Shown here: positions 1 to 64,000 of the stretch, one piece after another | Numbering within the stretch: the first letter of the stretch is position 1 | Layout: each line of letters opens with the position of its first letter | Origin: Burkholderiales bacterium | Lineage (GTDB): Bacteria; Pseudomonadota; Gammaproteobacteria; Burkholderiales; Burkholderiaceae_C | Direction of reading: 5' to 3' | Length of the DNA stretch: 64,000 nucleotides | NCBI GenBank assembly: GCA_028868305.1 | Contig: JAGWUS010000008.1 | Span: forward strand, 21,412-85,411 | Position numbers and translations under genes: made by a program | Notes under the pieces: generated by a model | Databases searched by the model: none | Seen by the model: only the letters and a program-made list of their open reading frames with translations | What the model was told of the DNA's origin: nothing

Positions 1-249
1 AGCTATGAGAGCTGGCATTCTGCTGAACAATCAGCTGGGACAGCTCGGGATACCGCTCGTTTGACCCATAGAGCCTTCAGTCTAGGCGAAGCGGACTTGC
101 AAACACTGATATTGGTTCGGCGACAATCTGTGGACGCAGCGAATGCGGCGGTTGTGGCGCGTACCGATGCACTGCGTGCAAGATACCGACTACTGATTCA
201 GGCCGGGCTTTTATGGGCGCTGGCCCAAAAACCGCTTCCGGAAAATTAG
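1..249 (+). CDS. TolC-family outer membrane efflux protein, C-terminal fragment
   Basis: The frame is open from base 1 and ends at a TAG at 247-249, so only the last 82 codons of a larger gene are present; the TTG start at 61 in the ORF track is not a real start. The peptide contains the alpha-helical signature RAFSLGEADLQTL followed by a long heptad-rich helix and RYRLLIQAGLLW. This pattern is typical of the C-terminal helical hairpin of CzcC/TolC-like proteins, which form the outer membrane channel of RND metal or drug efflux pumps. The rest of the pump would lie outside the window. No czcB/czcA partner follows, since the next gene is aceA on the other strand. Family assignment is from the signature only; the substrate cannot be told. 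Confidence 0.7.
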   Translation, partial: SYESWHSAEQSAGTARDTARLTHRAFSLGEADLQTLILVRRQSVDAANAAVVARTDALRARYRLLIQAGLLWALAQKPLPEN

Positions 250-424
250 CTGATTTTGGCAAAACCTCAGGTACGCTCGCCTCAGTTGCGTCCAATCGAT
301 CAGTAGCGCCGGCGTGGTTTATAGCCAAAAGGAAAGACCGTCATTGTGCCCGCTGCAACGATGTTCCACCATGGTTATGCCCTTTTCTATGACAAGCGAC
401 AGGGGAAATCCCGGCCGCCAGCAC
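250..424. other. Intergenic stretch without recognisable gene
   Basis: Between the end of the TolC-type gene and the aceA terminator I see no coding frame with family resemblance. The minus-strand ORF at 77-328 is mostly a shadow of the TolC frame. Nothing repeated or palindromic stands out. Confidence 0.5.
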
Positions 425-459
425 AAAAAAAGGCCGGGTGCCTTGTGGGCAACCCGGCC
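425..459 (-). terminator. Rho-independent terminator of aceA
   Basis: A GC-rich hairpin with arms GGCCGGGT and ACCCGGCC, extended by a further GCC/GGC pairing, lies just after the aceA stop. Read on the minus strand it is followed by a run of seven T (seven A at 425-431 on the plus strand). This is a textbook intrinsic terminator. Confidence 0.85.
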
Positions 460-479
460 GCGATTCCATAGCAGTTAGC

Positions 480-1796
480 TCAGTGGAACTGCTCTTCTTC
501 AGTAGAACCGGTCAGAGCCTTCACAGAAGATGAACCACCCTGGATTACGGTGGTTACGTCGTCGAAGTAACCCACACCTACTTCCTGCTGGTGCGACACG
601 AAGGTGTAACCCTTTTCGCGGGCAGCGAACTCAGGCTCCTGCACCATTTCGGTGTAGTGCTTCATGCCTTCGCCCTGTGCGTAAGCATGGGCAAACTGGA
701 ATGTGTTGAACCAGTTGATGTGGATACCCGCCAGCGTGATGAACTGGTACTTATAGCCCAGTGCAGACAAATCTTCCTGGAAGGAAGCGATCTGCGAATC
801 CGACAGGTTCTTCTTCCAGTTGAAGGAAGGCGAGCAGTTGTAGGACAACAGCTTGCCTGGGCACTCTTTGAGCACGGCCTGAGCGAATTCACGGGCAAAG
901 CCGATATCTGGCACGCCAGTTTCGCACCACACCAGGTCGGCGTAGGGAGCGTAAGCAACGCCACGGCTGATGGACTGCTCCAGGCCGTTCTTGACGCGGT
1001 AGAAACCTTCTTGCGTGCGTTCGCCAGTGATGAAAGGCTTGTCGTTCGCGTCGTAGTCGCTGGTGATCAGGTTGGCAGCTTCTGCATCGGTACGGGCCAA
1101 GATGATGGTGGGCACGCCCATCGTGTCTGCCGCGAAACGTGCAGCGATCAGCTTTTCGATGGCTTCGCGGGTGGGAACGAGCACCTTGCCGCCCATGTGG
1201 CCGCACTTCTTCACGGCAGCCAGTTGGTCTTCAAAGTGAACGCCAGCAGCGCCCGCTGTGATCATGTTCTTCATCAGTTCGAAAGCGTTCAACACGCCAC
1301 CGAAACCGGCTTCCGCATCGGCCACGATGGGCAGAAAGAAGTCGATGAATTCCTTGTCACCGGGGTTGATGCCACGTCCCCACTGGATTTCGTCCGCGCG
1401 CTTGAAGGTGTTGTTGATGCGGCGAACCATGGTGGGAACCGAGTCGTAGGCGTACAGCGACTGGTCGGGGTACATCGTCTCGGAGGTGTTGCCGTCGGCA
1501 GCGACTTGCCAGCCAGACAGGTACACGGCTTCCAGGCCGGCCTTGGCTTGTTGCATGGCTTGACCGGCACTGATCGCGCCAAAGGCATTCACGTAGCCCT
1601 TTTTGGCGCCGCCATTCACCTTGGCCCACAGCTTCTCAGCGCCGTGCTTGGCCAGGGTGTATTCAGGCTGAACGCTGCCGCGCAGACGAACCACGTCAGC
1701 AGCAGAGTAGCCGCGCTTCACACCCTTCCAGCGGGGGTTGGTTGCCCAGTCTTTTTCCAGAGCGGCTATTTGTTGTTCACGGGTCAGTTGAGTCAT
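480..1796 (-). CDS. aceA: Isocitrate lyase
   Basis: Isocitrate lyase cleaves isocitrate to glyoxylate and succinate, the first step of the glyoxylate bypass used for growth on acetate and fatty acids. The 438-residue protein has the usual bacterial length. The catalytic signature [13 protein letters not shown] is present with the active-site cysteine near residue 198, preceded by the metal-site region GVHFEDQL. The ATG start at 1794-1796 has TTAGGAG eight bases upstream. The gene stands alone: a terminator follows it and an upstream region of about 290 bases carries two identical 14-bp palindromes 74-117 bases before the start, probably the binding sites of a regulator. Malate synthase is not in the window. 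Identification is firm. Confidence 0.97.
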
Positions 1797-1869
1797 GTAA
1801 TCACTCCTAAGTTGAAAAATCGTTCCACTGTTTGCCTATGCAATTCCAGCGCCTGTGTGTGAATTCTAA

Positions 1870-1883
1870 GTCTTATATAAGAC
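1870..1883. promoter_or_regulatory. Palindrome GTCTTATATAAGAC, copy 1, upstream of aceA
   Basis: A perfect 14-bp palindrome GTCTTATATAAGAC, 74 bases upstream of the aceA ATG. An identical copy lies 30 bp further upstream. The size, symmetry and duplication suggest a dimeric transcription factor site. The protein that binds it is not known from this sequence. Confidence 0.7.
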
Positions 1884-1899
1884 CAGAATTACATCTTAT

Positions 1900-1913
1900 G
1901 TCTTATATAAGAC
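1900..1913. promoter_or_regulatory. Palindrome GTCTTATATAAGAC, copy 2, upstream of aceA
   Basis: Second perfect copy of GTCTTATATAAGAC. The centre-to-centre distance to copy 1 is 30 bp, close to three helical turns, so two bound dimers would sit on the same DNA face. Confidence 0.7.
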
Positions 1914-2043
1914 TTAAATTTTTCTTTTTAAAATCAAACACTTAAATAAGGCAATTTGTAATGTGCAACCTTATTTTTGCAATATGAAAATAACTCAATA
2001 GAAATTGAGGCGAGCTTGCCGCAAAAAAGCAACCCCCGAATGC

Positions 2044-2066
2044 AAAACGAGGCACCAAGGCCTCGT
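2044..2066 (-). terminator. Probable terminator of puuE
   Basis: Seven-base arms ACGAGGC and GCCTCGT with a six-base loop lie 20 bases past the puuE stop. On the minus strand they are followed by a short T run (AAAA on the plus strand at 2044-2047). The T run is short, so confidence is moderate. Confidence 0.55.
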
Positions 2067-2086
2067 CTTATGGAGCACTACCAGCG

Positions 2087-3391
2087 TCAGGAAAGTACCT
2101 GGTCCAATATCTCCATGGCTTCCGTAAACACAGTGTCCTCAATCGTCAACGGGAACAGAAATCGAACTACGTTTCCATGCACACCACAGGTGAGCAACAG
2201 CAGCCCCTTCTTGAGCGCCGCCTGCTGCACCTTTTTGGTCATATCAGCATCAGGGGCGCCAGTCTCCGGGTGCACGAACTCACAGGCCACCATAGCACCT
2301 AGCGCCCGAATGTCTCCCATGCAATTGTTACGCTCTTTGGCAGCCTGTAGGTGCTGGGTTAGCCGCTGACCCAATACGTTCGCCCTATCACACAGCCTCT
2401 CTTCATGCATAACATCCAGGACTGCATGTGCTGCCGCTACCGCAAGTGGGTTGCCCGCATAGGTTCCGCCCAATCCACCCGGATTGGGGGCATCCATGAT
2501 CTCTGCGCGCCCCACCACAGCCGACAGCGTAGTGCCCCCAGCCATGCTCTTGGCCATGGTCATGATGTCCGGTGACACACCGTAGTGCTCCATCGCAAAC
2601 ATCTTGCCTGTACGCGCAAAACCGGTCTGCACCTCATCTGCTATCAACAAAATCCCATGCTGGTCGCAAAGTTGACGCAGCCACTGGACCGCTTCCGCCT
2701 GAATGGGATTGAAGCCCCCCTCACCCTGCACTGGCTCAAAAATAATGGCGGCAACACGGCTTGGCTCGATATCGCATTTGAACAACTGCTCCACCGCGCT
2801 CTTGACCTGCGCTAGGTCCGCACAATGGCACGGAAACGGTGCGTGATAGATCTCCGGTGCAAAAGGCCCAAAGCCGGCCTTATAGGGCTGCACCTTACCG
2901 GTGAGAGCCACGGCAAACATGCTGCGGCCATGGAAAGCCCCACCGAACGCGATGACACCACTGCGCTTGGTGTGGGAGCGCGCTATCTTGATTGCATTTT
3001 CAACGGCCTCAGCGCCGGTAGAAAAGAATGCCGTTTTTTTGGCGCCATCGATAGGTGCGATAGCGTTGATGCGTTCGGCCAAAGAAACATACTCCGCATA
3101 GGGCACAACTTGATAACAACTGTGGGTAAACCGCTGTAACTGCGCGGCAATGGCCGCCTGCACCTTGGGATGTACATGCCCAGTGTTCAGCACTGCAATG
3201 CCACCTGCAAAGTCAACGTACCGACGACCTTCAATATCCCAGAACTCAGCGTTCTTGGCATGGTCGATAAAGAAGTCGCCCATCACGGCCACACCGCGTG
3301 GCGTAGCAGCCAGTCGACGTGCGTGCCATTCGGCATTTGTACCAGCGCCAGAGACGGCAGACAGTACGCCCTGATTCAAAACTGCGTTCAT
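2087..3391 (-). CDS. puuE: 4-aminobutyrate (GABA) aminotransferase, PuuE/GabT type
   Basis: Class III PLP-dependent aminotransferase that moves the amino group of GABA to 2-oxoglutarate, giving succinate semialdehyde and glutamate. Visible motifs are the FSTGAEAVENAIKIAR cofactor loop, FEPVQGEGGF, LLIADEVQTGFARTGK and the PLP lysine in MAKSMAGG, about residue 281. I prefer the ATG at 3391 (MNAVLNQG, with AAGGGA upstream) over the TTG used in the ORF track, which adds seven residues; the protein is then 434 residues, normal for GabT/PuuE. It lies 50 bp after puuC on the same strand and completes the putrescine route begun by puuA, puuB, puuC and puuD nearby. gabT is an equally valid name by sequence; puuE is chosen by context. 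Confidence 0.92.
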   Translation of the reverse strand: MNAVLNQGVLSAVSGAGTNAEWHARRLAATPRGVAVMGDFFIDHAKNAEFWDIEGRRYVDFAGGIAVLNTGHVHPKVQAAIAAQLQRFTHSCYQVVPYAEYVSLAERINAIAPIDGAKKTAFFSTGAEAVENAIKIARSHTKRSGVIAFGGAFHGRSMFAVALTGKVQPYKAGFGPFAPEIYHAPFPCHCADLAQVKSAVEQLFKCDIEPSRVAAIIFEPVQGEGGFNPIQAEAVQWLRQLCDQHGILLIADEVQTGFARTGKMFAMEHYGVSPDIMTMAKSMAGGTTLSAVVGRAEIMDAPNPGGLGGTYAGNPLAVAAAHAVLDVMHEERLCDRANVLGQRLTQHLQAAKERNNCMGDIRALGAMVACEFVHPETGAPDADMTKKVQQAALKKGLLLLTCGVHGNVVRFLFPLTIEDTVFTEAMEILDQVLS

Positions 3392-3441
3392 GTTTTTCCC
3401 TTGTTCAATCAATATTTACCGCTGTCGCATTGATGCCCGCG

Positions 3442-4917
3442 TTACACGGGAGAGTCAATACGGATCCAGGTTGTTTTGGTTTCGGTGTACTTGTCAAAAG
3501 CGTGCAGGGATTTGTCACGCCCTACTCCACTCTGTTTGAAGCCACCAAATGGCACGGTGATGTCATCTTCGTCGTACTGGTTGACGTGCACCGTGCCCGC
3601 CCTCAAGGCCCGCGCCACGCCATGGGCCTTGTTCAGGTCACTGGTCCACACGCCCGCCTGCAGTCCATACACACTGGCGTTCGCCTGCCGCACAACGTCC
3701 GCCGTATCGGTGAAAGAAAGCACCGACAACACAGGGCCGAAAATTTCTTCGCGCGCAACTGTCATCTCCGGTGTGACGCCATCAAAGATGGTGGGCTGTA
3801 CATAGCACCCTCCCGATTCCACCAGTGCCTGCTCACCACCTGCGATCAGTTTGGCGCCTTCGGACTTGCCGCTCTCGATATAACGCATCACCGTACTGAG
3901 TTGAATCTTGTCGACCACCGCACCCATCACCGTATCCGGCTTGGTAGGATCCGCGGGTGCATAGCCCGGCACCAATTTCAGAGCCTTTTCAAGAAAACGC
4001 TCCTTGATACTGGCTTCGACAAATAGCCGTGACGGCGCGTTGCAACTTTCTCCCTGGTTAAAGAAGATGCTGCCCACCGCAGCCTCCACCGCCTTGTCCA
4101 GATTGGGGCAATCCGCAAAAACAATATTGGGAGACTTACCCCCCAACTCAGTCCACGCACGCTTGAGATTGCTTTGACCCGCCATCACGTGGATTTGTTT
4201 ACCCACCCGTGTGGAGCCGGTAAACGCGATGCAATCCACATCCATGTGCAGGGCCAATGGTGAACCCGCTTCCGGGCCGTACCCAGTAACCACATTGAAT
4301 ACACCATCCGGAATTCCTGCCTCCAGTGCAAGCTCGGCGAGACGCAAAGCGGTCAGCGGCGACTTCTCGCTGGGCTTGAGCACGACAGAATTGCCGGCTG
4401 CCAAAGCTGGGGCAATCTTCCATGACGCCATGATCATCGGGTAGTTCCACGGGACGATCACGCCGACCACACCGACTGGTTCTCGGGTGATCAAAGCTAA
4501 AGCGGTGCTGGGTGTAGGCGCGATCTCGTCGTAAATCTTGTCCACCGCCTCGCCATACCAGCGAATGCAGTTGGCCGCGCTATTGACGTCCACAGCGCGC
4601 GCGTACTTGACGGGTTTTCCCATATCGAGCGTTTCCGTCAGGGCCAGTTCCTCGCCATGCTGCTGGATCAAGTCGGCAAACTGCATCATGAGGCGCTTGC
4701 GCTGTGCCGGTGCCTTGCCACTCCAGCGCTTGTCGTCAAATGCTGTGCGTGCCGCTGCGACTGCAGCATCAACATCTGTTGCACCGCATCGCGCAACCTG
4801 GGTCAGAACTCTGCCATCCACTGGAGAGATACATTCAAAATGCTGCCCGTCCGCAGCAGCCACGCGCTTGCCATTGATCAACGCACGGCCATCAAATTTG
4901 GGGGAAATTGTCGACAT
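3442..4917 (-). CDS. puuC: Gamma-glutamyl-gamma-aminobutyraldehyde dehydrogenase, PuuC type
   Basis: NAD(P)-dependent aldehyde dehydrogenase of 491 residues that oxidises gamma-glutamyl-aminobutyraldehyde in the Puu pathway. The catalytic glutamate motif ELGGKSPN and the nucleophile region FFNQGESCNAPSRL (Cys) are intact, as is the NAD-site sequence FTGSTRVG. The C-terminal stretch VPFGGFKQSGVGRDKSLHA resembles PuuC more than GabD succinate-semialdehyde dehydrogenase. The ORF track begins at a TTG; the ATG at 4917 (MSTISPKFDG) two codons later is more usual, although its ribosome binding site is weak. It precedes puuE by 50 bp. Broad aldehyde specificity is common in this family, so it may also oxidise succinate semialdehyde. 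Confidence 0.9.
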   Translation of the reverse strand: MSTISPKFDGRALINGKRVAAADGQHFECISPVDGRVLTQVARCGATDVDAAVAAARTAFDDKRWSGKAPAQRKRLMMQFADLIQQHGEELALTETLDMGKPVKYARAVDVNSAANCIRWYGEAVDKIYDEIAPTPSTALALITREPVGVVGVIVPWNYPMIMASWKIAPALAAGNSVVLKPSEKSPLTALRLAELALEAGIPDGVFNVVTGYGPEAGSPLALHMDVDCIAFTGSTRVGKQIHVMAGQSNLKRAWTELGGKSPNIVFADCPNLDKAVEAAVGSIFFNQGESCNAPSRLFVEASIKERFLEKALKLVPGYAPADPTKPDTVMGAVVDKIQLSTVMRYIESGKSEGAKLIAGGEQALVESGGCYVQPTIFDGVTPEMTVAREEIFGPVLSVLSFTDTADVVRQANASVYGLQAGVWTSDLNKAHGVARALRAGTVHVNQYDEDDITVPFGGFKQSGVGRDKSLHAFDKYTETKTTWIRIDSPV

Positions 4918-5003
4918 AGTCAAAACTCACTTTTTTACTGAAGAGCGCCTAGTGGACTGTCTCTGCATTGCACAAATGGCACCATTGCCAGGCTCAAATA
5001 CAA

Positions 5004-5029
5004 ACGGGGCGGCATTGCTGCCACCCCGT
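5004..5029 (-). terminator. Candidate terminator after the porin gene
   Basis: Hairpin ACGGGG-GGCA-loop-TGCC-CCCCGT, 30 bases past the porin stop. The minus-strand sequence after it, TTGTATTTGAG, is only moderately T-rich. It would end the puuD-puuA-potFGHI-porin transcript before puuC. Confidence 0.55.
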
Positions 5030-5058
5030 CGAAATTAAGGAGCCGGAATCTCAAATAG

Positions 5059-6363
5059 TTAGAACGACAGGACCACTGAAGTCCCAATAAATTTCTTGCT
5101 CTTTGTCAGGATTCCGTTGGCATCGGTGAAGTTGTTTCCAGTGGATTCATCCATGCGGTACTCAAGTTTCCATTGCGTATTTGCATTAATCTGATAATTG
5201 GTTCCCAAACTAAGCCGAGTCAAATTTGCACCTTGATTGGGATCCGTCGCAAAGCCACTCGCATCCAATTCTGCACCTAATCCGATATCTGGACTTCCAC
5301 CGTTATAGGCATAGGTACCACCACCGTTCTTCCTATTTTCGATCATATCTGCGCGGGCTAGCAATTGCAGACGCGGTGTCAACTTGTAACCCACCAATGT
5401 TGAAACACCTGTCCACCCAGCGTCCCCCCCATTCGAAGCAGCATTCCGCTGCGAGCCGAATGACAGTTGACCGTTGAAGGCCCAGTCTCCGTGGGTATAG
5501 CCACCATCCAATGCCATAACGCTGAAATTACGGTTGACAGATCCATGATTGCCGGAGAATCCAACGTAGGCATATTCGTTAATAAACCAGTCTGCTCGAT
5601 AGACAAGAGCGATTGACCTCGTATTCGAATTATTCGCAGCACTAGACAGTGCAGTTTTCAAAGATGGCGTAGTGTCATAGGCCGCAGCATCTACGTTACC
5701 GACCATCCACTTGAATACGTATTTCCCGTTATCCAGCGTATGTGCCATTCCAAGCCCACTGTAAGCCGTTGCACCCAACAATTCGAACAGCGCATTGTGC
5801 GTAATAAGTTGATTGCCCAATAATGCACTAGAGTTGGCAAAGTAGAACTCATACCCTTGCCAGTCCGGGATCAGCCCGCCAATCAAACGTGTCTGCTTTG
5901 AGAGTGGAACTGATATCGAGGCCTCATGCACAGGGGCAGTGGCGCCAGGCACCAAACGCAGAGTCCAATCAACGCCCTCGCCATCCTGACTTTCCTTTGT
6001 AAACTGCAACATTGCAACTTCATCCAAATTTCCGGCGGAAGCAGCAAATGTATGTTCACGCTTCAGGTCGTCGTATTTGAATGCTGCTTCGATGGTGCCA
6101 TTGATCTTGACTCCCTTCAATCCAGCCTTCTCATTTGTATCCTCCGCCAACTCCAATTTCTGTTCCAGACGATTGACCTGCTGCTCCAATGACGTGTTCT
6201 CTGCCTTGGTGTTCATGGCCTCGACCTTTTGCTGCAGAGACTGCAATTGTGCTTTCAGTGCAGAAATTTCCTTCTGCAAATCAGCAGCAGACTGAGCCTG
6301 CGCACTGACCCAGGGCAATGCACTTGCGAGCGCGACTACGATTAATTTTCTTTGAAAGCTCAT
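5059..6363 (-). CDS. Outer membrane porin-like beta-barrel protein with N-terminal coiled coil
   Basis: A 434-residue secreted protein. The start is set at ATG 6363 because AGGAG lies eight bases upstream; the longer track start lacks this. Residues 1-24 (MSFQRKLIVVALASALPWVSAQAQ) form a signal peptide. Residues about 25-80 form a coiled coil (LQKEISALKAQLQSLQQKVEAM) as in trimeric porins with a periplasmic or peptidoglycan-facing stalk. The rest is rich in alternating, aromatic beta-strand sequence and ends in a phenylalanine (GTSVVLSF), the usual outer membrane insertion signal. It resembles DUF3138-type or phosphate-porin-like barrels, but I cannot place it exactly. It lies 45 bp after potI as the last gene of the putrescine transport run, which suggests a role in polyamine entry across the outer membrane (inference). 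Confidence 0.75.
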   Translation of the reverse strand: MSFQRKLIVVALASALPWVSAQAQSAADLQKEISALKAQLQSLQQKVEAMNTKAENTSLEQQVNRLEQKLELAEDTNEKAGLKGVKINGTIEAAFKYDDLKREHTFAASAGNLDEVAMLQFTKESQDGEGVDWTLRLVPGATAPVHEASISVPLSKQTRLIGGLIPDWQGYEFYFANSSALLGNQLITHNALFELLGATAYSGLGMAHTLDNGKYVFKWMVGNVDAAAYDTTPSLKTALSSAANNSNTRSIALVYRADWFINEYAYVGFSGNHGSVNRNFSVMALDGGYTHGDWAFNGQLSFGSQRNAASNGGDAGWTGVSTLVGYKLTPRLQLLARADMIENRKNGGGTYAYNGGSPDIGLGAELDASGFATDPNQGANLTRLSLGTNYQINANTQWKLEYRMDESTGNNFTDANGILTKSKKFIGTSVVLSF

Positions 6364-6408
6364 CTCATACTCCTGATTTAAATCGAAACCACACAAAACG
6401 ATACCCAC

Positions 6409-7248
6409 TTAACTTGCTCTGTAGGCCGCTGCCATTTCCTGCGCCCGTCTGCGCTCGGCACGCGCCATCATCACGCTGGCAGTAAGAACCCCCATACTGA
6501 CCACCGCCACCGTCAGGGTTGCAACCGTATTGACGCTGGGACTCAACCCCAGTCGAGCCCGGCTGAAAATCGTGATCGGCATGGTCGTCGAGCCCGGTCC
6601 TGATAGAAAGGCAGACAACACAACATCATCCAATGACAAGGTAAAGGTCAACAACCACGCTGAGCCAATCGCCTGAGAAATCAAAGGCAAAGTCACCAGA
6701 AAAAACACTTGTAACGGCCGGCAACCCAAGTCTTGCGCGGCCTCTTCCAGTTGCGGGCTCATTTCTTGCAAACGCGACAGCACAACCACCGTTGCATACG
6801 CCATGCCCAGCAGCGTATGTCCAAGCCAAATGGTTCCAAAGCCGCGTTCTGGGAATCCGAACGCACGTTGCACAGAAACCAGCATCAAAAGCAACGAGAG
6901 ACCAATGATTACCTCTGGCATGACCAGCGGCGAATTCACCATGCCAGCAAACAATGTCCGCCCAGGAAAACGCTTGAACCGGTGCAGAGATAACGCAGCC
7001 AGCGTGCCCAGAATCACCGATGAACATGCCGTCAGGAATGCAATTTCCAGTGAGAGCTTGAAACCAGAGATGATCTCTGCATCTTGGGCCAACGCCACGT
7101 ACCATCGCAGAGACCAACCGCCCCAGCTAGTCACCAGCGGACTGGCATTGAAGCTCAACACAATCAGGGTAATGATGGGCAGGTAGAGGAACAGGAACAC
7201 CGCAGCCATCCAGACGCGGGAGGTAGTGCGACCAGCATTGAAACTCAT
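6409..7248 (-). CDS. potI: Putrescine/spermidine ABC transporter permease, PotI type
   Basis: Inner membrane permease of 279 residues with about six hydrophobic segments, the second of two permeases of a polyamine importer. The cytoplasmic EAA loop, which contacts the ATPase, is visible as EEAAQDLGCRPLQVFFLVTLPLI. The sequence SLDDVVLSAFLSGPGSTTMPI is characteristic of PotI/PotC proteins. It overlaps potH by four bases (ATGA), so the two permeases are probably made by coupled translation in equal amounts. The porin gene follows after 45 bp. Confidence 0.93.
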   Translation of the reverse strand: MSFNAGRTTSRVWMAAVFLFLYLPIITLIVLSFNASPLVTSWGGWSLRWYVALAQDAEIISGFKLSLEIAFLTACSSVILGTLAALSLHRFKRFPGRTLFAGMVNSPLVMPEVIIGLSLLLMLVSVQRAFGFPERGFGTIWLGHTLLGMAYATVVVLSRLQEMSPQLEEAAQDLGCRPLQVFFLVTLPLISQAIGSAWLLTFTLSLDDVVLSAFLSGPGSTTMPITIFSRARLGLSPSVNTVATLTVAVVSMGVLTASVMMARAERRRAQEMAAAYRAS

Positions 7249-8168
7249 GCCCGTCCCCCTGCTGTGCTTTCGGCCTGGTATTTGTTGAATAACGCCAACG
7301 GCACAATGATGAGTAACACCATCACAACGGCCACCGTTGCTGCCATAGGCCAGTCGTTATTGCTGAAGAACTCATCCCATAGCACCCGACCGATCATCAG
7401 GGTCTGGGGGCCACCCAGCAGTTCAGGGATCACGAACTCACCCACGCACGGAATGAAAACGAGCATGGAGCCAGCAATGATTCCGCTCTTGGACAACGGA
7501 ACCGTGATACGCCAGAAGGCCTGCCAGGGCGTTGCACCAAGGTCTAGCGCAGCCTCCAGCAGACGCAAATCCATCTTTACCAAATTGGCGTACAGAGGAA
7601 GAATCATGAAAGGCACATAGGTGTAGACCATGCCAAGCACCAGAGAAAATGGTGTGTTCATCATCTTCACGGGTTCTGAGATCAGCCCCATGGCCATGGC
7701 GGCATTGTTAAAAACGCCGCTATCGGCCAACAACATCTTCCAGGCATAAACACGCAGCAGGAAAGACGTCCAGAAAGGCAGCATGACCAGCATAAGCAAT
7801 GCTGGGCGCTTGTCCGCCGGACTTCTGGCCATGAAATAGGCAAACGGATATGCAATCAGCAGGCAGATGGCCGTGGTTATGGCTGCAAACTTTATGGAAA
7901 CCAGGTATGTCTGGATATAAAGTGAATCTTCCAGCAGGCTGTAGTAATTGCCCAGCCTTAGCTGCAGAGTGATGACACCGTCAGCCCAGGTCAGGATGTC
8001 CTTGAAGAAGACCGTGTCCATTTCTGACAGGCTGATCTTAAAAACCACCAGAAACGGCAACAGAAACACCGTCAGAAGAAACAACATGGGCACAGTGATG
8101 ACAGCCGTGCGCCCCCAGCTTCCGGTGAGCTTGGCGTACAAGTTTCCGTGGATAGCAGATGTCGTCAT
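7245..8168 (-). CDS. potH: Putrescine/spermidine ABC transporter permease, PotH type
   Basis: Inner membrane permease of 307 residues and partner of PotI. Six hydrophobic segments are seen, with a large periplasmic loop after the first (residues about 45-75). The EAA loop reads LEAALDLGATPWQAFWRITVPLS. The segment PCVGEFVIPELLGGPQTLMIG is typical for PotB/PotH. The ATG at 8168 lies seven bases after the potG stop. Together with PotF, PotG and PotI it forms a complete importer. Confidence 0.93.
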   Translation of the reverse strand: MTTSAIHGNLYAKLTGSWGRTAVITVPMLFLLTVFLLPFLVVFKISLSEMDTVFFKDILTWADGVITLQLRLGNYYSLLEDSLYIQTYLVSIKFAAITTAICLLIAYPFAYFMARSPADKRPALLMLVMLPFWTSFLLRVYAWKMLLADSGVFNNAAMAMGLISEPVKMMNTPFSLVLGMVYTYVPFMILPLYANLVKMDLRLLEAALDLGATPWQAFWRITVPLSKSGIIAGSMLVFIPCVGEFVIPELLGGPQTLMIGRVLWDEFFSNNDWPMAATVAVVMVLLIIVPLALFNKYQAESTAGGRA

Positions 8169-8175
8169 AGTGCCA

Positions 8176-9330
8176 TTACCGAGTCAAAACCACGACGTCG
8201 CTACCCCACCACCAAACATAAACCTTGTCGCCCCAAGTCAGGTGGGACGGGTCATGCCGAGCGGCATTGGTTTGTGTCACTTTGACAATGGTGCCACTGG
8301 CTAGCTTGACGTGGTAAGTGGTCAGACTACCAAGGTAAGCCAGGTCTTGGATAACGCCTTCCACCACGTTGCAACCCACTTCAGCTGGCGACTCCCGCTC
8401 GCTGTCAGCAGGCGCCGATTTTTGAATCGACATTTTTTCTGGACGTATGCCCACGTGCACATCCATGCCCAAAGTCCCCGTGATCCCGTGGCTCACATAA
8501 TGCCTGCAATCGGCAGACGCAATCACCACGTGGTCGGGCTGGTCTACCTCCAACGTGCCCTTGAACAGATTGACGCTGCCAATGAAGTCGGCCACGAAGC
8601 GGCAGTTGGGTGTTTCATAGATCTCGGCAGGCTTTCCAATCTGCAGAATCTTGCCTTCACTCATCACACCGATGCGTGTGGCCATGGTCATGGCCTCTTC
8701 CTGGTCATGCGTCACCATGACACATGTCACTCCCACCTGCTCGATGATGCCGACCAGCTCCAGTTGGGTGCGTTGGCGCAACTTGGCATCCAGTGCCCCC
8801 AGGGGCTCATCCAGCAATAACAGCTTGGGACGCTTTGCAAGGCTGCGTGCCAATGCCACTCGCTGCTGCTGCCCTCCAGACAACTGGTGTGGCTTGCGCT
8901 TGGCATAAGGCTTGAGCTGCACCAGTTCCAGCATCTGCTCCACACGTTCCTGAATCTGGTCCTTGGGCATGGCATCGCGGCGCAGGCCAAACGCAATGTT
9001 GTCCCACACCGTCAGGTGCGGAAAAAGCGCATAGCTCTGAAACATCATATTGATGGGCCGCTCATATGGCGCCAACCCCACAATGTCCTGGCCCGCGAGC
9101 AAGATCTGACCGGAGGTGGGAGTTTCGAACCCCGCCAGCATCCGTAACAAGGTGGACTTTCCACAACCTGAAGACCCCAGCAGGGCAAAAATTTCACCCT
9201 GCTGGATGTCCAGCGAAACCTCGTCTACAGCAAACACCTCGTCAAATTTCTTGACGATCCGCTTGATCTGCAGAAAAGGCGCATTGTTGCCTGTCGCCTT
9301 GTCGGGCTTTGCATTCGGTTGATTTGCCAC
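8176..9330 (-). CDS. potG: Putrescine ABC transporter ATP-binding protein, PotG type
   Basis: ATPase of 384 residues that powers polyamine import. It has Walker A GSSGCGKST, the Q-loop region MMFQSYALFPHLTV, the ABC signature LSGGQQQRVALARSLA, Walker B LLLLDEPLGALDAKLR and the switch histidine in MVTHDQEEAM. The last third is a TOBE-type domain as in PotA/PotG. The start is a GTG at 9330 with AAAGGA seven bases upstream, giving MANQPNAKPD. It follows potF after 40 bp and precedes potH by 7 bp. Confidence 0.94.
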   Translation of the reverse strand: MANQPNAKPDKATGNNAPFLQIKRIVKKFDEVFAVDEVSLDIQQGEIFALLGSSGCGKSTLLRMLAGFETPTSGQILLAGQDIVGLAPYERPINMMFQSYALFPHLTVWDNIAFGLRRDAMPKDQIQERVEQMLELVQLKPYAKRKPHQLSGGQQQRVALARSLAKRPKLLLLDEPLGALDAKLRQRTQLELVGIIEQVGVTCVMVTHDQEEAMTMATRIGVMSEGKILQIGKPAEIYETPNCRFVADFIGSVNLFKGTLEVDQPDHVVIASADCRHYVSHGITGTLGMDVHVGIRPEKMSIQKSAPADSERESPAEVGCNVVEGVIQDLAYLGSLTTYHVKLASGTIVKVTQTNAARHDPSHLTWGDKVYVWWWGSDVVVLTR

Positions 9331-9370
9331 CAGAAAATCCTTTGCTGCGAGTTAATCCAGTCGTACCGAT

Positions 9371-10501
9371 TTACAGACCCGTCTTGAAACCGGTGTAGGC
9401 ACGAGTAGCCAGCCGGCGAACATCGTTGGTCAGTGCCTTGGGCGCCACCATGACAGCCATCTCTGGACCAGTCGGGAAAACCGATGGATTCTTGGCAACA
9501 TCCGGATTGATGAACTTGCGTGACTCCTTGTTGGGATTCGCATAATTCACCTTATTGGTCAGCGACGCATGCACTTCGGGGCGCAAGATGTAGTTGATAA
9601 AGGCGTGCGCGTTCTTGGGATGTGGTGCATCTACCGGAATAGCCATCATGTCAAAGAACAGTACGCCACCATTTTTTGGCACAAACGCCACAATATCCTG
9701 GCCCGTCTTGCCTTCTATGGCACGCTTGCGCGCGATGTTGATATCTCCATTCCAGCCCAGCGCCATGCAGATGGAGCCACCGGCCATATCGTTAATGTAG
9801 CCAGACGAACTGAACAAGGTCACGTAGGGACGAACAGATTTAAGCAGTGCACTGGCCGCCTGATAATCCGCAGGATTCTTGCTGAAAGGGTCTTTTCCCA
9901 GGTAGTGCAAAGCCGCCGGCAACACTTCCGTTGCGCTGTCCAGAACGGACACGCCGCAAGTCTTGAGCTTGCTGATGTATTTGGGATTGAAAAACAGTTC
10001 CCAGACATTGGCTGGCATGGGCTCACCGCCAAGGGCCGCCTTGACGCGGGCAGTATTGACACCAATGGTGGTGTAACCCCAGAGCCAGTTCACCAGATGG
10101 GCATTGCCGGGATCGATGTTGGCGATCTGGGCCTGAATATCGGGATCGAGGTTCTTCAGGTTCGGCAACTGCGATTTATCTAGCTTCGTCAGCAACCCAC
10201 CATCAATCTGAAGTCGTGCAAACGTGGATGATGGCACGACGATGTCGTACCCGGTCTTGCCTGCAACGAGTTTGGCATGAAGAATTTCGTTGTTGTCATA
10301 GGTGTCATAGCGCACCTTGATGCCAGTTTCTTTTTCAAAGTTGGCAATGGTGTCATCGGCGATGTAATCAGACCAGTTGTAGATATTGAGGACTTTTTCC
10401 TCCTGGGCCACGGCAGACGTCGCCGCAAACGACATCAAACCCGCAACGGCCAACCCACCAAGGAGTTTGCTCATCCATTTTGTTCCAGACAATTTGACCA
10501 A
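9371..10501 (-). CDS. potF: Putrescine-binding periplasmic protein, PotF type
   Basis: Periplasmic solute-binding protein that delivers putrescine to PotGHI. After a signal peptide (LLGGLAVAGLMSFAATSAVA) the mature protein begins with the family hallmark VLNIYNWSDYIADDTIANFE, and contains FEKETGIKVRYDTYD and YDIVVPSSTFARLQ as in E. coli PotF. I choose a TTG start at 10501 because AAGGAG lies exactly six bases upstream. The ATG at 10474 (MSKLLGGLAV) would also give a signal peptide but has no Shine-Dalgarno, and the track start lies before the ribosome binding site. The length is then 376 residues, usual for the family. It is the first transport gene after puuA (164 bp gap). Confidence 0.92.
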   Translation of the reverse strand: MVKLSGTKWMSKLLGGLAVAGLMSFAATSAVAQEEKVLNIYNWSDYIADDTIANFEKETGIKVRYDTYDNNEILHAKLVAGKTGYDIVVPSSTFARLQIDGGLLTKLDKSQLPNLKNLDPDIQAQIANIDPGNAHLVNWLWGYTTIGVNTARVKAALGGEPMPANVWELFFNPKYISKLKTCGVSVLDSATEVLPAALHYLGKDPFSKNPADYQAASALLKSVRPYVTLFSSSGYINDMAGGSICMALGWNGDINIARKRAIEGKTGQDIVAFVPKNGGVLFFDMMAIPVDAPHPKNAHAFINYILRPEVHASLTNKVNYANPNKESRKFINPDVAKNPSVFPTGPEMAVMVAPKALTNDVRRLATRAYTGFKTGL

Positions 10502-10665
10502 TTTAATCTCCTTTGGGTTCAAACAAAAGTACAACACAACAAAACACTGTCAAAAATACACCGGTTTGGTGCACTGCGCATGCAATGCTAAACCCGCAGC
10601 CGGCCACTTTACATCCATGCAATCCCTATGCCAGGCTATAAACCCTTTGACCGTGGCACTGGCTA

Positions 10666-12033
10666 TCAGACGTGAAGCAGCAAGTGCTCACGCTCCCATG
10701 GAGAAATGACCTTCATGAATTCATCAAACTCCAGTTCCTTGATTTCCGAGTACACGGTAATGAACTCCTTACCTAGTACTTCATGCAAATCCGATTCCTT
10801 GCGCAACCAGTCAAGGGCTTCACCCAGACTACGGGGCAACGAATAGGCCGACAGATAGGCGTCCCCCCGCATTTCGGGTTTGGGCTTGATCTTGTTCTTG
10901 ATTCCCAGATATCCGCACGCCAGCGTCATAGCCATAGCCACGTAAGGATTGGCATCCGCACCAATCACACGGTTTTCGACGCGCCGTGCAGCAGGCGACG
11001 AAATCGGAGACCGAATGCCCACGGTACGGTTGTCATATCCCCACTCGATGTTGATTGGGGCTGCTGTGTTGCGGGAAAGTCGTCGGTAGCTGTTCACATA
11101 GGGCGCAACCAGCACCATGGCGGCAGGAATGTAGCGCTGCAAGCCCCCAATGTAGTGCATGAACATCTCTGACGGGGTTCCGTCGTCGTTGCTGAACACG
11201 TTTTTCCCGCTGGCGACATCCAGCAGACTCTGGTGCACGTGCATGGCACTGCCCGGCTCACCCGCAATAGGCTTGGCCATAAAGGTGGCGTACATATCGT
11301 GGCGCAGCGCCGCTTCGCGCACGGTGCGCTTGAAGAAGAACACTTCATCGGCTAGACCCAAGGGCTGGGCGTGGAAAAAATTGATTTCCATCTGGCCTGC
11401 GCCCACCTCATGAATGAGTGTATCGACGTTCAGTTCCATCTTGTCGCTGTAGTCGTATATCTCTTCAAATAGCGGATCAAACTCATTCACTGCGTCAATG
11501 CTGTAGGCCTGACGCGAAGTTTCGGCACGACCACTGCGCCCCACCGGCGGGCGCAAGAGCGTATTGGGATCGGTATTGCGAGCCGTTAGATAAAACTCAA
11601 GTTCTGGGGCTACGATTGGCTGCAGGCCTTCAGCGGCAAACAGGTCACACACCCGGCGCAGCACGCTGCGCGGAGCAAACGGGACCAGGTTGCCATCATG
11701 GTCAAAGCAGTCATGAATTACCTGCGCAGTGGGATCAGTGGCCCACGGAACGATCCGCACGGAAGAGGGGTCCGGACGCAACTGCATGTCACGGTCTGTA
11801 GGCTCAATCACATCGTAGTAGGGCCCACTTTCTGGAAACTCGCCTGTCACGCCCATTGCAACAATGGCTTGAGGCAGGCGCATGCCCCGGTCTTCGGTAA
11901 ATTTTGCACGAGGCAGGATTTTTCCACGTGCCACACCGGTCAAGTCAGGCACCAGGCACTCCACCTCGGTCACGCGGCGTTCATTGAGCCACTGCTCCAG
12001 ATCGTTAAAGGTCATTGTCTTCGTTTCACTCAT
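10666..12033 (-). CDS. puuA: Gamma-glutamylputrescine synthetase (glutamine synthetase family)
   Basis: ATP-dependent ligase joining glutamate to putrescine, the entry step of the Puu pathway. The 455-residue protein has the glutamine synthetase fold: the metal/glutamate region GAGQMEINFFHAQPLGLADE, the ATP-site segment GEPGSAMHVHQSL and the arginine loop RRLSRNTAAPINIEWGYDNRT. It is of GlnA3/PuuA type and lacks the adenylylation tyrosine context of GlnA. The start ATG at 12033 (MSETKTMTF) has AAGGAG seven bases upstream; the track start 75 bases earlier overlaps puuD. It lies 35 bp after puuD and is followed by potF. Function as PuuA rather than GlnA rests on context and length. Confidence 0.92.
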   Translation of the reverse strand: MSETKTMTFNDLEQWLNERRVTEVECLVPDLTGVARGKILPRAKFTEDRGMRLPQAIVAMGVTGEFPESGPYYDVIEPTDRDMQLRPDPSSVRIVPWATDPTAQVIHDCFDHDGNLVPFAPRSVLRRVCDLFAAEGLQPIVAPELEFYLTARNTDPNTLLRPPVGRSGRAETSRQAYSIDAVNEFDPLFEEIYDYSDKMELNVDTLIHEVGAGQMEINFFHAQPLGLADEVFFFKRTVREAALRHDMYATFMAKPIAGEPGSAMHVHQSLLDVASGKNVFSNDDGTPSEMFMHYIGGLQRYIPAAMVLVAPYVNSYRRLSRNTAAPINIEWGYDNRTVGIRSPISSPAARRVENRVIGADANPYVAMAMTLACGYLGIKNKIKPKPEMRGDAYLSAYSLPRSLGEALDWLRKESDLHEVLGKEFITVYSEIKELEFDEFMKVISPWEREHLLLHV

Positions 12034-12068
12034 CACACTCTCCTTGCTGCAAGCAGCATTCTTTCGAA

Positions 12069-12845
12069 TTAACTCTTCAAAACTTTGTTCGCATGGCGCG
12101 CTTTGCAAGCATCACCAAAGGCCGCAAAAATGGCGGCATAAAACGGGTTTTCTGAGGTTTTCCACTCGGGATGCCATTGCACAGCGTAGGCAAATGTTGT
12201 TGCACCCTCGACCTCAAAAGCCTCCACCAGTCCATCCGTTGCGTACGCCAGTGCACGCAAGCCCTGTGCCAGACGGTTAACGCCCTGCCCATGCACTGAA
12301 TTCACATTCACAGTTTCCGCGCCGGCCCATCCGGCAAAGACAGACCCCGGAACAATTTGGATGGGATGGCTGGGGGCGTATTGAGCCTCATAAGACCCCT
12401 CGGGCGACTCACGATGGTCCTGCATGCCCGACAACGCGTGCACCTGCTGGTGCAGTGTGCCGCCCATCGCAACGTTGATTTCCTGGAAACCGCGGCAAAT
12501 TCCAAGCAGGGGGACGGACTGTGAAATACAAGCCTTCACCAGAGTCAAGGTCAGGTTGTCACGCTCTTCGTCCAGTGGCAGGGTCGCATCAGTAACGGTA
12601 GCACCGAAGTGGGAAGGGTGCACATTGGAGGGCGAGCCGGTCAGCATGACGCCATCCACCAGCTCCAGCAAGCCATCAATCTGGTCCACCGTCGCCAGTG
12701 GAAACATGACTGGCTGCGCATGTGCATTGACTTTGACAGCTCTTGCGTACTTGTCGCCCAGAAGCAGAAAGGGCATGGTTTTTTCGCCGCTTCCCAAGAG
12801 GCGATGATCCGCAGGAAGCCAGACCAGCGATGGCGGCTTTTTCAT
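12069..12845 (-). CDS. puuD: Gamma-glutamyl-GABA hydrolase (class I glutamine amidotransferase-like)
   Basis: Hydrolyses gamma-glutamyl-GABA to GABA and glutamate. The nucleophile elbow is GICRGFQEINVAMGG with the active cysteine, and the catalytic His/Glu pair is in VQWHPEWKT. The N-terminal glycine-rich segment GVMLTGSPSNVHPSHFG is typical of PuuD. The ATG at 12845 has CGGAG seven bases upstream and gives 258 residues, normal for PuuD (254 in E. coli); the track start 93 bases upstream adds a non-homologous peptide running into the operator region. It is the first gene of the minus-strand polyamine run and is divergent from the MocR-type regulator. Confidence 0.93.
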   Translation of the reverse strand: MKKPPSLVWLPADHRLLGSGEKTMPFLLLGDKYARAVKVNAHAQPVMFPLATVDQIDGLLELVDGVMLTGSPSNVHPSHFGATVTDATLPLDEERDNLTLTLVKACISQSVPLLGICRGFQEINVAMGGTLHQQVHALSGMQDHRESPEGSYEAQYAPSHPIQIVPGSVFAGWAGAETVNVNSVHGQGVNRLAQGLRALAYATDGLVEAFEVEGATTFAYAVQWHPEWKTSENPFYAAIFAAFGDACKARHANKVLKS

Positions 12846-12909
12846 AAATGTCTCCGTATTCTTTAGATTATTGTCAGGCAGAATTGGCTTCACTCGGGAG
12901 CCATTTGCA

Positions 12910-12931
12910 GCAACTGGAAGGTGCCAGTTGC
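12910..12931. promoter_or_regulatory. Inverted repeat between puuD and the MocR-type regulator
   Basis: Perfect 8-bp arms GCAACTGG and CCAGTTGC separated by six bases, placed in the 141-bp divergent region. The spacing and position fit an operator for the adjacent MocR-type regulator, controlling puuD and itself. No direct proof. Confidence 0.55.
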
Positions 12932-12986
12932 CATTCAATGCGCTTTTACTTCAATCTGCCACCCAGCACAGCACACAATCCGAAGC

Positions 12987-14462
12987 ATGCTTTCTGAACT
13001 CTTACTCACCGAAATGGCTCGCCTGAGCCAGCAGGACAACATGCCCTTGCACCGGCAGTTGTACGAAGCCATGCGCCGTGCCATGCTCGATGGCAAGCTG
13101 GCTGCAGGCGACCGACTCCCCTCGAGCCGCGAACTCACCCATGATCTGGGCCTTTCGCGCAACACCGTGGTGGCGGCCCTCAACCAACTGGGCGTTGAGG
13201 GCTATCTGATCAGCCGCGTCGGAAGTGGCACCTTTGTCAACAATAACGTCCCCCGCGCACCGCAACGCAAAAACACGGGACAGGCGCCCCGTCACCATGC
13301 AGATCTCTCCAAACGTGGTGTAGCCCTTTCCACCACATTCTGTGCAACCCAGCTGGAAATCCAGCCCTTTACACCGGGCATTGCCGACTTCAGCGCCTTT
13401 CCTGTCACGCTGTGGCAGCGCCTGCAGAACAAGCACTGGCGCATGACCTATCCAGAAATGCTGGACTACAGCTATTCTGGCGGCCATTCGCCCCTGCGGC
13501 GTGCCGTAGCTGACTACCTGCGCGTGTTTCGCAGTGTACCGCTCGAAGTGGACCAGGTCATTATCACCAGCGGCACACAGCAATCGCTGGAGCTCTGCGC
13601 ACAGTTGCTGGCGGACCACAGCGACACTGTGTGGCTGGAGGACCCGGCTTACTGGGGAGCGGTCAAAGCGTTCATGGCCACAGGCCTGCGCCTGCACGCA
13701 GTCAAGGTGGATCAGCATGGCATGGGACCTTCGGCCAGTGATGAGCTAAGCCCTCCGCGACTGATCTACACCACCCCCTCACACCAGTACCCCACGGGCG
13801 CCGTGATGTCCCTGGCCCGCCGGCAACAGATTCTTTCCATTGCACGCACGCACAATGCCTGGGTACTGGAAGACGACTATGACAGCGAGTTCCGTTTCAG
13901 CGGCCCGCCCCTGTCCTCCCTGGCCGGCCTGGATCAGGACGAACGGGTGCTCTACATGGGTTCGTTTTCCAAGGTGCTGTACCCAGGGCTAAAGCTGGGC
14001 TACCTGGTGGTCCCTAAGCGGTTAGTCAGTGCCTTCAAGCAGGCCCACTACGACTTGAACCGCCCTGGCCAAATGCCGCTGCAAGCCGCACTGGCAGAGT
14101 TCATTGAGCTAGGCCATTTCGCCAGCGCACTGCGCCGCGCACGTCACAGCTATGCGCAACGTCGGCAGTGTCTGCTGGAAGCACTGGCACCGTGTCTCGG
14201 TAAAAATGCACAGATCAGTGGTGCCGAGCAGGGCTTGCACCTGTGTGTACGCCTGGCCGACATACTGGACGACAAGGCCATCTCACAGCGCCTGACCAAC
14301 CTGGGGCTGACCGTGCGCCCACTGTCAGCCTATTGTCTGGAGCGCCAGGATGCCAAAGGTCTGGTCATTGGATATGGCTACGCACCCATGACGGAAATCG
14401 AACGCTGGGGGCCCGTGCTGGCCAGGGCCCTGGTGGCCGAACTGACCCGCGCGCCGCAATAG
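12987..14462 (+). CDS. MocR-type transcriptional regulator (GntR winged helix fused to aminotransferase fold)
   Basis: A 491-residue protein. Residues about 10-85 form a GntR-type winged helix (LHRQLYEAMRRAMLDGKLAAG, LPSSRELTHDLGLSRNTVVAAL). The remaining 380 residues are a class I aminotransferase-like domain that binds PLP; the expected lysine is in YMGSFSKVLYPGLKLGY. MocR proteins such as GabR sense PLP adducts of amines. The start ATG 12987 (MLSELLLTEM) removes a non-homologous extension of the ORF track; its ribosome binding site is weak. It is divergent from puuD and convergent with puuB (10-bp gap), so it probably regulates the putrescine genes. This is a different type from E. coli PuuR, which is an HTH-cupin protein. 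Confidence 0.88.
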   Translation: MLSELLLTEMARLSQQDNMPLHRQLYEAMRRAMLDGKLAAGDRLPSSRELTHDLGLSRNTVVAALNQLGVEGYLISRVGSGTFVNNNVPRAPQRKNTGQAPRHHADLSKRGVALSTTFCATQLEIQPFTPGIADFSAFPVTLWQRLQNKHWRMTYPEMLDYSYSGGHSPLRRAVADYLRVFRSVPLEVDQVIITSGTQQSLELCAQLLADHSDTVWLEDPAYWGAVKAFMATGLRLHAVKVDQHGMGPSASDELSPPRLIYTTPSHQYPTGAVMSLARRQQILSIARTHNAWVLEDDYDSEFRFSGPPLSSLAGLDQDERVLYMGSFSKVLYPGLKLGYLVVPKRLVSAFKQAHYDLNRPGQMPLQAALAEFIELGHFASALRRARHSYAQRRQCLLEALAPCLGKNAQISGAEQGLHLCVRLADILDDKAISQRLTNLGLTVRPLSAYCLERQDAKGLVIGYGYAPMTEIERWGPVLARALVAELTRAPQ

Positions 14463-14472
14463 AAGTATCCGC

Positions 14473-15774
14473 CTACAGCAGGTCCATCAGCCGATGGTAG
14501 GCCATGCCCAGCACCAGACTGGGCGTGCGCAGCAAGGCCCCTCCGGGAAAGTTGCGATGCTGCAGGCGTGCAAACACATCAAACCGTTCGGCCTGACCGG
14601 CAACAGCCTGGGCCAGCACTCGCCCCGCCAGGCCGGTCAGTGCGACACCATGCCCGCTGAACCCCTGCAGGTAGTACAGGTTATCGCCCAAGCGGCCAAA
14701 GTCCGGTGCCCGGTTCATGCTGATATCCACAAACCCACCCCACACATACTCGATCGGCACACTTGCCAGCGAAGGGAACACGTCCGCCATACGCTTGGAC
14801 ATGATGTTCTGCAGCCTAGCCGGAGTGCGGGCTGAGTAGCTGACACGGCCACCAAACAGCATGCGGTGATCGGCGCTGAAGCGGAAGTAATCCAGCACAA
14901 AGTTGTTGTCGCACACCGCTGCGTTACTCGGAATTAAGGCCTCGCAGGTCGCAGGGCTGAGTGGAGCCGTACCAATGATGTACGTCCCCACAGGCATGAT
15001 CCGCGGAGCGATCTCCCGGGCGACCGCTGGACCATATTCGCCCAGAGTGCAGTTGCCTGCAAGCACTCCAAAGGTGGCGGTCACACTCCCTAACAGGGTT
15101 CTTGCACACAGTTCTTGACCCCGCTTGAGCGCCACCACCGGGGATTTCTCAAATATCTGAACACCCAGCGAACGCGCAGCACGTGCAAGTCCCAAGCCAA
15201 ACTTCAATGGGTGCAGGTGTCCTGACTTCTGTTCATAGGCAGCGGCACAGTACAGCGGACTCTGGATATGCCGCTGCACATCGGGTCCCGTGGCGAAGTC
15301 AGTCGCCATGCCATAGCGCTGCTCCATCTCCCGCATTTCGGATTCCAGTGCACGCGCCTTGCGTGCCGAATCCGCGACATACAGATAGCCATGAACTCGG
15401 TCGCAATCGATTCCGAATTGCGTGATGCGCTCATCAATCAGGTCTATGGCCTCAAGGGACATGTCCCAGGCCTGCCTTGCTGCCGCTTGCCCCAACTGCG
15501 TTTCGAACGGCTCCTGGCCACTGGCATACCCCACTATGGCCTGCCCGCCGTTGCGGCCGGACGCTCCACTGCAAACGCGGTCAGCCTCCAGCACCACCAC
15601 CTGGTAGCCCTTTTGCGCCAGTTCAATGGCGGCGGATAGTCCTGCAAACCCGGCACCTACCACCACCACATCGCAATGCAGGTCCGCCGAGAGCGGCGCC
15701 TGTGCGGGCTCACGCACCACGCTGGCCTCGTAATAGCTTTTCTGGTTGAGTTGGGTATCAGAGTCAAGCAACAT
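14473..15774 (-). CDS. puuB: Gamma-glutamylputrescine oxidoreductase (FAD-dependent)
   Basis: FAD-dependent amine oxidase of the DAO family, 433 residues, which oxidises gamma-glutamylputrescine to the aldehyde used by PuuC. The dinucleotide-binding motif VVVVGAGFAGLSAAIELA starts near residue 36. ASGRNGGQAIVGY is the characteristic flavin-site segment of PuuB-like oxidases, and the C-terminal FAD region reads LQGFSGHGVALTGLAG. The N-terminal SYYEASVV matches the usual PuuB beginning. It is convergent with the regulator gene and lies 19 bp after the agmatinase gene on the same strand, so speB-puuB probably form one transcript. Confidence 0.92.
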   Translation of the reverse strand: MLLDSDTQLNQKSYYEASVVREPAQAPLSADLHCDVVVVGAGFAGLSAAIELAQKGYQVVVLEADRVCSGASGRNGGQAIVGYASGQEPFETQLGQAAARQAWDMSLEAIDLIDERITQFGIDCDRVHGYLYVADSARKARALESEMREMEQRYGMATDFATGPDVQRHIQSPLYCAAAYEQKSGHLHPLKFGLGLARAARSLGVQIFEKSPVVALKRGQELCARTLLGSVTATFGVLAGNCTLGEYGPAVAREIAPRIMPVGTYIIGTAPLSPATCEALIPSNAAVCDNNFVLDYFRFSADHRMLFGGRVSYSARTPARLQNIMSKRMADVFPSLASVPIEYVWGGFVDISMNRAPDFGRLGDNLYYLQGFSGHGVALTGLAGRVLAQAVAGQAERFDVFARLQHRNFPGGALLRTPSLVLGMAYHRLMDLL

Positions 15775-15793
15775 GATTGGGACCTGTCAAAGT

Positions 15794-16714
15794 TCAGCGC
15801 ACTAGCTTGGCAACCTGGCCGCACAGGTAGGTCCAGACAAAGGTGGCTGCTGCGTTGCTGGTGAGTTCCGCGTGGTCGTAAGCAGGTGCCACTTCCACAC
15901 AGTCCATGCCGATCAGATTGAGCGGTGCCAGTTCCTCCAGCAAGGTCAATACCTGCGAACTGGTCATGCCGCCGGGCTCGGGTGTTCCGGTGCCTGGTGC
16001 AAATGCGGGGTCCAGACAATCAATGTCGAGCGTCAGGTAGCACGGCGCATCACCCAGCCGGGCACGGATTTCAGACACCACAGAAGCCAGTCCGTCACCG
16101 TCCTTGCCGCGCAGATCCCGCGCGGTGTAGATCAGTCCCCCCTGGTCCCGCACGTATTCGCGTGCCGCCCGCTCACCACTGGAACGCAGGCCGATCTGCA
16201 CCGCCTGGGCAGGTTCTACCAGCCCTTCCTGAATGGCCTCATAGGTCCAGGTGCCGTGGCCAGACGGTTCGCCAAAATGGTCAACCCAGGTGTCGCAATG
16301 GGCATCAAAGTGGATCATCGCCAGCTTTCCGTGCCGTGCTTTGGCCGCCCGCAGCAGCGGGAGTGTCACAGAATGGTCACCCCCCAGGAAAACGCAATGG
16401 TGTTGTGCCATCAGCCGACGGGCCTGCTGTTCAATGGCACCGCGCACATCGACCAACGGTGAGGCGTTGGGCAACAACATGTCCGCCGCATCTCCCAGAG
16501 CGCCCAGGGGACTGACGTCAAACACCGGGTGAATGCCATCGCACAACATGAGCGAGGCACGGCGGATTTCCTGTGGCGCAAAACGGGCACCCGGGCGATT
16601 GGTCACCGCGCCGTCAAACGGCACGCCGCACACGGCAAAAGCTTGTCCCTCCAGCGCAGGCGCTGCCAGGAAACGGTTGCTGTTATTGGCGTAAGCAAAT
16701 TGTCCGATGGCCAT
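15794..16714 (-). CDS. speB: Agmatinase / ureohydrolase
   Basis: Manganese-dependent ureohydrolase of 306 residues that converts agmatine to putrescine and urea. Metal-binding motifs are GGDHSVTLP, FDAHCDTW and LDIDCLDPAFAPGTGTPEPGG, all complete. The preceding NRPGARFAPQEIRR matches agmatinases. The start ATG 16714 (MAIGQFAY) is used; the track start is a TTG five codons upstream. The product would feed the adjacent puuB and the other puu genes. Other ureohydrolases (guanidinobutyrase, guanidinopropionase) share these motifs, so the exact substrate is not settled; a guanidinobutyrase would also give GABA and fit the context. Confidence 0.85.
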   Translation of the reverse strand: MAIGQFAYANNSNRFLAAPALEGQAFAVCGVPFDGAVTNRPGARFAPQEIRRASLMLCDGIHPVFDVSPLGALGDAADMLLPNASPLVDVRGAIEQQARRLMAQHHCVFLGGDHSVTLPLLRAAKARHGKLAMIHFDAHCDTWVDHFGEPSGHGTWTYEAIQEGLVEPAQAVQIGLRSSGERAAREYVRDQGGLIYTARDLRGKDGDGLASVVSEIRARLGDAPCYLTLDIDCLDPAFAPGTGTPEPGGMTSSQVLTLLEELAPLNLIGMDCVEVAPAYDHAELTSNAAATFVWTYLCGQVAKLVR

Positions 16715-16771
16715 GAATCGCGCTTTCAAAAAGTATCTGTGCCGAAGTTACAGCATCGCACGCGACCGTAC

Positions 16772-16779
16772 TGGTACCA
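16772..16779. promoter_or_regulatory. TGGTACCA palindrome between speB and the EamA transporter
   Basis: The divergent region contains the 8-bp palindrome TGGTACCA in the context ACTGGTACCAATTTTT. It is a possible operator, but a short palindrome is weak evidence. Confidence 0.3.
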
Positions 16780-16834
16780 ATTTTTGCTGGTGCTGGCAAA
16801 CCACTGCCCTGCAGGCCTGGTGTACGCTCAAGCG

Positions 16835-17797
16835 ATGCCCCACGCACAGAACACCGCCGCACACCGATGGCTCGCCTATGGGTCCCTCGCATTAAGCATG
16901 TCCCTGGTGGGCAGCTACGTTGCCTTGTCCAAACCCCTGGTGGCCGCGTTGCCGGTATTCCTGCTCGCCTGGCTGCGCTTTGGCATTGGCGGACTGGCTA
17001 TGGTGCGTTGGCTGGAACGCCCTGCCACCGAAGTCCCCATGACCCCACAGACGCGCCGGCTGCTTTTTCTGGAGTCGTTTCTGGGAAATTTCCTGTTTTC
17101 GATCTGCATGCTGTTTGGCGTGAGCATGACCAGTGCCGTTTCCGCTGGCGTCATCATGGCATCCATTCCCGCGGCTGTTGCGCTCATGAGTTGGACCTTC
17201 CTCAAGGAACGCATCAGCCCGCGCGTCTGGGCTGCTGTGGCGTGCAGTGCACTGGGCATTGGCCTGCTGGCGCTATCAAAAGAAGAGCTGGCTGTGCACG
17301 GTACAGGCGGGCCAGAGCCCAATTTGACTCACAATCAGACGCTTGGCAACCTGCTGGTTTTTGCTGCCGTCCTGTGCGAAGCTGCTTACGCCGTGATTGG
17401 CAAGAAGCTCACTGGCGCACTCTCACCCAAGCGGATTACTGCACTGATCAACCTCTGGGGTTTTTTGCTCATGACGCCGCTGGGACTGTATGCCGCCTGG
17501 CGCTTCGACTTTGCGTCAGTGCAACCCGCGTCCTGGCTGCTGCTGGTGTTCTATGCACTCGCCGCCAGCGTCTGGACCGTCTGGCTCTGGATGACTGGTC
17601 TGAAAAACGTACCAGCAGCCCATGCTGGCGTGTTCACCGTCATGCTGCCCATCTCTGCCGCGCTGGTCGGCGTGGTGATTCTGGGTGAGCGGCTGGGCAG
17701 CATGCAGATGCTGGCGTTTGCCATCGCGCTGCTCAGTGTGCTGCTGGCCACCCTGCCCCCACGTCAGGCAGCCCGCCCCACTACACCAGCGCCCTAG
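16835..17797 (+). CDS. EamA-family (DMT superfamily) transporter
   Basis: A 320-residue integral membrane protein with about ten hydrophobic segments in two repeated EamA halves (residues about 12-145 and 170-305). Typical features are LAWLRFGIGGLAMVRWLE in the first half and AAHAGVFTVMLPISAALVGVVILGERLG in the second. Such proteins export amino acids or related metabolites. The start is set at ATG 16835 (MPHAQNTAAH); the earlier track start runs through the divergent speB gene. It is divergent from speB and overlaps the end of rraA by 17 bp tail to tail. The substrate is unknown. Confidence 0.85.
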   Translation: MPHAQNTAAHRWLAYGSLALSMSLVGSYVALSKPLVAALPVFLLAWLRFGIGGLAMVRWLERPATEVPMTPQTRRLLFLESFLGNFLFSICMLFGVSMTSAVSAGVIMASIPAAVALMSWTFLKERISPRVWAAVACSALGIGLLALSKEELAVHGTGGPEPNLTHNQTLGNLLVFAAVLCEAAYAVIGKKLTGALSPKRITALINLWGFLLMTPLGLYAAWRFDFASVQPASWLLLVFYALAASVWTVWLWMTGLKNVPAAHAGVFTVMLPISAALVGVVILGERLGSMQMLAFAIALLSVLLATLPPRQAARPTTPAP

Positions 17798-18302
17798 CGG
17801 CCACCACCATCCCGTCCTCATCGGCATACAGCCAGTCACCTGGCCGCACCCAGACCCCCTGTATCTGCACTGCAACGCCGGCCTCACCCTGATTGCGCTT
17901 GTCAGTCGGCAGGGGCATGGCCGCCAGAGCGCGAATGCCCACGGCGTGTCCTGCCAGTTCAGCCGTATCCCGCACGCAGCCATCAATCACCACTGCGGCC
18001 CAGCCATTGCGTGCCGCCGCCGCACCGAGGTTGCCACCGAACAGCGCCCTGCGCAAAGAGCCGCCACCATCCACCACCAGCACCCGGCCTATTTGTCCTT
18101 GCGGAGTGTCAATGCGACCATCGGAATCCACGGCCGCTTTGACCAGGGAGTTGTCCTCAAAACACTTCACCGTCACCACCGGTCCGGCGAATTTTTGCAC
18201 TGCACCAAAATCTCGAAATACAGGGGGCAAGACCCGGAATTCCCCAGTGGCATCGTTCTTGTGCGCGTCGCACAGATCACAGGTGGCAAAAGCAGCTGGC
18301 AT
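17781..18302 (-). CDS. rraA: RraA-family protein (ribonuclease E activity regulator / HMG aldolase-like)
   Basis: A 173-residue protein starting at ATG 18302 (MPAAFATCDLCDAH) with AAAGGAG nine bases upstream; the track start adds 37 unrelated residues. The family core TVKCFEDNSLVKAAVD, VLVVDGGGSLRRALFGGNLG and VIDGCVRDTAEL is present. RraA binds RNase E and lowers its activity, while close relatives with the same fold are class II 4-hydroxy-4-methyl-2-oxoglutarate/oxaloacetate aldolases; the RD pair in CVRDT is the metal/aldolase feature. Sequence alone does not separate the two roles. The last 17 bases overlap the EamA gene on the other strand. Confidence 0.85.
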   Translation of the reverse strand: MPAAFATCDLCDAHKNDATGEFRVLPPVFRDFGAVQKFAGPVVTVKCFEDNSLVKAAVDSDGRIDTPQGQIGRVLVVDGGGSLRRALFGGNLGAAAARNGWAAVVIDGCVRDTAELAGHAVGIRALAAMPLPTDKRNQGEAGVAVQIQGVWVRPGDWLYADEDGMVVAARALV

Positions 18303-18479
18303 GACTGAGAACTCCTTTTCAATGAATTGACCGATTTTCCAATGGAAAAAACAACATCCTCGAGTGAAAAAAACTTTTTCCCCCTTGGAAACGTGCATTT
18401 TCTCCAGTAGCATCCCGCTTACCAGTGAAGAAGCAGTTTTTTATTGGTGATTAATCAACTTCCAGAAGGACAATCAATC

Positions 18480-18911
18480 ATGGCAACTGCAAAGAAAGCT
18501 CCGGCAAAAAAAGCTGCTCCCGCAAAGAAAGTAGCACCCGCCAAGAAAGCCGCCGCACCAGCGAAGAAAGTCGCTGCCAAGGCTCCAGCCAAGAAAGCGG
18601 CTCCAGCTAAAAAGGCTGCACCCGCCAAGAAGGTTGCAGCTAAAAAGGCTCCCGCCAAAAAGCGCACTGTCAACGCTGCTTTCATGAAGGCACTGACCCC
18701 CAGCGCTGCATTGGCCGCGGTGGTTGGCAACTCCCCCCTGCCACGCACTGAAGTCGTGAGCAAGCTGTGGACCTACATCAAGAAGAACAAGCTGCAGGAT
18801 GCAGTGAACAAGCGCATGATCAACGCCGATGCGAAGTTGAAGGAAGTCTTTAACAAGGCCCAGGTTTCCATGTTTGAGATGGCTGGCCTGATCGGCAAGC
18901 ACCTCAAATAA
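18480..18911 (+). CDS. Histone H1-like protein with C-terminal SWIB domain
   Basis: A 143-residue protein. Residues 1-60 are a lysine/alanine/proline repeat (KKAPAKKAAPAKK and variants) like eukaryotic histone H1 tails, expected to bind DNA without sequence specificity. Residues about 66-143 form a SWIB/MDM2-like domain (ALTPSAALAAVVGNSPLPRTEVVSKLWTYI with ends FEMAGLIGKHLK). ATG 18480 follows AAGGA. The track start at 18444 lies upstream of this ribosome binding site. The gene is monocistronic, with a strong terminator after it. The role is presumably nucleoid organisation. The tail encodes repeated codons and may vary in length between strains. Confidence 0.9.
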   Translation: MATAKKAPAKKAAPAKKVAPAKKAAAPAKKVAAKAPAKKAAPAKKAAPAKKVAAKKAPAKKRTVNAAFMKALTPSAALAAVVGNSPLPRTEVVSKLWTYIKKNKLQDAVNKRMINADAKLKEVFNKAQVSMFEMAGLIGKHLK

Positions 18912-18932
18912 TCAGAATACTCGCGCATTCTG

Positions 18933-18959
18933 AAAAGGCCGATTCGTCGGCCTTTTTTT
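18933..18959 (+). terminator. Rho-independent terminator of the histone-like gene
   Basis: Hairpin AAAAGGCCGA-TTCG-TCGGCCTTTT followed by further T residues, about 20 bases after the stop. A UUCG-type tetraloop stabilises it. Confidence 0.92.
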
Positions 18960-18984
18960 GTTTTTCAATTAACCTAATTCATCC

Positions 18985-19995
18985 ATGCTGCGCTTCATCT
19001 TTACGCGCCTGAGCCTGATCATTCCGACCTTTTTTGGCATGACCCTGCTGGCGTTTTTTCTGATCCGCATGGTGCCGGGCGACCCTATCGAAACCCTTGC
19101 TGGCGAACGCGGTATTGACGCGGAACGCCACGCGGTGCTACTCAAGGAATACGGACTCGACCGTCCCGTCTTCGTCCAATACGGCATCTACATTGGCAAG
19201 GTGCTGCAAGGGGATCTGGGCAAATCCATCATTACCCAGGCACCGGTATTGAGCGAGTTCTCGGCTCTCTTCCCCGCGACCATCGAGTTGGCCCTGTGCG
19301 CCATCCTGTTTGCGCTGCTGATCGGAATTCCGGCAGGCATCGTGGCCGCCGTCAAACGCAACTCTATCCTCGACCACGGTGTCATGGGCGTCGCGCTGAC
19401 GGGCTACTCCATGCCCATCTTCTGGTGGGGCCTGCTGCTGATTCTGCTGTTCTCGGTGCAACTTGATCTGACACCGGTATCCGGGCGCATCGCAGTGCAG
19501 TATTTCTTTGAACCGGTCACCGGCTTCATGCTGATTGATTCCCTGCTTTCGGGTGAAAAAGGGGCTTTCATATCCACCGTGTCGCACTTGATCCTGCCCA
19601 CCATCGTGCTAGGGACGAATCCGTTGGCAGTGATTGCACGCATGACCCGCTCCGCCATGCTCGAAGTCATGGGCGAGGACTATATCCGTACCGCACGCGC
19701 CAAAGGTCTGTCGAGTTTCCGGGTCATTGCGGTGCATGCACTTCGCAATGCGCTGATTCCTGTGATCACTGTCATCGGCCTGCAGGTTGGCGTGCTGTTT
19801 ACCGGGGCCATCCTGACCGAAACCATTTTTTCCTGGCCCGGTGTGGGCAAATGGCTGATTGAAGCCATCAGCCGTCGGGACTACCCGGTGCTGCAGGGCG
19901 GCATGTTGCTGCTGGGCGCTGTGGTCATGGCGATCAACCTGCTGGTAGACCTGGCTTACGGCATCATCAATCCACGCATCAGGCACCAGAAATGA
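18985..19995 (+). CDS. dppB: Dipeptide ABC transporter permease DppB
   Basis: Inner membrane permease of 336 residues. The N-terminal MLRFIFTRLSLIIPTFFGMT and FFLIRMVPGDPIE are the standard DppB/OppB opening. The EAA loop EDYIRTARAKGLSSFRVI and the C-terminal TETIFSWPGVGKWLIEAI are clear. First gene of dppB-C-D-F-A, 25 bp after the preceding terminator. It overlaps dppC by four bases. Confidence 0.95.
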   Translation: MLRFIFTRLSLIIPTFFGMTLLAFFLIRMVPGDPIETLAGERGIDAERHAVLLKEYGLDRPVFVQYGIYIGKVLQGDLGKSIITQAPVLSEFSALFPATIELALCAILFALLIGIPAGIVAAVKRNSILDHGVMGVALTGYSMPIFWWGLLLILLFSVQLDLTPVSGRIAVQYFFEPVTGFMLIDSLLSGEKGAFISTVSHLILPTIVLGTNPLAVIARMTRSAMLEVMGEDYIRTARAKGLSSFRVIAVHALRNALIPVITVIGLQVGVLFTGAILTETIFSWPGVGKWLIEAISRRDYPVLQGGMLLLGAVVMAINLLVDLAYGIINPRIRHQK

Positions 19996-20894
19996 GTACT
20001 ACCAATATGTTGCCAGCAATATCAGCACCCGCACCGGTGCATCCCTTCTTTGACTTCTGGCGCTCCTTCAAAGCCAACAAAGGCGCGCTGGCCGGCCTCG
20101 TAATCGTGGCGGCCGTCTTGCTCATGGCGACCTTTGCCGGAGTGATTGCGCCGTACGCACCAGATCTCACGGACAACTCGGTGTTCCTGGTTCCTCCCGC
20201 CTGGCAGGCTGGCGGCTCGTCCGCGCATCTGCTGGGTACCGATGCCATCGGGCGCGACATCCTGTCAAGGCTCATACACGGCGCACGCCTGTCGCTGCTG
20301 ATCGGCATTGCGGTGGTCGCTCTTTCCGTGATTCTGGGTACCGTGTTGGGCCTGCTGGCGGGCTACTTCCGTGGCGTCTTTGAGATCACCATCATGCGCC
20401 TGATGGACATTGTCCTCACCCTGCCCAGCCTCCTGCTGGCCATCGTGATTGTGGCCATTCTCGGGCCCGGCATGATGAATGCCATGCTGGCCGTGGCTAT
20501 TGTGGTGTTGCCCCACTATGTGCGCATCACCCGCGCTGCGGTGATATCCGAAACATCGCGTGATTACGTCACTGCGGCGCGCATGGGGGGGGCTGGTCAC
20601 ATCCGCCTAATGTTCAACGAGGTGCTGCCCAACTGCACCGCACCGCTAATCGTGCAGGCCTCGCTGGGAATTTCCACCGCCATTCTGGATGCGGCGGCCT
20701 TGGGTTTTCTGGGCTTGGGCGCCCAGCCCCCTGCCCCCGAGTGGGGAACCATGCTGGCCGATGCGCGCGAGTTCGTTCTACGCGCATGGTGGGTGGTGAC
20801 CTTTCCCGGCCTGATGATCCTGATCACCGTATTGGCTTTTAACCTGCTGGGCGACGGCTTGCGCGACGCGCTGGACCCCAAGCTCAAGCGATAA
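19992..20894 (+). CDS. dppC: Dipeptide ABC transporter permease DppC
   Basis: Inner membrane permease of 300 residues pairing with DppB. Seen are FWRSFKANKGALAGLVI at the start, LLGTDAIGRDILSRLIHGAR, the EAA loop SRDYVTAARMGGAGHIRLMF, and AALGFLGLGAQPPAPEWGTM, all standard for DppC/OppC. Its ATG overlaps the dppB stop (ATGA), indicating coupled translation. dppD follows after 6 bp. Confidence 0.95.
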   Translation: MSTTNMLPAISAPAPVHPFFDFWRSFKANKGALAGLVIVAAVLLMATFAGVIAPYAPDLTDNSVFLVPPAWQAGGSSAHLLGTDAIGRDILSRLIHGARLSLLIGIAVVALSVILGTVLGLLAGYFRGVFEITIMRLMDIVLTLPSLLLAIVIVAILGPGMMNAMLAVAIVVLPHYVRITRAAVISETSRDYVTAARMGGAGHIRLMFNEVLPNCTAPLIVQASLGISTAILDAAALGFLGLGAQPPAPEWGTMLADAREFVLRAWWVVTFPGLMILITVLAFNLLGDGLRDALDPKLKR

Positions 20895-20900
20895 GAACCC

Positions 20901-21896
20901 ATGGCACTGCTTGAAATAGAAAACCTGTCGGTCGAGTTTCCGTCGTACAACGCAACCATGCATGCGGTCGACGGGGTGAGCCTGTGCATTGAAGCCGGTG
21001 AAGTGTTGGGAATCGTCGGCGAATCCGGCTCTGGAAAAAGCGTCACCATGATGGCCCTGATGGGCCTGGTGTCCTTCCCCGGCCGCGTCAAGGCCGATGT
21101 ACTACGCTTTGATGGCCACGATCTCCTGGCCCTGTCGGACCATAAACGACGCAAGCTCATCGGCAAAGACCTGTCTATGATTTTTCAGGACCCCACCACC
21201 AGCCTGAATCCCTGCTTCACCGTAGGCTTCCAACTGACCGAGACATTGCGGCTTCACATGGGCATGGACAAGGCTGCTGCGCGTCGACGCAGCATTGCGC
21301 TACTCGAACAGGTGGGCATTCCTGCGCCGGAGAGCCGCCTTTCGGTTTACCCGCATCAGCTGTCAGGCGGCATGAGCCAGCGTGTGATGATTGCCATGGC
21401 CATTGCCTGCAACCCCAAGTTGCTGATTGCCGATGAACCCACCACCGCACTGGATGTCACCATCCAGGCGCAGATTCTGGACCTGCTGCGCAGCCTGCAG
21501 AAAGACCGCGGCATGGCGCTGGTGCTGATCACCCACAACATGGGCGTGGTCAGCGAAATGGCGCAACGCGTAGCCGTCATGTACGCCGGCCAGTTGATGG
21601 AGCAGCGGAATGCCCAGGCGCTGTTTCACAGCCCCCGGCACCCCTACACCGAAGCGCTCATGGCATCCCTACCGGAACGCAGCCAAGGCAGTGAACGACT
21701 GGCCACAATTCCGGGCATGGTCCCGGGACTGTATGACCGGCCTATCGGCTGCCTGTTTGGGCCACGCTGCAGTTATGCCAGGACACAGGAATGCGCGCAG
21801 CGCCCGGCCCTGCAGGCCCTGCCGGATGGGGCTGTGCGTTGCCACTTCCCGCTGGCCAAAACCACAGGTAGACAAGTCAGTGAGGTCACCGCATGA
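20901..21896 (+). CDS. dppD: Dipeptide ABC transporter ATP-binding protein DppD
   Basis: ATPase of 331 residues. Walker [10 protein letters not shown], signature [15 protein letters not shown], Walker [14 protein letters not shown] and the histidine in LITHNMGVV are complete. The C-terminal oligopeptide-transporter extension [19 protein letters not shown] carries the cysteines that coordinate an iron-sulfur cluster in DppD-type proteins. It overlaps dppF by four bases. Confidence 0.95.
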
Positions 21897-22903
21897 ACGC
21901 ACACCTCACACCCGCTTCCAATGCAGACAACACAGTGTTACAGGCGCACAACCTGCGCAAGGTTTACCCCATCAGCAATGGCTTTCTGCGCAAGGCGGAC
22001 CAGTTGCAGGCCGTAGGCGGTGTGTCGTTCTCGGTCTGTGCGGGAAAGACGCTCGCCATCGTGGGCGAATCCGGCTGCGGCAAATCCACACTCGCACGCA
22101 TGGTCTCGCTCATTGAATCGCCTTCTGCCGGCGCATTGACGGTGGGTGGCGTCGACGTGGTAGCCGCCTCCGACCACGACAGGCGGTTGCTGCGGCAAAA
22201 GGTGCAGCTGGTCTTTCAAAACCCCTACGGTTCGCTGAATCCCCGCAAGCGCATCGGCCAGATTCTGGAAGCGCCGCTGGAAATCAACACCCAGCTCAAC
22301 GCCGCACAGCGTGCAGAGAAAGCACGCGCCATGCTGGCTCTGGTCGGGCTGCGACCTGAGCACTACGACCGCTATCCGCATATGTTCTCGGGTGGGCAGC
22401 GCCAGCGTATTGCGATAGCACGCGCCCTGATGCTCAACCCTGCACTGGTGGTGGCCGATGAGCCGGTCTCGGCGCTCGATGTCTCCATTCAGGCTCAGGT
22501 ATTGAACCTGCTGGCTGACCTGCAGAAAGGCCTGGGCTTGGCCTATCTATTCATTTCGCACGATCTGGGGGTGGTACGCCACATCGCCCACGATGTCCTC
22601 GTGATGTACCTGGGCCACAGCGTGGAGCAGGGTAACAAGGAAACGATCTTCAGCAATCCCTTGCACCCCTACACCCAGGCCCTGCTGGCGTCCACACCCG
22701 GACTCGCCGGAAGTGGACCCGCAAAGCGTCGCATGGTGCTCAAGGGTGAGCTGCCCTCCCCCCTCAATCCGCCCAAAGGATGCGTGTTCTCGACCCGCTG
22801 CCCACATGCCAGCGCGCAATGCCTCGTAGAGCGCCCACCACTGCAGAATTTGTTGGGAAGATCGGTGGCCTGTTTTGAAGCACAGCGCATCGCAAACCCG
22901 TAA
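21893..22903 (+). CDS. dppF: Dipeptide ABC transporter ATP-binding protein DppF
   Basis: Second ATPase of the importer, 336 residues. Walker [11 protein letters not shown]-loop [14 protein letters not shown], signature [15 protein letters not shown], Walker [15 protein letters not shown] and FISHDLGVV are intact. The cysteine-containing C-terminal tail [15 protein letters not shown] is present. The start ATG overlaps the dppD stop. dppA follows after 60 bases that include a small hairpin. Confidence 0.95.
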
Positions 22904-22918
22904 CAACCCGAGTAGGTA

Positions 22919-22936
22919 ACGCCACGATTCTGGCGT
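22919..22936 (+). other. Small hairpin between dppF and dppA
   Basis: Perfect six-base arms ACGCCA and TGGCGT with a six-base loop, not directly followed by a T run. It could be a processing or stability element that raises the level of the binding-protein mRNA over the rest of the operon. Confidence 0.4.
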
Positions 22937-22963
22937 AGCATGGTTTTCTTTTAGGAGTTACTG

Positions 22964-24583
22964 ATGATCCGTTCTTTCACCCGCAAGCGCCTGAGCAAAT
23001 CTGCGTTGCTATGCGCAGTGGCTGTACCGGCCATGATGGCCATGGCCTCTGCCTCTGCAAAAACACTGGTGTTCTGCTCCGAAGGCAGCCCCGAGAATTT
23101 CTACCCCGGCATCAACACCACGGGAACGTCGTTTGACGCAAACGAACAGATCTATGACAACCTCATCAAGTTCGAACGCGGCGGCACTGCACTTGTACCT
23201 GGCCTGGCCGAAAAATGGACCGTTTCCAAAGATGGCACCGAGTACACCTTCCACTTGCGCAAGGGCGTGAAGTGGCAATCCAACAAGAACTTCAAGCCCT
23301 CGCGTGACTTCAACGCCGATGATGTGCTGTTCATGTTCGAGCGCCAGTGGAAAGAAAACGACCCCTACTTCAAGGTCACCAGCTCCAACCACGCCTACTT
23401 TGGTGACATGGGCATGCCCAAGCTGCTCAAGTCAGTGGACAAGGTGGACGAGTACACCGTCAAGGTCACCCTGAACCAGCCCGAAGCCCCCTTCCTGGCC
23501 AACCTGGCCATGCAGTTCGCCGGCATTCAGTCCAAGGAATACGCCATTGCCATGCTGAAAGCTGGCACACCCGAGAAAATCGACCAGGACCCCATTGGCA
23601 CCGGTGCGTTCCAGCTGGTGCAATACCAGAAAGACGCCATCATCCGCTACAAGGCGTTTCCCCAGTACTGGCAAGGCAAAGCCAAGATTGATGACCTAAT
23701 CTTCTCCATCACCCCCGACGCCGCTGTGCGTTGGGCCAAGCTGCAAAAGGGTGAGTGCCATGTCATGCCCTACCCCAACCCCGCTGACCTGGACGCCATC
23801 CGCAAGGACGCCAATGTCACCGTGCTGGAGCAGCCCGGCCTGAACGTGGGCTACCTGGCCTACAACACCACCAAAAAACCGTTTGACGATGTGCGCGTAC
23901 GCAAGGCTATCAACATGTCCATCGACAAGAAGGCTATCGTGTCTGCGGTGTACCTGAGCACCGGCGTACCCGCCACCAACCCCATCCCTCCAGGACAGTG
24001 GTCGTACAACAAAGCCATCAAGGATGACGCGTTTAACCCCACTGAAGCCAAGAAACTGCTGGCCGCAGCCGGTTACCCCAATGGTTTCACCACCGACCTG
24101 TGGGCCATGCCTGTGCAGCGCCCCTACAACCCCAATGCCAAGCGCATTGCCGAGTTGATGCAGGCAGACCTGGCCAAGGTCGGCGTCAAGGCCGAGATCA
24201 AGAGCTTTGAGTGGGGCGAGTACCGCAAGCGCATGCAGGCCGGAGAACACCAGATGGGCATGCTGGGCTGGACCGGTGACAACGGAGACCCGGACAACTT
24301 CCTTCACACCCTGCTGGGCTGCGATTCTGCCAAGAGCGGTGGCTCCAACGTAGCCAAGTTTTGCTACAAGCCTTTTGACGACCTGGTCGTCAAAGCCAAG
24401 ACAGTGACCAACCCTGCCGAGCGTACCAAGCTGTACGAAAAAGCCCAGGTAATCTTCAAGGAACAGGCCCCCTGGTTCACCATTGCCCACGCAGTGCAGT
24501 TGAAACCCGTGCGCAAGGAAGTGATCGACTTCAAATTGAGCCCGTTTGGTCGCCACACCTTCTACGGCGTGGACATCAAGTAA
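22964..24583 (+). CDS. dppA: Dipeptide-binding periplasmic protein DppA
   Basis: Family 5 extracellular solute-binding protein of 539 residues. The signal peptide covers residues 1-33 (ending ASASA). The mature start [38 protein letters not shown] and [15 protein letters not shown] match DppA. The ATG at 22964 has TAGGAG six bases upstream. It is last in the operon, and binding protein is usually needed in excess. Related proteins bind heme or 5-aminolevulinate as well as dipeptides, so the range of ligands is open. A strong terminator follows. Confidence 0.95.
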
Positions 24584-24600
24584 TCCGCTTTCACCGACAG

Positions 24601-24629
24601 AAAAGGGCTGGTATGCACCAGCCCTTTTT
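24601..24629 (+). terminator. Rho-independent terminator of the dpp operon
   Basis: Hairpin AAAAGGGCTGGT-ATGC-ACCAGCCC followed by TTTTT, 17 bases after the dppA stop. Confidence 0.92.
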
Positions 24630-24675
24630 CATTGCCGCAAGCCACTTGTACTGTCTATTGCGAGGCACAATAGAC

Positions 24676-26970
24676 ATGATGAACTCGGCAACGATGCTCG
24701 CAACGCGCAAACCCGACATGCGCAATCGGTGGGCGGTGTTTACTGTGGTGTACGCCACTGTCTGGCTACTCACCTGGTACTCGGCCCGCGTTTTTGACAT
24801 CCTGGGTGTGGTCAGTTTGTGGTATCTGCCCGGTGGTCTACGCTTCTTCTGTCTGCTGCTTCTTGGCCCCGTTGGATTGTTGGTGGAGGTATTCACTGCA
24901 TCCGTCCTGCTTCTGCTGCAAATCACGCTGTCCAGCGCACCGGCTCCCGAATTTGGATCTTCACAGTCCTTGTGGGCCATTTACAACCTGATTGCATTTC
25001 CCCTTGCCTATGCGGTGATCGTATTACCCTTGCGCTGGTACCTGCGCAACAAGCTGGATTTTGCCCGCCCGGTCCACAGCGTTTTATTTTTGTTGGCCGC
25101 CTTAGGGTCGGCCACGCTAGCGGCATTGGCCGGCACATTGAATCTGGTGTTGTCAGGTGCCATTGCGCTCGACCAGGCCAACGGACTTTTTTTGAATTGG
25201 CTGACGGGAGATTTTATTGGCATCGTCACGCTTGCGCCTCTGCTGTGGGTTATTGTTTCGCCCAGGGTTTTGCATTGGCTCAATCGAGGTCAATGGCAGT
25301 TGCCGTCGACATCCGACCCGCAAGCGCAGCATGCCCGAACCTATGTCAACACGGCCCTGCTTGTAGCATTGGCCCTCGTGCTGCTATTTGTGACTCCCAT
25401 AGTGTTTGGGGTCACCCAGATACCCCCCATGGCGACCCTGCTTTTGCTGTTGCCGCTTGCCGGTTTGACCTTGCACTACGGCCTGCGCAGCGCGGTGCTG
25501 GCGATTGTGTTGCTGGACATCGGCCTGGTTATCAGCGTTGCGCTACTCCATCAGCGCCAATGGGCGCTCCAGTACCAACTGGTGATGACTGCCATAGCGT
25601 TGGTTGGTTTGTGGTTGGGTGGTGCAATCGAGGCAAGCCGTCGCGTTGTGGTGCGCCTGAAAGACTTTTCCAGCATCTCCAACGACCTGCTTTGGGAGAT
25701 GGATGCCCAGGGTCTGCTCACTGCCAGTGGACGCCTGGCCAATGAACTTGCCATAGCGCCTTCGGTGCCATGGGCCACATTGCGCAAGTTGCTTTCGCGA
25801 GCCGATAGCGATGCACTGAAAGAAGCCGCGTCCCTGGCAGAGCCCTTTCACCGTCTGGAAGTTGCGCTGCAGCGGGGTAGCGGGCCCCGCCGCTGGCTCA
25901 GTATCAGTGGACTCCCGTTGTGGAACGACAGTGGCGAACGCGTTGGCTACCGCGGCGTTGCCTCCGAAATTACCGACGCACTGGAAGCCAGAGCGCTGCT
26001 GAGCAACTACAACCAGGCCTTACTCACGCAAGTCGCACAGCGAACCGCCGAACTGACACTCAGCAACAATGAGCTGGCTATCAAGAAGCAGCAACTGCAG
26101 GTCTTGCTTGCTGCTGCGCCCGTAGGCGTGCTGGAGCTCGACAGCCAAAATCGGTGCCGCTACCTCAATGAGAACGGCGGCAAATTGCTCGGTCTTTCCC
26201 TGGACGATGCCCATGAAAGAGATCTGCGCGAGTTCATCGACCCCGATGACCGTACGCGTGTGATCCAGAGCCTGGGAGAAACGTCCGCCCAGTCAGGAGT
26301 GCAGAGCATGGAGTTTCGCCTGCATCGCAGTGGCAGCTGGTGCGCCGCTTACTGGATCAAATTTCGCCCGTTAGATCAACAAATTGACAACACCATCATG
26401 GTGCTTGTCGACGCAACCGCCCGCCACCAGCAAGAACAGCAACTGTGGAAACTGGCCCACCACGACACATTGACCGATCTGCCCAACCGCAGTTTGTTTC
26501 TGGACCGCTGCACGCAGCTTTTTACGCAGGCAAAGCGCCGGGGTGTAGGTGCGACCATGCTTTGGCTTGATCTGGACGGATTCAAATCTGTCAACGACAC
26601 GCTGGGACACGCAGCTGGGGACGCCTTGCTGGTGCTCGTTGCGCAGCGGCTCAAAAGCCGCGTCCGTGATGGTGACACGGTGGCACGCATGGGCGGTGAT
26701 GAGTTCGCCATCATCCTGCCAGATACCACCAACGCAGACGGCGCCATGCATATCGCCAATGCCTTGGTCGATCTGCTGGGCCATCCGTACCAGCTGCCCC
26801 AGGGTGTCGCAAACATTTCCGTCAGCATCGGCGTAGCACTGTATCCGCAGGACGCCAGCACCGTCGACGCGTTGATGCAACAAGCTGACAGTGCCATGTA
26901 CCGCGCCAAAAGGTCCGGAAAAAATCAGGTCCAGCTGGCGGCGCAATTTGGTGGCAACCGGCCCACATAG
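24676..26970 (+). CDS. Membrane-anchored diguanylate cyclase (MASE1-PAS-GGDEF)
   Basis: A 764-residue protein. Residues about 20-315 hold eight or more hydrophobic segments of MASE1 type (SLWYLPGGLRFFCLLLLGP). Residues about 330-600 carry two PAS-like regions around a short coiled coil. The last 170 residues are a GGDEF domain with DLDGFKSVNDTLGHAAGD and the intact active site ARMGGDEFAIILPD. The inhibitory I-site RxxD is present as RDGD five residues before GGDEF, so the enzyme should make cyclic-di-GMP and be feedback inhibited. There is no EAL domain. The start is taken at ATG 24676 (another ATG follows at 24679); the track start overlaps the dpp terminator. It stands alone after the dpp operon. 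Confidence 0.9.
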   Translation: MMNSATMLATRKPDMRNRWAVFTVVYATVWLLTWYSARVFDILGVVSLWYLPGGLRFFCLLLLGPVGLLVEVFTASVLLLLQITLSSAPAPEFGSSQSLWAIYNLIAFPLAYAVIVLPLRWYLRNKLDFARPVHSVLFLLAALGSATLAALAGTLNLVLSGAIALDQANGLFLNWLTGDFIGIVTLAPLLWVIVSPRVLHWLNRGQWQLPSTSDPQAQHARTYVNTALLVALALVLLFVTPIVFGVTQIPPMATLLLLLPLAGLTLHYGLRSAVLAIVLLDIGLVISVALLHQRQWALQYQLVMTAIALVGLWLGGAIEASRRVVVRLKDFSSISNDLLWEMDAQGLLTASGRLANELAIAPSVPWATLRKLLSRADSDALKEAASLAEPFHRLEVALQRGSGPRRWLSISGLPLWNDSGERVGYRGVASEITDALEARALLSNYNQALLTQVAQRTAELTLSNNELAIKKQQLQVLLAAAPVGVLELDSQNRCRYLNENGGKLLGLSLDDAHERDLREFIDPDDRTRVIQSLGETSAQSGVQSMEFRLHRSGSWCAAYWIKFRPLDQQIDNTIMVLVDATARHQQEQQLWKLAHHDTLTDLPNRSLFLDRCTQLFTQAKRRGVGATMLWLDLDGFKSVNDTLGHAAGDALLVLVAQRLKSRVRDGDTVARMGGDEFAIILPDTTNADGAMHIANALVDLLGHPYQLPQGVANISVSIGVALYPQDASTVDALMQQADSAMYRAKRSGKNQVQLAAQFGGNRPT

Positions 26971-27056
26971 TCACCCGTCGCGCCAGGTGCCATGGCGGGG
27001 AAGCGGATGACATTCATAAAAAAATGACTCTAGCCAGCGCCCACCATGTACAAGCA

Positions 27057-27073
27057 GCTACATTTTTTATAGC
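27057..27073. repeat. Dispersed repeat GCTAY-N7-RTAGC, copy 1
   Basis: 17-bp core GCTACATTTTTTATAGC, ending three bases before the stop codon of the thiamine-diphosphate enzyme on the minus strand. The following AATCAGCGGGCTAAGGCC resembles the distal part of copies 2 and 5 (GCGGGC, GGCTAGAGGCC). Confidence 0.65.
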
Positions 27074-27075
27074 AA

Positions 27076-28845
27076 TCAGCGGGCTAAGGCCGTCCGGGTA
27101 ATGGCCGATAGCGTGCCGCGGGTGCTGATGAGTTCGGGCTCCAGCACCACTTCAATCAGCGTGCCTTCGGGTCGCGCCAACGCGGCCAGCAGTTCCGTCT
27201 CAAACGCATCGCTGCGCTGGATACGCACCCCCACATAGCCATAAGCCTTGGCCAGCGCCACAAAGTCGGGGTTCTTTAGCTTGGTACCCGCCACATGCTG
27301 CGGGTACTCGCGCTCCTGGTGCATGCGGATGGTGCCGTACATGCCGTTGTTGAGCAGCAGGATGATGGTCTTGGCGCCATGCTGCACGGCCGTGGCCAGC
27401 TCCTGCCCGTTCATCAAAAAGTCGCCATCACCTGCAATGGTGAATGCGGTACGGCCCGTCGTGATAGCCGCGGCAATCGCTGCAGGCACGCCATAGCCCA
27501 TCGCCCCGTTGGTCGGCGCGAGCTGGGTCTTGTGCCCGCTTGCCAGGCCCGCATAGCGGTAGAAGCGGTGCAGCCAGCTGGCAAAGTTGCCCGCGCCATT
27601 GGTCAGCACCGCATCGGCGGGCAAATGCTTTTGCAGTGTGGCAATCACCTTCGGCATATTCACCAGGCCCGCGGGCGTGTCGGCAGGCAAGTCCTGGATG
27701 ACAGATGGCTGCAGATTGGCCAGGTAGTCGGCATGGCAGCCTTGCGTCCAGGACTCCCAGAGCACACTCACTGGCGCGGTCAGCACCTCCAGTGAGCGGG
27801 CTGCGGCACGCATACTGGCATGGATGGCCAGATCGGCCTGGTACACCCGGTTCAGCTCTTCCGCACTGGCATGGATATGCACCAGCGTCTGCGCGGCTTT
27901 GGGCGCCTGCAGCAGCGTGTAGCCGCCCGTGGTCATCTCGCCCAGCCGTGGCCCGATGGCGAGGATCAGGTCGCTCTCCTTGATGCGTTTGGCCAGCAGC
28001 GGATTGATGCCAATGCCTACGTCGCCCGCATACTGCGGGTGGTGGTTGTCAAAGGTGTCCTGAAAGCGGAATGCGTTGCCCACCGGCAGGTGCCAGTTTT
28101 CGGCAAAACGCTGCAGCGCCTGCGCCGCCTGGGGCGTCCAGCCGCCCCCGCCAGCGATGACAAAGGGACGCTCCGCTTTTAATAGCAGCTCACGCAAGCG
28201 GCGCAGGGACCCGGGGTCGCTCCAGGCCTCCACCGGCTCCACGCGCAGCAAAGGTTGTGGCGGTTGGCCTGTGACCTTATCCACCACCAGAGTTTCCGTG
28301 AGCATGTCCTCCGGTAACACCAGCACCACCGGGCCAGGCCGGCCATTCATCGCGGTGGCAAAGGCGCGGGCGATGTATTCGGGAATGCGGGCCACTTCGT
28401 CAATGCGCTCCACACGCTTGGCCATGCCCAGGGTACTCGGGCCAAACATCACACGGTAGTCCATCTCCTGAAAGGCCTCGCGGTCGCGCTGATCGCTGGC
28501 GACATCGCCGACGAACAACACCATGGGTGTGGAGTCCTGAAATGCGGTGTGTACACCAATCGACGCATTGGTTGCGCCCGGGCCACGGGTCACAAAACAC
28601 ACGCCGGGGCGGCCGGTCAGCTTACCGTGCGCCTCGGCCATGAAGGCGGCACCGCCCTCCTGGCGGTTGATCACAAACTGGATCTGCTCACGGTACCGGT
28701 GGAAGCCGTCCAGTACCGCCAGATAGCTTTCGCCGGGCACGCCAAATGCATGGGTTACGCCCTGCTCGACAAGACATTGCACCAGCAGGTGACCGGCCAG
28801 GGTGGGGGCTAAGGTGGAAGAAGTGGTGTTATGCATGCACACCAT
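27076..28845 (-). CDS. Thiamine-diphosphate-dependent enzyme, acetolactate synthase-like
   Basis: A 589-residue three-domain ThDP enzyme. The N-terminal PYR domain holds the catalytic glutamate in VINRQEGGAAFMAEA. The central domain is of TPP_enzyme_M type. The C-terminal PP domain has the ThDP/Mg motif AGDGDFLMNGQELATAV ending in LLNN. It resembles acetolactate synthase large subunits, but no small subunit gene is near. It lies 21 bp after phhA, probably in one transcript with hpd and phhA, which suggests action on a 2-oxo acid linked to aromatic amino acids, for example a phenylpyruvate-type decarboxylase (inference). Starts at 28845 and 28836 are both ATG and neither has a clear ribosome binding site. 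A dispersed repeat touches its 3' end. Confidence 0.82.
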   Translation of the reverse strand: MVCMHNTTSSTLAPTLAGHLLVQCLVEQGVTHAFGVPGESYLAVLDGFHRYREQIQFVINRQEGGAAFMAEAHGKLTGRPGVCFVTRGPGATNASIGVHTAFQDSTPMVLFVGDVASDQRDREAFQEMDYRVMFGPSTLGMAKRVERIDEVARIPEYIARAFATAMNGRPGPVVLVLPEDMLTETLVVDKVTGQPPQPLLRVEPVEAWSDPGSLRRLRELLLKAERPFVIAGGGGWTPQAAQALQRFAENWHLPVGNAFRFQDTFDNHHPQYAGDVGIGINPLLAKRIKESDLILAIGPRLGEMTTGGYTLLQAPKAAQTLVHIHASAEELNRVYQADLAIHASMRAAARSLEVLTAPVSVLWESWTQGCHADYLANLQPSVIQDLPADTPAGLVNMPKVIATLQKHLPADAVLTNGAGNFASWLHRFYRYAGLASGHKTQLAPTNGAMGYGVPAAIAAAITTGRTAFTIAGDGDFLMNGQELATAVQHGAKTIILLLNNGMYGTIRMHQEREYPQHVAGTKLKNPDFVALAKAYGYVGVRIQRSDAFETELLAALARPEGTLIEVVLEPELISTRGTLSAITRTALAR

Positions 28846-28866
28846 TGTGCCGACTAAATCCGGTGG

Positions 28867-29721
28867 CTAAATCGGGTGATGAATGCCCGTGCCTGCGTGC
28901 AGCACATGGTCTCGCGCCAGCACCTGCCCCGGCTCGAAGGTGGGGCCGCTGTCCAGCGCCGCGTAGTAGGGCTCAAAGTCAATGTGTGCCAGCTCCAGCA
29001 GGTCGTCCAGACTGTCCAACACAAAGTAACTTTCCTGAAAATCGTCAATGCGGTAGCGGGTGCCCATCACGCGTTCCAGGTCAAACGCAATGCGATTGGG
29101 CGATGCGCTCTGCACCGAAAAACTGCTTTCGGAAAATGACGAGGCAATGCCGGCGCCGTAGATGCGCGTGCCACCACCCTCGCGCACCAGCCCAAACTCC
29201 ACCGTGTACCAGTACACCCGCGCCAGCTCGGCCAGCTTGCCCAGCTTTTGTGCGCGTAAACCACCCTGCCCGTAGGCCTGGATGAAGTCCGCCATCACCG
29301 GATGCATCAGCATCGGCACATGGCCAAACACATCGTGGAACACATCGGGCTCTTCGAGGTAGTCCAGTTCGTGGGCGCCGCGGATAAAGTTGCCCGCTGG
29401 AAAGCGCCGGTTCGCCAGGTGCTCAAAGAACACGTCGTCGGGTACCAGGCCCGGCACCGCGACCACCTGCCAGCCCGTCGCCTTCATCAGAGTCTTGGAC
29501 AGCGCCTCAAAGTCAGGAATGCGGTCTGCTGCCATGGGCAGCCTGCGCATACCCTCGATGAATGCGTCACAGGCCAGGCCGGGCAACAGCCGGGTCTGCC
29601 GTTCAAACAGCGTTTTCCACACCGCATGCTGGTCCGGCGTGTACGCTGCCCAGCCCTGCTCCACCGTCCAGTCGGGCCGCTCAGGGGCCTGGGTCGCGCC
29701 AGCCGCCAAACCGTGCTTCAT
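28867..29721 (-). CDS. phhA: Phenylalanine 4-monooxygenase
   Basis: Non-heme iron, pterin-dependent enzyme that hydroxylates phenylalanine to tyrosine. The 284-residue length fits bacterial PhhA. The two iron histidines are in EPDVFHDVFGHVPML and the glutamate ligand in YWYTVEFGLV. Substrate-site segments GNFIRGAHELDYLEEPD and RIYGAGIASSF are present. It lies 14 bp after hpd and before the ThDP enzyme on the same strand. The usual partner phhB (pterin carbinolamine dehydratase) is not in the window. Confidence 0.95.
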   Translation of the reverse strand: MKHGLAAGATQAPERPDWTVEQGWAAYTPDQHAVWKTLFERQTRLLPGLACDAFIEGMRRLPMAADRIPDFEALSKTLMKATGWQVVAVPGLVPDDVFFEHLANRRFPAGNFIRGAHELDYLEEPDVFHDVFGHVPMLMHPVMADFIQAYGQGGLRAQKLGKLAELARVYWYTVEFGLVREGGGTRIYGAGIASSFSESSFSVQSASPNRIAFDLERVMGTRYRIDDFQESYFVLDSLDDLLELAHIDFEPYYAALDSGPTFEPGQVLARDHVLHAGTGIHHPI

Positions 29722-29735
29722 GCTGCGTCCCTGGC

Positions 29736-30812
29736 TCAGGCAGTTTCAATGACGCCACGGCGCAGTTGATCGCGTTCCATCGATTCAAACAGCGCCTTGA
29801 AGTTGCCCTCACCAAAACCCTCATCGGCCTTGCGCTGGATGAATTCAAAGAACACCGGGCCCAGCAGGGTCTCCGAGAAAATCTGCAGCAGCAGCCGCTT
29901 CTCACCATTGGCCGTGGAGCCATCGAGCAGAATGCCGCGCGCCTGCAGTTCGGGCGTGGGTTCGCCGTGGCCGGGCATGCGTTCTTGCAGCATTTCGTAG
30001 TACACGTCGTTGGGCGCAGTCATGAGCGGAATACCCGCCATCTGCAGCGCGTCCACGCTGGCCAGCAAGTCGTCGGTCAGCAGCGCGATGTGCTGGATGC
30101 CTTCGCCATTGAACTGCATCAGGAACTCTTCAATCTGCCCGCCGGTCTTGCCCGACTCTTCGTTGAGCGGAATGCGGATCAGGCCATCGGGTGCCGTCAT
30201 GGCGCGGCTGGTCAGACCGGTGTATTCGCCCTTGATGTCGAAGTAGCGGATCTCGCGGAAGTTGAAGATGCGCTCGTAAAACGCACCCCAGAACGCCATG
30301 CGCCCCTTGTACACGTTGTGCGTCAGGTGGTCGATCATGCGAAAACCATGGCCCTTGGGGTGGCGCTCCACACCGGGCAGGAATTCGAAGTCGATGTCGT
30401 AAATGCTCTTGCCGTCCTCAAAGCGGTCAATCAGGTACAGCGGCGCACCGCCAATACCGCGGATGGCCGGCAGGCGCAGCTCCATCGGGCCGGTGGGAAT
30501 CTCGATGGGCTGGGCGCCCTGCTCCAGTGCGCGGGCGTAGGCCTTGTGCGAATCCTTCACGCGAAACGCCATGCTGCAGGCCGACGCGCCGTGCTCGGCG
30601 GCAAAGTAGGCCGCGTTGCTTTTGGGCTCGCGGTTGACGATGAAGTTGATGTCGCCCTGGCGGTACAGGTCCACATCCTTGGAGCGGTGGCGTGCCACCT
30701 TGGTAAAACCCATCTTCTCGAACAGAGGCTCCAGCACGCCGGGCACAGGCGATGCAAATTCCACAAACTCAAAGCCCATCAGGCCCATGGGGTTCTCGAA
30801 AAGATCAGCCAT
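29736..30812 (-). CDS. hpd: 4-hydroxyphenylpyruvate dioxygenase
   Basis: Converts 4-hydroxyphenylpyruvate to homogentisate in tyrosine catabolism. The 358-residue protein has two vicinal-oxygen-chelate domains. Iron ligands are the histidines in MIDHLTHNV and [11 protein letters not shown] and the glutamate in [11 protein letters not shown]. The ATG at 30812 has GAGGAG upstream. It is the first gene of hpd-phhA-ThDP enzyme and is divergent from an Lrp-type regulator. Homogentisate dioxygenase is not in the window. Confidence 0.96.
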
Positions 30813-30865
30813 TGCAATGCTCCTCAGCGGTGTGTTTTTGAATGCTTGATTGTGGTCAACACTGC

Positions 30866-30885
30866 GTGCAATGTGTGTGCAATGT
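30866..30885. promoter_or_regulatory. Direct repeat GTGCAATGT between hpd and the Lrp-type gene
   Basis: Two exact copies of GTGCAATGT (30866-30874 and 30877-30885), 11 bp apart, one helical turn, in the divergent promoter region. This is a candidate site for the adjacent Lrp/AsnC regulator. Confidence 0.5.
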
Positions 30886-30921
30886 TTGACCTATCTATGC
30901 AACATGACGCAAAATTTGTGC

Positions 30922-31425
30922 ATGAAATTAGATAAATCAGACGATTCAACGCTTGATACCTTCGATATCAGCCTTCTTTCCGCACTCCAACGCGATGCCT
31001 ATGCCACCCACCAGCAACTGGGCGAAGCCGTGCACCTCTCTGCCTCTCAGGTTAGTCGTCGGGTGGCGCGCTTGCAAACGGCCGGCATCATCCGCCGCTA
31101 CGTGGCCCTGATCGACCCTGCGGCCATTGGCCTGGGCGTGCGCGCCATCACCTATGTCACCCTGACGCGCCACAGTGGCGACGAGGGTCTGGCGTTTGAA
31201 CGCGAGATTGGCGGCTTTCCGGAGGTGCTGGAGTGCTATTCGGTGGCCGGTGAGTCCGACTACATCCTGCAGATCGTGGCTGCGGATCTGCATGCGCTAT
31301 CAGAAAACGTACTGCGCCGCCTCACCCGCATTCAGGGCGTGGGCAACATCCGCTCCAACATCGTGCTCAACTGCATCAAGTCCAGCACCGAGATGCCGCT
31401 GGGACAGCTTGGCAAATCAAATTAG
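30922..31425 (+). CDS. Lrp/AsnC-family transcriptional regulator
   Basis: A 167-residue protein. Residues about 12-60 form the winged helix (LDTFDISLLSALQRDAYATHQQ, VHLSASQVSRRVARLQTAGII) and residues about 70-155 the RAM/AsnC ligand-binding domain (GFPEVLECYSVAGESDYILQIV, NIRSNIVLNCIK). The start is taken at ATG 30922 (MKLDKSDD); an ATG at 30904 is an alternative and neither has a strong ribosome binding site. Being divergent from hpd, it probably controls phenylalanine/tyrosine catabolism with an aromatic amino acid as effector, as is known for other Lrp-type regulators of hpd and phhA genes. Confidence 0.92.
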   Translation: MKLDKSDDSTLDTFDISLLSALQRDAYATHQQLGEAVHLSASQVSRRVARLQTAGIIRRYVALIDPAAIGLGVRAITYVTLTRHSGDEGLAFEREIGGFPEVLECYSVAGESDYILQIVAADLHALSENVLRRLTRIQGVGNIRSNIVLNCIKSSTEMPLGQLGKSN

Positions 31426-31432
31426 CGCCGAA

Positions 31433-32644
31433 CTAACGCTTCGTCCGCTGCCCCACACCTAGCGCCGCTACGACACTGAGCAGCAGCACCAATGCAGCGC
31501 CCAGCAGCGTAGCACCATACCAGCCGCGGTCCATGAACACGCCGAACACCAGCGGTGAAATGGCAAAACCGGTATCCAGACCCGAATACACCAGCCCATA
31601 GACGCGCCCCGTGGCCCCCTTGGGCGTGGCCTTCTTGATCATCATGTCGCGCGACGGGCCGCCTATGCCCACTGCAAAACCGGTAATGGCCAGTACCACC
31701 ATGGTCGCCGTAGCGCCGAGCACGCCGGTACCGCACAGCGCCAGTAAGGCTGCACCTGCCGCCATCGCCATGGCCACCACACGGTCGCTATTGGCCACGC
31801 GTGCGGCAATGAAGCCGCCAATGAACATGCCCACTGCACCGCACAGCATGTAAGCCGTCAGTGTCAACGTGGCGGCCTCAAAACTGATGCCATGCATGGC
31901 CTTGAGAATGGACACCGAGAAGCTCTGCACCACCGCCAGCGTCATGGTCGACAGCAGAAAGAAACCAAAACACCACCACACCACCGGCAGCTTCATGAAC
32001 GCCAGGTCGTGTTCCTTGTGTGCATGTGGCTCGTGCACCACCACCTGGGTACTGAGCTTGTCGCGCTGCAGCACCAGCAGCGCCAGGATCGCCGTGTACA
32101 GCACCGCAGCGGCCAGATACGCCGTGCGCCAGCCAAAGCCCGCGCTGATGGACGCAAAAAACACCGGTGCCACCGCCCAGCCCAGGTTACCGGTCAGCCC
32201 ATGCGCGCTGAAAGCGTAACCCAGGCGCGGCCCGGAGACGCGCTGGTTCAGGATGGTGAAGTCCACCGGATGAAAAGTCGCATTGCCCAGGCCCGCCAAA
32301 GCGGCTACCAGCATCAACCCGGTGTAGCCGGTCACGGTGGAAGCCGCAACGCAGGCCACCGCAAAAATGGTCAGCGCCACAAACAGCAGTGGCCGAGCAC
32401 CCATACGGTCCACCACAAAACCTGCACTGGCCTGCCCCACACCAGACACCACAAAAAAGATGCTCATCAACAACCCAAGCTCCGAATAGCTCAGGCCGAA
32501 CTCTTTCATGAACACCGGGAACATCAACGGCAGCAACAAGTGACCGAAGTGCGAACTGGCATGGGCCAGGCCCACCAGACCGATGATGGTGGCGTCCTGC
32601 TTCAGGGGTACTTCGCTGGGGATGTGTAGAACTGCAGTAGTCAT
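31433..32644 (-). CDS. Major facilitator superfamily transporter
   Basis: A 403-residue protein with twelve predicted hydrophobic segments. The first cytoplasmic loop carries the MFS-type motif GFVVDRMGARPLLF, and the middle loop (residues about 195-215, HEPHAHKEHD) is charged and histidine-rich. The general look (GLAHASSHFGHLLLPLMFPVF) is like fosmidomycin-resistance (Fsr)-like or other efflux carriers. The substrate is unknown. It is convergent with the Lrp-type gene after a 7-bp gap and ends a minus-strand run after the thioesterase gene. Confidence 0.85.
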   Translation of the reverse strand: MTTAVLHIPSEVPLKQDATIIGLVGLAHASSHFGHLLLPLMFPVFMKEFGLSYSELGLLMSIFFVVSGVGQASAGFVVDRMGARPLLFVALTIFAVACVAASTVTGYTGLMLVAALAGLGNATFHPVDFTILNQRVSGPRLGYAFSAHGLTGNLGWAVAPVFFASISAGFGWRTAYLAAAVLYTAILALLVLQRDKLSTQVVVHEPHAHKEHDLAFMKLPVVWWCFGFFLLSTMTLAVVQSFSVSILKAMHGISFEAATLTLTAYMLCGAVGMFIGGFIAARVANSDRVVAMAMAAGAALLALCGTGVLGATATMVVLAITGFAVGIGGPSRDMMIKKATPKGATGRVYGLVYSGLDTGFAISPLVFGVFMDRGWYGATLLGAALVLLLSVVAALGVGQRTKR

Positions 32645-32665
32645 GGATCGATGGTAACCCGATGC

Positions 32666-33187
32666 TTAAAAACCAGCAGAGAGGGCCTGCTTCAACCCCA
32701 GCGGGTCAGTCGCCTTGCCGTCGCCAATGATCTGGCCCATTTTGAAAATACCGCTCACGCGCAGCACTGGCTGGCCATCGGCCGTCACCACGCCCTGGCC
32801 AAACAGCATATTGCGCGTGGTTTTCAGAATATCGGCCTCGCCCTGCACCCAGGCGCCCAGCGCCGACGCACCCATGTAGTCCATCTGCAGGCTGATGGTC
32901 GGCAGGAAACGGCGCTCCATGTCGTGCTGGTACATGGCGGCGCAGGGAATCAGCATGTCTGCAAAGGTGGCCATCATGCCGCCGTGTGCGATCTTCAGCG
33001 GGTTGGTGTGGTGGTCCTGCACACGAAACCCCAGCAACAGGCGTTGGCCGGTCCATTTGCCATACAGCGGGCCGTTGTGGGCGATGAACGCGCCGCCCAC
33101 CTGCACCGGGCGAAAGCCTTCGGGTACCGCAATGCCGCTGGCCGGCGAGATGTCGTCAAAGTCTGTTGGAGGGGGTGAAGTAGTCAT
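32666..33187 (-). CDS. PaaI-type hotdog-fold acyl-CoA thioesterase
   Basis: A 173-residue protein with a single hotdog domain. The segment AHGGMMATFADMLIPCA matches the HGGxxxxxxD catalytic pattern of PaaI/YbgC-like thioesterases. The first 25 residues are unstructured and proline-rich. It is encoded 3 bp after the ccdB-like gene on the same strand and 21 bp before the MFS gene. Its acyl-CoA substrate cannot be inferred. Confidence 0.8.
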   Translation of the reverse strand: MTTSPPPTDFDDISPASGIAVPEGFRPVQVGGAFIAHNGPLYGKWTGQRLLLGFRVQDHHTNPLKIAHGGMMATFADMLIPCAAMYQHDMERRFLPTISLQMDYMGASALGAWVQGEADILKTTRNMLFGQGVVTADGQPVLRVSGIFKMGQIIGDGKATDPLGLKQALSAGF

Positions 33188-33190
33188 GCT

Positions 33191-33520
33191 CTAGCCCCAC
33201 GACCGGGTGAGTAATTCATCAAGTGCGTCTGCAACGGCTTGCCCATGATCAGCCAGGGATGCGGTCTGCTCCCCCAGTTGATCCAGTGCCACTGACACCA
33301 TGTCCAGCGGATGCAGCACCACGGTGATGCCATTGACTTCGAACTGAGGGTTCATCCGTGAACCAGGCGCAGAAGCCGACGCCGGCAAGGCACTACGACG
33401 CACCAAGGGCACCACCACCCGCCTGCGATATCGGTCAAAAAGCGCCGACTGCACCACCACCACAAAAGGGATGGATTCACGCAACGGACCCTTGTTCAAG
33501 TACACATCAAACTGCGCCAT
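33191..33520 (-). CDS. ccdB: CcdB-family toxin
   Basis: A 109-residue protein beginning MAQFDVYLNK, with IPFVVVVQSALFD, RRVVVPLVRRSAL and NGITVVLHPLDMVSV, the CcdB/Kid-like core. CcdB poisons DNA gyrase. Its ATG overlaps the stop of the antitoxin gene (TAATG), the usual arrangement of a coupled toxin-antitoxin pair. Length is near that of F-plasmid CcdB (101). No plasmid or phage genes are nearby, so this is a chromosomal copy. Confidence 0.85.
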   Translation of the reverse strand: MAQFDVYLNKGPLRESIPFVVVVQSALFDRYRRRVVVPLVRRSALPASASAPGSRMNPQFEVNGITVVLHPLDMVSVALDQLGEQTASLADHGQAVADALDELLTRSWG

Positions 33521-33777
33521 TACAAAGTGCTGTGCTCGTCTGCAAATGAACCCACCGAAGCGTGCACCGCATTCCAGTCAGCCGCACACGCGTCCGCCAG
33601 TCGTCTGCGGGCTTGCAAACCTTGTTGCTGGTCTTCCACATAGGAAACCAGCAACTGCTCGATCGTGGCCGACAGGTTATTGGTAAAGGTCTTGGCCTGC
33701 GCAACCAAACCCTCATTCAAAGTGAGATTGACCGGGCGCTTACGCGGACCAGCGGGCGGTATGACTGCAATAGACAT
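33520..33777 (-). CDS. ccdA: CcdA-family antitoxin
   Basis: An 85-residue protein starting at ATG 33777 (MSIAVIPP) with GAGAGG upstream; the track start includes ten extra residues across the operator. The N-terminal half, RKRPVNLTLNEGLVAQAKTFTNN, is a ribbon-helix-helix DNA-binding domain, and the C-terminal half, ARRRLADACAADWNAVHASVGSFADEHSTL, matches the CcdA toxin-binding tail. First gene of the pair; a double octamer palindrome lies 23 bases upstream. Confidence 0.85.
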   Translation of the reverse strand: MSIAVIPPAGPRKRPVNLTLNEGLVAQAKTFTNNLSATIEQLLVSYVEDQQQGLQARRRLADACAADWNAVHASVGSFADEHSTL

Positions 33778-33799
33778 GTAAAACCTCTCAAAAATACCA

Positions 33800-33818
33800 A
33801 TGCGCATATTATGCGCAT
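33800..33818. promoter_or_regulatory. Tandem ATGCGCAT palindromes upstream of ccdA
   Basis: Two perfect octamer palindromes ATGCGCAT separated by ATT, 23 bases upstream of the ccdA start. Ribbon-helix-helix antitoxins commonly bind such tandem sites to repress their own operon, so this is a strong autoregulation candidate. Confidence 0.6.
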
Positions 33819-34284
33819 AAATTTCACATCTTCAACCCCGAAAGGGCTGTATTCCTGCCACCGCTATCATCCCCCGCATGGGAGACACCACACACAACAA
33901 CCATTCAGCGGCGCAGGATTGGTGTTTGCATTTGACGATGCATTCGTATTGGGCGTGCTTTCGTCGTCGGCGCACATTGCCTATTCGCTCAGCGCCGGAA
34001 GTTGGCTAGCTGTCTGGTACGCCACGGCGAGCGTCATTACGTTCTTCGTTTACGCCATCGACAAATCCGCAGCGAAACAACGCGCCTGGCGCACCCCAGA
34101 GCGCACGCTGCATCTGCTAGCACTGGCTGGCGGCTGGCCCGGTGCTCTGCTCGCACAGCAGTTCCTGCGGCACAAGACGTCCAAAGCCAGGTTTAAAGTT
34201 ACTTTCTGGGCCACGGTGGTCCTGAACCTAGCGGGCTTTGTCTGGTTCTTCACGCCCACAGGCCGCGTGACCCTCAACCTGTAA
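33811..34284 (+). CDS. DUF1294 small membrane protein
   Basis: The C-terminal part is a DUF1294 domain: two or three hydrophobic segments around the conserved WRTPERTLHLLALAGGWPGALLAQQFLRHKT, with VYAIDKSAAK before it. Its function is unknown. The start is uncertain. The first ATG at 33811 (MRINFTSS) lies inside the ccdA operator and lacks a ribosome binding site; TTG/GTG codons at 33919 and 33922 are alternatives that would give about 120 residues. Often this domain is fused to a cold-shock domain, which is absent here. Confidence 0.7.
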   Translation: MRINFTSSTPKGLYSCHRYHPPHGRHHTQQPFSGAGLVFAFDDAFVLGVLSSSAHIAYSLSAGSWLAVWYATASVITFFVYAIDKSAAKQRAWRTPERTLHLLALAGGWPGALLAQQFLRHKTSKARFKVTFWATVVLNLAGFVWFFTPTGRVTLNL

Positions 34285-34301
34285 AAAGTCAGCCAAGATT
34301 T

Positions 34302-34350
34302 GCTACTAAATCCATAGCTGGCTGTGCATATCCCACGCGGGCCGGAGGCC
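34302..34350 (+). repeat. Dispersed repeat GCTAY-N7-RTAGC, copy 2, long form
   Basis: Core GCTACTAAATCCATAGC at 34302-34318, followed by TGTGCATATCCCACGCGGGC and GGAGGCC. The distal part resembles copies 4 and 5. It sits at the 3' end of the nucleotidyltransferase remnant and its last base is part of that gene's stop codon. Confidence 0.65.
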
Positions 34351-34813
34351 TATTTCATTGAATTCTTCAGCTTGGTCAGCACGCTTTTGTCGATCAGGTC
34401 TTTTTCGCGATAGTCGGTCTTGGTCTTGAGCAGACCGTCAATGTCCAGCGTGGCAATGGGCACGCCTTCCACATCAATGTGGCGTACATGGGGGTGCAGC
34501 GACTCGAACGTCTGGCCATTGGCCGCAAAAAGCAGGTCCACCAGCAGGTCGTCCGCAACACGAATGTTGTCGGGTGCGGCAGGGTCTACTTCAAACCAGG
34601 CAGGGTCAAGCTCTGCGCTGCTCGGCAAGAAATTCAAAGCGCGGATGACTTTGCGGCCATTGTCGATAGACGACGGCAGGAGGATGTCGATGTCTTCGGT
34701 GCTGCGCACAAAGCCATTAAGCCGTACCGCCCGTGCCCGCCGACCAGAACGTACTGAACGCCCTCTTCCGCAAACCGGCGAAGCAGGTGCAAAAGCTGGT
34801 CAGGTTGCGCCAC
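34350..34813 (-). pseudogene. Nucleotidyltransferase (AbiEii-like) broken by a frameshift
   Basis: Two frames join to make one protein. The upstream frame, from a GTG near 34813, reads LLHLLRRFAEEGVQYVLVGGH. The downstream frame continues with AVRLNGFVRSTEDIDILLP and runs to the TAG at 34350. Together they restore the motif GGHxxRxxGxxRxTxDID of nucleotidyltransferases of the AbiEii/MNT superfamily. The break lies at about 34729-34733, in a G-rich stretch, as two extra or one missing base. The ORF track only shows the second half (from a GTG at 34709). Either a real pseudogene or a sequencing error. A small ORF upstream overlaps the GTG. Confidence 0.72.
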
Positions 34814-35027
34814 TGGTGTTCCCGGGGGTATTCAGCCTTCGCGCCACTTCCACCATGCGCGCATCGTCCAGCGTGTTGCGCTGCAGATGGGTCAGCCTGC
34901 TGACGCCACGCGGCGGCGTCACCGCACTGGGCAGCATGGCGTCCAGTACACGGCCACGCGCCCAAGCTTCCTGTGGATTGACGGGCGCATTGTCTGCGCC
35001 CGTCCGTGATGTACCAACTATTCGCAT
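34800..35027 (-). CDS. Small hypothetical protein upstream of the nucleotidyltransferase
   Basis: A 75-codon frame starting at ATG 35025-35027 (MRIVGTSRTGADN) and ending with TGA at 34800, overlapping the presumed GTG start of the nucleotidyltransferase by 14 bases. The peptide is arginine- and alanine-rich with a probable helix HLQRNTLDDARMVEVARRLN. I do not recognise a family. The position, orientation and overlap suggest translational coupling, as between partner genes of two-component toxin systems, but no antitoxin motif is visible. The ORF track hides it in a longer frame that begins inside clpB. Confidence 0.45.
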   Translation of the reverse strand: MRIVGTSRTGADNAPVNPQEAWARGRVLDAMLPSAVTPPRGVSRLTHLQRNTLDDARMVEVARRLNTPGNTSGAT

Positions 35028-35064
35028 GGCCCGAGTATCGCAAATCTGCCCGTAGCCGAAAACC

Positions 35065-37665
35065 TCACGCAAAGCTGAACTGCCCCGGTGCCTGGATCGT
35101 GTCCACACCCACGTGGATGGTGTCCTTGGGCGCGAACTTGCCTTCCAGCAGGAGCTTGGACAGCGGGTTCTCGATGCGCTGCTGGATGGCGCGCTTGAGC
35201 GGCCGGGCACCAAACACCGGGTCGAAGCCCACCTTGGCCAGTTCGGCAACGGCAGCGTCGCTCACCTCCAGCGCCAGGTCCATCTTGGCCAGGCGTGCGG
35301 TCAGCGTCGCCAGCTGAATCTTGGCAATGTTGGCGATGTGCGTTGCGTCCAGCGAATGGAACACCACGGTCTCGTCGATGCGGTTCAGGAACTCGGGGCG
35401 GAAGTGGTTCTTCAGCTCACCGGTTACCGCGTCCTTCACATCGTCGTAATCCTGTCCCACCATGCTCTGGATCATCTGCGAGCCGATGTTGCTGGTCATC
35501 ACGATCACAGTGTTCTTGAAGTCCACGGTGCGTCCCTGGCCGTCGGTCAGGCGGCCATCGTCCAGCACCTGCAACAGCACGTTAAACACATCGGGATGGG
35601 CCTTCTCCACCTCGTCGAGCAACAGCACGCTGTAGGGCTTGCGGCGCACGGCCTCGGTCAGGTAACCGCCCTCTTCGTAGCCCACATACCCGGGGGGCGC
35701 ACCGATCAGGCGGGCCACGGAATGCTTCTCCATGAACTCGCTCATGTCCACGCGGATCAGGTGCTCTTCGCTGTCGAACAGAAAGCCCGCCAGCGCCTTG
35801 CACAGCTCGGTCTTGCCCACACCCGTGGGGCCGAGGAACAGGAACGAACCAGTCGGGCGGTTCGGATCGCTCAAGCCCGAGCGCGAACGGCGGATGGCAT
35901 TGGCAACGGCCGCAATGGCCTCGTTTTGGCCGACCACGCGGTCGTGCAGTTTGGTTTCCATCTGCAGCAGCTTGTCGCGCTCGCCCTGCATCATCTTGGA
36001 CACCGGAATACCCGTGGCGCGGCTCACCACCTCCGCAATTTCATCGGCTCCGACCATGGTACGCAGCAACTGGGCACGGCCACCGTCTTTGGCATTTTTG
36101 GCTTTGCCGGCCTCCTGGGCCTGCGCATCTTTGAGACGCTTTTCCAACTCAGGCAGCTTGCCGTATTGCAGCTCGCCCGCCTTGTTGAAGTCGCCCTTGT
36201 CGGTCAGCTCCTTGATCTGGAAGCGCAGCTTTTCCACCTCCTGCATGATGGTCTTGGATCCCTGAGCCTGGGCCTTCTCGGCCTTCCAGATTTCGTCCAG
36301 ATCGGCAATCTCTTTTTGCAGCCCGGCAATCTCTTCGTTGATCAACTCCAGGCGCTTCTGCGAGGCTTCGTCTTTTTCGCGCTTCACGGCTTCGCGCTCG
36401 ATCTGCAGCTGGATCAGGCGGCGGTCTTTCTTGTCCATGACCTCGGGTTTGGAGTCCAGCTCAATCTTGATCTTGGAAGCGGCTTCATCGATCAGGTCAA
36501 TGGCCTTGTCCGGCAAAAAGCGGTCGGTGATGTAGCGGTTGGACAGTTCAGCCGCGGCCACAATGGCCGGGTCGGTGATCTGCACGCCGTGGTGTGTCTC
36601 GTAGCGCTCTTTGAGGCCGCGCAGGATGGCAATGGTGGCTTCCACCGTAGGCTCGCCCACCAGGATTTTCTGGAAGCGGCGCTCCAGCGCGGCGTCCTTC
36701 TCGATGTATTTGCGGTACTCGTCCAGCGTGGTGGCACCCACGCAGTGAAGCTCGCCACGGGCCAGCGCGGGTTTCAGCATATTGCCCGCGTCCATGGCAC
36801 CTTCGGCCTTGCCGGCGCCCACCATGGTGTGCAACTCGTCAATAAACACGATGGTCTGGCCTTCGTCCTTGGCCAAGTCTTTGAGCACATTTTTCAGGCG
36901 CTCTTCAAACTCGCCGCGGAACTTGGCACCGGCCAGCAACGCGGCCATGTCCAGGCTGAGCACGCGCTTGCCCTTGAGCGAATCGGGCACCGCGCCGTCC
37001 ACGATGCGCTGGGCCAGGCCTTCCACAATGGCGGTTTTGCCCACGCCTGGTTCACCGATGAGCACGGGGTTGTTCTTGGAGCGGCGTTGCAGCACCTGGA
37101 TGGCACGGCGGATCTCATCGTCGCGGCCAATCACCGGGTCCAGCTTGCCCAGGCGGGCGCGCTCGGTCAGGTCGATGCAGTACTTTTTCAGCGACTCGCG
37201 CTGGTCTTCAGCGTCGGCGCTGTCCACATTCTGGCCACCGCGCACGGCGTCAATGGCAGCCTCCAGGCTCTTGCGGGTCAAGCCGTTGGAACGCACCACA
37301 TTGCCGATGTCGGCCTTGCTGTCAGCCAGCGCCAGCAGGAACAGTTCACTCGCCACAAACTGGTCACCGCGTTTGATGGATTCCTTCTCGGCCGCCTGCA
37401 GGAGTGTGACCATGTCACGCCCGACTTGCACCTGTTCATGGCCCTGTACCTGCGGCAACTTCTTCACAGCAGCTTCAACAGCCTGTGTCAGGCCGGGTAC
37501 ATTGACGCCGGCGCGCTGCAACAGCGCCTTGGGGCCATCGTCCTGGCGCAGCATGGCCAGCAGCACATGGGCTGGCTCGATGTACTGGTTGTCGTTGCCC
37601 AGGGCGAGCGTCTGGGCCTCGCCCAGCGCTTCCTGGAATTTCGTGGTGAGCTTTTCGATACGCAT
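35065..37665 (-). CDS. clpB: ATP-dependent chaperone ClpB
   Basis: Hexameric disaggregase of 866 residues that works with DnaK on aggregated proteins. Order: Clp N domain (two repeats, residues 1-145), first AAA domain with Walker A GEPGVGKT and Walker B IVFIDELH, a long coiled-coil middle domain (residues about 400-525, [23 protein letters not shown]), second AAA domain with GPTGVGKT and [15 protein letters not shown], and a C-terminal D2-small domain ending [22 protein letters not shown]. The start ATG 37665 ([10 protein letters not shown]) has AAAGGGA upstream; the track start adds 25 residues. An upstream heat-shock-like -35 box is present. Confidence 0.97.
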
Positions 37666-37961
37666 GGCGTCCCTTTGAGAGATGGTCTTACTGCCTGTTA
37701 GCGTGAGGGTGGTAACCGGGTTTTCAAGCCCCAGGCCCACAAATCACCCGATGAACACGACATACTTATGACGCAGATCAATCTCTGGAAACGCATACCC
37801 GATATTTGGATGAATGAATTGGGGAGGGACAATAAACCCGCTTTTTCTAACGACCACACGATAGACAGTGCTATCAAAAGTGCAGTGTAATTATTTAGGC
37901 TTAGACAAGCACCACATTGGCACAGTCAACCACCCCACTTTATCGAGACCAAGGCTTCTTT
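37666..37961. other. Divergent clpB / chemoreceptor intergenic region
   Basis: About 296 bases holding the clpB heat-shock-like promoter near its start. The rest (37741-37961) is AT-richer; I looked for a flagellar sigma-28 promoter for the chemoreceptor but found no convincing spacing. Confidence 0.5.
37702..37729 (-). promoter_or_regulatory. Candidate sigma-32 (heat shock) promoter of clpB
   Basis: On the minus strand GCTTGAAAA is followed after about 12 bases by CCCTCACG, 37-64 bases before the clpB start. The -35 part fits the CTTGAA heat-shock consensus exactly; the -10 part only loosely fits CCCCATnT. Confidence 0.45.
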
Positions 37962-40496
37962 ATGAATTTTGGAAACATGAATATTGGAACCCGGCTGTCG
38001 GTGCTCATCGCCGTTTTGTCGTCCCTTTTGGTGGGCATCGGCGCATTTGGCATTTACGGCATCAGCCAATCCAATGAGAGCGCGCGCGGGATTTACGAAG
38101 TCAACCTGCGTAAAACAGCGATGGTCGGTGAAATTCAAACGCTGTTGGTACGCAACCGATTGGCGATCGCCGTGGCGCTGATCACGCCAGTACCTGATGT
38201 GATTCAGTCCAGCACCGCAATGGTGGAGGCCAATATTGCCAGAATTACCAAGACATGGGAGGAGTTTTCGAGTCTCTCTCAAGCAGACAAAGAGGCTTCC
38301 ATTGCGAAGCAATTTGCCGCTGATCGGAAGCTGTTTGTACAACAAGGCCTGCTTCCCACCATTGCTGCATTACGCGCCAACGACATCAAGGAAGCAAATC
38401 GCCTGGTTGTTGAAAAAATTCGCCCGCTGTACACACCCGTCGGCACAGGAATTGACGCCCTGATCAAATACCAGACCGATGAAGCGCAACGCGAGTACCA
38501 GCAAGCAGTTACCAGTTACCACACCTTTCGCATGTGGTCGATTGCAGCAGTGTTGCTGGGTGTAGCCGGATCGATACTTTTTGGCCTCTATTTGGTGCGG
38601 GGCATTACCCGTCCTTTGGCGAACGCTGTGAAAACGGCCGATGACATCGCTGAAGGCAGGCTTGATGGCAAACTGGTCGCGCAAAGCACCGATGAAACCG
38701 GGCAGCTGATTTCTGCCATGGGCAAAATGCAATCCGTATTGCAGCAATATCAGGCGGCACAAACTGAGATGGCACACCAGCAAGAGCTGGGTGTCATGGA
38801 CCACACCATGAATGCCCGGGCACTGCCCGGAACTTACGGTGCCATGGCCGACAGCGTCAACAAACTGGTTCAAACCAATATTGCACTGACCATGAAAACA
38901 GTGGACCTTGCTGCTGGCTATGCAGAGGGCCGGCTGGACGTGCAAATGGACCGTTTGCCTGGCCAAAAGGCCCGCATCAGCGAAGCCATGGACAAGGTGC
39001 AAAAGTCCCTGAAAGACGCAGCAGAGGCGGCAACGTTCAACATGCGCATTCGCATGTCGCTGGACAGCTTGCCGGTATGTGTCACGGTGTCCAACGCGCA
39101 AGCGGTGTTGGTGCATGCCACCCCACCGGCCAAAGAACTTCTCAAACTGTTCGGAGGCCCTGGTTTTGATACCGATGCTTTTTATGGCAACAAATTGAGT
39201 TCTTTGTTCAAGAACCCGCAAGACGCTGACCGTTTTGACCAGGCCGTGCGCTCGGGCGAAACAGTCGACCTGGAAATGTCGGGTCGCAAGATTCGCCTGT
39301 TGGCACGACCCGTTATGGATGCAGCAGGAACGCCAATTGGGCGCATCACCCAATGGATTGACCGCACCGATGAAATTGCCTCGGAAATGCAACTCGATGC
39401 CCTGGTGAATGCAGCATCACAAGGAGACTTCCGCAGCCGACTGACCCTGGACGGCAAGGTGGGATTTTTTGCTGCAATGACCACTGGCATGAACCAGCTT
39501 ATGGATACCAGCGAGCAGGGGCTGACTGACATCGCTGACTTGTTGACTGCATTCGCACAAGGGGACCTGACGCACCGCATTACCCGCGATTACCAGGGCT
39601 TGTTCGGCAAGGTCAAGGAAAGTGGTAACAGCACAGCTGAGAACCTGACGCGTGTGATGAGCGAAGTGCGGGCCGCATCGGATGCGCTCACAGGCGCGGC
39701 AAGTCAGGTATCAGCTACTGCCCAATCTCTAAGCCAGGCAGCAAGCGAGCAGGCTGCAAGTGTTGAAGAAACCAGCAGCCAGATTGATGTTATGTCGGCT
39801 TCCATCACACAAAACTCGGATAACGCCCGAGTCACAGACGTTATGGCCACCAAAGCGAGCAGAGAAGCCGCTGATGGCGGCAGTGCCGTTGAGCAAACCG
39901 TTTCAGCGATGAAGCAAATTGCATCCAAGATTGGTATCGTGGATGACATTGCTTACCAAACCAACTTACTGGCGTTGAATGCCGCAATTGAAGCGGCGCG
40001 GGCAGGCGAGCATGGCAAGGGCTTTGCAGTGGTCGCCGCAGAAGTGCGCAAACTTGCGGAGCGCAGCCAGCAGGCGGCCAAAGAAATTGGTGAACTCGCA
40101 AGCGCCAGCGTCTCCACCGCAGAGCGTGCAGGAAATCTCCTGGCAGAGATCGTTCCGAGCATCCAGAAAACGAGCGAGTTGGTGCAGGAGATCGCCGCGG
40201 CCAGCGCGGAGCAAAACGAATCGGTGGTGCAAATCGGCGGTGCCATGGCTCAACTCTCCAAAGCTACCCAGCAAAACGCCAGCGCGAGCGAAGAACTTGC
40301 CGCTACCAGCGAGGAACTGTCTGGTCAGGCCGAACAACTTCAGCAGAGCGTGGCGTTCTTCAATACCGGGGAGGACGCGCCCAAAGTTCGCAGTCGCCAC
40401 GATGCAGTTGCTGCAGATCGCCGCGCACTTCACGCACCGCGGCTTTCGGCGGGTCCAGCACGGCAGCTGTCAGGTAGCAACTTCAAGCCCTATTAA
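37962..40496 (+). CDS. Methyl-accepting chemotaxis protein with embedded PAS domain
   Basis: An 844-residue chemoreceptor. TM1 about 13-33, a four-helix-bundle periplasmic sensor about 34-190, TM2 about 191-212, a HAMP domain about 213-265, a HAMP-like repeat ([19 protein letters not shown]), a PAS-like region ([22 protein letters not shown] to [20 protein letters not shown]), another HAMP-like segment ([20 protein letters not shown]), and the signalling domain with the hairpin [20 protein letters not shown]. The tail FKPY is not the CheR-tether pentapeptide. ATG 37962 (MNFGNMNIG) follows AAGG. The ligand is unknown. It is transcribed divergently from clpB and convergent with moaE. Confidence 0.93.
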
Positions 40497-40507
40497 GGGC
40501 CTGCGAA

Positions 40508-41008
40508 TCAGGCGTTGGTCGCCTGTATTCCCCAGCGCGCCAACGCTGCATCGTCCACCACCCTTGCATCGACCCAGTGCGCGCCCTGGGGTGTTTGCTC
40601 TTTTTTCCAGAACGGGGCCTGGGTTTTGAGATAGTCCATCAAAAACTCGCAAGCCTGGAAACTCTCGTGCCGGTGGGCGGATGTCACCACCACCAGCACG
40701 ATCGGGTCCAGTGGCTGAAGCAGGCCCACACGGTGAATGACCCGCGCACCAAAAATGTCGAAGCGGCTGTGGGCCGTGTCAATCATGGCCTCGATGGATT
40801 TCTCGGTCATGCCAGGGTAGTGCTCCAATTCCAATGACACCACCGACCCAGGCGCCTTGGCATCTGGCCAGTTGCGGTCACGCACCGTGCCGACAAAAAT
40901 ACAGACAGCGCCCACGCGAGGGTCTTGCGCCTGCAGCACCGCCATTTCTTGGGCCACGTCAAACGCCTCAGCTTGAATAACTACGCGGGGAAAACTGGTT
41001 GCAGTCAT
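40508..41008 (-). CDS. moaE: Molybdopterin synthase catalytic subunit
   Basis: A 166-residue large subunit of molybdopterin synthase, which transfers sulfur from MoaD thiocarboxylate to precursor Z. The core SLELEHYPGMTEKSI, VHRVG-like HRVGLLQPLDPIV, and the active-site region HRHESFQACEFLMDYLKTQA with WKKE lysines are present. It lies 12 bp after moaD. Confidence 0.95.
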   Translation of the reverse strand: MTATSFPRVVIQAEAFDVAQEMAVLQAQDPRVGAVCIFVGTVRDRNWPDAKAPGSVVSLELEHYPGMTEKSIEAMIDTAHSRFDIFGARVIHRVGLLQPLDPIVLVVVTSAHRHESFQACEFLMDYLKTQAPFWKKEQTPQGAHWVDARVVDDAALARWGIQATNA

Positions 41009-41020
41009 GGTTGCACGCGC

Positions 41021-41272
41021 CTAGCCTCCGGTCACAGGTGGAAAAAAGGCCACCTCGCAGCCCTCAACCAACGCAACGGACTCGTCGCTCATCACTTGGT
41101 TGAGCGCCAGGCGCACCGCACGGCCACGCGCCAGTGCATCGCCGCCCGGGCCGCCCCGGGCAATCAAAACGTCACGCAACGCCGCCAGGGTGACGGCAGA
41201 GGTGTCCAGCGTCTCACTGCCCTGTCCCATAGCCTCACGGATGGAGGCGAAATATTTCACGATGATTTTCAT
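41021..41272 (-). CDS. moaD: Molybdopterin synthase sulfur carrier subunit
   Basis: An 83-residue ubiquitin-fold protein starting at ATG 41272 (MKIIVKYFASIREAMG) and ending in the essential Gly-Gly (FFPPVTGG). The track start 36 codons earlier overlaps moeA. It sits between moeA (22 bp) and moaE (12 bp). Confidence 0.95.
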   Translation of the reverse strand: MKIIVKYFASIREAMGQGSETLDTSAVTLAALRDVLIARGGPGGDALARGRAVRLALNQVMSDESVALVEGCEVAFFPPVTGG

Positions 41273-41294
41273 GCTGTGCCCTGTACGCAATGGT

Positions 41295-42533
41295 TTATGC
41301 CAGCAACTCACTGAATGCCACAAACTGCACCCTGTCGCCAGGCGCAATGGTGCAGCCCGCAGGGTTGTCGACCATGCCATCGCCCCAGACAGTCGAGGTC
41401 AGTACGCCCGAACTTTGGTTGGGAAACAGGTCCAAACCACCTTGGGCATTGCGACGCACGCGCAGGAATTCACGGCGTTTATCGGCTCTGGCCCAAGTGA
41501 AATCTGCGCGGACAGCTATTGATTTCATAGCAACTTCGGTTACGCCCTGCATTTGCAGCAGAAATGGCCGCACAAGCACCAGGAAGGTGATGTAGCTCGA
41601 CACCGGGTTGCCAGGCAATCCCAGGAAATGCGCATTGCCAATGCGGCCGTGTGCAAACGGTTTGCCGGGCTTGATGGCGATCTGCCACAGGTCCAGCGAG
41701 CCCAGCGATTGCACGGCGGGCTTGATGTGGTCTTCTTCACCCACCGAAACACCGCCGCTGGTCAGAATCACATCGTGGCTCTGGGCAGCGCTGCGCAGGG
41801 CTTCCACCGTTGCGTCGCGCTGATCCGGCACGATGCCCATATCGGTGACATCACAACCCAGGCGACGTAACAGCGCGGCCAGAAAGAAACGGTTTGAGTT
41901 GTAGATGGCACCGGGTGGCATGTCCTGCGGCGCCTTCTGGCCGGGCATGACGAGTTCATCGCCCGTCGAAAACAGCGCCACGCGCGGACGGCGCTTCACG
42001 GCAAGTTCCGCCATGCCGACACTGGCAGCCAGACCCAGCGCCGCCGGATGCAGACGCTGGCCACACTGCAGCACCACACTGCCACGGGCCACATCTTCAC
42101 CGGCACGGCGAATCCACTGCCCCACAGCGGGCACAGCATTCACCCGCACCCCTCCCTCGCATTCGTTGACCACGTCGCAGTCTTCCTGCATGACCACGGC
42201 ATCAGCGCCCGACGGAATCGGGGCACCGGTAAAAATGCGCGCCGCGCTCAAAGGCTGCATGCGATGACCACTGGAGCCCGCAGCAATGCGCTGCGTGACC
42301 TGCAGCACCACACCGGACTCCTGCACATCGGCGCAGCGCACGGCATAGCCGTCCATGGAGCTGTTGTCCTGCGGCGGAACGTGCAGTTCGGACACCACGT
42401 CTGCGGCAAGCACACGGCCATCGGCGTCCAGCGTGGCGACCATTTCAACATCCTGCAGCGGTGCAACAGCACCCAGCAGTTGCGCTAGCGCGTCGTCAAG
42501 CGACATCAATGGGGGACGCGGTGCCGTGGCCAT
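41295..42533 (-). CDS. moeA: Molybdopterin molybdenumtransferase
   Basis: Inserts molybdate into adenylylated molybdopterin. The 412-residue protein shows PPQDNSSMDGYAVR, IFTGAPIPSGADAVVMQED, RPRVALFSTGDELV and the MoCF-binding segment VILTSGGVSVGEEDH followed by KPGKPFAHGRIG and LPGNPVSSYITF. ATG 42533 lies one base after the thrC stop (TGATATG); the track start is a TTG inside thrC. The core of a dispersed repeat lies in the coding sequence at 41515-41531 and encodes part of AMKSIA. Confidence 0.95.
   Translation of the reverse strand: MATAPRPPLMSLDDALAQLLGAVAPLQDVEMVATLDADGRVLAADVVSELHVPPQDNSSMDGYAVRCADVQESGVVLQVTQRIAAGSSGHRMQPLSAARIFTGAPIPSGADAVVMQEDCDVVNECEGGVRVNAVPAVGQWIRRAGEDVARGSVVLQCGQRLHPAALGLAASVGMAELAVKRRPRVALFSTGDELVMPGQKAPQDMPPGAIYNSNRFFLAALLRRLGCDVTDMGIVPDQRDATVEALRSAAQSHDVILTSGGVSVGEEDHIKPAVQSLGSLDLWQIAIKPGKPFAHGRIGNAHFLGLPGNPVSSYITFLVLVRPFLLQMQGVTEVAMKSIAVRADFTWARADKRREFLRVRRNAQGGLDLFPNQSSGVLTSTVWGDGMVDNPAGCTIAPGDRVQFVAFSELLA
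41515..41531. repeat. Dispersed repeat GCTAY-N7-RTAGC, copy 3, inside moeA
   Basis: Core GCTATTGATTTCATAGC inside the moeA reading frame, without a clear distal part. The frame remains open through it. Confidence 0.5.
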
Positions 42534-42534
42534 A

Positions 42535-43977
42535 TCAGTGTGCGCATTCCTGCGCAATCAGCGCCTTGATGGCGGCCACGTCGGCCTCCATGATGGTCAC
42601 GCGTTTCGGCAACGCCTCGATGCCTTCGAATTTGGCAGGCCGCTCCGGCTCGCGCCCCAGCGCTTCCACAATGGTGGCCGCAAATTTGATGGGCAAGGCG
42701 GTTTCCAGAACAATCATGGTCACGCCAGGAGACCGGTGCTCCAACCCCACCTTCAGGCCATCGGCCGTATGGGTGTCGATCATGATCTCGTGGCGCTTCC
42801 AGGTGTCACGAATGGTCTTCAAACGGTCGGCATGCGTGCTCTTGCCACTGACAAAGCCGTAACGGCTGGCCGCCTGCGCAAACGCGGGGTCGCTGCTCAG
42901 ATCAAAGCGCCCGTCCTTATTCAGGGCTTCACCAAACAGGGCCTTCACGCGATTGCCATCGCGGCCCAGCAGGTCGAACACAAAGCGCTCGAAGTTGCTG
43001 GCCTTGGAAATATCCATGGACGGGCTGGAGGTCTCGTGCGTATCGGTGGTACCGCGCACGCGGTACACGCCGGTGCGGAAGAACTCGTCGAGCACATCGT
43101 TTTCGTTGGTGGCCACCACCAGCTTGTCGATGGGCAGGCCCATCATGCGCGCCACATGGCCCGCGCAGACGTTGCCGAAGTTGCCGCTGGGCACGCTGAA
43201 GGACACTTTCTGCGCGTTGGACTCGGTGGCCTGGATGTAACCGGCGAAGTAATACACCACCTGCGCCATCAGACGCGCCCAGTTGATGGAATTCACGGTG
43301 CCGATCTTGTACTTGCGCTTGAACTCCAGATCGTTGGACACGGCCTTGACCATGTCCTGGCAATCATCGAACACGCCCTTGACCGCAATGTTGTAGATGT
43401 TGGCGTCCATCAGGCTGAACATCTGTGCCTGCTGGAACGGGCTCATGCGGCCATACGGGCTGGTCATGAAGACGCGCACACCCTTCTTGCCACGCATGGC
43501 GTACTCGGCCGCGCTGCCGGTATCGCCGCTGGTCGCCCCCAGAATGTTCAGCTCTTCGCCACGGCGCGCCAGTTCGTATTCGAACAGGTTGCCCAGCAGT
43601 TGCATGGCCATGTCCTTGAAGGCCAGCGTGGGGCCGTTGGACAGGGCTTCGATCCACAGGCCGTCTTCCACGTGGCGCAGCGGCACGATCTCGCCCGTGC
43701 CGTAGACCGCAGCGGTGTAGGTCTTTTCACACAGGGCGCGCAAATCGGCGGCGGGAATGTCGTCGATATAGAGCGACAGAATCTCGAAGGCCAGCGCTGC
43801 ATAGCCCTGCTGATGGTAGACATCGCGCCACCGCGTCAGTGTGGCATCGCTCACCTGCGGATAGAACTCGGGCATGTACAGCCCGCCGTCGGGCGCCAGG
43901 CCTTCGAGCAGGATTTCGCAAAAGCGCTTGCGGTCTGACGTATCGGTCAATGCAGCGCGGGTACTCAGGTACTTCAT
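42535..43977 (-). CDS. thrC: Threonine synthase
   Basis: PLP enzyme converting O-phosphohomoserine to threonine, 480 residues, the longer class found in Proteobacteria and yeast. The PLP lysine is in NGPTLAFKDMAMQLL, and the cofactor phosphate region is LGATSGDTGSAAEYA; MKYLSTRA at the start is standard. The start codon overlaps the hom stop by one base (TGATG), so hom and thrC are coupled. Confidence 0.96.
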   Translation of the reverse strand: MKYLSTRAALTDTSDRKRFCEILLEGLAPDGGLYMPEFYPQVSDATLTRWRDVYHQQGYAALAFEILSLYIDDIPAADLRALCEKTYTAAVYGTGEIVPLRHVEDGLWIEALSNGPTLAFKDMAMQLLGNLFEYELARRGEELNILGATSGDTGSAAEYAMRGKKGVRVFMTSPYGRMSPFQQAQMFSLMDANIYNIAVKGVFDDCQDMVKAVSNDLEFKRKYKIGTVNSINWARLMAQVVYYFAGYIQATESNAQKVSFSVPSGNFGNVCAGHVARMMGLPIDKLVVATNENDVLDEFFRTGVYRVRGTTDTHETSSPSMDISKASNFERFVFDLLGRDGNRVKALFGEALNKDGRFDLSSDPAFAQAASRYGFVSGKSTHADRLKTIRDTWKRHEIMIDTHTADGLKVGLEHRSPGVTMIVLETALPIKFAATIVEALGREPERPAKFEGIEALPKRVTIMEADVAAIKALIAQECAH

Positions 43978-45299
43978 CAGGCGAGTTCTTCCTTGCGGAT
44001 GCGGGTGATCGGCGCCAGCACGGTAGGCAATGCCTGCATCTGGGTAATGGCCGCGTTCATTTTGGCTTCCTGGCAGTCGTGGGTGAGGATGATGACGTCG
44101 GTCTGGGTAGAGCCTTCGCCACCCACTTCGTCGGCTTCGCGCTGCAGCACTGCGTCGATGCTGATGCCGTTTTCGGCAAGAATGCCAGTAACTTTGGCCA
44201 GCACGCCAGCCTGGTCGGCCACGCGCAGGCGCAGGTAGTAGCTGGTCACCACCTGGTCCATGGGCAACACTTTGAGGTCGCTCAATGCATCGGGTTGGAA
44301 CGCCAGGTGCGGCACGCGGTTTTGCGGGTCGGCGGTGTGCAGGCGGGCAATGTCCACCAGATCGGCAATGACCGCGCTGGCGGTGGGCTCCGAGCCCGCA
44401 CCTTTGCCGTAGTACAGCGTGGTGCCCACGGCGTCGCCTTGCACTACCACGGCGTTCATCGCACCTTCGACATTGGCGATCAGGCGTTTGGCCGGCACCA
44501 GGCTGGGGTGCACGCGCAACTCGATGCCTTCGGGGCGGCGCTTGGCAATGCCCAATAGCTTGATGCGGTAGCCCAGTTGCTCGGCGTACTTGATATCGGC
44601 AGCGCCCAGCTTGGTGATGCCCTCCACATAGGCCTTGTCAAACTGCACCGGAATGCCAAACGCAATAGCCGCCATGATGGTGGCCTTGTGGGCAGCGTCC
44701 ACACCTTCGATGTCAAAGGTGGGGTCGGCCTCGGCGTAACCCAGGCGCTGAGCTTCTTTAAGCACCACACCAAAGTCCAGCCCCTTGTCGCGCATTTCGG
44801 ACAGGATGAAGTTGGTGGTACCGTTAATGATGCCGGCGATCCACTGGATGCGGTTGGCCGTCAGGCCTTCGCGCAGCGCCTTGATGATGGGAATGCCACC
44901 GGCCACGGCGGCTTCAAACGCCACCATCACGCCTTTGGCGGATGCGGCCGCAAAAATCTCGGTGCCATGCACGGCCAGCAGCGCCTTGTTGGCGGTGACC
45001 ACGTGCTTGCCCGCGGCAATCGCCTCCATCACCAGGGTCTTGGCAATGCCGTAGCCACCGATCAACTCGATCACGATGTCGATGTCCGGGTTGGCAATGA
45101 CGGCGCGGGCGTCGTTGACCACCTTCACATCGGGGCCGACAGCGGCCTGTGCGCGGGCGGTATCGAGGTCGGCGACCATGGTGATTTCAATGCCGCGGCC
45201 AGCGCGGCGCTGAATCTCTTGCTGGTTGCGCTTGAGCACATTGAATGTGCCGGAACCCACTACGCCAATGCCCAACAGGCCCACTTGAATCGGTTTCAT
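43977..45299 (-). CDS. hom: Homoserine dehydrogenase
   Basis: NAD(P)H-dependent reduction of aspartate semialdehyde to homoserine, shared by threonine and methionine synthesis. The 440-residue protein has the Rossmann motif GLLGIGVVGSGTFNVL, catalytic-domain segments GIINGTTNFILSEM and GYAEADPTFDIEGVDAAHK, and a C-terminal ACT domain (YYLRLRVADQAGVLAKVTGIL) that usually mediates threonine feedback. There is no fused aspartate kinase. It precedes thrC with one base overlap and follows alaC after 79 bp. Confidence 0.96.
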   Translation of the reverse strand: MKPIQVGLLGIGVVGSGTFNVLKRNQQEIQRRAGRGIEITMVADLDTARAQAAVGPDVKVVNDARAVIANPDIDIVIELIGGYGIAKTLVMEAIAAGKHVVTANKALLAVHGTEIFAAASAKGVMVAFEAAVAGGIPIIKALREGLTANRIQWIAGIINGTTNFILSEMRDKGLDFGVVLKEAQRLGYAEADPTFDIEGVDAAHKATIMAAIAFGIPVQFDKAYVEGITKLGAADIKYAEQLGYRIKLLGIAKRRPEGIELRVHPSLVPAKRLIANVEGAMNAVVVQGDAVGTTLYYGKGAGSEPTASAVIADLVDIARLHTADPQNRVPHLAFQPDALSDLKVLPMDQVVTSYYLRLRVADQAGVLAKVTGILAENGISIDAVLQREADEVGGEGSTQTDVIILTHDCQEAKMNAAITQMQALPTVLAPITRIRKEELA

Positions 45300-45330
45300 A
45301 CAGTCTCTACAGTTTCAGGTTAAATCTGAG

Positions 45331-45375
45331 TGCAGCCCGCACGGGATATGCACAAGAAGCTATCAATTACATAGC
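45331..45375 (-). repeat. Dispersed repeat GCTAY-N7-RTAGC, copy 4, long form
   Basis: Core GCTATCAATTACATAGC at 45359-45375, three bases after the alaC stop codon. On the minus strand it continues with TGTGCATATCCCGTGCGGGC, which matches the distal part of copy 2 at all but two bases. Confidence 0.7.
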
Positions 45376-45378
45376 AAT

Positions 45379-46605
45379 TCAGTTGCTGTGCCGTTTGCGG
45401 TAGTGCTCTAGGAACTTGGCTACACGACCAATGGCCTCGCGCAGGTCATCTTCATGGGGCAGGAACACAATGCGGAAATGGTCTGGCTCGGGCCAGTTGA
45501 AGCCTGTGCCCTGTACCAGCATCACACGGGTTTCCTGCAACAGTTCCAGGAAGAATTGCTGGTCGTCTTCAATCGGATACATGGCCGGGTCCAGCCGCGG
45601 AAACATGTACAGCGCCGCAGAGGGCTTGACGCAGGTGACACCAGGAATGGCGGTAATAAGCTCGTAGGCCAGGTCGCGCTGGCGGCGCAGGCGACCGCCC
45701 TCTCCTACCAGTTCATTGATGCTCTGGTAGCCACCCAAGGCGGTCTGGATCGCATACTGTCCCTGCACGTTCGAGCACAGGCGCATGTTCGACAGCATGT
45801 TGAGGCCTTCGATGTAATCCTTGGCCGGGCGCTTGTCCCCCGACACGATCATCCAGCCCGCGCGGTAGCCGCAAGAGCGGTAGCTCTTGGACAACGAGTT
45901 GAAGGTCAGTGTCAGCACATCGTCGCTCAGGGAGGCAATGGCAGTGTGTTTGACACCGTCGTACAGCACCTTGTCGTAGACCTCGTCGGCAAAAATCACC
46001 AGCCCATGCTCACGCGCAAGCTCCACAATGGCCAGCAGCAGTTCGTCCGAGTACAGGGCGCCCGTCGGGTTGTTGGGGTTGATGACCACAATGCCCTTGG
46101 TGCGTGGCGTGATCTTGCTGCGGATGTCATGCAGGTCTGGCATCCAGCCATTCGCTTCGTCACACATGTAGTGCACTGGCGTGCCCCCCGATAGACTGAC
46201 CGCCGCGGTCCACAACGGATAGTCTGGTGCTGGCAACAGCAACTCATCACCATCGTCAAGCAGGCCGTTGGTGGCCATCACGATCAGTTCGCTGGCGCCA
46301 TTGCCGAGATAGATGTCATCCAGTCCCACGTTTTTAATGCCCTGGCGCTGCGTCTCGTGCATCACGGCCTTACGCGCCGCAAAAATGCCCTTGCTGTCCG
46401 AGTAACCCGCCGAATTGGGCAAGTTGCGGATCATGTCCTGCTGGATTTCCTCAGGCGCATCAAAGCCGAACACCGCCAGATTGCCGATGTTGAGTTTGAT
46501 GATCTTCTGACCCTCTTCCTCCATCTGCCGCGCTCGGTCCATGATGGGCCCACGGATGTCGTAACAGACGTTGGCAAGCTTGGCAGATTTCTGAATGGTT
46601 CTCAA
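45379..46605 (-). CDS. alaC: Alanine-synthesising aminotransferase, AlaA/AlaC type
   Basis: Class I aminotransferase of 408 residues making alanine from pyruvate and glutamate. Signatures: KLANVCYDIRGPIMD, KLNIGNLAVFGFDAP, NPNNPTGALYSDE, FADEVYDKVLYDG and the PLP lysine in FNSLSKSYRSCGYRAGWM. These are nearer to AlaA (YfbQ) than to branched AlaC, but gene naming in this group is mixed. The start is taken as TTG 46605 (RTIQKSAKLANV) because GGAGGG lies just upstream and homology begins there; the spacing of three to four bases is short. First gene of the run to hom, thrC and moeA. Confidence 0.9.
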   Translation of the reverse strand: MRTIQKSAKLANVCYDIRGPIMDRARQMEEEGQKIIKLNIGNLAVFGFDAPEEIQQDMIRNLPNSAGYSDSKGIFAARKAVMHETQRQGIKNVGLDDIYLGNGASELIVMATNGLLDDGDELLLPAPDYPLWTAAVSLSGGTPVHYMCDEANGWMPDLHDIRSKITPRTKGIVVINPNNPTGALYSDELLLAIVELAREHGLVIFADEVYDKVLYDGVKHTAIASLSDDVLTLTFNSLSKSYRSCGYRAGWMIVSGDKRPAKDYIEGLNMLSNMRLCSNVQGQYAIQTALGGYQSINELVGEGGRLRRQRDLAYELITAIPGVTCVKPSAALYMFPRLDPAMYPIEDDQQFFLELLQETRVMLVQGTGFNWPEPDHFRIVFLPHEDDLREAIGRVAKFLEHYRKRHSN

Positions 46606-46640
46606 AATCCCTCCGGAATGTAGCGTTACGGGGTGAAACC

Positions 46641-46646
46641 TATAAT
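46641..46646 (+). promoter_or_regulatory. Possible -10 box (TATAAT) before the Mth938-type gene
   Basis: A perfect TATAAT lies 79 bases before the start of the Mth938-type gene in the divergent region with alaC. No good -35 box is seen at 17 bases. Confidence 0.3.
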
Positions 46647-46724
46647 TTGACCACAGTTCGGCACCGTAGTGGTGCAGTGCAACACGCAATTTCCTTCAGT
46701 GTCGTCCAACCCCACTCACCCAAC

Positions 46725-47090
46725 ATGAAATTCCAGCCCGATGCCGTCACCGGCCCTTCCATCAGCGGTTACGGCCCGGGATGGGTTGCGGTCAATGGTG
46801 AACGGTTCTCGCAACACCTGATAGTCAGCAGCAAGGGCACCAAGTCGCTCTGGGATTGCGGTGGTTTTGAGAGCCTGCAGGCAGCGCATTTCGAACAGCT
46901 GATTGCCCTGGAGCCCGAGCTGGTCATTTTCGGCAGCGGCGAGCGTATCCGCTTCCCGCAGCCACAGTGGCTCAGCGCCCTGTACGCAAGGCGCATTGGA
47001 CTGGAAACCATGGATACGCAGGCCGCCTGCCGGACCTTCAACTTTCTTGCTGGCGAAGGCCGCAAGGTGGTTGCTGCCCTTTTGTTGTGA
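46725..47090 (+). CDS. Mth938/DUF498-domain protein
   Basis: A 121-residue protein from ATG 46725 (MKFQPDAVTG). The single domain, with SISGYGPGWVAVNGERF, ELVIFGSGERIRFP and GLETMDTQAACRTFNFLAGEGRKVVAALL, is that of the Mth938-like family, which includes NDUFAF3, a factor for respiratory complex I assembly. The bacterial role is not established. It is divergent from alaC. Confidence 0.85.
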   Translation: MKFQPDAVTGPSISGYGPGWVAVNGERFSQHLIVSSKGTKSLWDCGGFESLQAAHFEQLIALEPELVIFGSGERIRFPQPQWLSALYARRIGLETMDTQAACRTFNFLAGEGRKVVAALLL

Positions 47091-47192
47091 CCGGGTTAGC
47101 CCCTAAAGGGCAACCGTAGCTTTTCAGAGTAAAATCGTAGGTTGCGGTTTTCACCATGAAGACCCATTCTGCATGCGAGACTGAAACACCTT

Positions 47193-47669
47193 ATGGCGAT
47201 CGTTGTCAACAAACCCCTCCCCGAATTTGAAGCCAATGCCACCGGTGGTATCAAGGTATCCAACACCACCCATGTTGGTAAAACCATGGTGCTGTATTTC
47301 TACCCCAAAGACAACACCCCGGGTTGTACCACCGAAGCCATGCAGTTTCGGGACAAATACAAGGATTTCGTGAAAGCCGGCGCCACCGTATTCGGCGTTT
47401 CGCGCGACAACATGAAATCCCACGATGAGTTCAAGATCAAGTTGGAACTGCCTTTTGAGTTGATTGCCGACACGGAAGAAAAAATGTGCCATATGTTTGG
47501 CGTGGTCAAGAACAAGATCATGTACGGTAAGAAGGTCAAAGGCATTGAACGCAGCACCTTCCTGATCGGGGCCGATGGCCTGCTCAAGGAAGAGTGGCGC
47601 GGTCTGAAGGTGCCTGGTCATGTGGACGAAGTCCTCAAAGCCGTCAAAGCACTGAAAAAAGCCTCCTGA
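47193..47669 (+). CDS. bcp: Thioredoxin-dependent peroxiredoxin, Bcp/PrxQ type
   Basis: A 158-residue peroxiredoxin that reduces hydroperoxides. The peroxidatic cysteine is Cys45 in YPKDNTPGCTTEAMQFRD. E. coli Bcp has its resolving cysteine five residues later; here that position is Met50, and the only other cysteine is Cys99 (EEKMCHMFG). Either Cys99 resolves, or the enzyme works as a 1-Cys type. The gene is single, with a strong terminator about 110 bases downstream. Confidence 0.93.
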   Translation: MAIVVNKPLPEFEANATGGIKVSNTTHVGKTMVLYFYPKDNTPGCTTEAMQFRDKYKDFVKAGATVFGVSRDNMKSHDEFKIKLELPFELIADTEEKMCHMFGVVKNKIMYGKKVKGIERSTFLIGADGLLKEEWRGLKVPGHVDEVLKAVKALKKAS

Positions 47670-47777
47670 CAGCTTGACTATTTCGGGCCTGTTGTTTTGG
47701 CACACGCTGGTACAGCGGTGCCTTGCGACTCATGCATAATGGGTTTCATGCCGTTGATTCCTGCGACCGCGTTTCTC

Positions 47778-47810
47778 AAAAAAGCCGCCTTGGCTCAAGG
47801 CGGCTTTTTT
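47778..47810. terminator. Strong symmetric terminator between bcp and phoH
   Basis: Hairpin AAAAAAGCCGCCTTG-GCTC-(reverse arm) ending in TTTTTT, perfectly paired over fifteen bases. It works in principle in both directions and separates bcp from the phoH-type gene. Confidence 0.9.
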
Positions 47811-47859
47811 GCTTTTACGGCATCCATTTTTCAATCCAACCAAGTGCGAGCCACACTCC

Positions 47860-49524
47860 ATGCCATTGCCTCCCGCCCCCACCAAACGTGCTGACAGGGT
47901 TTCACCCAAGGCTTTCAATGCGCCTGCCCGCAGCACACCAGCAACTCAGAGAAAACCCCAACGCGCAGAAGGGGCACAGGCGCGGGCTGTCGTTTCAACT
48001 CCAGCCGATAAGTCGTCCTCCAGAGTTACCCCACGATCCGTTGCACCCGTGCTGCTGACCGAAGGCAGAATTCCTGTTGCGGCACCCGCTCTGACCGCAT
48101 CAGCACCCGCACGTACCAAACGACGTGCCCGTACTGGCCCCACCAAACTCTTCGTGCTCGACACCAATGTCCTGTTGCACGACCCGATGTGCCTTTTCCG
48201 CTTTGAAGAGCACGACATTTTCCTACCCATGATCGTCCTTGAGGAACTCGACGGTCACAAGAAGGGAATGACCGAAGTCGCACGCAATGCGCGCCAGACC
48301 AGCCGTACGCTTGACGCCCTTGCTGGCGCACCGGGTGCCGATATCACGGCGGGCTTCCAGCTCAACAGCACAGGTAACCGCGATGCGGGTGGCAAGCTGC
48401 TGTTCCAGACCCAGCCCCTCGACTACCACCTGCCAACTAGCCTGCCGCAAGGCAAGGCTGACAACCAGATTCTGGGGGTCGTGGAAGCCCTGCGCACCAA
48501 ATACGCTCCCCGTGAAGTGGTGCTGGTGTCCAAAGACATCAACATGCGCGTCAAGGCACGGGCGCTGGGCCTGGCGACCGACGACTACCAGAACGACAAG
48601 ACGCTGGAAGATGGTGATTTGCTGTACTCCGGCGCACTGGCGTTGCCCACCGACTTTTGGGCAACCCACGGCCAGACGGTCGAAAGCTGGCAACAGGGCC
48701 CCCACACTTTCTACAAGGTGGATGGACCGGTCGTACCGAGCATGCTGATCAACCAGTTTGTGTATTTCGAGTCACCCGGGGAACCCAGCCTGTACGCCCG
48801 CGTGACGGAAATTCGCGGTACTACAGCGGTTCTCAAGACACTCAAGGACTTTACGCACCTCAAGAACGCCGTCTGGGGTGTAACGGCCCGCAACCGGGAG
48901 CAGAACTTCGCGATGAATCTGCTGACCGACCCGGAAGTGGACTTCGTCACGCTCACCGGCACCGCCGGTACCGGCAAGACCCTGATGGCCTTGGCCGCTG
49001 GCCTGACCCAGGTGCTGGACGACCGCCGCTACACCGAGATCATCGTCACCCGCGCCACCGTGAGCGTAGGTGAAGACATCGGCTTCCTGCCCGGCACCGA
49101 AGAAGAAAAAATGGGGCCCTGGATGGGCGCACTGGACGACAACCTCGAAGTGCTGGGCAAGACCGACACCAGCGCCGGCGAATGGGGTCGTGCCGCCACC
49201 AACGAACTGATCCGTAGCCGCATCAAGATCAAGAGCATGAACTTCATGCGTGGGCGCACCTTCCTGAACAAGTACGTCATCATTGACGAAGCCCAGAATC
49301 TGACCCCCAAACAGATGAAAACACTGATCACGCGTGCGGGCCCCGGCACCAAGATCATCTGCATGGGTAATCTGGCGCAGATTGATACGCCCTACCTGAC
49401 CGAAGGCTCCTCCGGGCTGACCTATGCGGTAGACCGCTTCAAGGGCTGGCCACATGGCGGGCACATTACCCTGGCCCGCGGCGAGCGTTCACGCTTGGCT
49501 GACTTCGCCAGCGAAGTGCTATAA
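47860..49524 (+). CDS. PhoH family protein with N-terminal PIN domain (PhoH2-like)
   Basis: A 554-residue protein. Residues 1-95 are basic, proline/alanine-rich and disordered. Residues about 96-230 form a PIN RNase domain (LFVLDTNVLLHDP, with the acidic residue of IVLEELDGHKKG). The last 250 residues are the PhoH ATPase with Walker A TGTAGTGKTLMALAAG and Walker B YVIIDEAQNLTPKQMKTL. PIN-PhoH proteins are known to couple RNA unwinding with cleavage. ATG 47860 (MPLPPAPTKR) is chosen since homology does not extend upstream. It is convergent with dnaB. Its TAA stop lies inside the core of a dispersed repeat. Confidence 0.92.
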   Translation: MPLPPAPTKRADRVSPKAFNAPARSTPATQRKPQRAEGAQARAVVSTPADKSSSRVTPRSVAPVLLTEGRIPVAAPALTASAPARTKRRARTGPTKLFVLDTNVLLHDPMCLFRFEEHDIFLPMIVLEELDGHKKGMTEVARNARQTSRTLDALAGAPGADITAGFQLNSTGNRDAGGKLLFQTQPLDYHLPTSLPQGKADNQILGVVEALRTKYAPREVVLVSKDINMRVKARALGLATDDYQNDKTLEDGDLLYSGALALPTDFWATHGQTVESWQQGPHTFYKVDGPVVPSMLINQFVYFESPGEPSLYARVTEIRGTTAVLKTLKDFTHLKNAVWGVTARNREQNFAMNLLTDPEVDFVTLTGTAGTGKTLMALAAGLTQVLDDRRYTEIIVTRATVSVGEDIGFLPGTEEEKMGPWMGALDDNLEVLGKTDTSAGEWGRAATNELIRSRIKIKSMNFMRGRTFLNKYVIIDEAQNLTPKQMKTLITRAGPGTKIICMGNLAQIDTPYLTEGSSGLTYAVDRFKGWPHGGHITLARGERSRLADFASEVL

Positions 49525-49566
49525 ATTAAGTAGCTGCTTGTTCAATATTGACGGGGGCTAGAGGCC
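49518..49566 (+). repeat. Dispersed repeat GCTAY-N7-RTAGC, copy 5, long form
   Basis: Core GCTATAAATTAAGTAGC at 49518-49534; its TAA is the phoH stop codon. It continues with TGCTTG and ends in GGGGCTAGAGGCC, similar to the distal part of copy 2 (GCGGGCCGGAGGCC). Confidence 0.65.
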
Positions 49567-49589
49567 AATAAGGCTTTTAGTCTTTGTTA

Positions 49590-50993
49590 TTAGTAGTCAC
49601 CGCCAGCACCACTGGCCAGGCTCTCGAACTTGGTGATATTGCGCAGGAAAGCCAGCTTGACCGTGCCCGTCGGGCCGTTACGCTGCTTGGCGATAATGAC
49701 TTCAGCAACGCCAGGCTCCTTGCAGGCATCCTTGGTGTAGTACTCGTCCCGGTAAATGAACATGATGATGTCGGCATCCTGCTCGATGGCGCCCGATTCA
49801 CGCAAGTCGCTCATCATGGGGCGCTTGTCGGGGCGCTGTTCCACGCTGCGGTTGAGCTGGGATAGCGCGATCACGGGGCACTTGAGTTCACGCGCCAGCA
49901 TCTTCAGACCTCGGGAAATTTCACCCAGCTCAGTGGCGCGGTTTTCGCCATCACCCGCAGATCCGCTCATCAGTTGCAGGTAGTCGACAACGATGAGGCC
50001 GAGCTGCCCGCACTGGCGTGACAGGCGCCGGGCATTGGCGCGCAGTTCGCTGGAAGTCAGTCCCGCGCTCTCGTCAATGTGCAGCGAGATGGTGCGCAGC
50101 TTCTCGATGGCTTCGGACAGGCGGGGCCATTCCTCGTCGGTGAGTTTGCCCGTACGCAAGTGGCCCTGGTCAATGCGGCCAATGGAACCCACGATACGCA
50201 CCGCCAGTTGGGCCGCGCCCATTTCCATGGAAAACACGGCAACCGGCAACCCTTCGTTCAGGGCCACATGCTCTGCGATATTGATCGCAAGTGCTGTTTT
50301 ACCCATCGAGGGACGGGCAGCCAGCACAATCAGGTCACCGGCCTGCAAACCAGCTGTCATGCGGTCCAGGTCATAAAAACCACTGGGCACCCCGGTCACA
50401 TCGTTGGGGTTGTCGGCCATTTCCTGCACCCGATCCAGGAGGTTGACCACCAGGGTGTCCATGCCCTGAAAACCCTGTTTGTTGCGCTTGCCCTGTTCGC
50501 CGATGTTGAAAATCTTCTGCTCGGACTCGTCAACAATGTCGGCAACAGGCCGTCCCTTGGGATTGAAGGCGTTGGTGGCGATTTCGTCGCTGGCACTGAC
50601 CAGCTTGCGCAGGATGGAGCGGTCGCGCACGATCTCGGCGTAGCGGCGGATGTTGCTGGCACTGGGCACGTACTGGGCCAGCGAATTCAGGTAGGCCAGT
50701 CCGCCAATTTCTTCGGCCTTGCCCTGGCTCTGCAGGTGCTCATACACCGTGATCACGTCCGCCGGCTTGCTGGCATTCACCAGGGTACCAATGGCACCGT
50801 AAATCAACTTGTGCTCGTAGCGGTAGAAGTCCCCTTCCAGCAAAACATCCCCGACCCGGTCCCACGCGTCGTTGTCCAGCAGCAACCCGCCAAGCACGCT
50901 GGATTCACCCTCAATCGAGTGCGGAGGGATGCGCAACTGCGCGATCTGGCGGTCTTGACCGTAGTCGTCTACGGCGGAAAGTACGGCTGACAT
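49590..50993 (-). CDS. dnaB: Replicative DNA helicase
   Basis: Hexameric 5'-3' helicase of the replication fork, 467 residues. The N-terminal DnaB domain starts [22 protein letters not shown]. The RecA-like C domain has Walker [36 protein letters not shown], Walker [11 protein letters not shown] and the arginine region [21 protein letters not shown]. No intein is present. ATG 50993 has AAGGA upstream. It follows the rpsF-priB-rpsR-rplI operon, from which it is separated by a terminator. Confidence 0.97.
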
Positions 50994-51121
50994 GGTGAAT
51001 TCCTTAATGCCCCTGATGCTACGCGGAGCACAGCTTCACGTCGAGTGAAAAGCCTGGGCACAACCGGGGAACAAGCTGTGCGTAAGATGTGCAAATCCGG
51101 GGATAAGCAATTGCAACAACG

Positions 51122-51156
51122 AAAAAAGCCGCAAGGGAAACAACCCTGGCGGCTTT
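51122..51156 (-). terminator. Terminator of the rpsF-priB-rpsR-rplI operon
   Basis: On the minus strand, AAAGCCGCCAGGG and CCCTTGCGGCTTT pair around a short loop, followed by a run of T (AAAAAA on the plus strand at 51122-51127). It lies 40 bases after rplI. Confidence 0.88.
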
Positions 51157-51196
51157 GTGTGTTCCCCAGCACCCAAAGGCACGGGGTCAGTGGCGT

Positions 51197-51649
51197 TTAG
51201 GCAGTTTCGCCGTACACGGACACGGTGATGCCGACCACCACGTCCGTGTGCAGAGCCACGCTCACGGTGCTGTCGCTCACGATCTTGATGGGACCGTTGG
51301 GCATGCGGATTTGCGACTTGACGACCTTGTAACCGGCCTTGACCAGTTCTTCAGCGATGTCATGGTTGGTCACAGAACCGAACAAACGTCCGTCCACACC
51401 AGCCTTTTGTGTCAGCTTGATGGTGGTGCCACCGAGCTTCTCGCCCAGAGCCTGGCACTCGGCCAGCTTGGCTGCAGCGATTTTTTCCAGTTCAGCGCGG
51501 CGGGCTTCGAATTCTGCCTTGGCAGCTTCGGTGGCACGGCGTGCACGGCCGGAAGGAATCAGGAAGTTACGGGCATAGCCATCTTTAACCTTGACGATTT
51601 CGCCGAGGTTGCCGAGGTTCACGACCTTATCGAGCAGAATGATTTGCAT
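51197..51649 (-). CDS. rplI: 50S ribosomal protein L9
   Basis: A 150-residue ribosomal protein. The N-terminal domain [19 protein letters not shown] and [16 protein letters not shown] is the L9 signature, followed by the long connecting helix ([20 protein letters not shown]) and the C domain. Last gene of the operon; 12 bp after rpsR. Confidence 0.97.
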
Positions 51650-51661
51650 GGTCGGTGCTCC

Positions 51662-51943
51662 TTAGATCTTGTGCTGGTCGCTGTAAGGCAGCAGCGCGAG
51701 GAAACGCGCGCGCTTGATAGCGGTGTTCAGTTGGCGCTGGAAAATGGCGCGGGTGCCGGTCAGGCGTGCGGGAATGATCTTGCCGTTTTCGGCAATGAAG
51801 TCACGCAGCGTGTCGATGTCCTTGTAGTCAATCTCTTCCACACCGGTCACGGTGAAGCGGCAGAAGCGCTTGCGCTTGAACAGCAGGGATTGCGTATTGC
51901 GCTTGGGGCGCTTGTCTTTGTTGAAACGTTTTGGTCCGGGCAT
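51662..51943 (-). CDS. rpsR: 30S ribosomal protein S18
   Basis: A 93-residue protein with the S18 core [25 protein letters not shown] and [19 protein letters not shown]18 binds S6, which is encoded by the first gene of the same operon. The start codon is 16 bp after priB. Confidence 0.97.
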
Positions 51944-51959
51944 GATGGACTCCTAAAAA

Positions 51960-52253
51960 TTAATCTTGCAAAAAATCTTGAATGTGAAAAACAACCGATT
52001 TGCCCTGGCGTGCATTGGCAAGAAAACCGCTGAAGTTCCAGACACTGCCTATGGCCTGCTTTGCAAGCCGCTCTGCCAGTGTTCCGAAAGCCACTGCTTT
52101 CATTGCCACCTTCACTGTCCGCTTTCCACCGGCTTCCACTACCTCTGACTCGTGTTCGAGTCGCAGATTCAGGGCTGGCAGACCTGCCGGGGTGTAACGC
52201 ATGGCTTCAACCTCTGCGATACAAGCCGTCAATTTCAGTGAATTGGTGTGCAC
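51960..52253 (-). CDS. priB: Primosomal replication protein N
   Basis: A 97-residue single-stranded-DNA-binding OB-fold protein that helps PriA restart stalled forks. Beginning TNSLKLTACIAEVEAMRYTPAGLPALNLRLEHE and ending NFSGFLANARQGKSVVFHIQDF, it matches PriB. The start is a GTG at 52253 with GGAG almost adjacent, an unusually short spacing. Its place between rpsF and rpsR is the usual one in Beta- and Gammaproteobacteria. Confidence 0.9.
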   Translation of the reverse strand: MHTNSLKLTACIAEVEAMRYTPAGLPALNLRLEHESEVVEAGGKRTVKVAMKAVAFGTLAERLAKQAIGSVWNFSGFLANARQGKSVVFHIQDFLQD

Positions 52254-52274
52254 TCTCCGTGGGAAATTGGCGTC

Positions 52275-52640
52275 TTAGGCCTGGTACTCAGCTTGCTGAG
52301 CCTTGCGTGTTTCTTCACGCTCAACGGTTTTCATCATGGAGGATGGGCCGGTTTCAGCCTTCTTCTTCAAGACAGTCAGGTGGCGCAGCACGGCGTCGTT
52401 GAACTTGAACGCGTGTTCGAGTTCGGACATCACAGCCTGATCGGCTTCGATATTGACGCACAGGTAGTGGGCCTTGGCCAGCTTATTAATCATGTAGACC
52501 ATCTGACGACGGCCCCAGTCTTCAACACGGTGCACCTTGCCACCGCCAGCGGTGATCATGCCCTTGTAACGTTCCAGCATGGCAGGAACCTGCTCGCTCT
52601 GATCCGGGTGGATCATGAGGATGATTTCATAATGACGCAT
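52275..52640 (-). CDS. rpsF: 30S ribosomal protein S6
   Basis: A 121-residue protein, [44 protein letters not shown] and [13 protein letters not shown] being S6 hallmarks. The ATG follows AAGGAGTATCA. First gene of rpsF-priB-rpsR-rplI. A promoter-like element and a leader hairpin lie upstream. Confidence 0.97.
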
Positions 52641-52672
52641 TGATACTCCTTGTGGATGTCCCCGAGCTCGAC

Positions 52673-52697
52673 CCAGGGTTAGAAAAGCTGCCCCTGG
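52673..52697 (-). other. Leader hairpin upstream of rpsF
   Basis: Six-base arms CCAGGG and CCCTGG with a 13-base loop in the rpsF 5' leader, about 30-60 bases before the start codon. S6:S18-binding leader structures are known in other bacteria, so this may be an autoregulatory element. I cannot confirm the binding motif. Confidence 0.35.
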
Positions 52698-52731
52698 CGT
52701 CTAGACAGGATGCAGCAAGGCTCAGCCTCTG

Positions 52732-52761
52732 ATTATAGCCTGAACCGACGCCACCACACAA
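52732..52761 (-). promoter_or_regulatory. Candidate promoter of the rpsF operon
   Basis: On the minus strand TTGTGT, 18 bases, then a perfect TATAAT, located about 95 bases before rpsF and immediately after the symporter gene end. Confidence 0.55.
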
Positions 52762-52767
52762 TCGCTG

Positions 52768-55047
52768 CTACCGCACCTTTCCGGCCGTCGTGACCAGACT
52801 GACCAGAATCGTTACGGCAAATCCGCAGGCCACACCAAACACGCCTGCCGATACCGGCTGAATGTCCCACCAGCGCCCATCCCCGGACAGCCCCATCCAC
52901 TGACGGACTACCGGCTGGTTTGCAGCCATGTAATACACACTTACTCCCAGCCCGGCCAGCATTCCGGCCACCGCACCTGCACGGGTTGTCCGTTGCCAGA
53001 AAATACCCAACACCATGGCAGGCACAAACGCCGCGCCTGCCAGCGAGAACGAGGCCGATACCAGATACAGGATTCCGGCGGGCCGCTGCGCCGCCACATA
53101 GGCCGCAATCAGGGCCACCACCAGCAGGGCAAACTTGGACCACATGACCCTGCGCATGGCCTCTGCCTTGCTGTTCACCCCGTCGAAATACGCGTCATGG
53201 GCGACCGCGTTGCCAATCGTCAAAAGCAGTCCGTCGGCGGTGGAAAGTGCCGCAGCAAGCCCTCCCGCAGCCACCAGCACTGAAATAACGTAGGGAAGAC
53301 CGCTGATCTCGGGACTGGCCAGCATCACTAGGTCGGGGCCTATCTTGAGTTCCGCGAACTGCAAAATGTGGTCGCCATTGACATCGGCGTAAGACAACAA
53401 GGCGGGATCGCGCGACCATTGCGCCATCCAGCCCGGTAGGCTGTCATAAGGCTGCCCCACCAGATGCGCCATCACCTCAAACTTGACCAGAACCGCCAGC
53501 GCTGGCGCAGAGAGGTAGAGCAAAGCAATAAAAATCAGGGACCAGGCCACAGACCGGCGAGTCTCTGCAACCGTTGGCGTGGTGTAAAAACGCGTCAGTA
53601 AATGGGGCAGACCGGTGGTTCCCACCATCAGGCAAAACATCAGCGCAAGAAAATTATTGCGGGAACTCTGAAACGCTTTCTGCTCGCTTTCGCTTCCCTT
53701 CGGATCACCGGCAAAGGGGGCGTTGTGGCCCGGCATGCCGCCAAGGGGGCGGGCGCGCTCCCGGTAATCAGCAGCAGCACGGGCCCACCGTTCGCGGGCC
53801 GTATTAGCATCCTTGGGAACTGCAGCGAGTTCACGGCGCAGGGCGTTGGCCGCATCCGAATCCGCGCGGACTCCGACGAAAGCAGCCAGCCTGGCGCGCA
53901 ACTCCCGCCGCTCTGCCAATAATGCGGCATCAACGTCTAGCAGACGCCGCTCCATCTCGTCGGCCCTGCGCGCATACTCATCGATCACTGCCCGCTCGGC
54001 AGGTGAGTTGCGCAAATTGTCTTCCATGATGGCAATCTTCTGCAATTGCTGTCCGTAAGCTATTGGTGCAAAAGGATTGCCCAGCTGCTTGAAAGAGAGC
54101 CAGGACACCGGGATGAGAAACGCCAGAATAATGACCACATACTGCACCGCCTGGGTCCAGGTCACGGCACGCATCCCGCCCAGAAAGGAGCACACCAACA
54201 CGCCACCAAGCCCAAGAAGAATCCCAATTTCAAAATGCACACCAGTCAGGCGGGAAGTGATCAGCCCCACACCATAAATCTGGGCCACAACGTAGGTAAA
54301 CGACACCAGAATGGCGGCCATGGCCGCGATTATGCGGGGCCAGTTGCCGCCAAACCGCGCGGCGAAATAATCCGGTACGGTATACAGGTTCATGCGCCGC
54401 AGGTAGGGTGCCACCAGCAAGGCGACAAGGCAAAACCCGCCTGTCCAGCCCAGGATATAGGCCAGCCCACCAGGCTGCTCGCCCGAACCCGAAAAACCCT
54501 GCAGATACAGGCCCCCCGCCATGCTGATGAACGAAGCCGCGCTCATCCAGTCAGCCGCAGTGGCCATGCCGTTGTAAACCGCGGGAATACGGCGTGCCGC
54601 AACGTAATACTCTGCGGCATCCGCGGTGCGACCATAAACACCGATCACAGCATACAGAACCAGTGTGGACGAAAGAAAAATCCCGGCAACCCAGGCTTTG
54701 GGCAGACCAAAGCGCTCTGCAATCGCCAGCGCCAGAAGAAAGACCAGCAAACCCGCGATGTAGGTGGCAAACCGCCAGTGCAAGCGCCGCTTGCGCGCCT
54801 CAAATCCCGCGTAATTAAAACCCGGTTCAGGCCCTTCGCGGCGGTTTTCGCGCCAGGCGAAGTACACCACCACAAATATGAAGACGAGCACCGAACCCTG
54901 GGCCGCAAACCAGAAACCAATAGGCCAGCCGGCGAACAGTCCCTTTAGATCCCGGGCAAAAAAGACGACACCAAACGACGCAACAAACCATAGCGCCAAA
55001 AGCCCTGCATGCAGAGACCAGCGGCGCTGTGGGGTTGCCGCTGTCAT
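52768..55047 (-). CDS. Sodium:solute symporter with fused small subunit (DUF4212 + SSS, VC_2705-like)
   Basis: A 759-residue membrane protein. Residues about 8-80 match the small subunit of two-part sodium/solute symporters ([34 protein letters not shown]). Residues about 90-755 are an SSS-family transporter ([53 protein letters not shown]). In many bacteria these are two genes; here they are one. A 140-residue hydrophilic, charged insertion (about 323-465) and an EF-hand-like loop [13 protein letters not shown] (555-566) are notable. Members of this group carry acetate, propionate or similar acids, but the substrate here is not known. The ATG overlaps the ppsA stop by four bases, so it is the second gene of a ppsA transcript. 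Confidence 0.85.
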
Positions 55048-57440
55048 TTGCCGGCGAGTTGCTGCCAGGTCGCGATAACAGAGTCTGGATTCAGGGAAAT
55101 GGATGAAATACCCTGCTCTTCCAGCCATGCGGCAAAGTCCGGATGGTCGCTGGGGCCCTGGCCGCAGATACCGATGTACTTACCTTGCTTGCGGCAGGCG
55201 CGTATCGCCAGGCTGATCAAGGCCTTCACGGCCGGATCGCGCTCATCAAAGTCGGCTGCCAGGAGCTCCAGACCGGAGTCACGGTCCAGCCCCAGAGTCA
55301 GCTGGGTCAAATCGTTGGAACCTATGGAGAAACCATCGAAAAATTCCAGGAACTGCTCGGCCAGGATGGCATTGCTGGGGATCTCGCACATCATGATCAG
55401 CTTAAGTTCATTCTCACCGCGCTTGAGGCCATGCTTGCCCAGCAACTCGGTCACCTTCCTGGCCTGACCCAGGGTGCGTACAAACGGCACCATTACCTGC
55501 ACATTGCTCAGGCCCATGTCATTGCGTACCCGTTTCAGAGCTTCGCACTCCATCGCGAAGGCTTCGCCAAAATCGGCAGACACATAACGCGCCGCGCCGC
55601 GGAAGCCGAGCATGGGGTTTTCTTCCTCAGGCTCGTAGCGGCTGCCGCCAATGAGCTTACGGTATTCGTTGCTCTTGAAATCGGACAAACGCACGATCAC
55701 GGGTTTGGGCCAGAACGCCGCGGCTATCGTGGCGACCCCTTCTGCCACGCGATCTACATAAAAGGCGCGTGGCGAGGCGTGGCCACGGGCCACCGACTCG
55801 ACCGCCTTTTTTAGATCGGTATCGACATTGGGGTAGTCCAGGATCGCCTTGGGGTGCACACCAATGTTGTTATTGATGATGAATTCCAGCCGGGCCAGGC
55901 CCACGCCCTGGTTGGGCAACTGGCAGAAATCGAAGGCCAGCTGAGGGTTGCCCACGTTCATCATGATCTTGACGGGGATCTCGGGCATCGCGCCGCGCTG
56001 CACCTCGGAGACTTCGGTTTCCAAAAGTCCGTCGTAGATGAAGCCGGTGTCACCTTCTGCGCAACTCACGGTGACCAACATGCCGTCCTTGAGTGCCTCT
56101 GTGGCGTGGCCGCAGCCCACCACCGCTGGAATGCCCAGTTCACGCGCAATGATGGCCGCGTGGCAGGTACGGCCGCCGCGGTTGGTCACAATGGCAGAGG
56201 CTCGCTTCATTACCGGCTCCCAGTTGGGGTCGGTCATGTCGGTCACCAGAATGTCGCCGGCCTGTACCTTGTCCATCTCGCTGATGTTGTGCACGATGCG
56301 TACCGGACCGGTACCAATCTTCTGCCCAATCGCGCGACCTTCCACCAGCACGGTGCCTTTACCTACCAGCTTGTAACGGTGCTCCACCGAATTGCCGGCC
56401 TGGCTCTTCACCGTCTCGGGGCGTGCCTGCAGGATGTACAGCTCGCCATCCACACCATCTTTGCCCCATTCAATGTCCATCGGGCGACCATAGTGCTCCT
56501 CGATGATCACCGCATAACGTGCCAGTTGCTCTACATCCGCGTCGGTCAGGGAATAACGATTGCGCATTTCGGTGGGCACATCGGTGGTCTTGATCAGCTT
56601 GCCGCCCGCCGCGGCCTTTTCCTCGGCGCTGGTGAACACCATCTGGATCAGTTTGGAACCCAGGCTGCGGCGAATCAATGCACGCTTGCCGGCCTTGAGC
56701 ATGGGCTTGTGTACATAGAACTCGTCAGGGTTCACCGCCCCCTGCACCACCGTTTCACCCAGACCAAAGCTGGAGGTAATAAAGACCACATCGGAAAAAC
56801 CCGACTCGGTGTCGATGGTAAACATCACGCCGGAGGCACCAATATCGGAGCGCACCATGCGCTGGATGCCAGCGCTCAGGGCCACATGCTCATGGGCAAA
56901 GCCCTTGTGCACCCGGTAGCTGATGGCACGATCGTTGTACAGGGAGGCAAAGACCTCGCGGATCTTGTGCAGGATGTCGTCAATGCCGTGCACGTTCAGG
57001 AATGTTTCCTGCTGCCCGGCGAAAGAAGCATCCGGCAAATCCTCGGCAGTCGCGGAGGAACGCACGGCAAATGTGGCGTCGGCGTTGCCAGCGCTCAGTA
57101 CCGTAAAAGCGTCACGGATTCCTTTTTCCAATTCGGGCGGAAAGGGCTGGACCTCCACCATAGCGCGGATTTCCGCACCCACCTGGGCCAGGGCGCGCAC
57201 GTCCTCGGTATCCAGTGCACTCAGGCGCGCGTTGATCTTGTCGGTAAGGCCGTCGAATTTGAGAAATTCGCGGAAGGCATGCGCCGTGGTGGCAAAGCCG
57301 GTCGGCACTTTGACACCATGCGGTAGATGGGAAATCATCTCGCCAAGACTGGCATTTTTGCCGCCGACCGTATCCACATCGGTCATTCGCAGGTTTTCAA
57401 ACGGCACAACCAGATCGGTTGGACTGAACAGTTGAGACAT
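55044..57440 (-). CDS. ppsA: Phosphoenolpyruvate synthase
   Basis: Makes PEP from pyruvate and ATP, the gluconeogenic entry step. The 798 residues fit PpsA (792 in E. coli). The N-terminal ATP-grasp part has [11 protein letters not shown] and [20 protein letters not shown]. The phospho-histidine motif is [19 protein letters not shown]. The C-terminal PEP/pyruvate domain has [19 protein letters not shown] and the active cysteine in [14 protein letters not shown] 57440 ([10 protein letters not shown]) has GGAG eight bases upstream; the track start is 489 bases too early. It is divergent from ppsR and overlaps the symporter gene. Confidence 0.96.
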
Positions 57441-57524
57441 CACAATACTCCAGAGTTTAAAAACCGGCGGCGCAAAATGCGCTAAATTGCAACGATTGTA
57501 GAACCCGTCACCCGGATCCGTGCC

Positions 57525-58346
57525 ATGCCCCAACGTACCGTGTTTTTTGTGTCTGATGGCACCGGCATTACCGCCGAAACCTTTGGCAACGCCATCCTGG
57601 CCCAGTTCGAGACGAAAACCCGCATGGTGCGCCTGCCCTTCGTGGACACGGTAGACAAGGCCCACCAGGCAGTGCGCCAGATCAACCACTCCGCCGATAT
57701 TGACGGCAACCGACCTATCGTCTTTACCACCCTGGTCAATATGGAGGTGCTCAAAGTCATCCAGGAAGGCTGCCACGGCATGCTGCTGGACATGTTTGGC
57801 ATGTTTGTCCACCCCCTGGAGCAGGAGCTTCAGATCAAATCCCACCACCGCATCGGCCGCTTCAGTGACGCCAGCAAGAGCAAGGAATACCAGAGCCGTA
57901 TCGAGGCCATCAATTTCTCGCTGGCCCACGACGACGGGCAGTCCAACCGGGATCTGGAGCAGTCGGATGTCATCCTAGTGGGAGTCAGTCGCAGCGGCAA
58001 GACGCCGACCTCGCTGTACCTTGCCATGCAGTATGGCCTCAAGGCATCCAACTACCCATTGATTCCGGAAGACTTCGACCGGCGCCAACTGCCCCCTGCC
58101 CTGGCGCCCCACAAGTCGAAGATCTTTGGCCTGACCATTCAACCAGAGCGCCTGAGCGAGATCCGAAATGAGCGTCGACCCCACTCCCGCTATGCCTCAC
58201 TGGAGAACTGCCGTCACGAGGTCGCCGAGGCCGAAGCCATGATGCGCCGTACCGGCATCCGCTGGCTGTCGACCACCACCAAGTCGATCGAAGAAATAGC
58301 CACCACCATCCTGCAGGAAATTCACCCGCACCGGTTGGTGTACTAG
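57525..58346 (+). CDS. ppsR: PEP synthase regulatory protein (kinase-phosphorylase)
   Basis: A 273-residue DUF299-family protein that inactivates PpsA by phosphorylating a threonine with ADP and reactivates it by phosphorolysis. It begins [20 protein letters not shown], the family hallmark, and has the P-loop-like [16 protein letters not shown]. The gene faces away from ppsA across 84 bp. A terminator follows it. Confidence 0.96.
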
Positions 58347-58365
58347 ACAGCCTCATCAAGTCCAG

Positions 58366-58388
58366 GCCACTTTTGAGTGGCTTTTTTG
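58366..58388 (+). terminator. Rho-independent terminator of ppsR
   Basis: Hairpin GCCAC-TTTTGA-GTGGC followed by TTTTTT, about 20 bases after the ppsR stop. Confidence 0.85.
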
Positions 58389-58393
58389 TCAAT

Positions 58394-58418
58394 ATAAATG
58401 ATAATGATTCGCATTTAT
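58394..58418. promoter_or_regulatory. Fur box before the siderophore receptor
   Basis: ATAAATG and CATTTAT form an inverted repeat around ATAATGATTCG, close to the Fur consensus (GATAATGATAATCATTATC). A TATAAT begins two bases downstream at 58420, so bound Fur would block the promoter of the receptor gene. Confidence 0.75.
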
Positions 58419-58528
58419 GTATAATTCGGATCATCATCAAGCGACCCAGCCAGCCATAGCAACGCGCAACCATTGCGCACGCCCTAGCCAGCCAGTCTCC
58501 CTTTCAGTTCAAAAGGCTTCTGCAAGCT

Positions 58529-60793
58529 ATGGCACACACTGCAAAATTTGAGGAAAAAGTGATCCCAACCCATACCGGGATTGCACAACCAGCTACAACT
58601 TTAGTAGCAAACGGGGCCATGCTTCCCCTTGGTGCCATGCTGGTAATGCACTCGCTTGGCGCTGCAGCCCAGGCGCCCAACGCAACTGAGACCCGGACTT
58701 TAAGCACCGTCACCATCGTTGAAAAGGCCGAGGAAGCCCAGGGCAGGGACACCCTGCGCACCACCACGACTAGCATCGGCAAGGGCAAGCAGCGGCTCCG
58801 GGACATGCCCCAATCCATCACCGTGGTCACCGAAAAGCTGGTGGACGACCGCAATCTCGACACCCTGAAAGACGTATTGCACAACACCGCCGGCGTGACC
58901 TTCATGGCCGCGGAAGGTGGTGAAGAGGACATCCGCCTGCGCGGCTTCTCGCTGGCAACGACGGGTGACATCTTTGTGGACGGCATGCGTGACCCGGCCT
59001 TCTACGACCGCGACACCTTTGCCAATGACCGCATCGAACTACTGCGTGGCTCGGCATCCATGCTGTTCGGCCGGGGCTCCACAGGTGGCGCCGTCAATCA
59101 GGTCACCAAACAGCCTCGCGCCATGGACGAGCATGAAATCACCACCACGCTGGGCAGTTACAACTACCGCCGCGTGACCGGAGACTTCAACATCCACACC
59201 GGTGAGGACGCTGGCCTTCGCATCAACGCCATGGCCACCGCTGCCGACAACAATGGCGCAGGTAGCAGCATCGACAAGAAAGGCATCGCCCTGGGTTACC
59301 GCTGGGGCATTGGCACCACGGATGAGTTTTCAGTCAACCTCTATTCGCTGCAGAACAACAACGGCATGAACTATGGGTTGCCGTGGATCCGCAGCGCTCC
59401 CGGTGCCGATGCGTCCACCACCACCCTGCTGCCCATCAACCCCAATAGCTACTACGGCATGGCCAGCGATTACAACAAGGGAACGGCAGAGTACCTGACC
59501 CTAAGCCATACCCACCGTTTCCAGGACGGTGGCGAGGTCAAGACCCAGGTCCGCCGTGGCGTGTACACGCGGGACCAGCGTGCCGGCGCCGTGCGCATCC
59601 AGGGCAATACCAACGCCGCACCCACAACGGTGAACCTGAGCAACTTCTCCGATGCGACGGTGCTGACGCGGGGTAACAACCCCAAGGTGCAGGACCTTAA
59701 CTCGGTCTATGCGCAAAGCGACTACAGCAGAAAATTCGCCGCACTGGGATTCAGGCATGAAGTCACGCTGGGCGTGGACGCGTCCCAGGAAGCAAAGCAG
59801 GTATACCGCGTCAGCGCAGTCACCAAACCCACCACGACGGTGGGAACGCCCGATGACGGCGCATCGATTAACGAGGCCATCCGCACCGTCAGTGTTTCCA
59901 GCACCTTTCAATCAGACAACCTGGGCCTGTATGCGCAGGATCTGGTGCAGGTTGCCGAACACTGGAAGGTGCTGGGAGGTCTGCGCTTTGACCACATGCG
60001 TGGCACTTTTGACAACCTCTCGGCTACCGGCGCGATCACCAGTTCGTACAACCAAACCATCTCCGACTGGAGCCAGCGTGTGGGTGTGCTGTACCAACCC
60101 AATGATCTGAGTTCCTACCACGTCTCCTGGGGCACTTCGTTCAACACCTCGGCGGACACCTATTCGTACAGCGCCCTGAGTGCCAACACCGCCCCCGAAC
60201 AAAGCCGCAATGTGGAAATCGGTGCCAGGCTGGACAGTGCCGACAAGCGCTACACCACCCGATTGGCGATCTTCCAGTCCACCAAGTTCAACGAGCGCAA
60301 CACCGACCCGGACTCTGCCGCCACTGCTTTGCTGCTTTCCGGCCAGCGCCATACCACCGGACTCGAAGTTGACTTGACCGGTCGACTCAACCCCCAATGG
60401 GAAATCTACGGCTCCTACATGTGGATGCCAGACGCCATGATTGATGTCGCAGCGCCCACCGCAGGCGCGGGCGAAAGCGCAGGCGAACGCCCCTGGCTGA
60501 CCCCGATCCACAGCGGAACGGTGTGGACCACCTACCAGGTGACGTCGCAATTGCGCCTGGGTGGTGGCATGAATTTCCGCAGCGAACAGACGCCCAACCG
60601 CAACCCCGGTTGGTACGCTCCGGCCTATGCCACGCTGGACCTGATGGGTGAATACGCCTTCAGCGAACGCTATGTGCTCAAGGTCAACCTCAACAACGCG
60701 CTGGACAAACTGTATGCCGATGCCCTCTACACCGGTCACTACATCCCCGGTGCGGGCCGCAATCTACAAGCGACCCTCAGCATCAAGTTGTAA
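58529..60793 (+). CDS. TonB-dependent catecholate siderophore receptor (Fiu-like)
   Basis: A 754-residue outer membrane receptor. The N-terminal 48 residues include a signal peptide ([18 protein letters not shown]). A TonB box-like segment TLSTVTIV lies near residues 57-64. The plug domain has [23 protein letters not shown] and [46 protein letters not shown]. The barrel follows and ends in LQATLSIKL. The plug wording matches Fiu/PiuA-type receptors of catecholate siderophore breakdown products. It is first in the iron unit with a Fur-like box upstream. A dispersed repeat core lies within the signal peptide coding region. Confidence 0.93.
58592..58608. repeat. Dispersed repeat GCTAY-N7-RTAGC, copy 6, inside the receptor gene
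   Basis: Core GCTACAACTTTAGTAGC within the region encoding the signal peptide (PATTLVAN). The frame stays open. Confidence 0.5.
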
Positions 60794-60819
60794 ACCTTTT
60801 TCTTCTGCTAGCCACCGCC

Positions 60820-61503
60820 ATGCTTTTGCACCTGCCCAACATCCTCACGCCCGATGAAGTCCTCCATGCCCAGAACCAGCTGGGAACCGCGCCCTGGGGC
60901 GATGGGCGGGTGGGTGCAGGCGAACAAGCCAGGCAGGTGAAGAACAACGAGCAACTCGACCACGACTGCGCCCAGGCACAGGCCATCCGACAGATGGTGT
61001 TGCGCGGGCTGGACCGCAACACCACGTTCTTCTCTGCCGCACTGCCCAAAAAGGTGTTTCCTCCGCGCCTGAACCGATACGGCGGAGACACCAACTTCTA
61101 TGGCAAGCACATTGATGGTTCGGTGCGCTACATGCCCGATGGTAGTGGCCGGCTGCGCACCGATGTGTCGTGCACCGTGTTTCTCTCCAACCCTGAGGAC
61201 TACGACGGTGGGGAGCTGTGCATTGCAGACACCTATGGCGAGCAGGCCGTCAAGCTGCCCGCGGGCCACGCGGTGCTGTACCCCGGCACCAGCCTGCACC
61301 AGGTCAAGCCCGTCACCCGTGGCTATCGGCTGGCGTGTTTCTTCTGGGTCGAGAGCATGGTGCGCAGTGACGAACAGCGACGCCTGCTGTACGAACTGGA
61401 CATGAACCTGCTGGGCCTGCGCCAGCGCCATGGCGACTCGGCGCAGACCACCGCGATGACTGGGGTGTATCACAACCTGCTGCGCATGTGGGCCGATACC
61501 TGA
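60820..61503 (+). CDS. piuC: Fe(II)/2-oxoglutarate-dependent hydroxylase, PiuC/PKHX type
   Basis: A 227-residue PKHD-type hydroxylase. The iron triad is the H-x-D in [11 protein letters not shown] and the histidine in [15 protein letters not shown], the arginine of which binds 2-oxoglutarate. These enzymes are regularly encoded next to Fiu/PiuA-type receptors and are iron-regulated; the substrate is unknown. It follows the receptor gene after 26 bp and precedes tonB, so it is probably co-transcribed. Confidence 0.92.
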
Positions 61504-61537
61504 AGTTCCACTGAAGCCCCTGCCGCACTTCTACACT

Positions 61538-62281
61538 ATGGTCATCGCAACCGCCACCCCACCTACCTCTCCCATAGCGCGCCCAATGCCACGCATTCCC
61601 CGGACCGTCACCGTCATCGCCAGCGTGCTGCTGCTGCACGTCCTGGTGCTGTGGGCCATACAGACCGGCTTGCTGCATCGGGTTGTGGAAGTGATCGTGC
61701 CCGCTGAAATTCTGGTGGAGATCATAGCCAACCCGATTGCTGAATCGGCACCACAAACAACCCCACCGGTTCCCAAACCTGTGGCAAGAACCACCCCCAC
61801 CCAATCTGCCCTGGTAAAGCCGGCCATCACGCCTCAGTCCCCCCCGGCCCCTCTGGCAGTTGCCGAGGCATCACCGGCACCTCTAGCTTCCGCAGTGGCG
61901 GCCATGCCCGCAACACCGGCCACCCACCCGACCCAGTCGGCAGCGACCACCCCCACCAACGCTGCGAGCAAATCCGCAAGCCAGGGCAGCGCCAGCACAA
62001 TGGAAATGCCATCAACCGATGCCGACTACCTCAACAACCCCAAGCCCCCCTACCCGGCCCTGAGTAAGCGGCTGGGTGAGCAGGGGCGTGTGGTGGTGCA
62101 CGTACTCATTGGCGTGGAGGGAACGGCATCGCAAGCCTCCATCAAGCGCTCCAGCGGTTACGACCGGCTGGACCAGGCGGCGCTGTCCACAGCCATCAAG
62201 TGGCGTTACGTACCCGGTAAACGCGGCGGCATCCCCGAGCCCATGTGGTTTGATATTCCGTTTAACTGGATGCTTGAATAA
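61538..62281 (+). CDS. tonB: Energy transducer TonB
   Basis: A 247-residue TonB protein. After a short cytoplasmic segment (residues 1-25) comes one membrane helix (VIASVLLLHVLVLWAI), then a proline/alanine-rich periplasmic spacer (about 60-150) and the C-terminal TonB domain (NPKPPYPALSKRLGEQGRVVVHVLI, ending AIKWRYVPGKRGGI). It transmits proton-motive energy from ExbBD to outer membrane receptors. An internal ATG at residue 18 (MPRIPRT) is an alternative start. It lies 34 bp after piuC. Confidence 0.93.
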   Translation: MVIATATPPTSPIARPMPRIPRTVTVIASVLLLHVLVLWAIQTGLLHRVVEVIVPAEILVEIIANPIAESAPQTTPPVPKPVARTTPTQSALVKPAITPQSPPAPLAVAEASPAPLASAVAAMPATPATHPTQSAATTPTNAASKSASQGSASTMEMPSTDADYLNNPKPPYPALSKRLGEQGRVVVHVLIGVEGTASQASIKRSSGYDRLDQAALSTAIKWRYVPGKRGGIPEPMWFDIPFNWMLE

Positions 62282-62312
62282 TTTTTTGAACAACGTTTGT
62301 TTATATTGAAAG

Positions 62313-63035
62313 ATGTTTATGGAATCGCAACTCGGACTCATCACCCTCTGGACCCAGGGCGACTGGGTGACCAGGACCGTCGCCCTGCTCCTGCTGGGCA
62401 TGTCGCTGGCCTCCTGGATCGTCATCTTCATCAAGGCGCTGGATATTCTGAAATTCAAGTCCCTGGGTGCGCGCACTGAGGCGTTCTGGCACAGCGAGGA
62501 TTTTGCGTCCGGCATGAAAGCGCTCGGCCCGCAACAGGAAAACCCTTTTGTGCAACTAGCCCAGGCCGGGAAGGAAGCCTCCGCCCACCACCGCAATGCG
62601 CAAACCCAGTTGCACGACGCCCTGGACATCAGTGACTGGATCAGCCGGTCCCTGCGCAACTCCATTGATGACAGCACGGCGCGTTTTCAGAGTGGCCTGG
62701 CCATTCTGGCCTCGGTGGGTTCGACTGCTCCGTTTGTGGGTCTGTTCGGCACCGTCTGGGGCATTTACCACGCACTGATGGGCATTGGCGCAGCGGGCCA
62801 AGCGACCATTGACAAGGTAGCCGGACCCATTGGCGAAGCGCTGATCATGACGGCCCTGGGCCTGGCGGTGGCCATCCCCGCCGTCCTGGGCTACAACGCA
62901 CTGGTGCGAGGCAACAAGTCCATCCTGACCAAGCTGAACCGCTTTGCCCACGACCTGCACGCCTACTTTGTTACTGGCGCCCGCGTAGGCCAGCCGAGCA
63001 ACGACGGAAAAGTCGTTGCCATCAAGAAAGTCTGA
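62313..63035 (+). CDS. exbB: Biopolymer transport protein ExbB
   Basis: A 240-residue MotA/TolQ/ExbB proton channel protein with three hydrophobic segments (about 20-38, 130-150 and 170-195) and the family motif GLFGTVWGIYHALMGIG followed by IGEALIMTALGLAVAIPAV. It forms the TonB energising complex with ExbD. exbD follows after 10 bp. Confidence 0.95.
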   Translation: MFMESQLGLITLWTQGDWVTRTVALLLLGMSLASWIVIFIKALDILKFKSLGARTEAFWHSEDFASGMKALGPQQENPFVQLAQAGKEASAHHRNAQTQLHDALDISDWISRSLRNSIDDSTARFQSGLAILASVGSTAPFVGLFGTVWGIYHALMGIGAAGQATIDKVAGPIGEALIMTALGLAVAIPAVLGYNALVRGNKSILTKLNRFAHDLHAYFVTGARVGQPSNDGKVVAIKKV

Positions 63036-63045
63036 GGAGCCCACC

Positions 63046-63468
63046 ATGGCATTTGGCTTGCAAGACGCCACCTCGGACCGTGATACCGAGGTGATGAACG
63101 AAATCAACATGACGCCGCTGGTTGATGTGATGCTGGTGCTGCTCATCATCTTCATCATTACCGTCCCTGTGATGAAGCACGCAGTGAATGTAGAACTGCC
63201 TACGGCCACCAGCCAGCCGCAGAGTGCCAAGCCGGAAACACTGCAGCTTAGTGTGGATGCGCAAGGCACCTATTTCCTGAACCAGTCCCGCGTGGCCGAC
63301 GGTGCCTTGCCCCAGATGCTGCAGTCCGAGGCCGCCAAATCGCCACAACCCGAACTGCATATCCGTGGCGACAAGGCCGTGCGCTACGAATTTGTTGCAC
63401 AGGCCATGGCCTCTGCACAACAAGCCGGTTTGCGGAAAATCGGCTTCATCACCGAACCCCAGCGCTAG
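63046..63468 (+). CDS. exbD: Biopolymer transport protein ExbD
   Basis: A 140-residue protein with one membrane helix carrying the essential aspartate (NMTPLVDVMLVLLIIFIIT). ATG 63046 has GAGGAG upstream; the track start is earlier and lies in exbB. The stop TAG overlaps the GTG start candidate of hemP. Confidence 0.95.
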   Translation: MAFGLQDATSDRDTEVMNEINMTPLVDVMLVLLIIFIITVPVMKHAVNVELPTATSQPQSAKPETLQLSVDAQGTYFLNQSRVADGALPQMLQSEAAKSPQPELHIRGDKAVRYEFVAQAMASAQQAGLRKIGFITEPQR

Positions 63469-63668
63469 TGGCAGGCACTGTGCAAGCCGGACCGCCCCAA
63501 CTGCCAGACCCGCAGATTCCAAACCCTTCGGCCAGAGCGATGGCCACCCCCGTCACCCTGCAGTCCAAAGACTTGCTAGGGTCCCACCATGCGATCAACA
63601 TCGAGCACAACGGCCAGCGTTACCTCTTGCAAACCACCAGGGCTGGCAAACTCATCCTGACAAAATAG
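63468..63668 (+). CDS. hemP: Hemin uptake protein HemP
   Basis: A 66-residue small protein with the HemP core SKDLLGSHHAINIEHNGQRYLLQTTRAGKLILTK. In Burkholderia-type bacteria HemP is an activator needed for expression of heme receptor genes. The GTG at 63468 overlaps the exbD stop (TAGTG), and an ATG at 63540 (MATPVTLQ) is an alternative start. The location after exbD is usual for beta-proteobacterial iron clusters. Confidence 0.88.
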   Translation: MAGTVQAGPPQLPDPQIPNPSARAMATPVTLQSKDLLGSHHAINIEHNGQRYLLQTTRAGKLILTK

Positions 63669-63697
63669 GTGCCGGAGACAACGCCCGGCGCGCGCCC

Positions 63698-63712
63698 ATA
63701 GATTATTTCTAT
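63698..63712. promoter_or_regulatory. OxyR-type element ATAG-N7-CTAT, distal
   Basis: ATAG, seven bases, CTAT, exactly one dimer half of the OxyR consensus (ATAG-N7-CTAT-N7-ATAG-N7-CTAT). The next tetramer seven bases on is TTAG, three of four matches. Confidence 0.6.
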
Positions 63713-63744
63713 TGATAGTTTAGAAATAACAATTTATTTTTTCG

Positions 63745-63759
63745 ATAGTCAAGAACTAT
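63745..63759. promoter_or_regulatory. OxyR-type element ATAG-N7-CTAT, proximal
   Basis: A second exact ATAG-N7-CTAT, 47 bp downstream of the first and 63 bases before the ahpC ATG. Its flanks do not continue the full consensus. Confidence 0.6.
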
Positions 63760-63821
63760 AATTTTTGCAGCGCAGCAGATTTCTGTGTGCCACTAATTTT
63801 TCAACCTCAAAGGAGTTCTCC

Positions 63822-64000
63822 ATGTCCCTGATTAACACCCAAATCCAGCCTTTCAAGAACGAAGCATTCCATAACGGCAAGTTCGTGACCGTGACCAACG
63901 ACACCCTGAAGGGCAAGTGGAACGTGTTCATTTTCATGCCTGCGGCATTCACCTTCAACTGCCCCACCGAAGTGGAAGACGCAGCCGACAACTACGCTGA
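63822..64000 (+). CDS. ahpC: Alkyl hydroperoxide reductase subunit C (5' part)
   Basis: The first 59 codons of AhpC, cut by the window end and thus missing from the ORF track. ATG 63822 has AAAGGAG six bases upstream. MSLINTQIQPFKNEAFHNG and FMPAAFTFNCPTEVEDAADNYAE, with the peroxidatic cysteine in FNCPTE, identify a typical 2-Cys AhpC. The OxyR-type sites upstream fit induction by peroxide. Confidence 0.95.
   Translation, partial: MSLINTQIQPFKNEAFHNGKFVTVTNDTLKGKWNVFIFMPAAFTFNCPTEVEDAADNYA

Follow-up and report, generated by a model that had tools for sequence, protein, structure and literature searches.

The window, that is, the whole 64-kb stretch of DNA that was analysed, contains seven clear copies of an oriented repeat, which lie beside or within genes encoding, among others, a GGDEF protein, a TPP enzyme, MoeA, an aminotransferase, a PhoH-family protein and a TonB-dependent receptor (Table 1). 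Two of the seven are wholly within called genes. Six carry the strict core GCTAY-N7-RTAGC, including those at 41515 and 58592, compared to 0.09 expected from shuffles. Profile search revealed the seventh full element at 17272, the core of which deviates from the strict pattern, in addition to a weak one at 28170 that is excluded from the count of clear copies.

The initial annotation had placed four cores at 27057, 34302, 45359 and 49518, and all four coordinates are correct. Its account of the stop codons also holds: two cores, read on the minus strand from 27073 and 45375, follow a TGA with offsets of two and three bases, respectively, the phoH TAA lies inside the 49518 core, and the distal part of the 34302 copy contributes to a TAG, the stop of a convergent ORF. 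The longer tail that it had seen in three copies is indeed shared, but is present in all seven. At gathering thresholds, no curated Rfam family matched within the 64-kb window, and a literature search with the tail GGGCTAGAGGCC found nothing relevant.

Table 1. Copies of the element in the window, with their cores, profile E-values and gene context
Feature	Position	Strand	Core	Profile E	Context
Element copy	17272..17334	+	deviating	1.3e-10	inside ORF 16898-17797, which was absent from the initial list
Element copy	27011..27073	-	strict (27057-27073), tail toward 27011	2.5e-8	between GGDEF-protein gene and convergent TPP-enzyme gene, the TGA of the latter two bases before core
Weak candidate	28170..28232	+	GCTCC-N7-ATAGC, AGCTCACGCA	0.007	inside TPP-enzyme gene
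Element copy	34302..34364	+	strict	9.9e-14	tail holds TAG stop (34350-34352) of convergent ORF 34350-34709
Element copy	41469..41531	-	strict (41515)	3e-11	moeA sense strand, at MoCF / MoeA_C domain junction (Pfam)
Element copy	45313..45375	-	strict	1.7e-11	between aminotransferase gene (stop three bases off) and homoserine dehydrogenase gene
Element copy	49518..49580	+	strict	6.4e-13	contains TAA of phoH-family gene (49522-49524, within core); convergent dnaB-like gene next
Element copy	58546..58608	-	strict (58592)	2.3e-7	antisense to extreme 5' end of TonB-dependent receptor gene or just upstream; start codon uncertain

Motif architecture and distribution

The strict core makes up the 5' portion of a longer oriented motif (~63 bp), whose blocks keep a constant spacing and whose consensus is GCTAY-N7-RTAGC-TnnYTGYGCA-N6-ACGnGGGCT-nn-AGSCC-nnATTT. 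Downstream of the 17-bp palindrome GCTAY-N7-RTAGC, the blocks TGYGCA, ACGnGGGCT, AGSCC and ATTT come at set intervals, and the motif as a whole has 35 informative positions and ~50 bits of information. The repeat is real and larger than first described. The genome-wide count that had been proposed as a check gave 298 strict cores, compared to 29 for the reversed-pattern control, and the total in the genome is extrapolated to ~420-450 copies. A sample of 450 kb yielded 55-58 copies, whereas the reversed pattern, scored with an identical threshold, gave none. The density is 122-194 per Mb in three species (one per 5-8 kb). The value from the 450-kb sample, on which the genome-wide context figures rest, is approximate because this sample was partly drawn from stretches preselected as core-bearing by the first search.

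Both orientations are over-represented, with 90 forward and 83 reverse copies in genome G218 (control 0). They are mixed along the G218 chromosome, on which no replication-strand polarity or confinement of the Chi or KOPS kind was seen. The evenness of spacing is suggestive in parts and overall not significant (mean CV 0.76 versus 0.88 for random placement, P 0.07). A strict long form also occurs in 28 viral contigs, counted together with any host flanks and irrespective of density.

Among the Comamonadaceae, some genera possess 50-700 copies and others almost none, and even within one genus the number varies from 368 to 6 (G072 and G178); another close pair, G122 and G215, has 301 and 18. Outside the family none exceeds 22 copies. 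ComEC is nearly universal in the family and does not separate element-rich from element-poor genomes (72/75 and 168/176, respectively). Loss of comEC from the genome studied here was considered and rejected: the neighbouring match runs right up to the terminus of contig C89, which makes an assembly gap the likelier cause of the absence. GspH-type minor pilins were likewise dismissed as candidate receptors, being found in rich and poor genomes alike. A literature search found no report of natural competence in the element-bearing genera.

Gene context and evolution between species

In the sample, 25 of 55 copies (45%) are wholly genic, compared to 46.5 expected, and 10 of these 25 are antisense to the host gene. 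The remaining 30 copies, defined as non-genic because they are not wholly inside a called gene, are enriched near stop codons, as had been anticipated: 21 of them (70%) are no more than 30 bp from a stop, versus 37% of random non-genic positions (binomial p ~4e-4). Moreover, nine copies occupy convergent gaps, against 1.1 expected from 55 random placements. Given the wholly genic copies, the initial description of the repeat as lying next to gene ends fits only part of the family.

Comparison with two other species showed that 21 of 27 orthologous places retain the element; most sites thus persist, at an identity of ~80%. At these sites the informative positions are 79% conserved, compared to 59% for the linkers (p ~1e-10). 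At least some genic copies arose in place without a change in gene length: moeA orthologs are equal in length with or without the element, and at moeA, leuS and L022:10364 the orthologs that match it well and those that do not are of the same or nearly the same length. At two other sites the lengths differ. Exactly 54 bp are missing from five orthologs of L032:6322, where no target duplication was recognised, and orthologs of L022:9503 that lack the element are 42 bp shorter. Altogether, the data support a motif that can arise in place by substitution and holds the same sites between species.

The spelling of the motif also differs between species. In this genome, 73% of the copies have T at position 24 and 93% have G at position 39, whereas in G218 and G282 position 24 is C in 96-97% of copies and position 39 is C in 81-83%. 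In orthologous pairs, position 24 changes from T to C in 14 of the 15 pairs with T in this genome, and a G-to-C replacement at position 39 is seen in 11 of 20 pairs; neither position changed in the opposite direction. Positions 24 and 39 therefore change in concert genome-wide, like dialects, as the data support. In addition, the motif is nearly absent from one plasmid, the 305-kb pOS401 of a related strain, which carries two copies in 240 kb compared to 34 expected from the chromosome of the same strain.

For pair 5-13 of the palindrome arms, the T-G combination was observed 51 times, compared to 52.5 expected by chance, and the C-A mismatch 36 times. No covariation was found in arms or tail, and mutual information is confined to neighbouring bases; an RNA or single-stranded DNA hairpin is thus ruled out for both core and tail. 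The variable spacer, which had been taken as the sign of a structured element, lends no support to that view because the arms do not covary. At the 19 low-information positions, copies are as similar as column shuffles (mean 5.46 for both; maximum 12 versus 12.5), so that no copy-from-copy signal is left.

Candidate functions of the element

These results support selection of the motif as a double-stranded DNA sequence, and in our judgement it is probably read by a protein and maintained by selection or drive, rather than being a mobile or RNA element. A protein-binding site was one of three readings offered initially, and it is favoured by the fixed spacing, the arms without covariation, the neighbour-only mutual information and the base-specific conservation. 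The concerted change in spelling, the in-place evolution and the ~400 chromosomal copies together look like a protein-read self-recognition signal. We tentatively propose a function in DNA uptake or self-recognition, which may or may not prove right. According to this proposal, a protein or protein complex would read the signature, and this reader might belong, in the least certain step, to a DNA-uptake or transformation pathway. DNA that bears the signature would be preferentially taken up and recombined, better matches would thereby spread across the chromosome by molecular drive, and they would come to rest where changes are tolerated, for example at gene ends or in variable stretches of proteins. 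Against an uptake function, the motif is far longer than the DUS (10-12 bp) or the USS (core of ~9 bp), and its copy number is over tenfold below their thousands of copies. In addition, a palindrome of 17 bp hints at a protein that binds DNA as a dimer, which the known minor-pilin receptor does not resemble.

Chromosome-limited sites would also be predicted if the motif were bound by a protein that organises or segregates the chromosome, for instance a nucleoid-associated or condensin-loading one, and if selection for chromosome structure maintained the sites, a reading that we regard as rather unlikely. The palindrome and tail would suit a dimeric binder with accessory contacts, and the chromosomal density in three species and the locally even spacing point the same way. 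However, ~50 bits over ~60 bp, compared to the ~14 bits needed for ~400 sites, seem unusual for a regulator, and a concerted change of dialect at hundreds of sites would be hard to achieve by site-by-site selection. Strand polarity or confinement is not seen, and the whole system is missing from many related genera, even varying within a genus as described above. If the function is architectural instead, few known sites of chromosome organisation would equal these in length and number.

It is improbable that the element represents an old REP- or MITE-like non-autonomous family with diverged copies, mobilised in trans by a transposase or recombinase. Hundreds of copies with a patchy distribution across genera would fit such a family, as would the 54-bp and 42-bp length differences and the nearly empty intergenic orthologous sites, for example some gaps of only 12-24 bp without the element at the site of 45313..45375. 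Y1 transposase genes are also commoner in rich than in poor genomes (69/75 versus 119/176, p 2.5e-5 with no phylogenetic correction), but three rich and near-complete genomes, G021 (420 copies), G233 (315) and G142 (309), lack them. REP transposase genes have been described as always REP-flanked (PMC2817692), whereas the Y1_Tnp gene of this genome (G000:C2:65009) has its nearest element ~4 kb off and none flanking. Copies without kinship, the in-place origin of those in moeA and leuS, the persistence of sites, the almost empty plasmid and the absent hairpin covariation further weaken the mobile miniature element suggested initially, which keeps some weight because one genic copy coincides with the 54-bp length difference. 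A transcript 3'-end element, i.e. a terminator or an mRNA-stabilising or processing structure, is very improbable, although the stop-codon and convergent-gap enrichments agree with it and the tail resembles GGGCTnnAGCCC-ATTT. In a few cases a genuine terminator does use the stem of a copy, namely at L034:11683 and in the 49518 orthologs of related genomes, in which the tail forms part of a terminator-like hairpin. Nevertheless, neither putative stem covaries, and the 45% of copies that are genic, many of them antisense, are left unexplained. Terminator-like sites are not systematic, occurring at 7 of 37 element-bearing gene ends compared to 35 of 356 ends without the element, and most of the seven use a weak stem of five or six bases. 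The element accordingly does not behave as an intrinsic terminator, with a G+C stem and T run in sense orientation at gene ends. Taken together, an uptake-type signal accounts for the data better than a REP/RAYT system, a MITE, a hairpin or a terminator.

Comparison with known repeats and uptake sequences

A 2017 motif survey listed ATAGCT(N)22CAAAAG in Polaromonas naphthalenivorans CJ2 with no function assigned (PMC5217627, Table 7), with 125 copies, of which 101 are intergenic, 18 genic and 34 between convergent genes. It comes from the same bacterial family and has ATAGCT followed by C at the spacing of positions 13-18 and 41; it is almost certainly the present element. The survey treated it as a purely statistical motif and gave no account of its palindromic arm or full length, nor of dialects, evolution in place or depletion from a plasmid. 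Several hundred conserved sites per genome are present in Rhodoferax, Polaromonas, Acidovorax and relatives, apparently with no function assigned so far.

Similar to REP/RAYT systems, the element has hundreds of palindromic copies, many by gene ends, but it lacks a GT(A/G)G head with a compensating stem and shows no covariation, and the transposase is unflanked by the element and missing from several rich genomes. It shares with the BRE of Betaproteobacteria its nature as a dispersed repeat and some of the same genera (PMC3110155). However, BRE is ~90 bp, GC-rich (69%) and often tandem, whereas the present element has an AT-rich core and is not tandem. A separate repeat of BRE-like size (~90 bp) also exists in these genomes.

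Uptake or self-recognition sequences have been recorded for two bacterial families only (PMC3630211). It is conceivable, though we would not yet favour it, that the Comamonadaceae possess a third, independently evolved self-recognition system for natural transformation, with a 60-bp palindrome-plus-tail, dialects and a putative receptor. If true, a motif with uptake-like evolutionary behaviour but another length and architecture, in this large family of freshwater and soil bacteria, would offer an independent test of drive versus selection and would point to a novel DNA-reading protein.

Both known systems favour permissive places and are associated with gene ends (PMC2397512, PMC3630211). Compared to the USS of Pasteurellaceae, the element differs in sequence, bacterial class, its much greater length and its fewer copies; they share a short core with flanking AT-rich blocks, tolerant genic positions and species-group variants. 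The DUS of Neisseriaceae is a near-invariant word of 10-12 bp with thousands of copies and the receptor ComP, whereas the present element is ~63 bp, more variable, found at ~120-190 per Mb and palindromic in its core, and so departs from the brief, almost constant word (~9-12 bp, ~1 per kb) typical of uptake sequences. Nevertheless, DUS lies mainly in the core chromosome, at permissive genic and intergenic sites, with gene-end and terminator association and lineage dialects (PMC3630211, PMC2397512), and the present element resembles it in its hundreds of dispersed copies, permissive sites, gene-end association, dialects and scarcity on one plasmid.

Architecture and abundance of the element

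The exact core GCTAY-N7-RTAGC is present at all four window sites given in the initial annotation, whose described contacts with stop codons proved correct, and at two further ones, giving six matches against 0.09 expected. The genome-wide search suggested there yielded 298 strict cores in the 3.48 Mb (94 contigs) of the same genome, compared to 29 for the pattern read backwards. A profile search (E < 1e-3) identified 55 copies in a 450-kb sample of this genome, whereas the same sample in reverse gave none; the extrapolated ~420-450 copies per genome are approximate, because the choice of stretches for the sample was not blind.

Alignment of 43 copies on the core revealed an oriented motif with blocks at fixed spacing: AAAT, GCTAY-N7-RTAGC, T, YTGYGCA (positions 21-27), ACGnGGGCT (34-42), AGSCC (45-49), ATTT (51-54), Y57 and an A-rich block (60-63). 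The palindrome is just the first quarter of the element. The total information content is ~50 bits; the tail, which played no part in selecting the first set, has by itself ~28 bits (summed from the alignment table).

Among 210 copies from several genomes, many of which had been selected for Y at 5 and R at 13, the pair 5-13 was T-G in 51, against 52.5 expected if independent, and a C-A mismatch in 36. The candidate stem of the tail likewise showed no covariation, mutual information was highest between adjacent bases, and Rfam gave no match. With covariation lacking in both core and tail, a base-paired structure was rejected; the missing pairing signal suggests that the site acts as double-stranded DNA and is recognised by a putative protein.

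Sites of the element and of related features (L, sequence stretches)
Location	Feature	Observation
Window 27057, 34302, 45359	exact core	
Window 49518	exact core	in orthologs of G218 and G282, tail contributes one arm to a strong terminator-like hairpin; position 39 departs from the dialect
Window 41515, 58592	exact core	found in addition
Window 41469-41531	copy in moeA, comprising the core at 41515	on junction between two domains; 14 orthologs of the genus identical in length, some with a good match but different spacer, others without match
L022:16049	leuS-like gene	most orthologs equal in length; two are 6 and 12 bp shorter
L022:10364	element site	same in-place pattern as the two preceding genes
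L032:6322	element site	exactly 54 bp missing from orthologs of five genomes
L022:9503	element site	orthologs without element 42 bp shorter
L013:1501-1550	copy in mutL-like coding sequence	in-frame reading AINSIADCAILSRASGL after GFRGEALA
L034:11683-11735	copy and orthologs	same type of hairpin, identical between species
L032:4535-4627	second dispersed repeat, ~90 bp	related genomes carry dozens of copies at 80-90% identity

Distribution, conservation and dialects

At least 40 strict cores occur in 75 of 251 genomes of the family (maximum 708), most others having fewer than 20, and in the remainder of the order, sampled with 146 genomes, the highest count is 22. Carriers by name include Rhodoferax, Polaromonas, Curvibacter, Acidovorax, Simplicispira, Ottowia and Giesbergeria. 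Two genera combine rich and poor species (368 versus 6 cores in G072/G178, 301 versus 18 in G122/G215), and these pairs are suited to finding the cognate factor. In strain OS-4, the chromosome sample holds 143 copies per Mb, whereas its IS1071-carrying plasmid pOS401 (305 kb, AP026971.1) has 2 copies against 34 expected in the 240 kb examined of this single plasmid. The strict long form was also seen on 28 viral contigs (L233-L260), where it may belong to host flanks of prophages.

Comparison with two further species, G218 and G282, covered 27 orthologous places, of which 21 retain the element. With informative positions taken from the other species, identity at these is 79% versus 59% at linkers, both within and outside genes, with p about 1e-10 from comparisons that are not fully independent. 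In the genome of the window, 73% of copies have T at position 24, where 96-97% of those in G218 and G282 have C; at position 39 the corresponding shares are 93% G and 81-83% C. Among orthologous pairs the change is one-way: T has become C in 14 of 15, and G has become C in 11 of 20. This does not resemble simple decay of unused copies, which would strike all positions equally. At the hairpin-bearing orthologs in G218 and G282, position 39 behaves as if held by the terminator.

Candidate functions and known systems

Altogether, the data show a motif that is specific in sequence, spread over the chromosome and subject to selection or drive, and we infer that a protein reads it. A role at transcript 3' ends is the least probable reading and appears very unlikely. 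The enrichment near stop codons that the initial annotation proposed to test holds for non-genic copies (21 of 30 have a stop no more than 30 bp away, against 37% expected), and convergent gaps hold 9 copies versus 1.1 expected; divergent gaps hold 3. Nevertheless, 25 of 55 copies lie inside genes (46.5 expected from random placement), and terminator-like sites are no systematic property of the element. Genic copies prefer frames avoiding the motif's own stop codons (sense frame 0 in 13/15, antisense frame 1 in 8/10); genes were called by a home-made script, so individual starts are uncertain. Both orientations are interspersed along one complete chromosome.

Mobility is also improbable, if less so. 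Element sites change in place and also gain sequence, since lengths are equal at moeA, the leuS-like gene and L022:10364 but differ by 54 and 42 bp at L032:6322 and L022:9503. Closely similar pairs are expected after recent copy-and-paste, but the 55 copies agree at 19 low-information positions only at the column-shuffled level (mean 5.46 in both; maximum 12 versus 12.5), and thus the element does not behave like a copied one. Binding sites of a chromosome-organising protein, ranked second, are a doubtful but more plausible reading. We tentatively favor an uptake or self-recognition sequence, because the element can arise in place, occupies permissive sites, has dialects and is depleted on a plasmid, a combination that such sequences also show. 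Surveys of ComEC and GspH settle neither function. The comEC gene is missing from the assembly that contains the window, where the adjoining match ends exactly at a contig end (L302, end of C89); this is likely an assembly gap, and the absence was dropped as evidence on function.

The genome-wide species spelling resembles the dialects of the DNA uptake sequences (DUS) of Neisseriaceae (PMC3630211), and Neisseria DUS have been argued to be gained largely through recombination (PMC2397512). However, the element differs in length and copy density from DUS and from the uptake signal sequences of Pasteurellaceae, so membership of these classes, which are defined by function, is not claimed. The second repeat (table) matches the published BRE repeat in size and spread. 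We found no account of the full extent, dialects or evolution of the element in the open-access literature. A 2017 motif survey listed ATAGCT(N)22CAAAAG, unexplained, with 125 copies in Polaromonas naphthalenivorans (PMC5217627), which we take to be the same element because its spacing agrees with positions 13-18 and 41-46.
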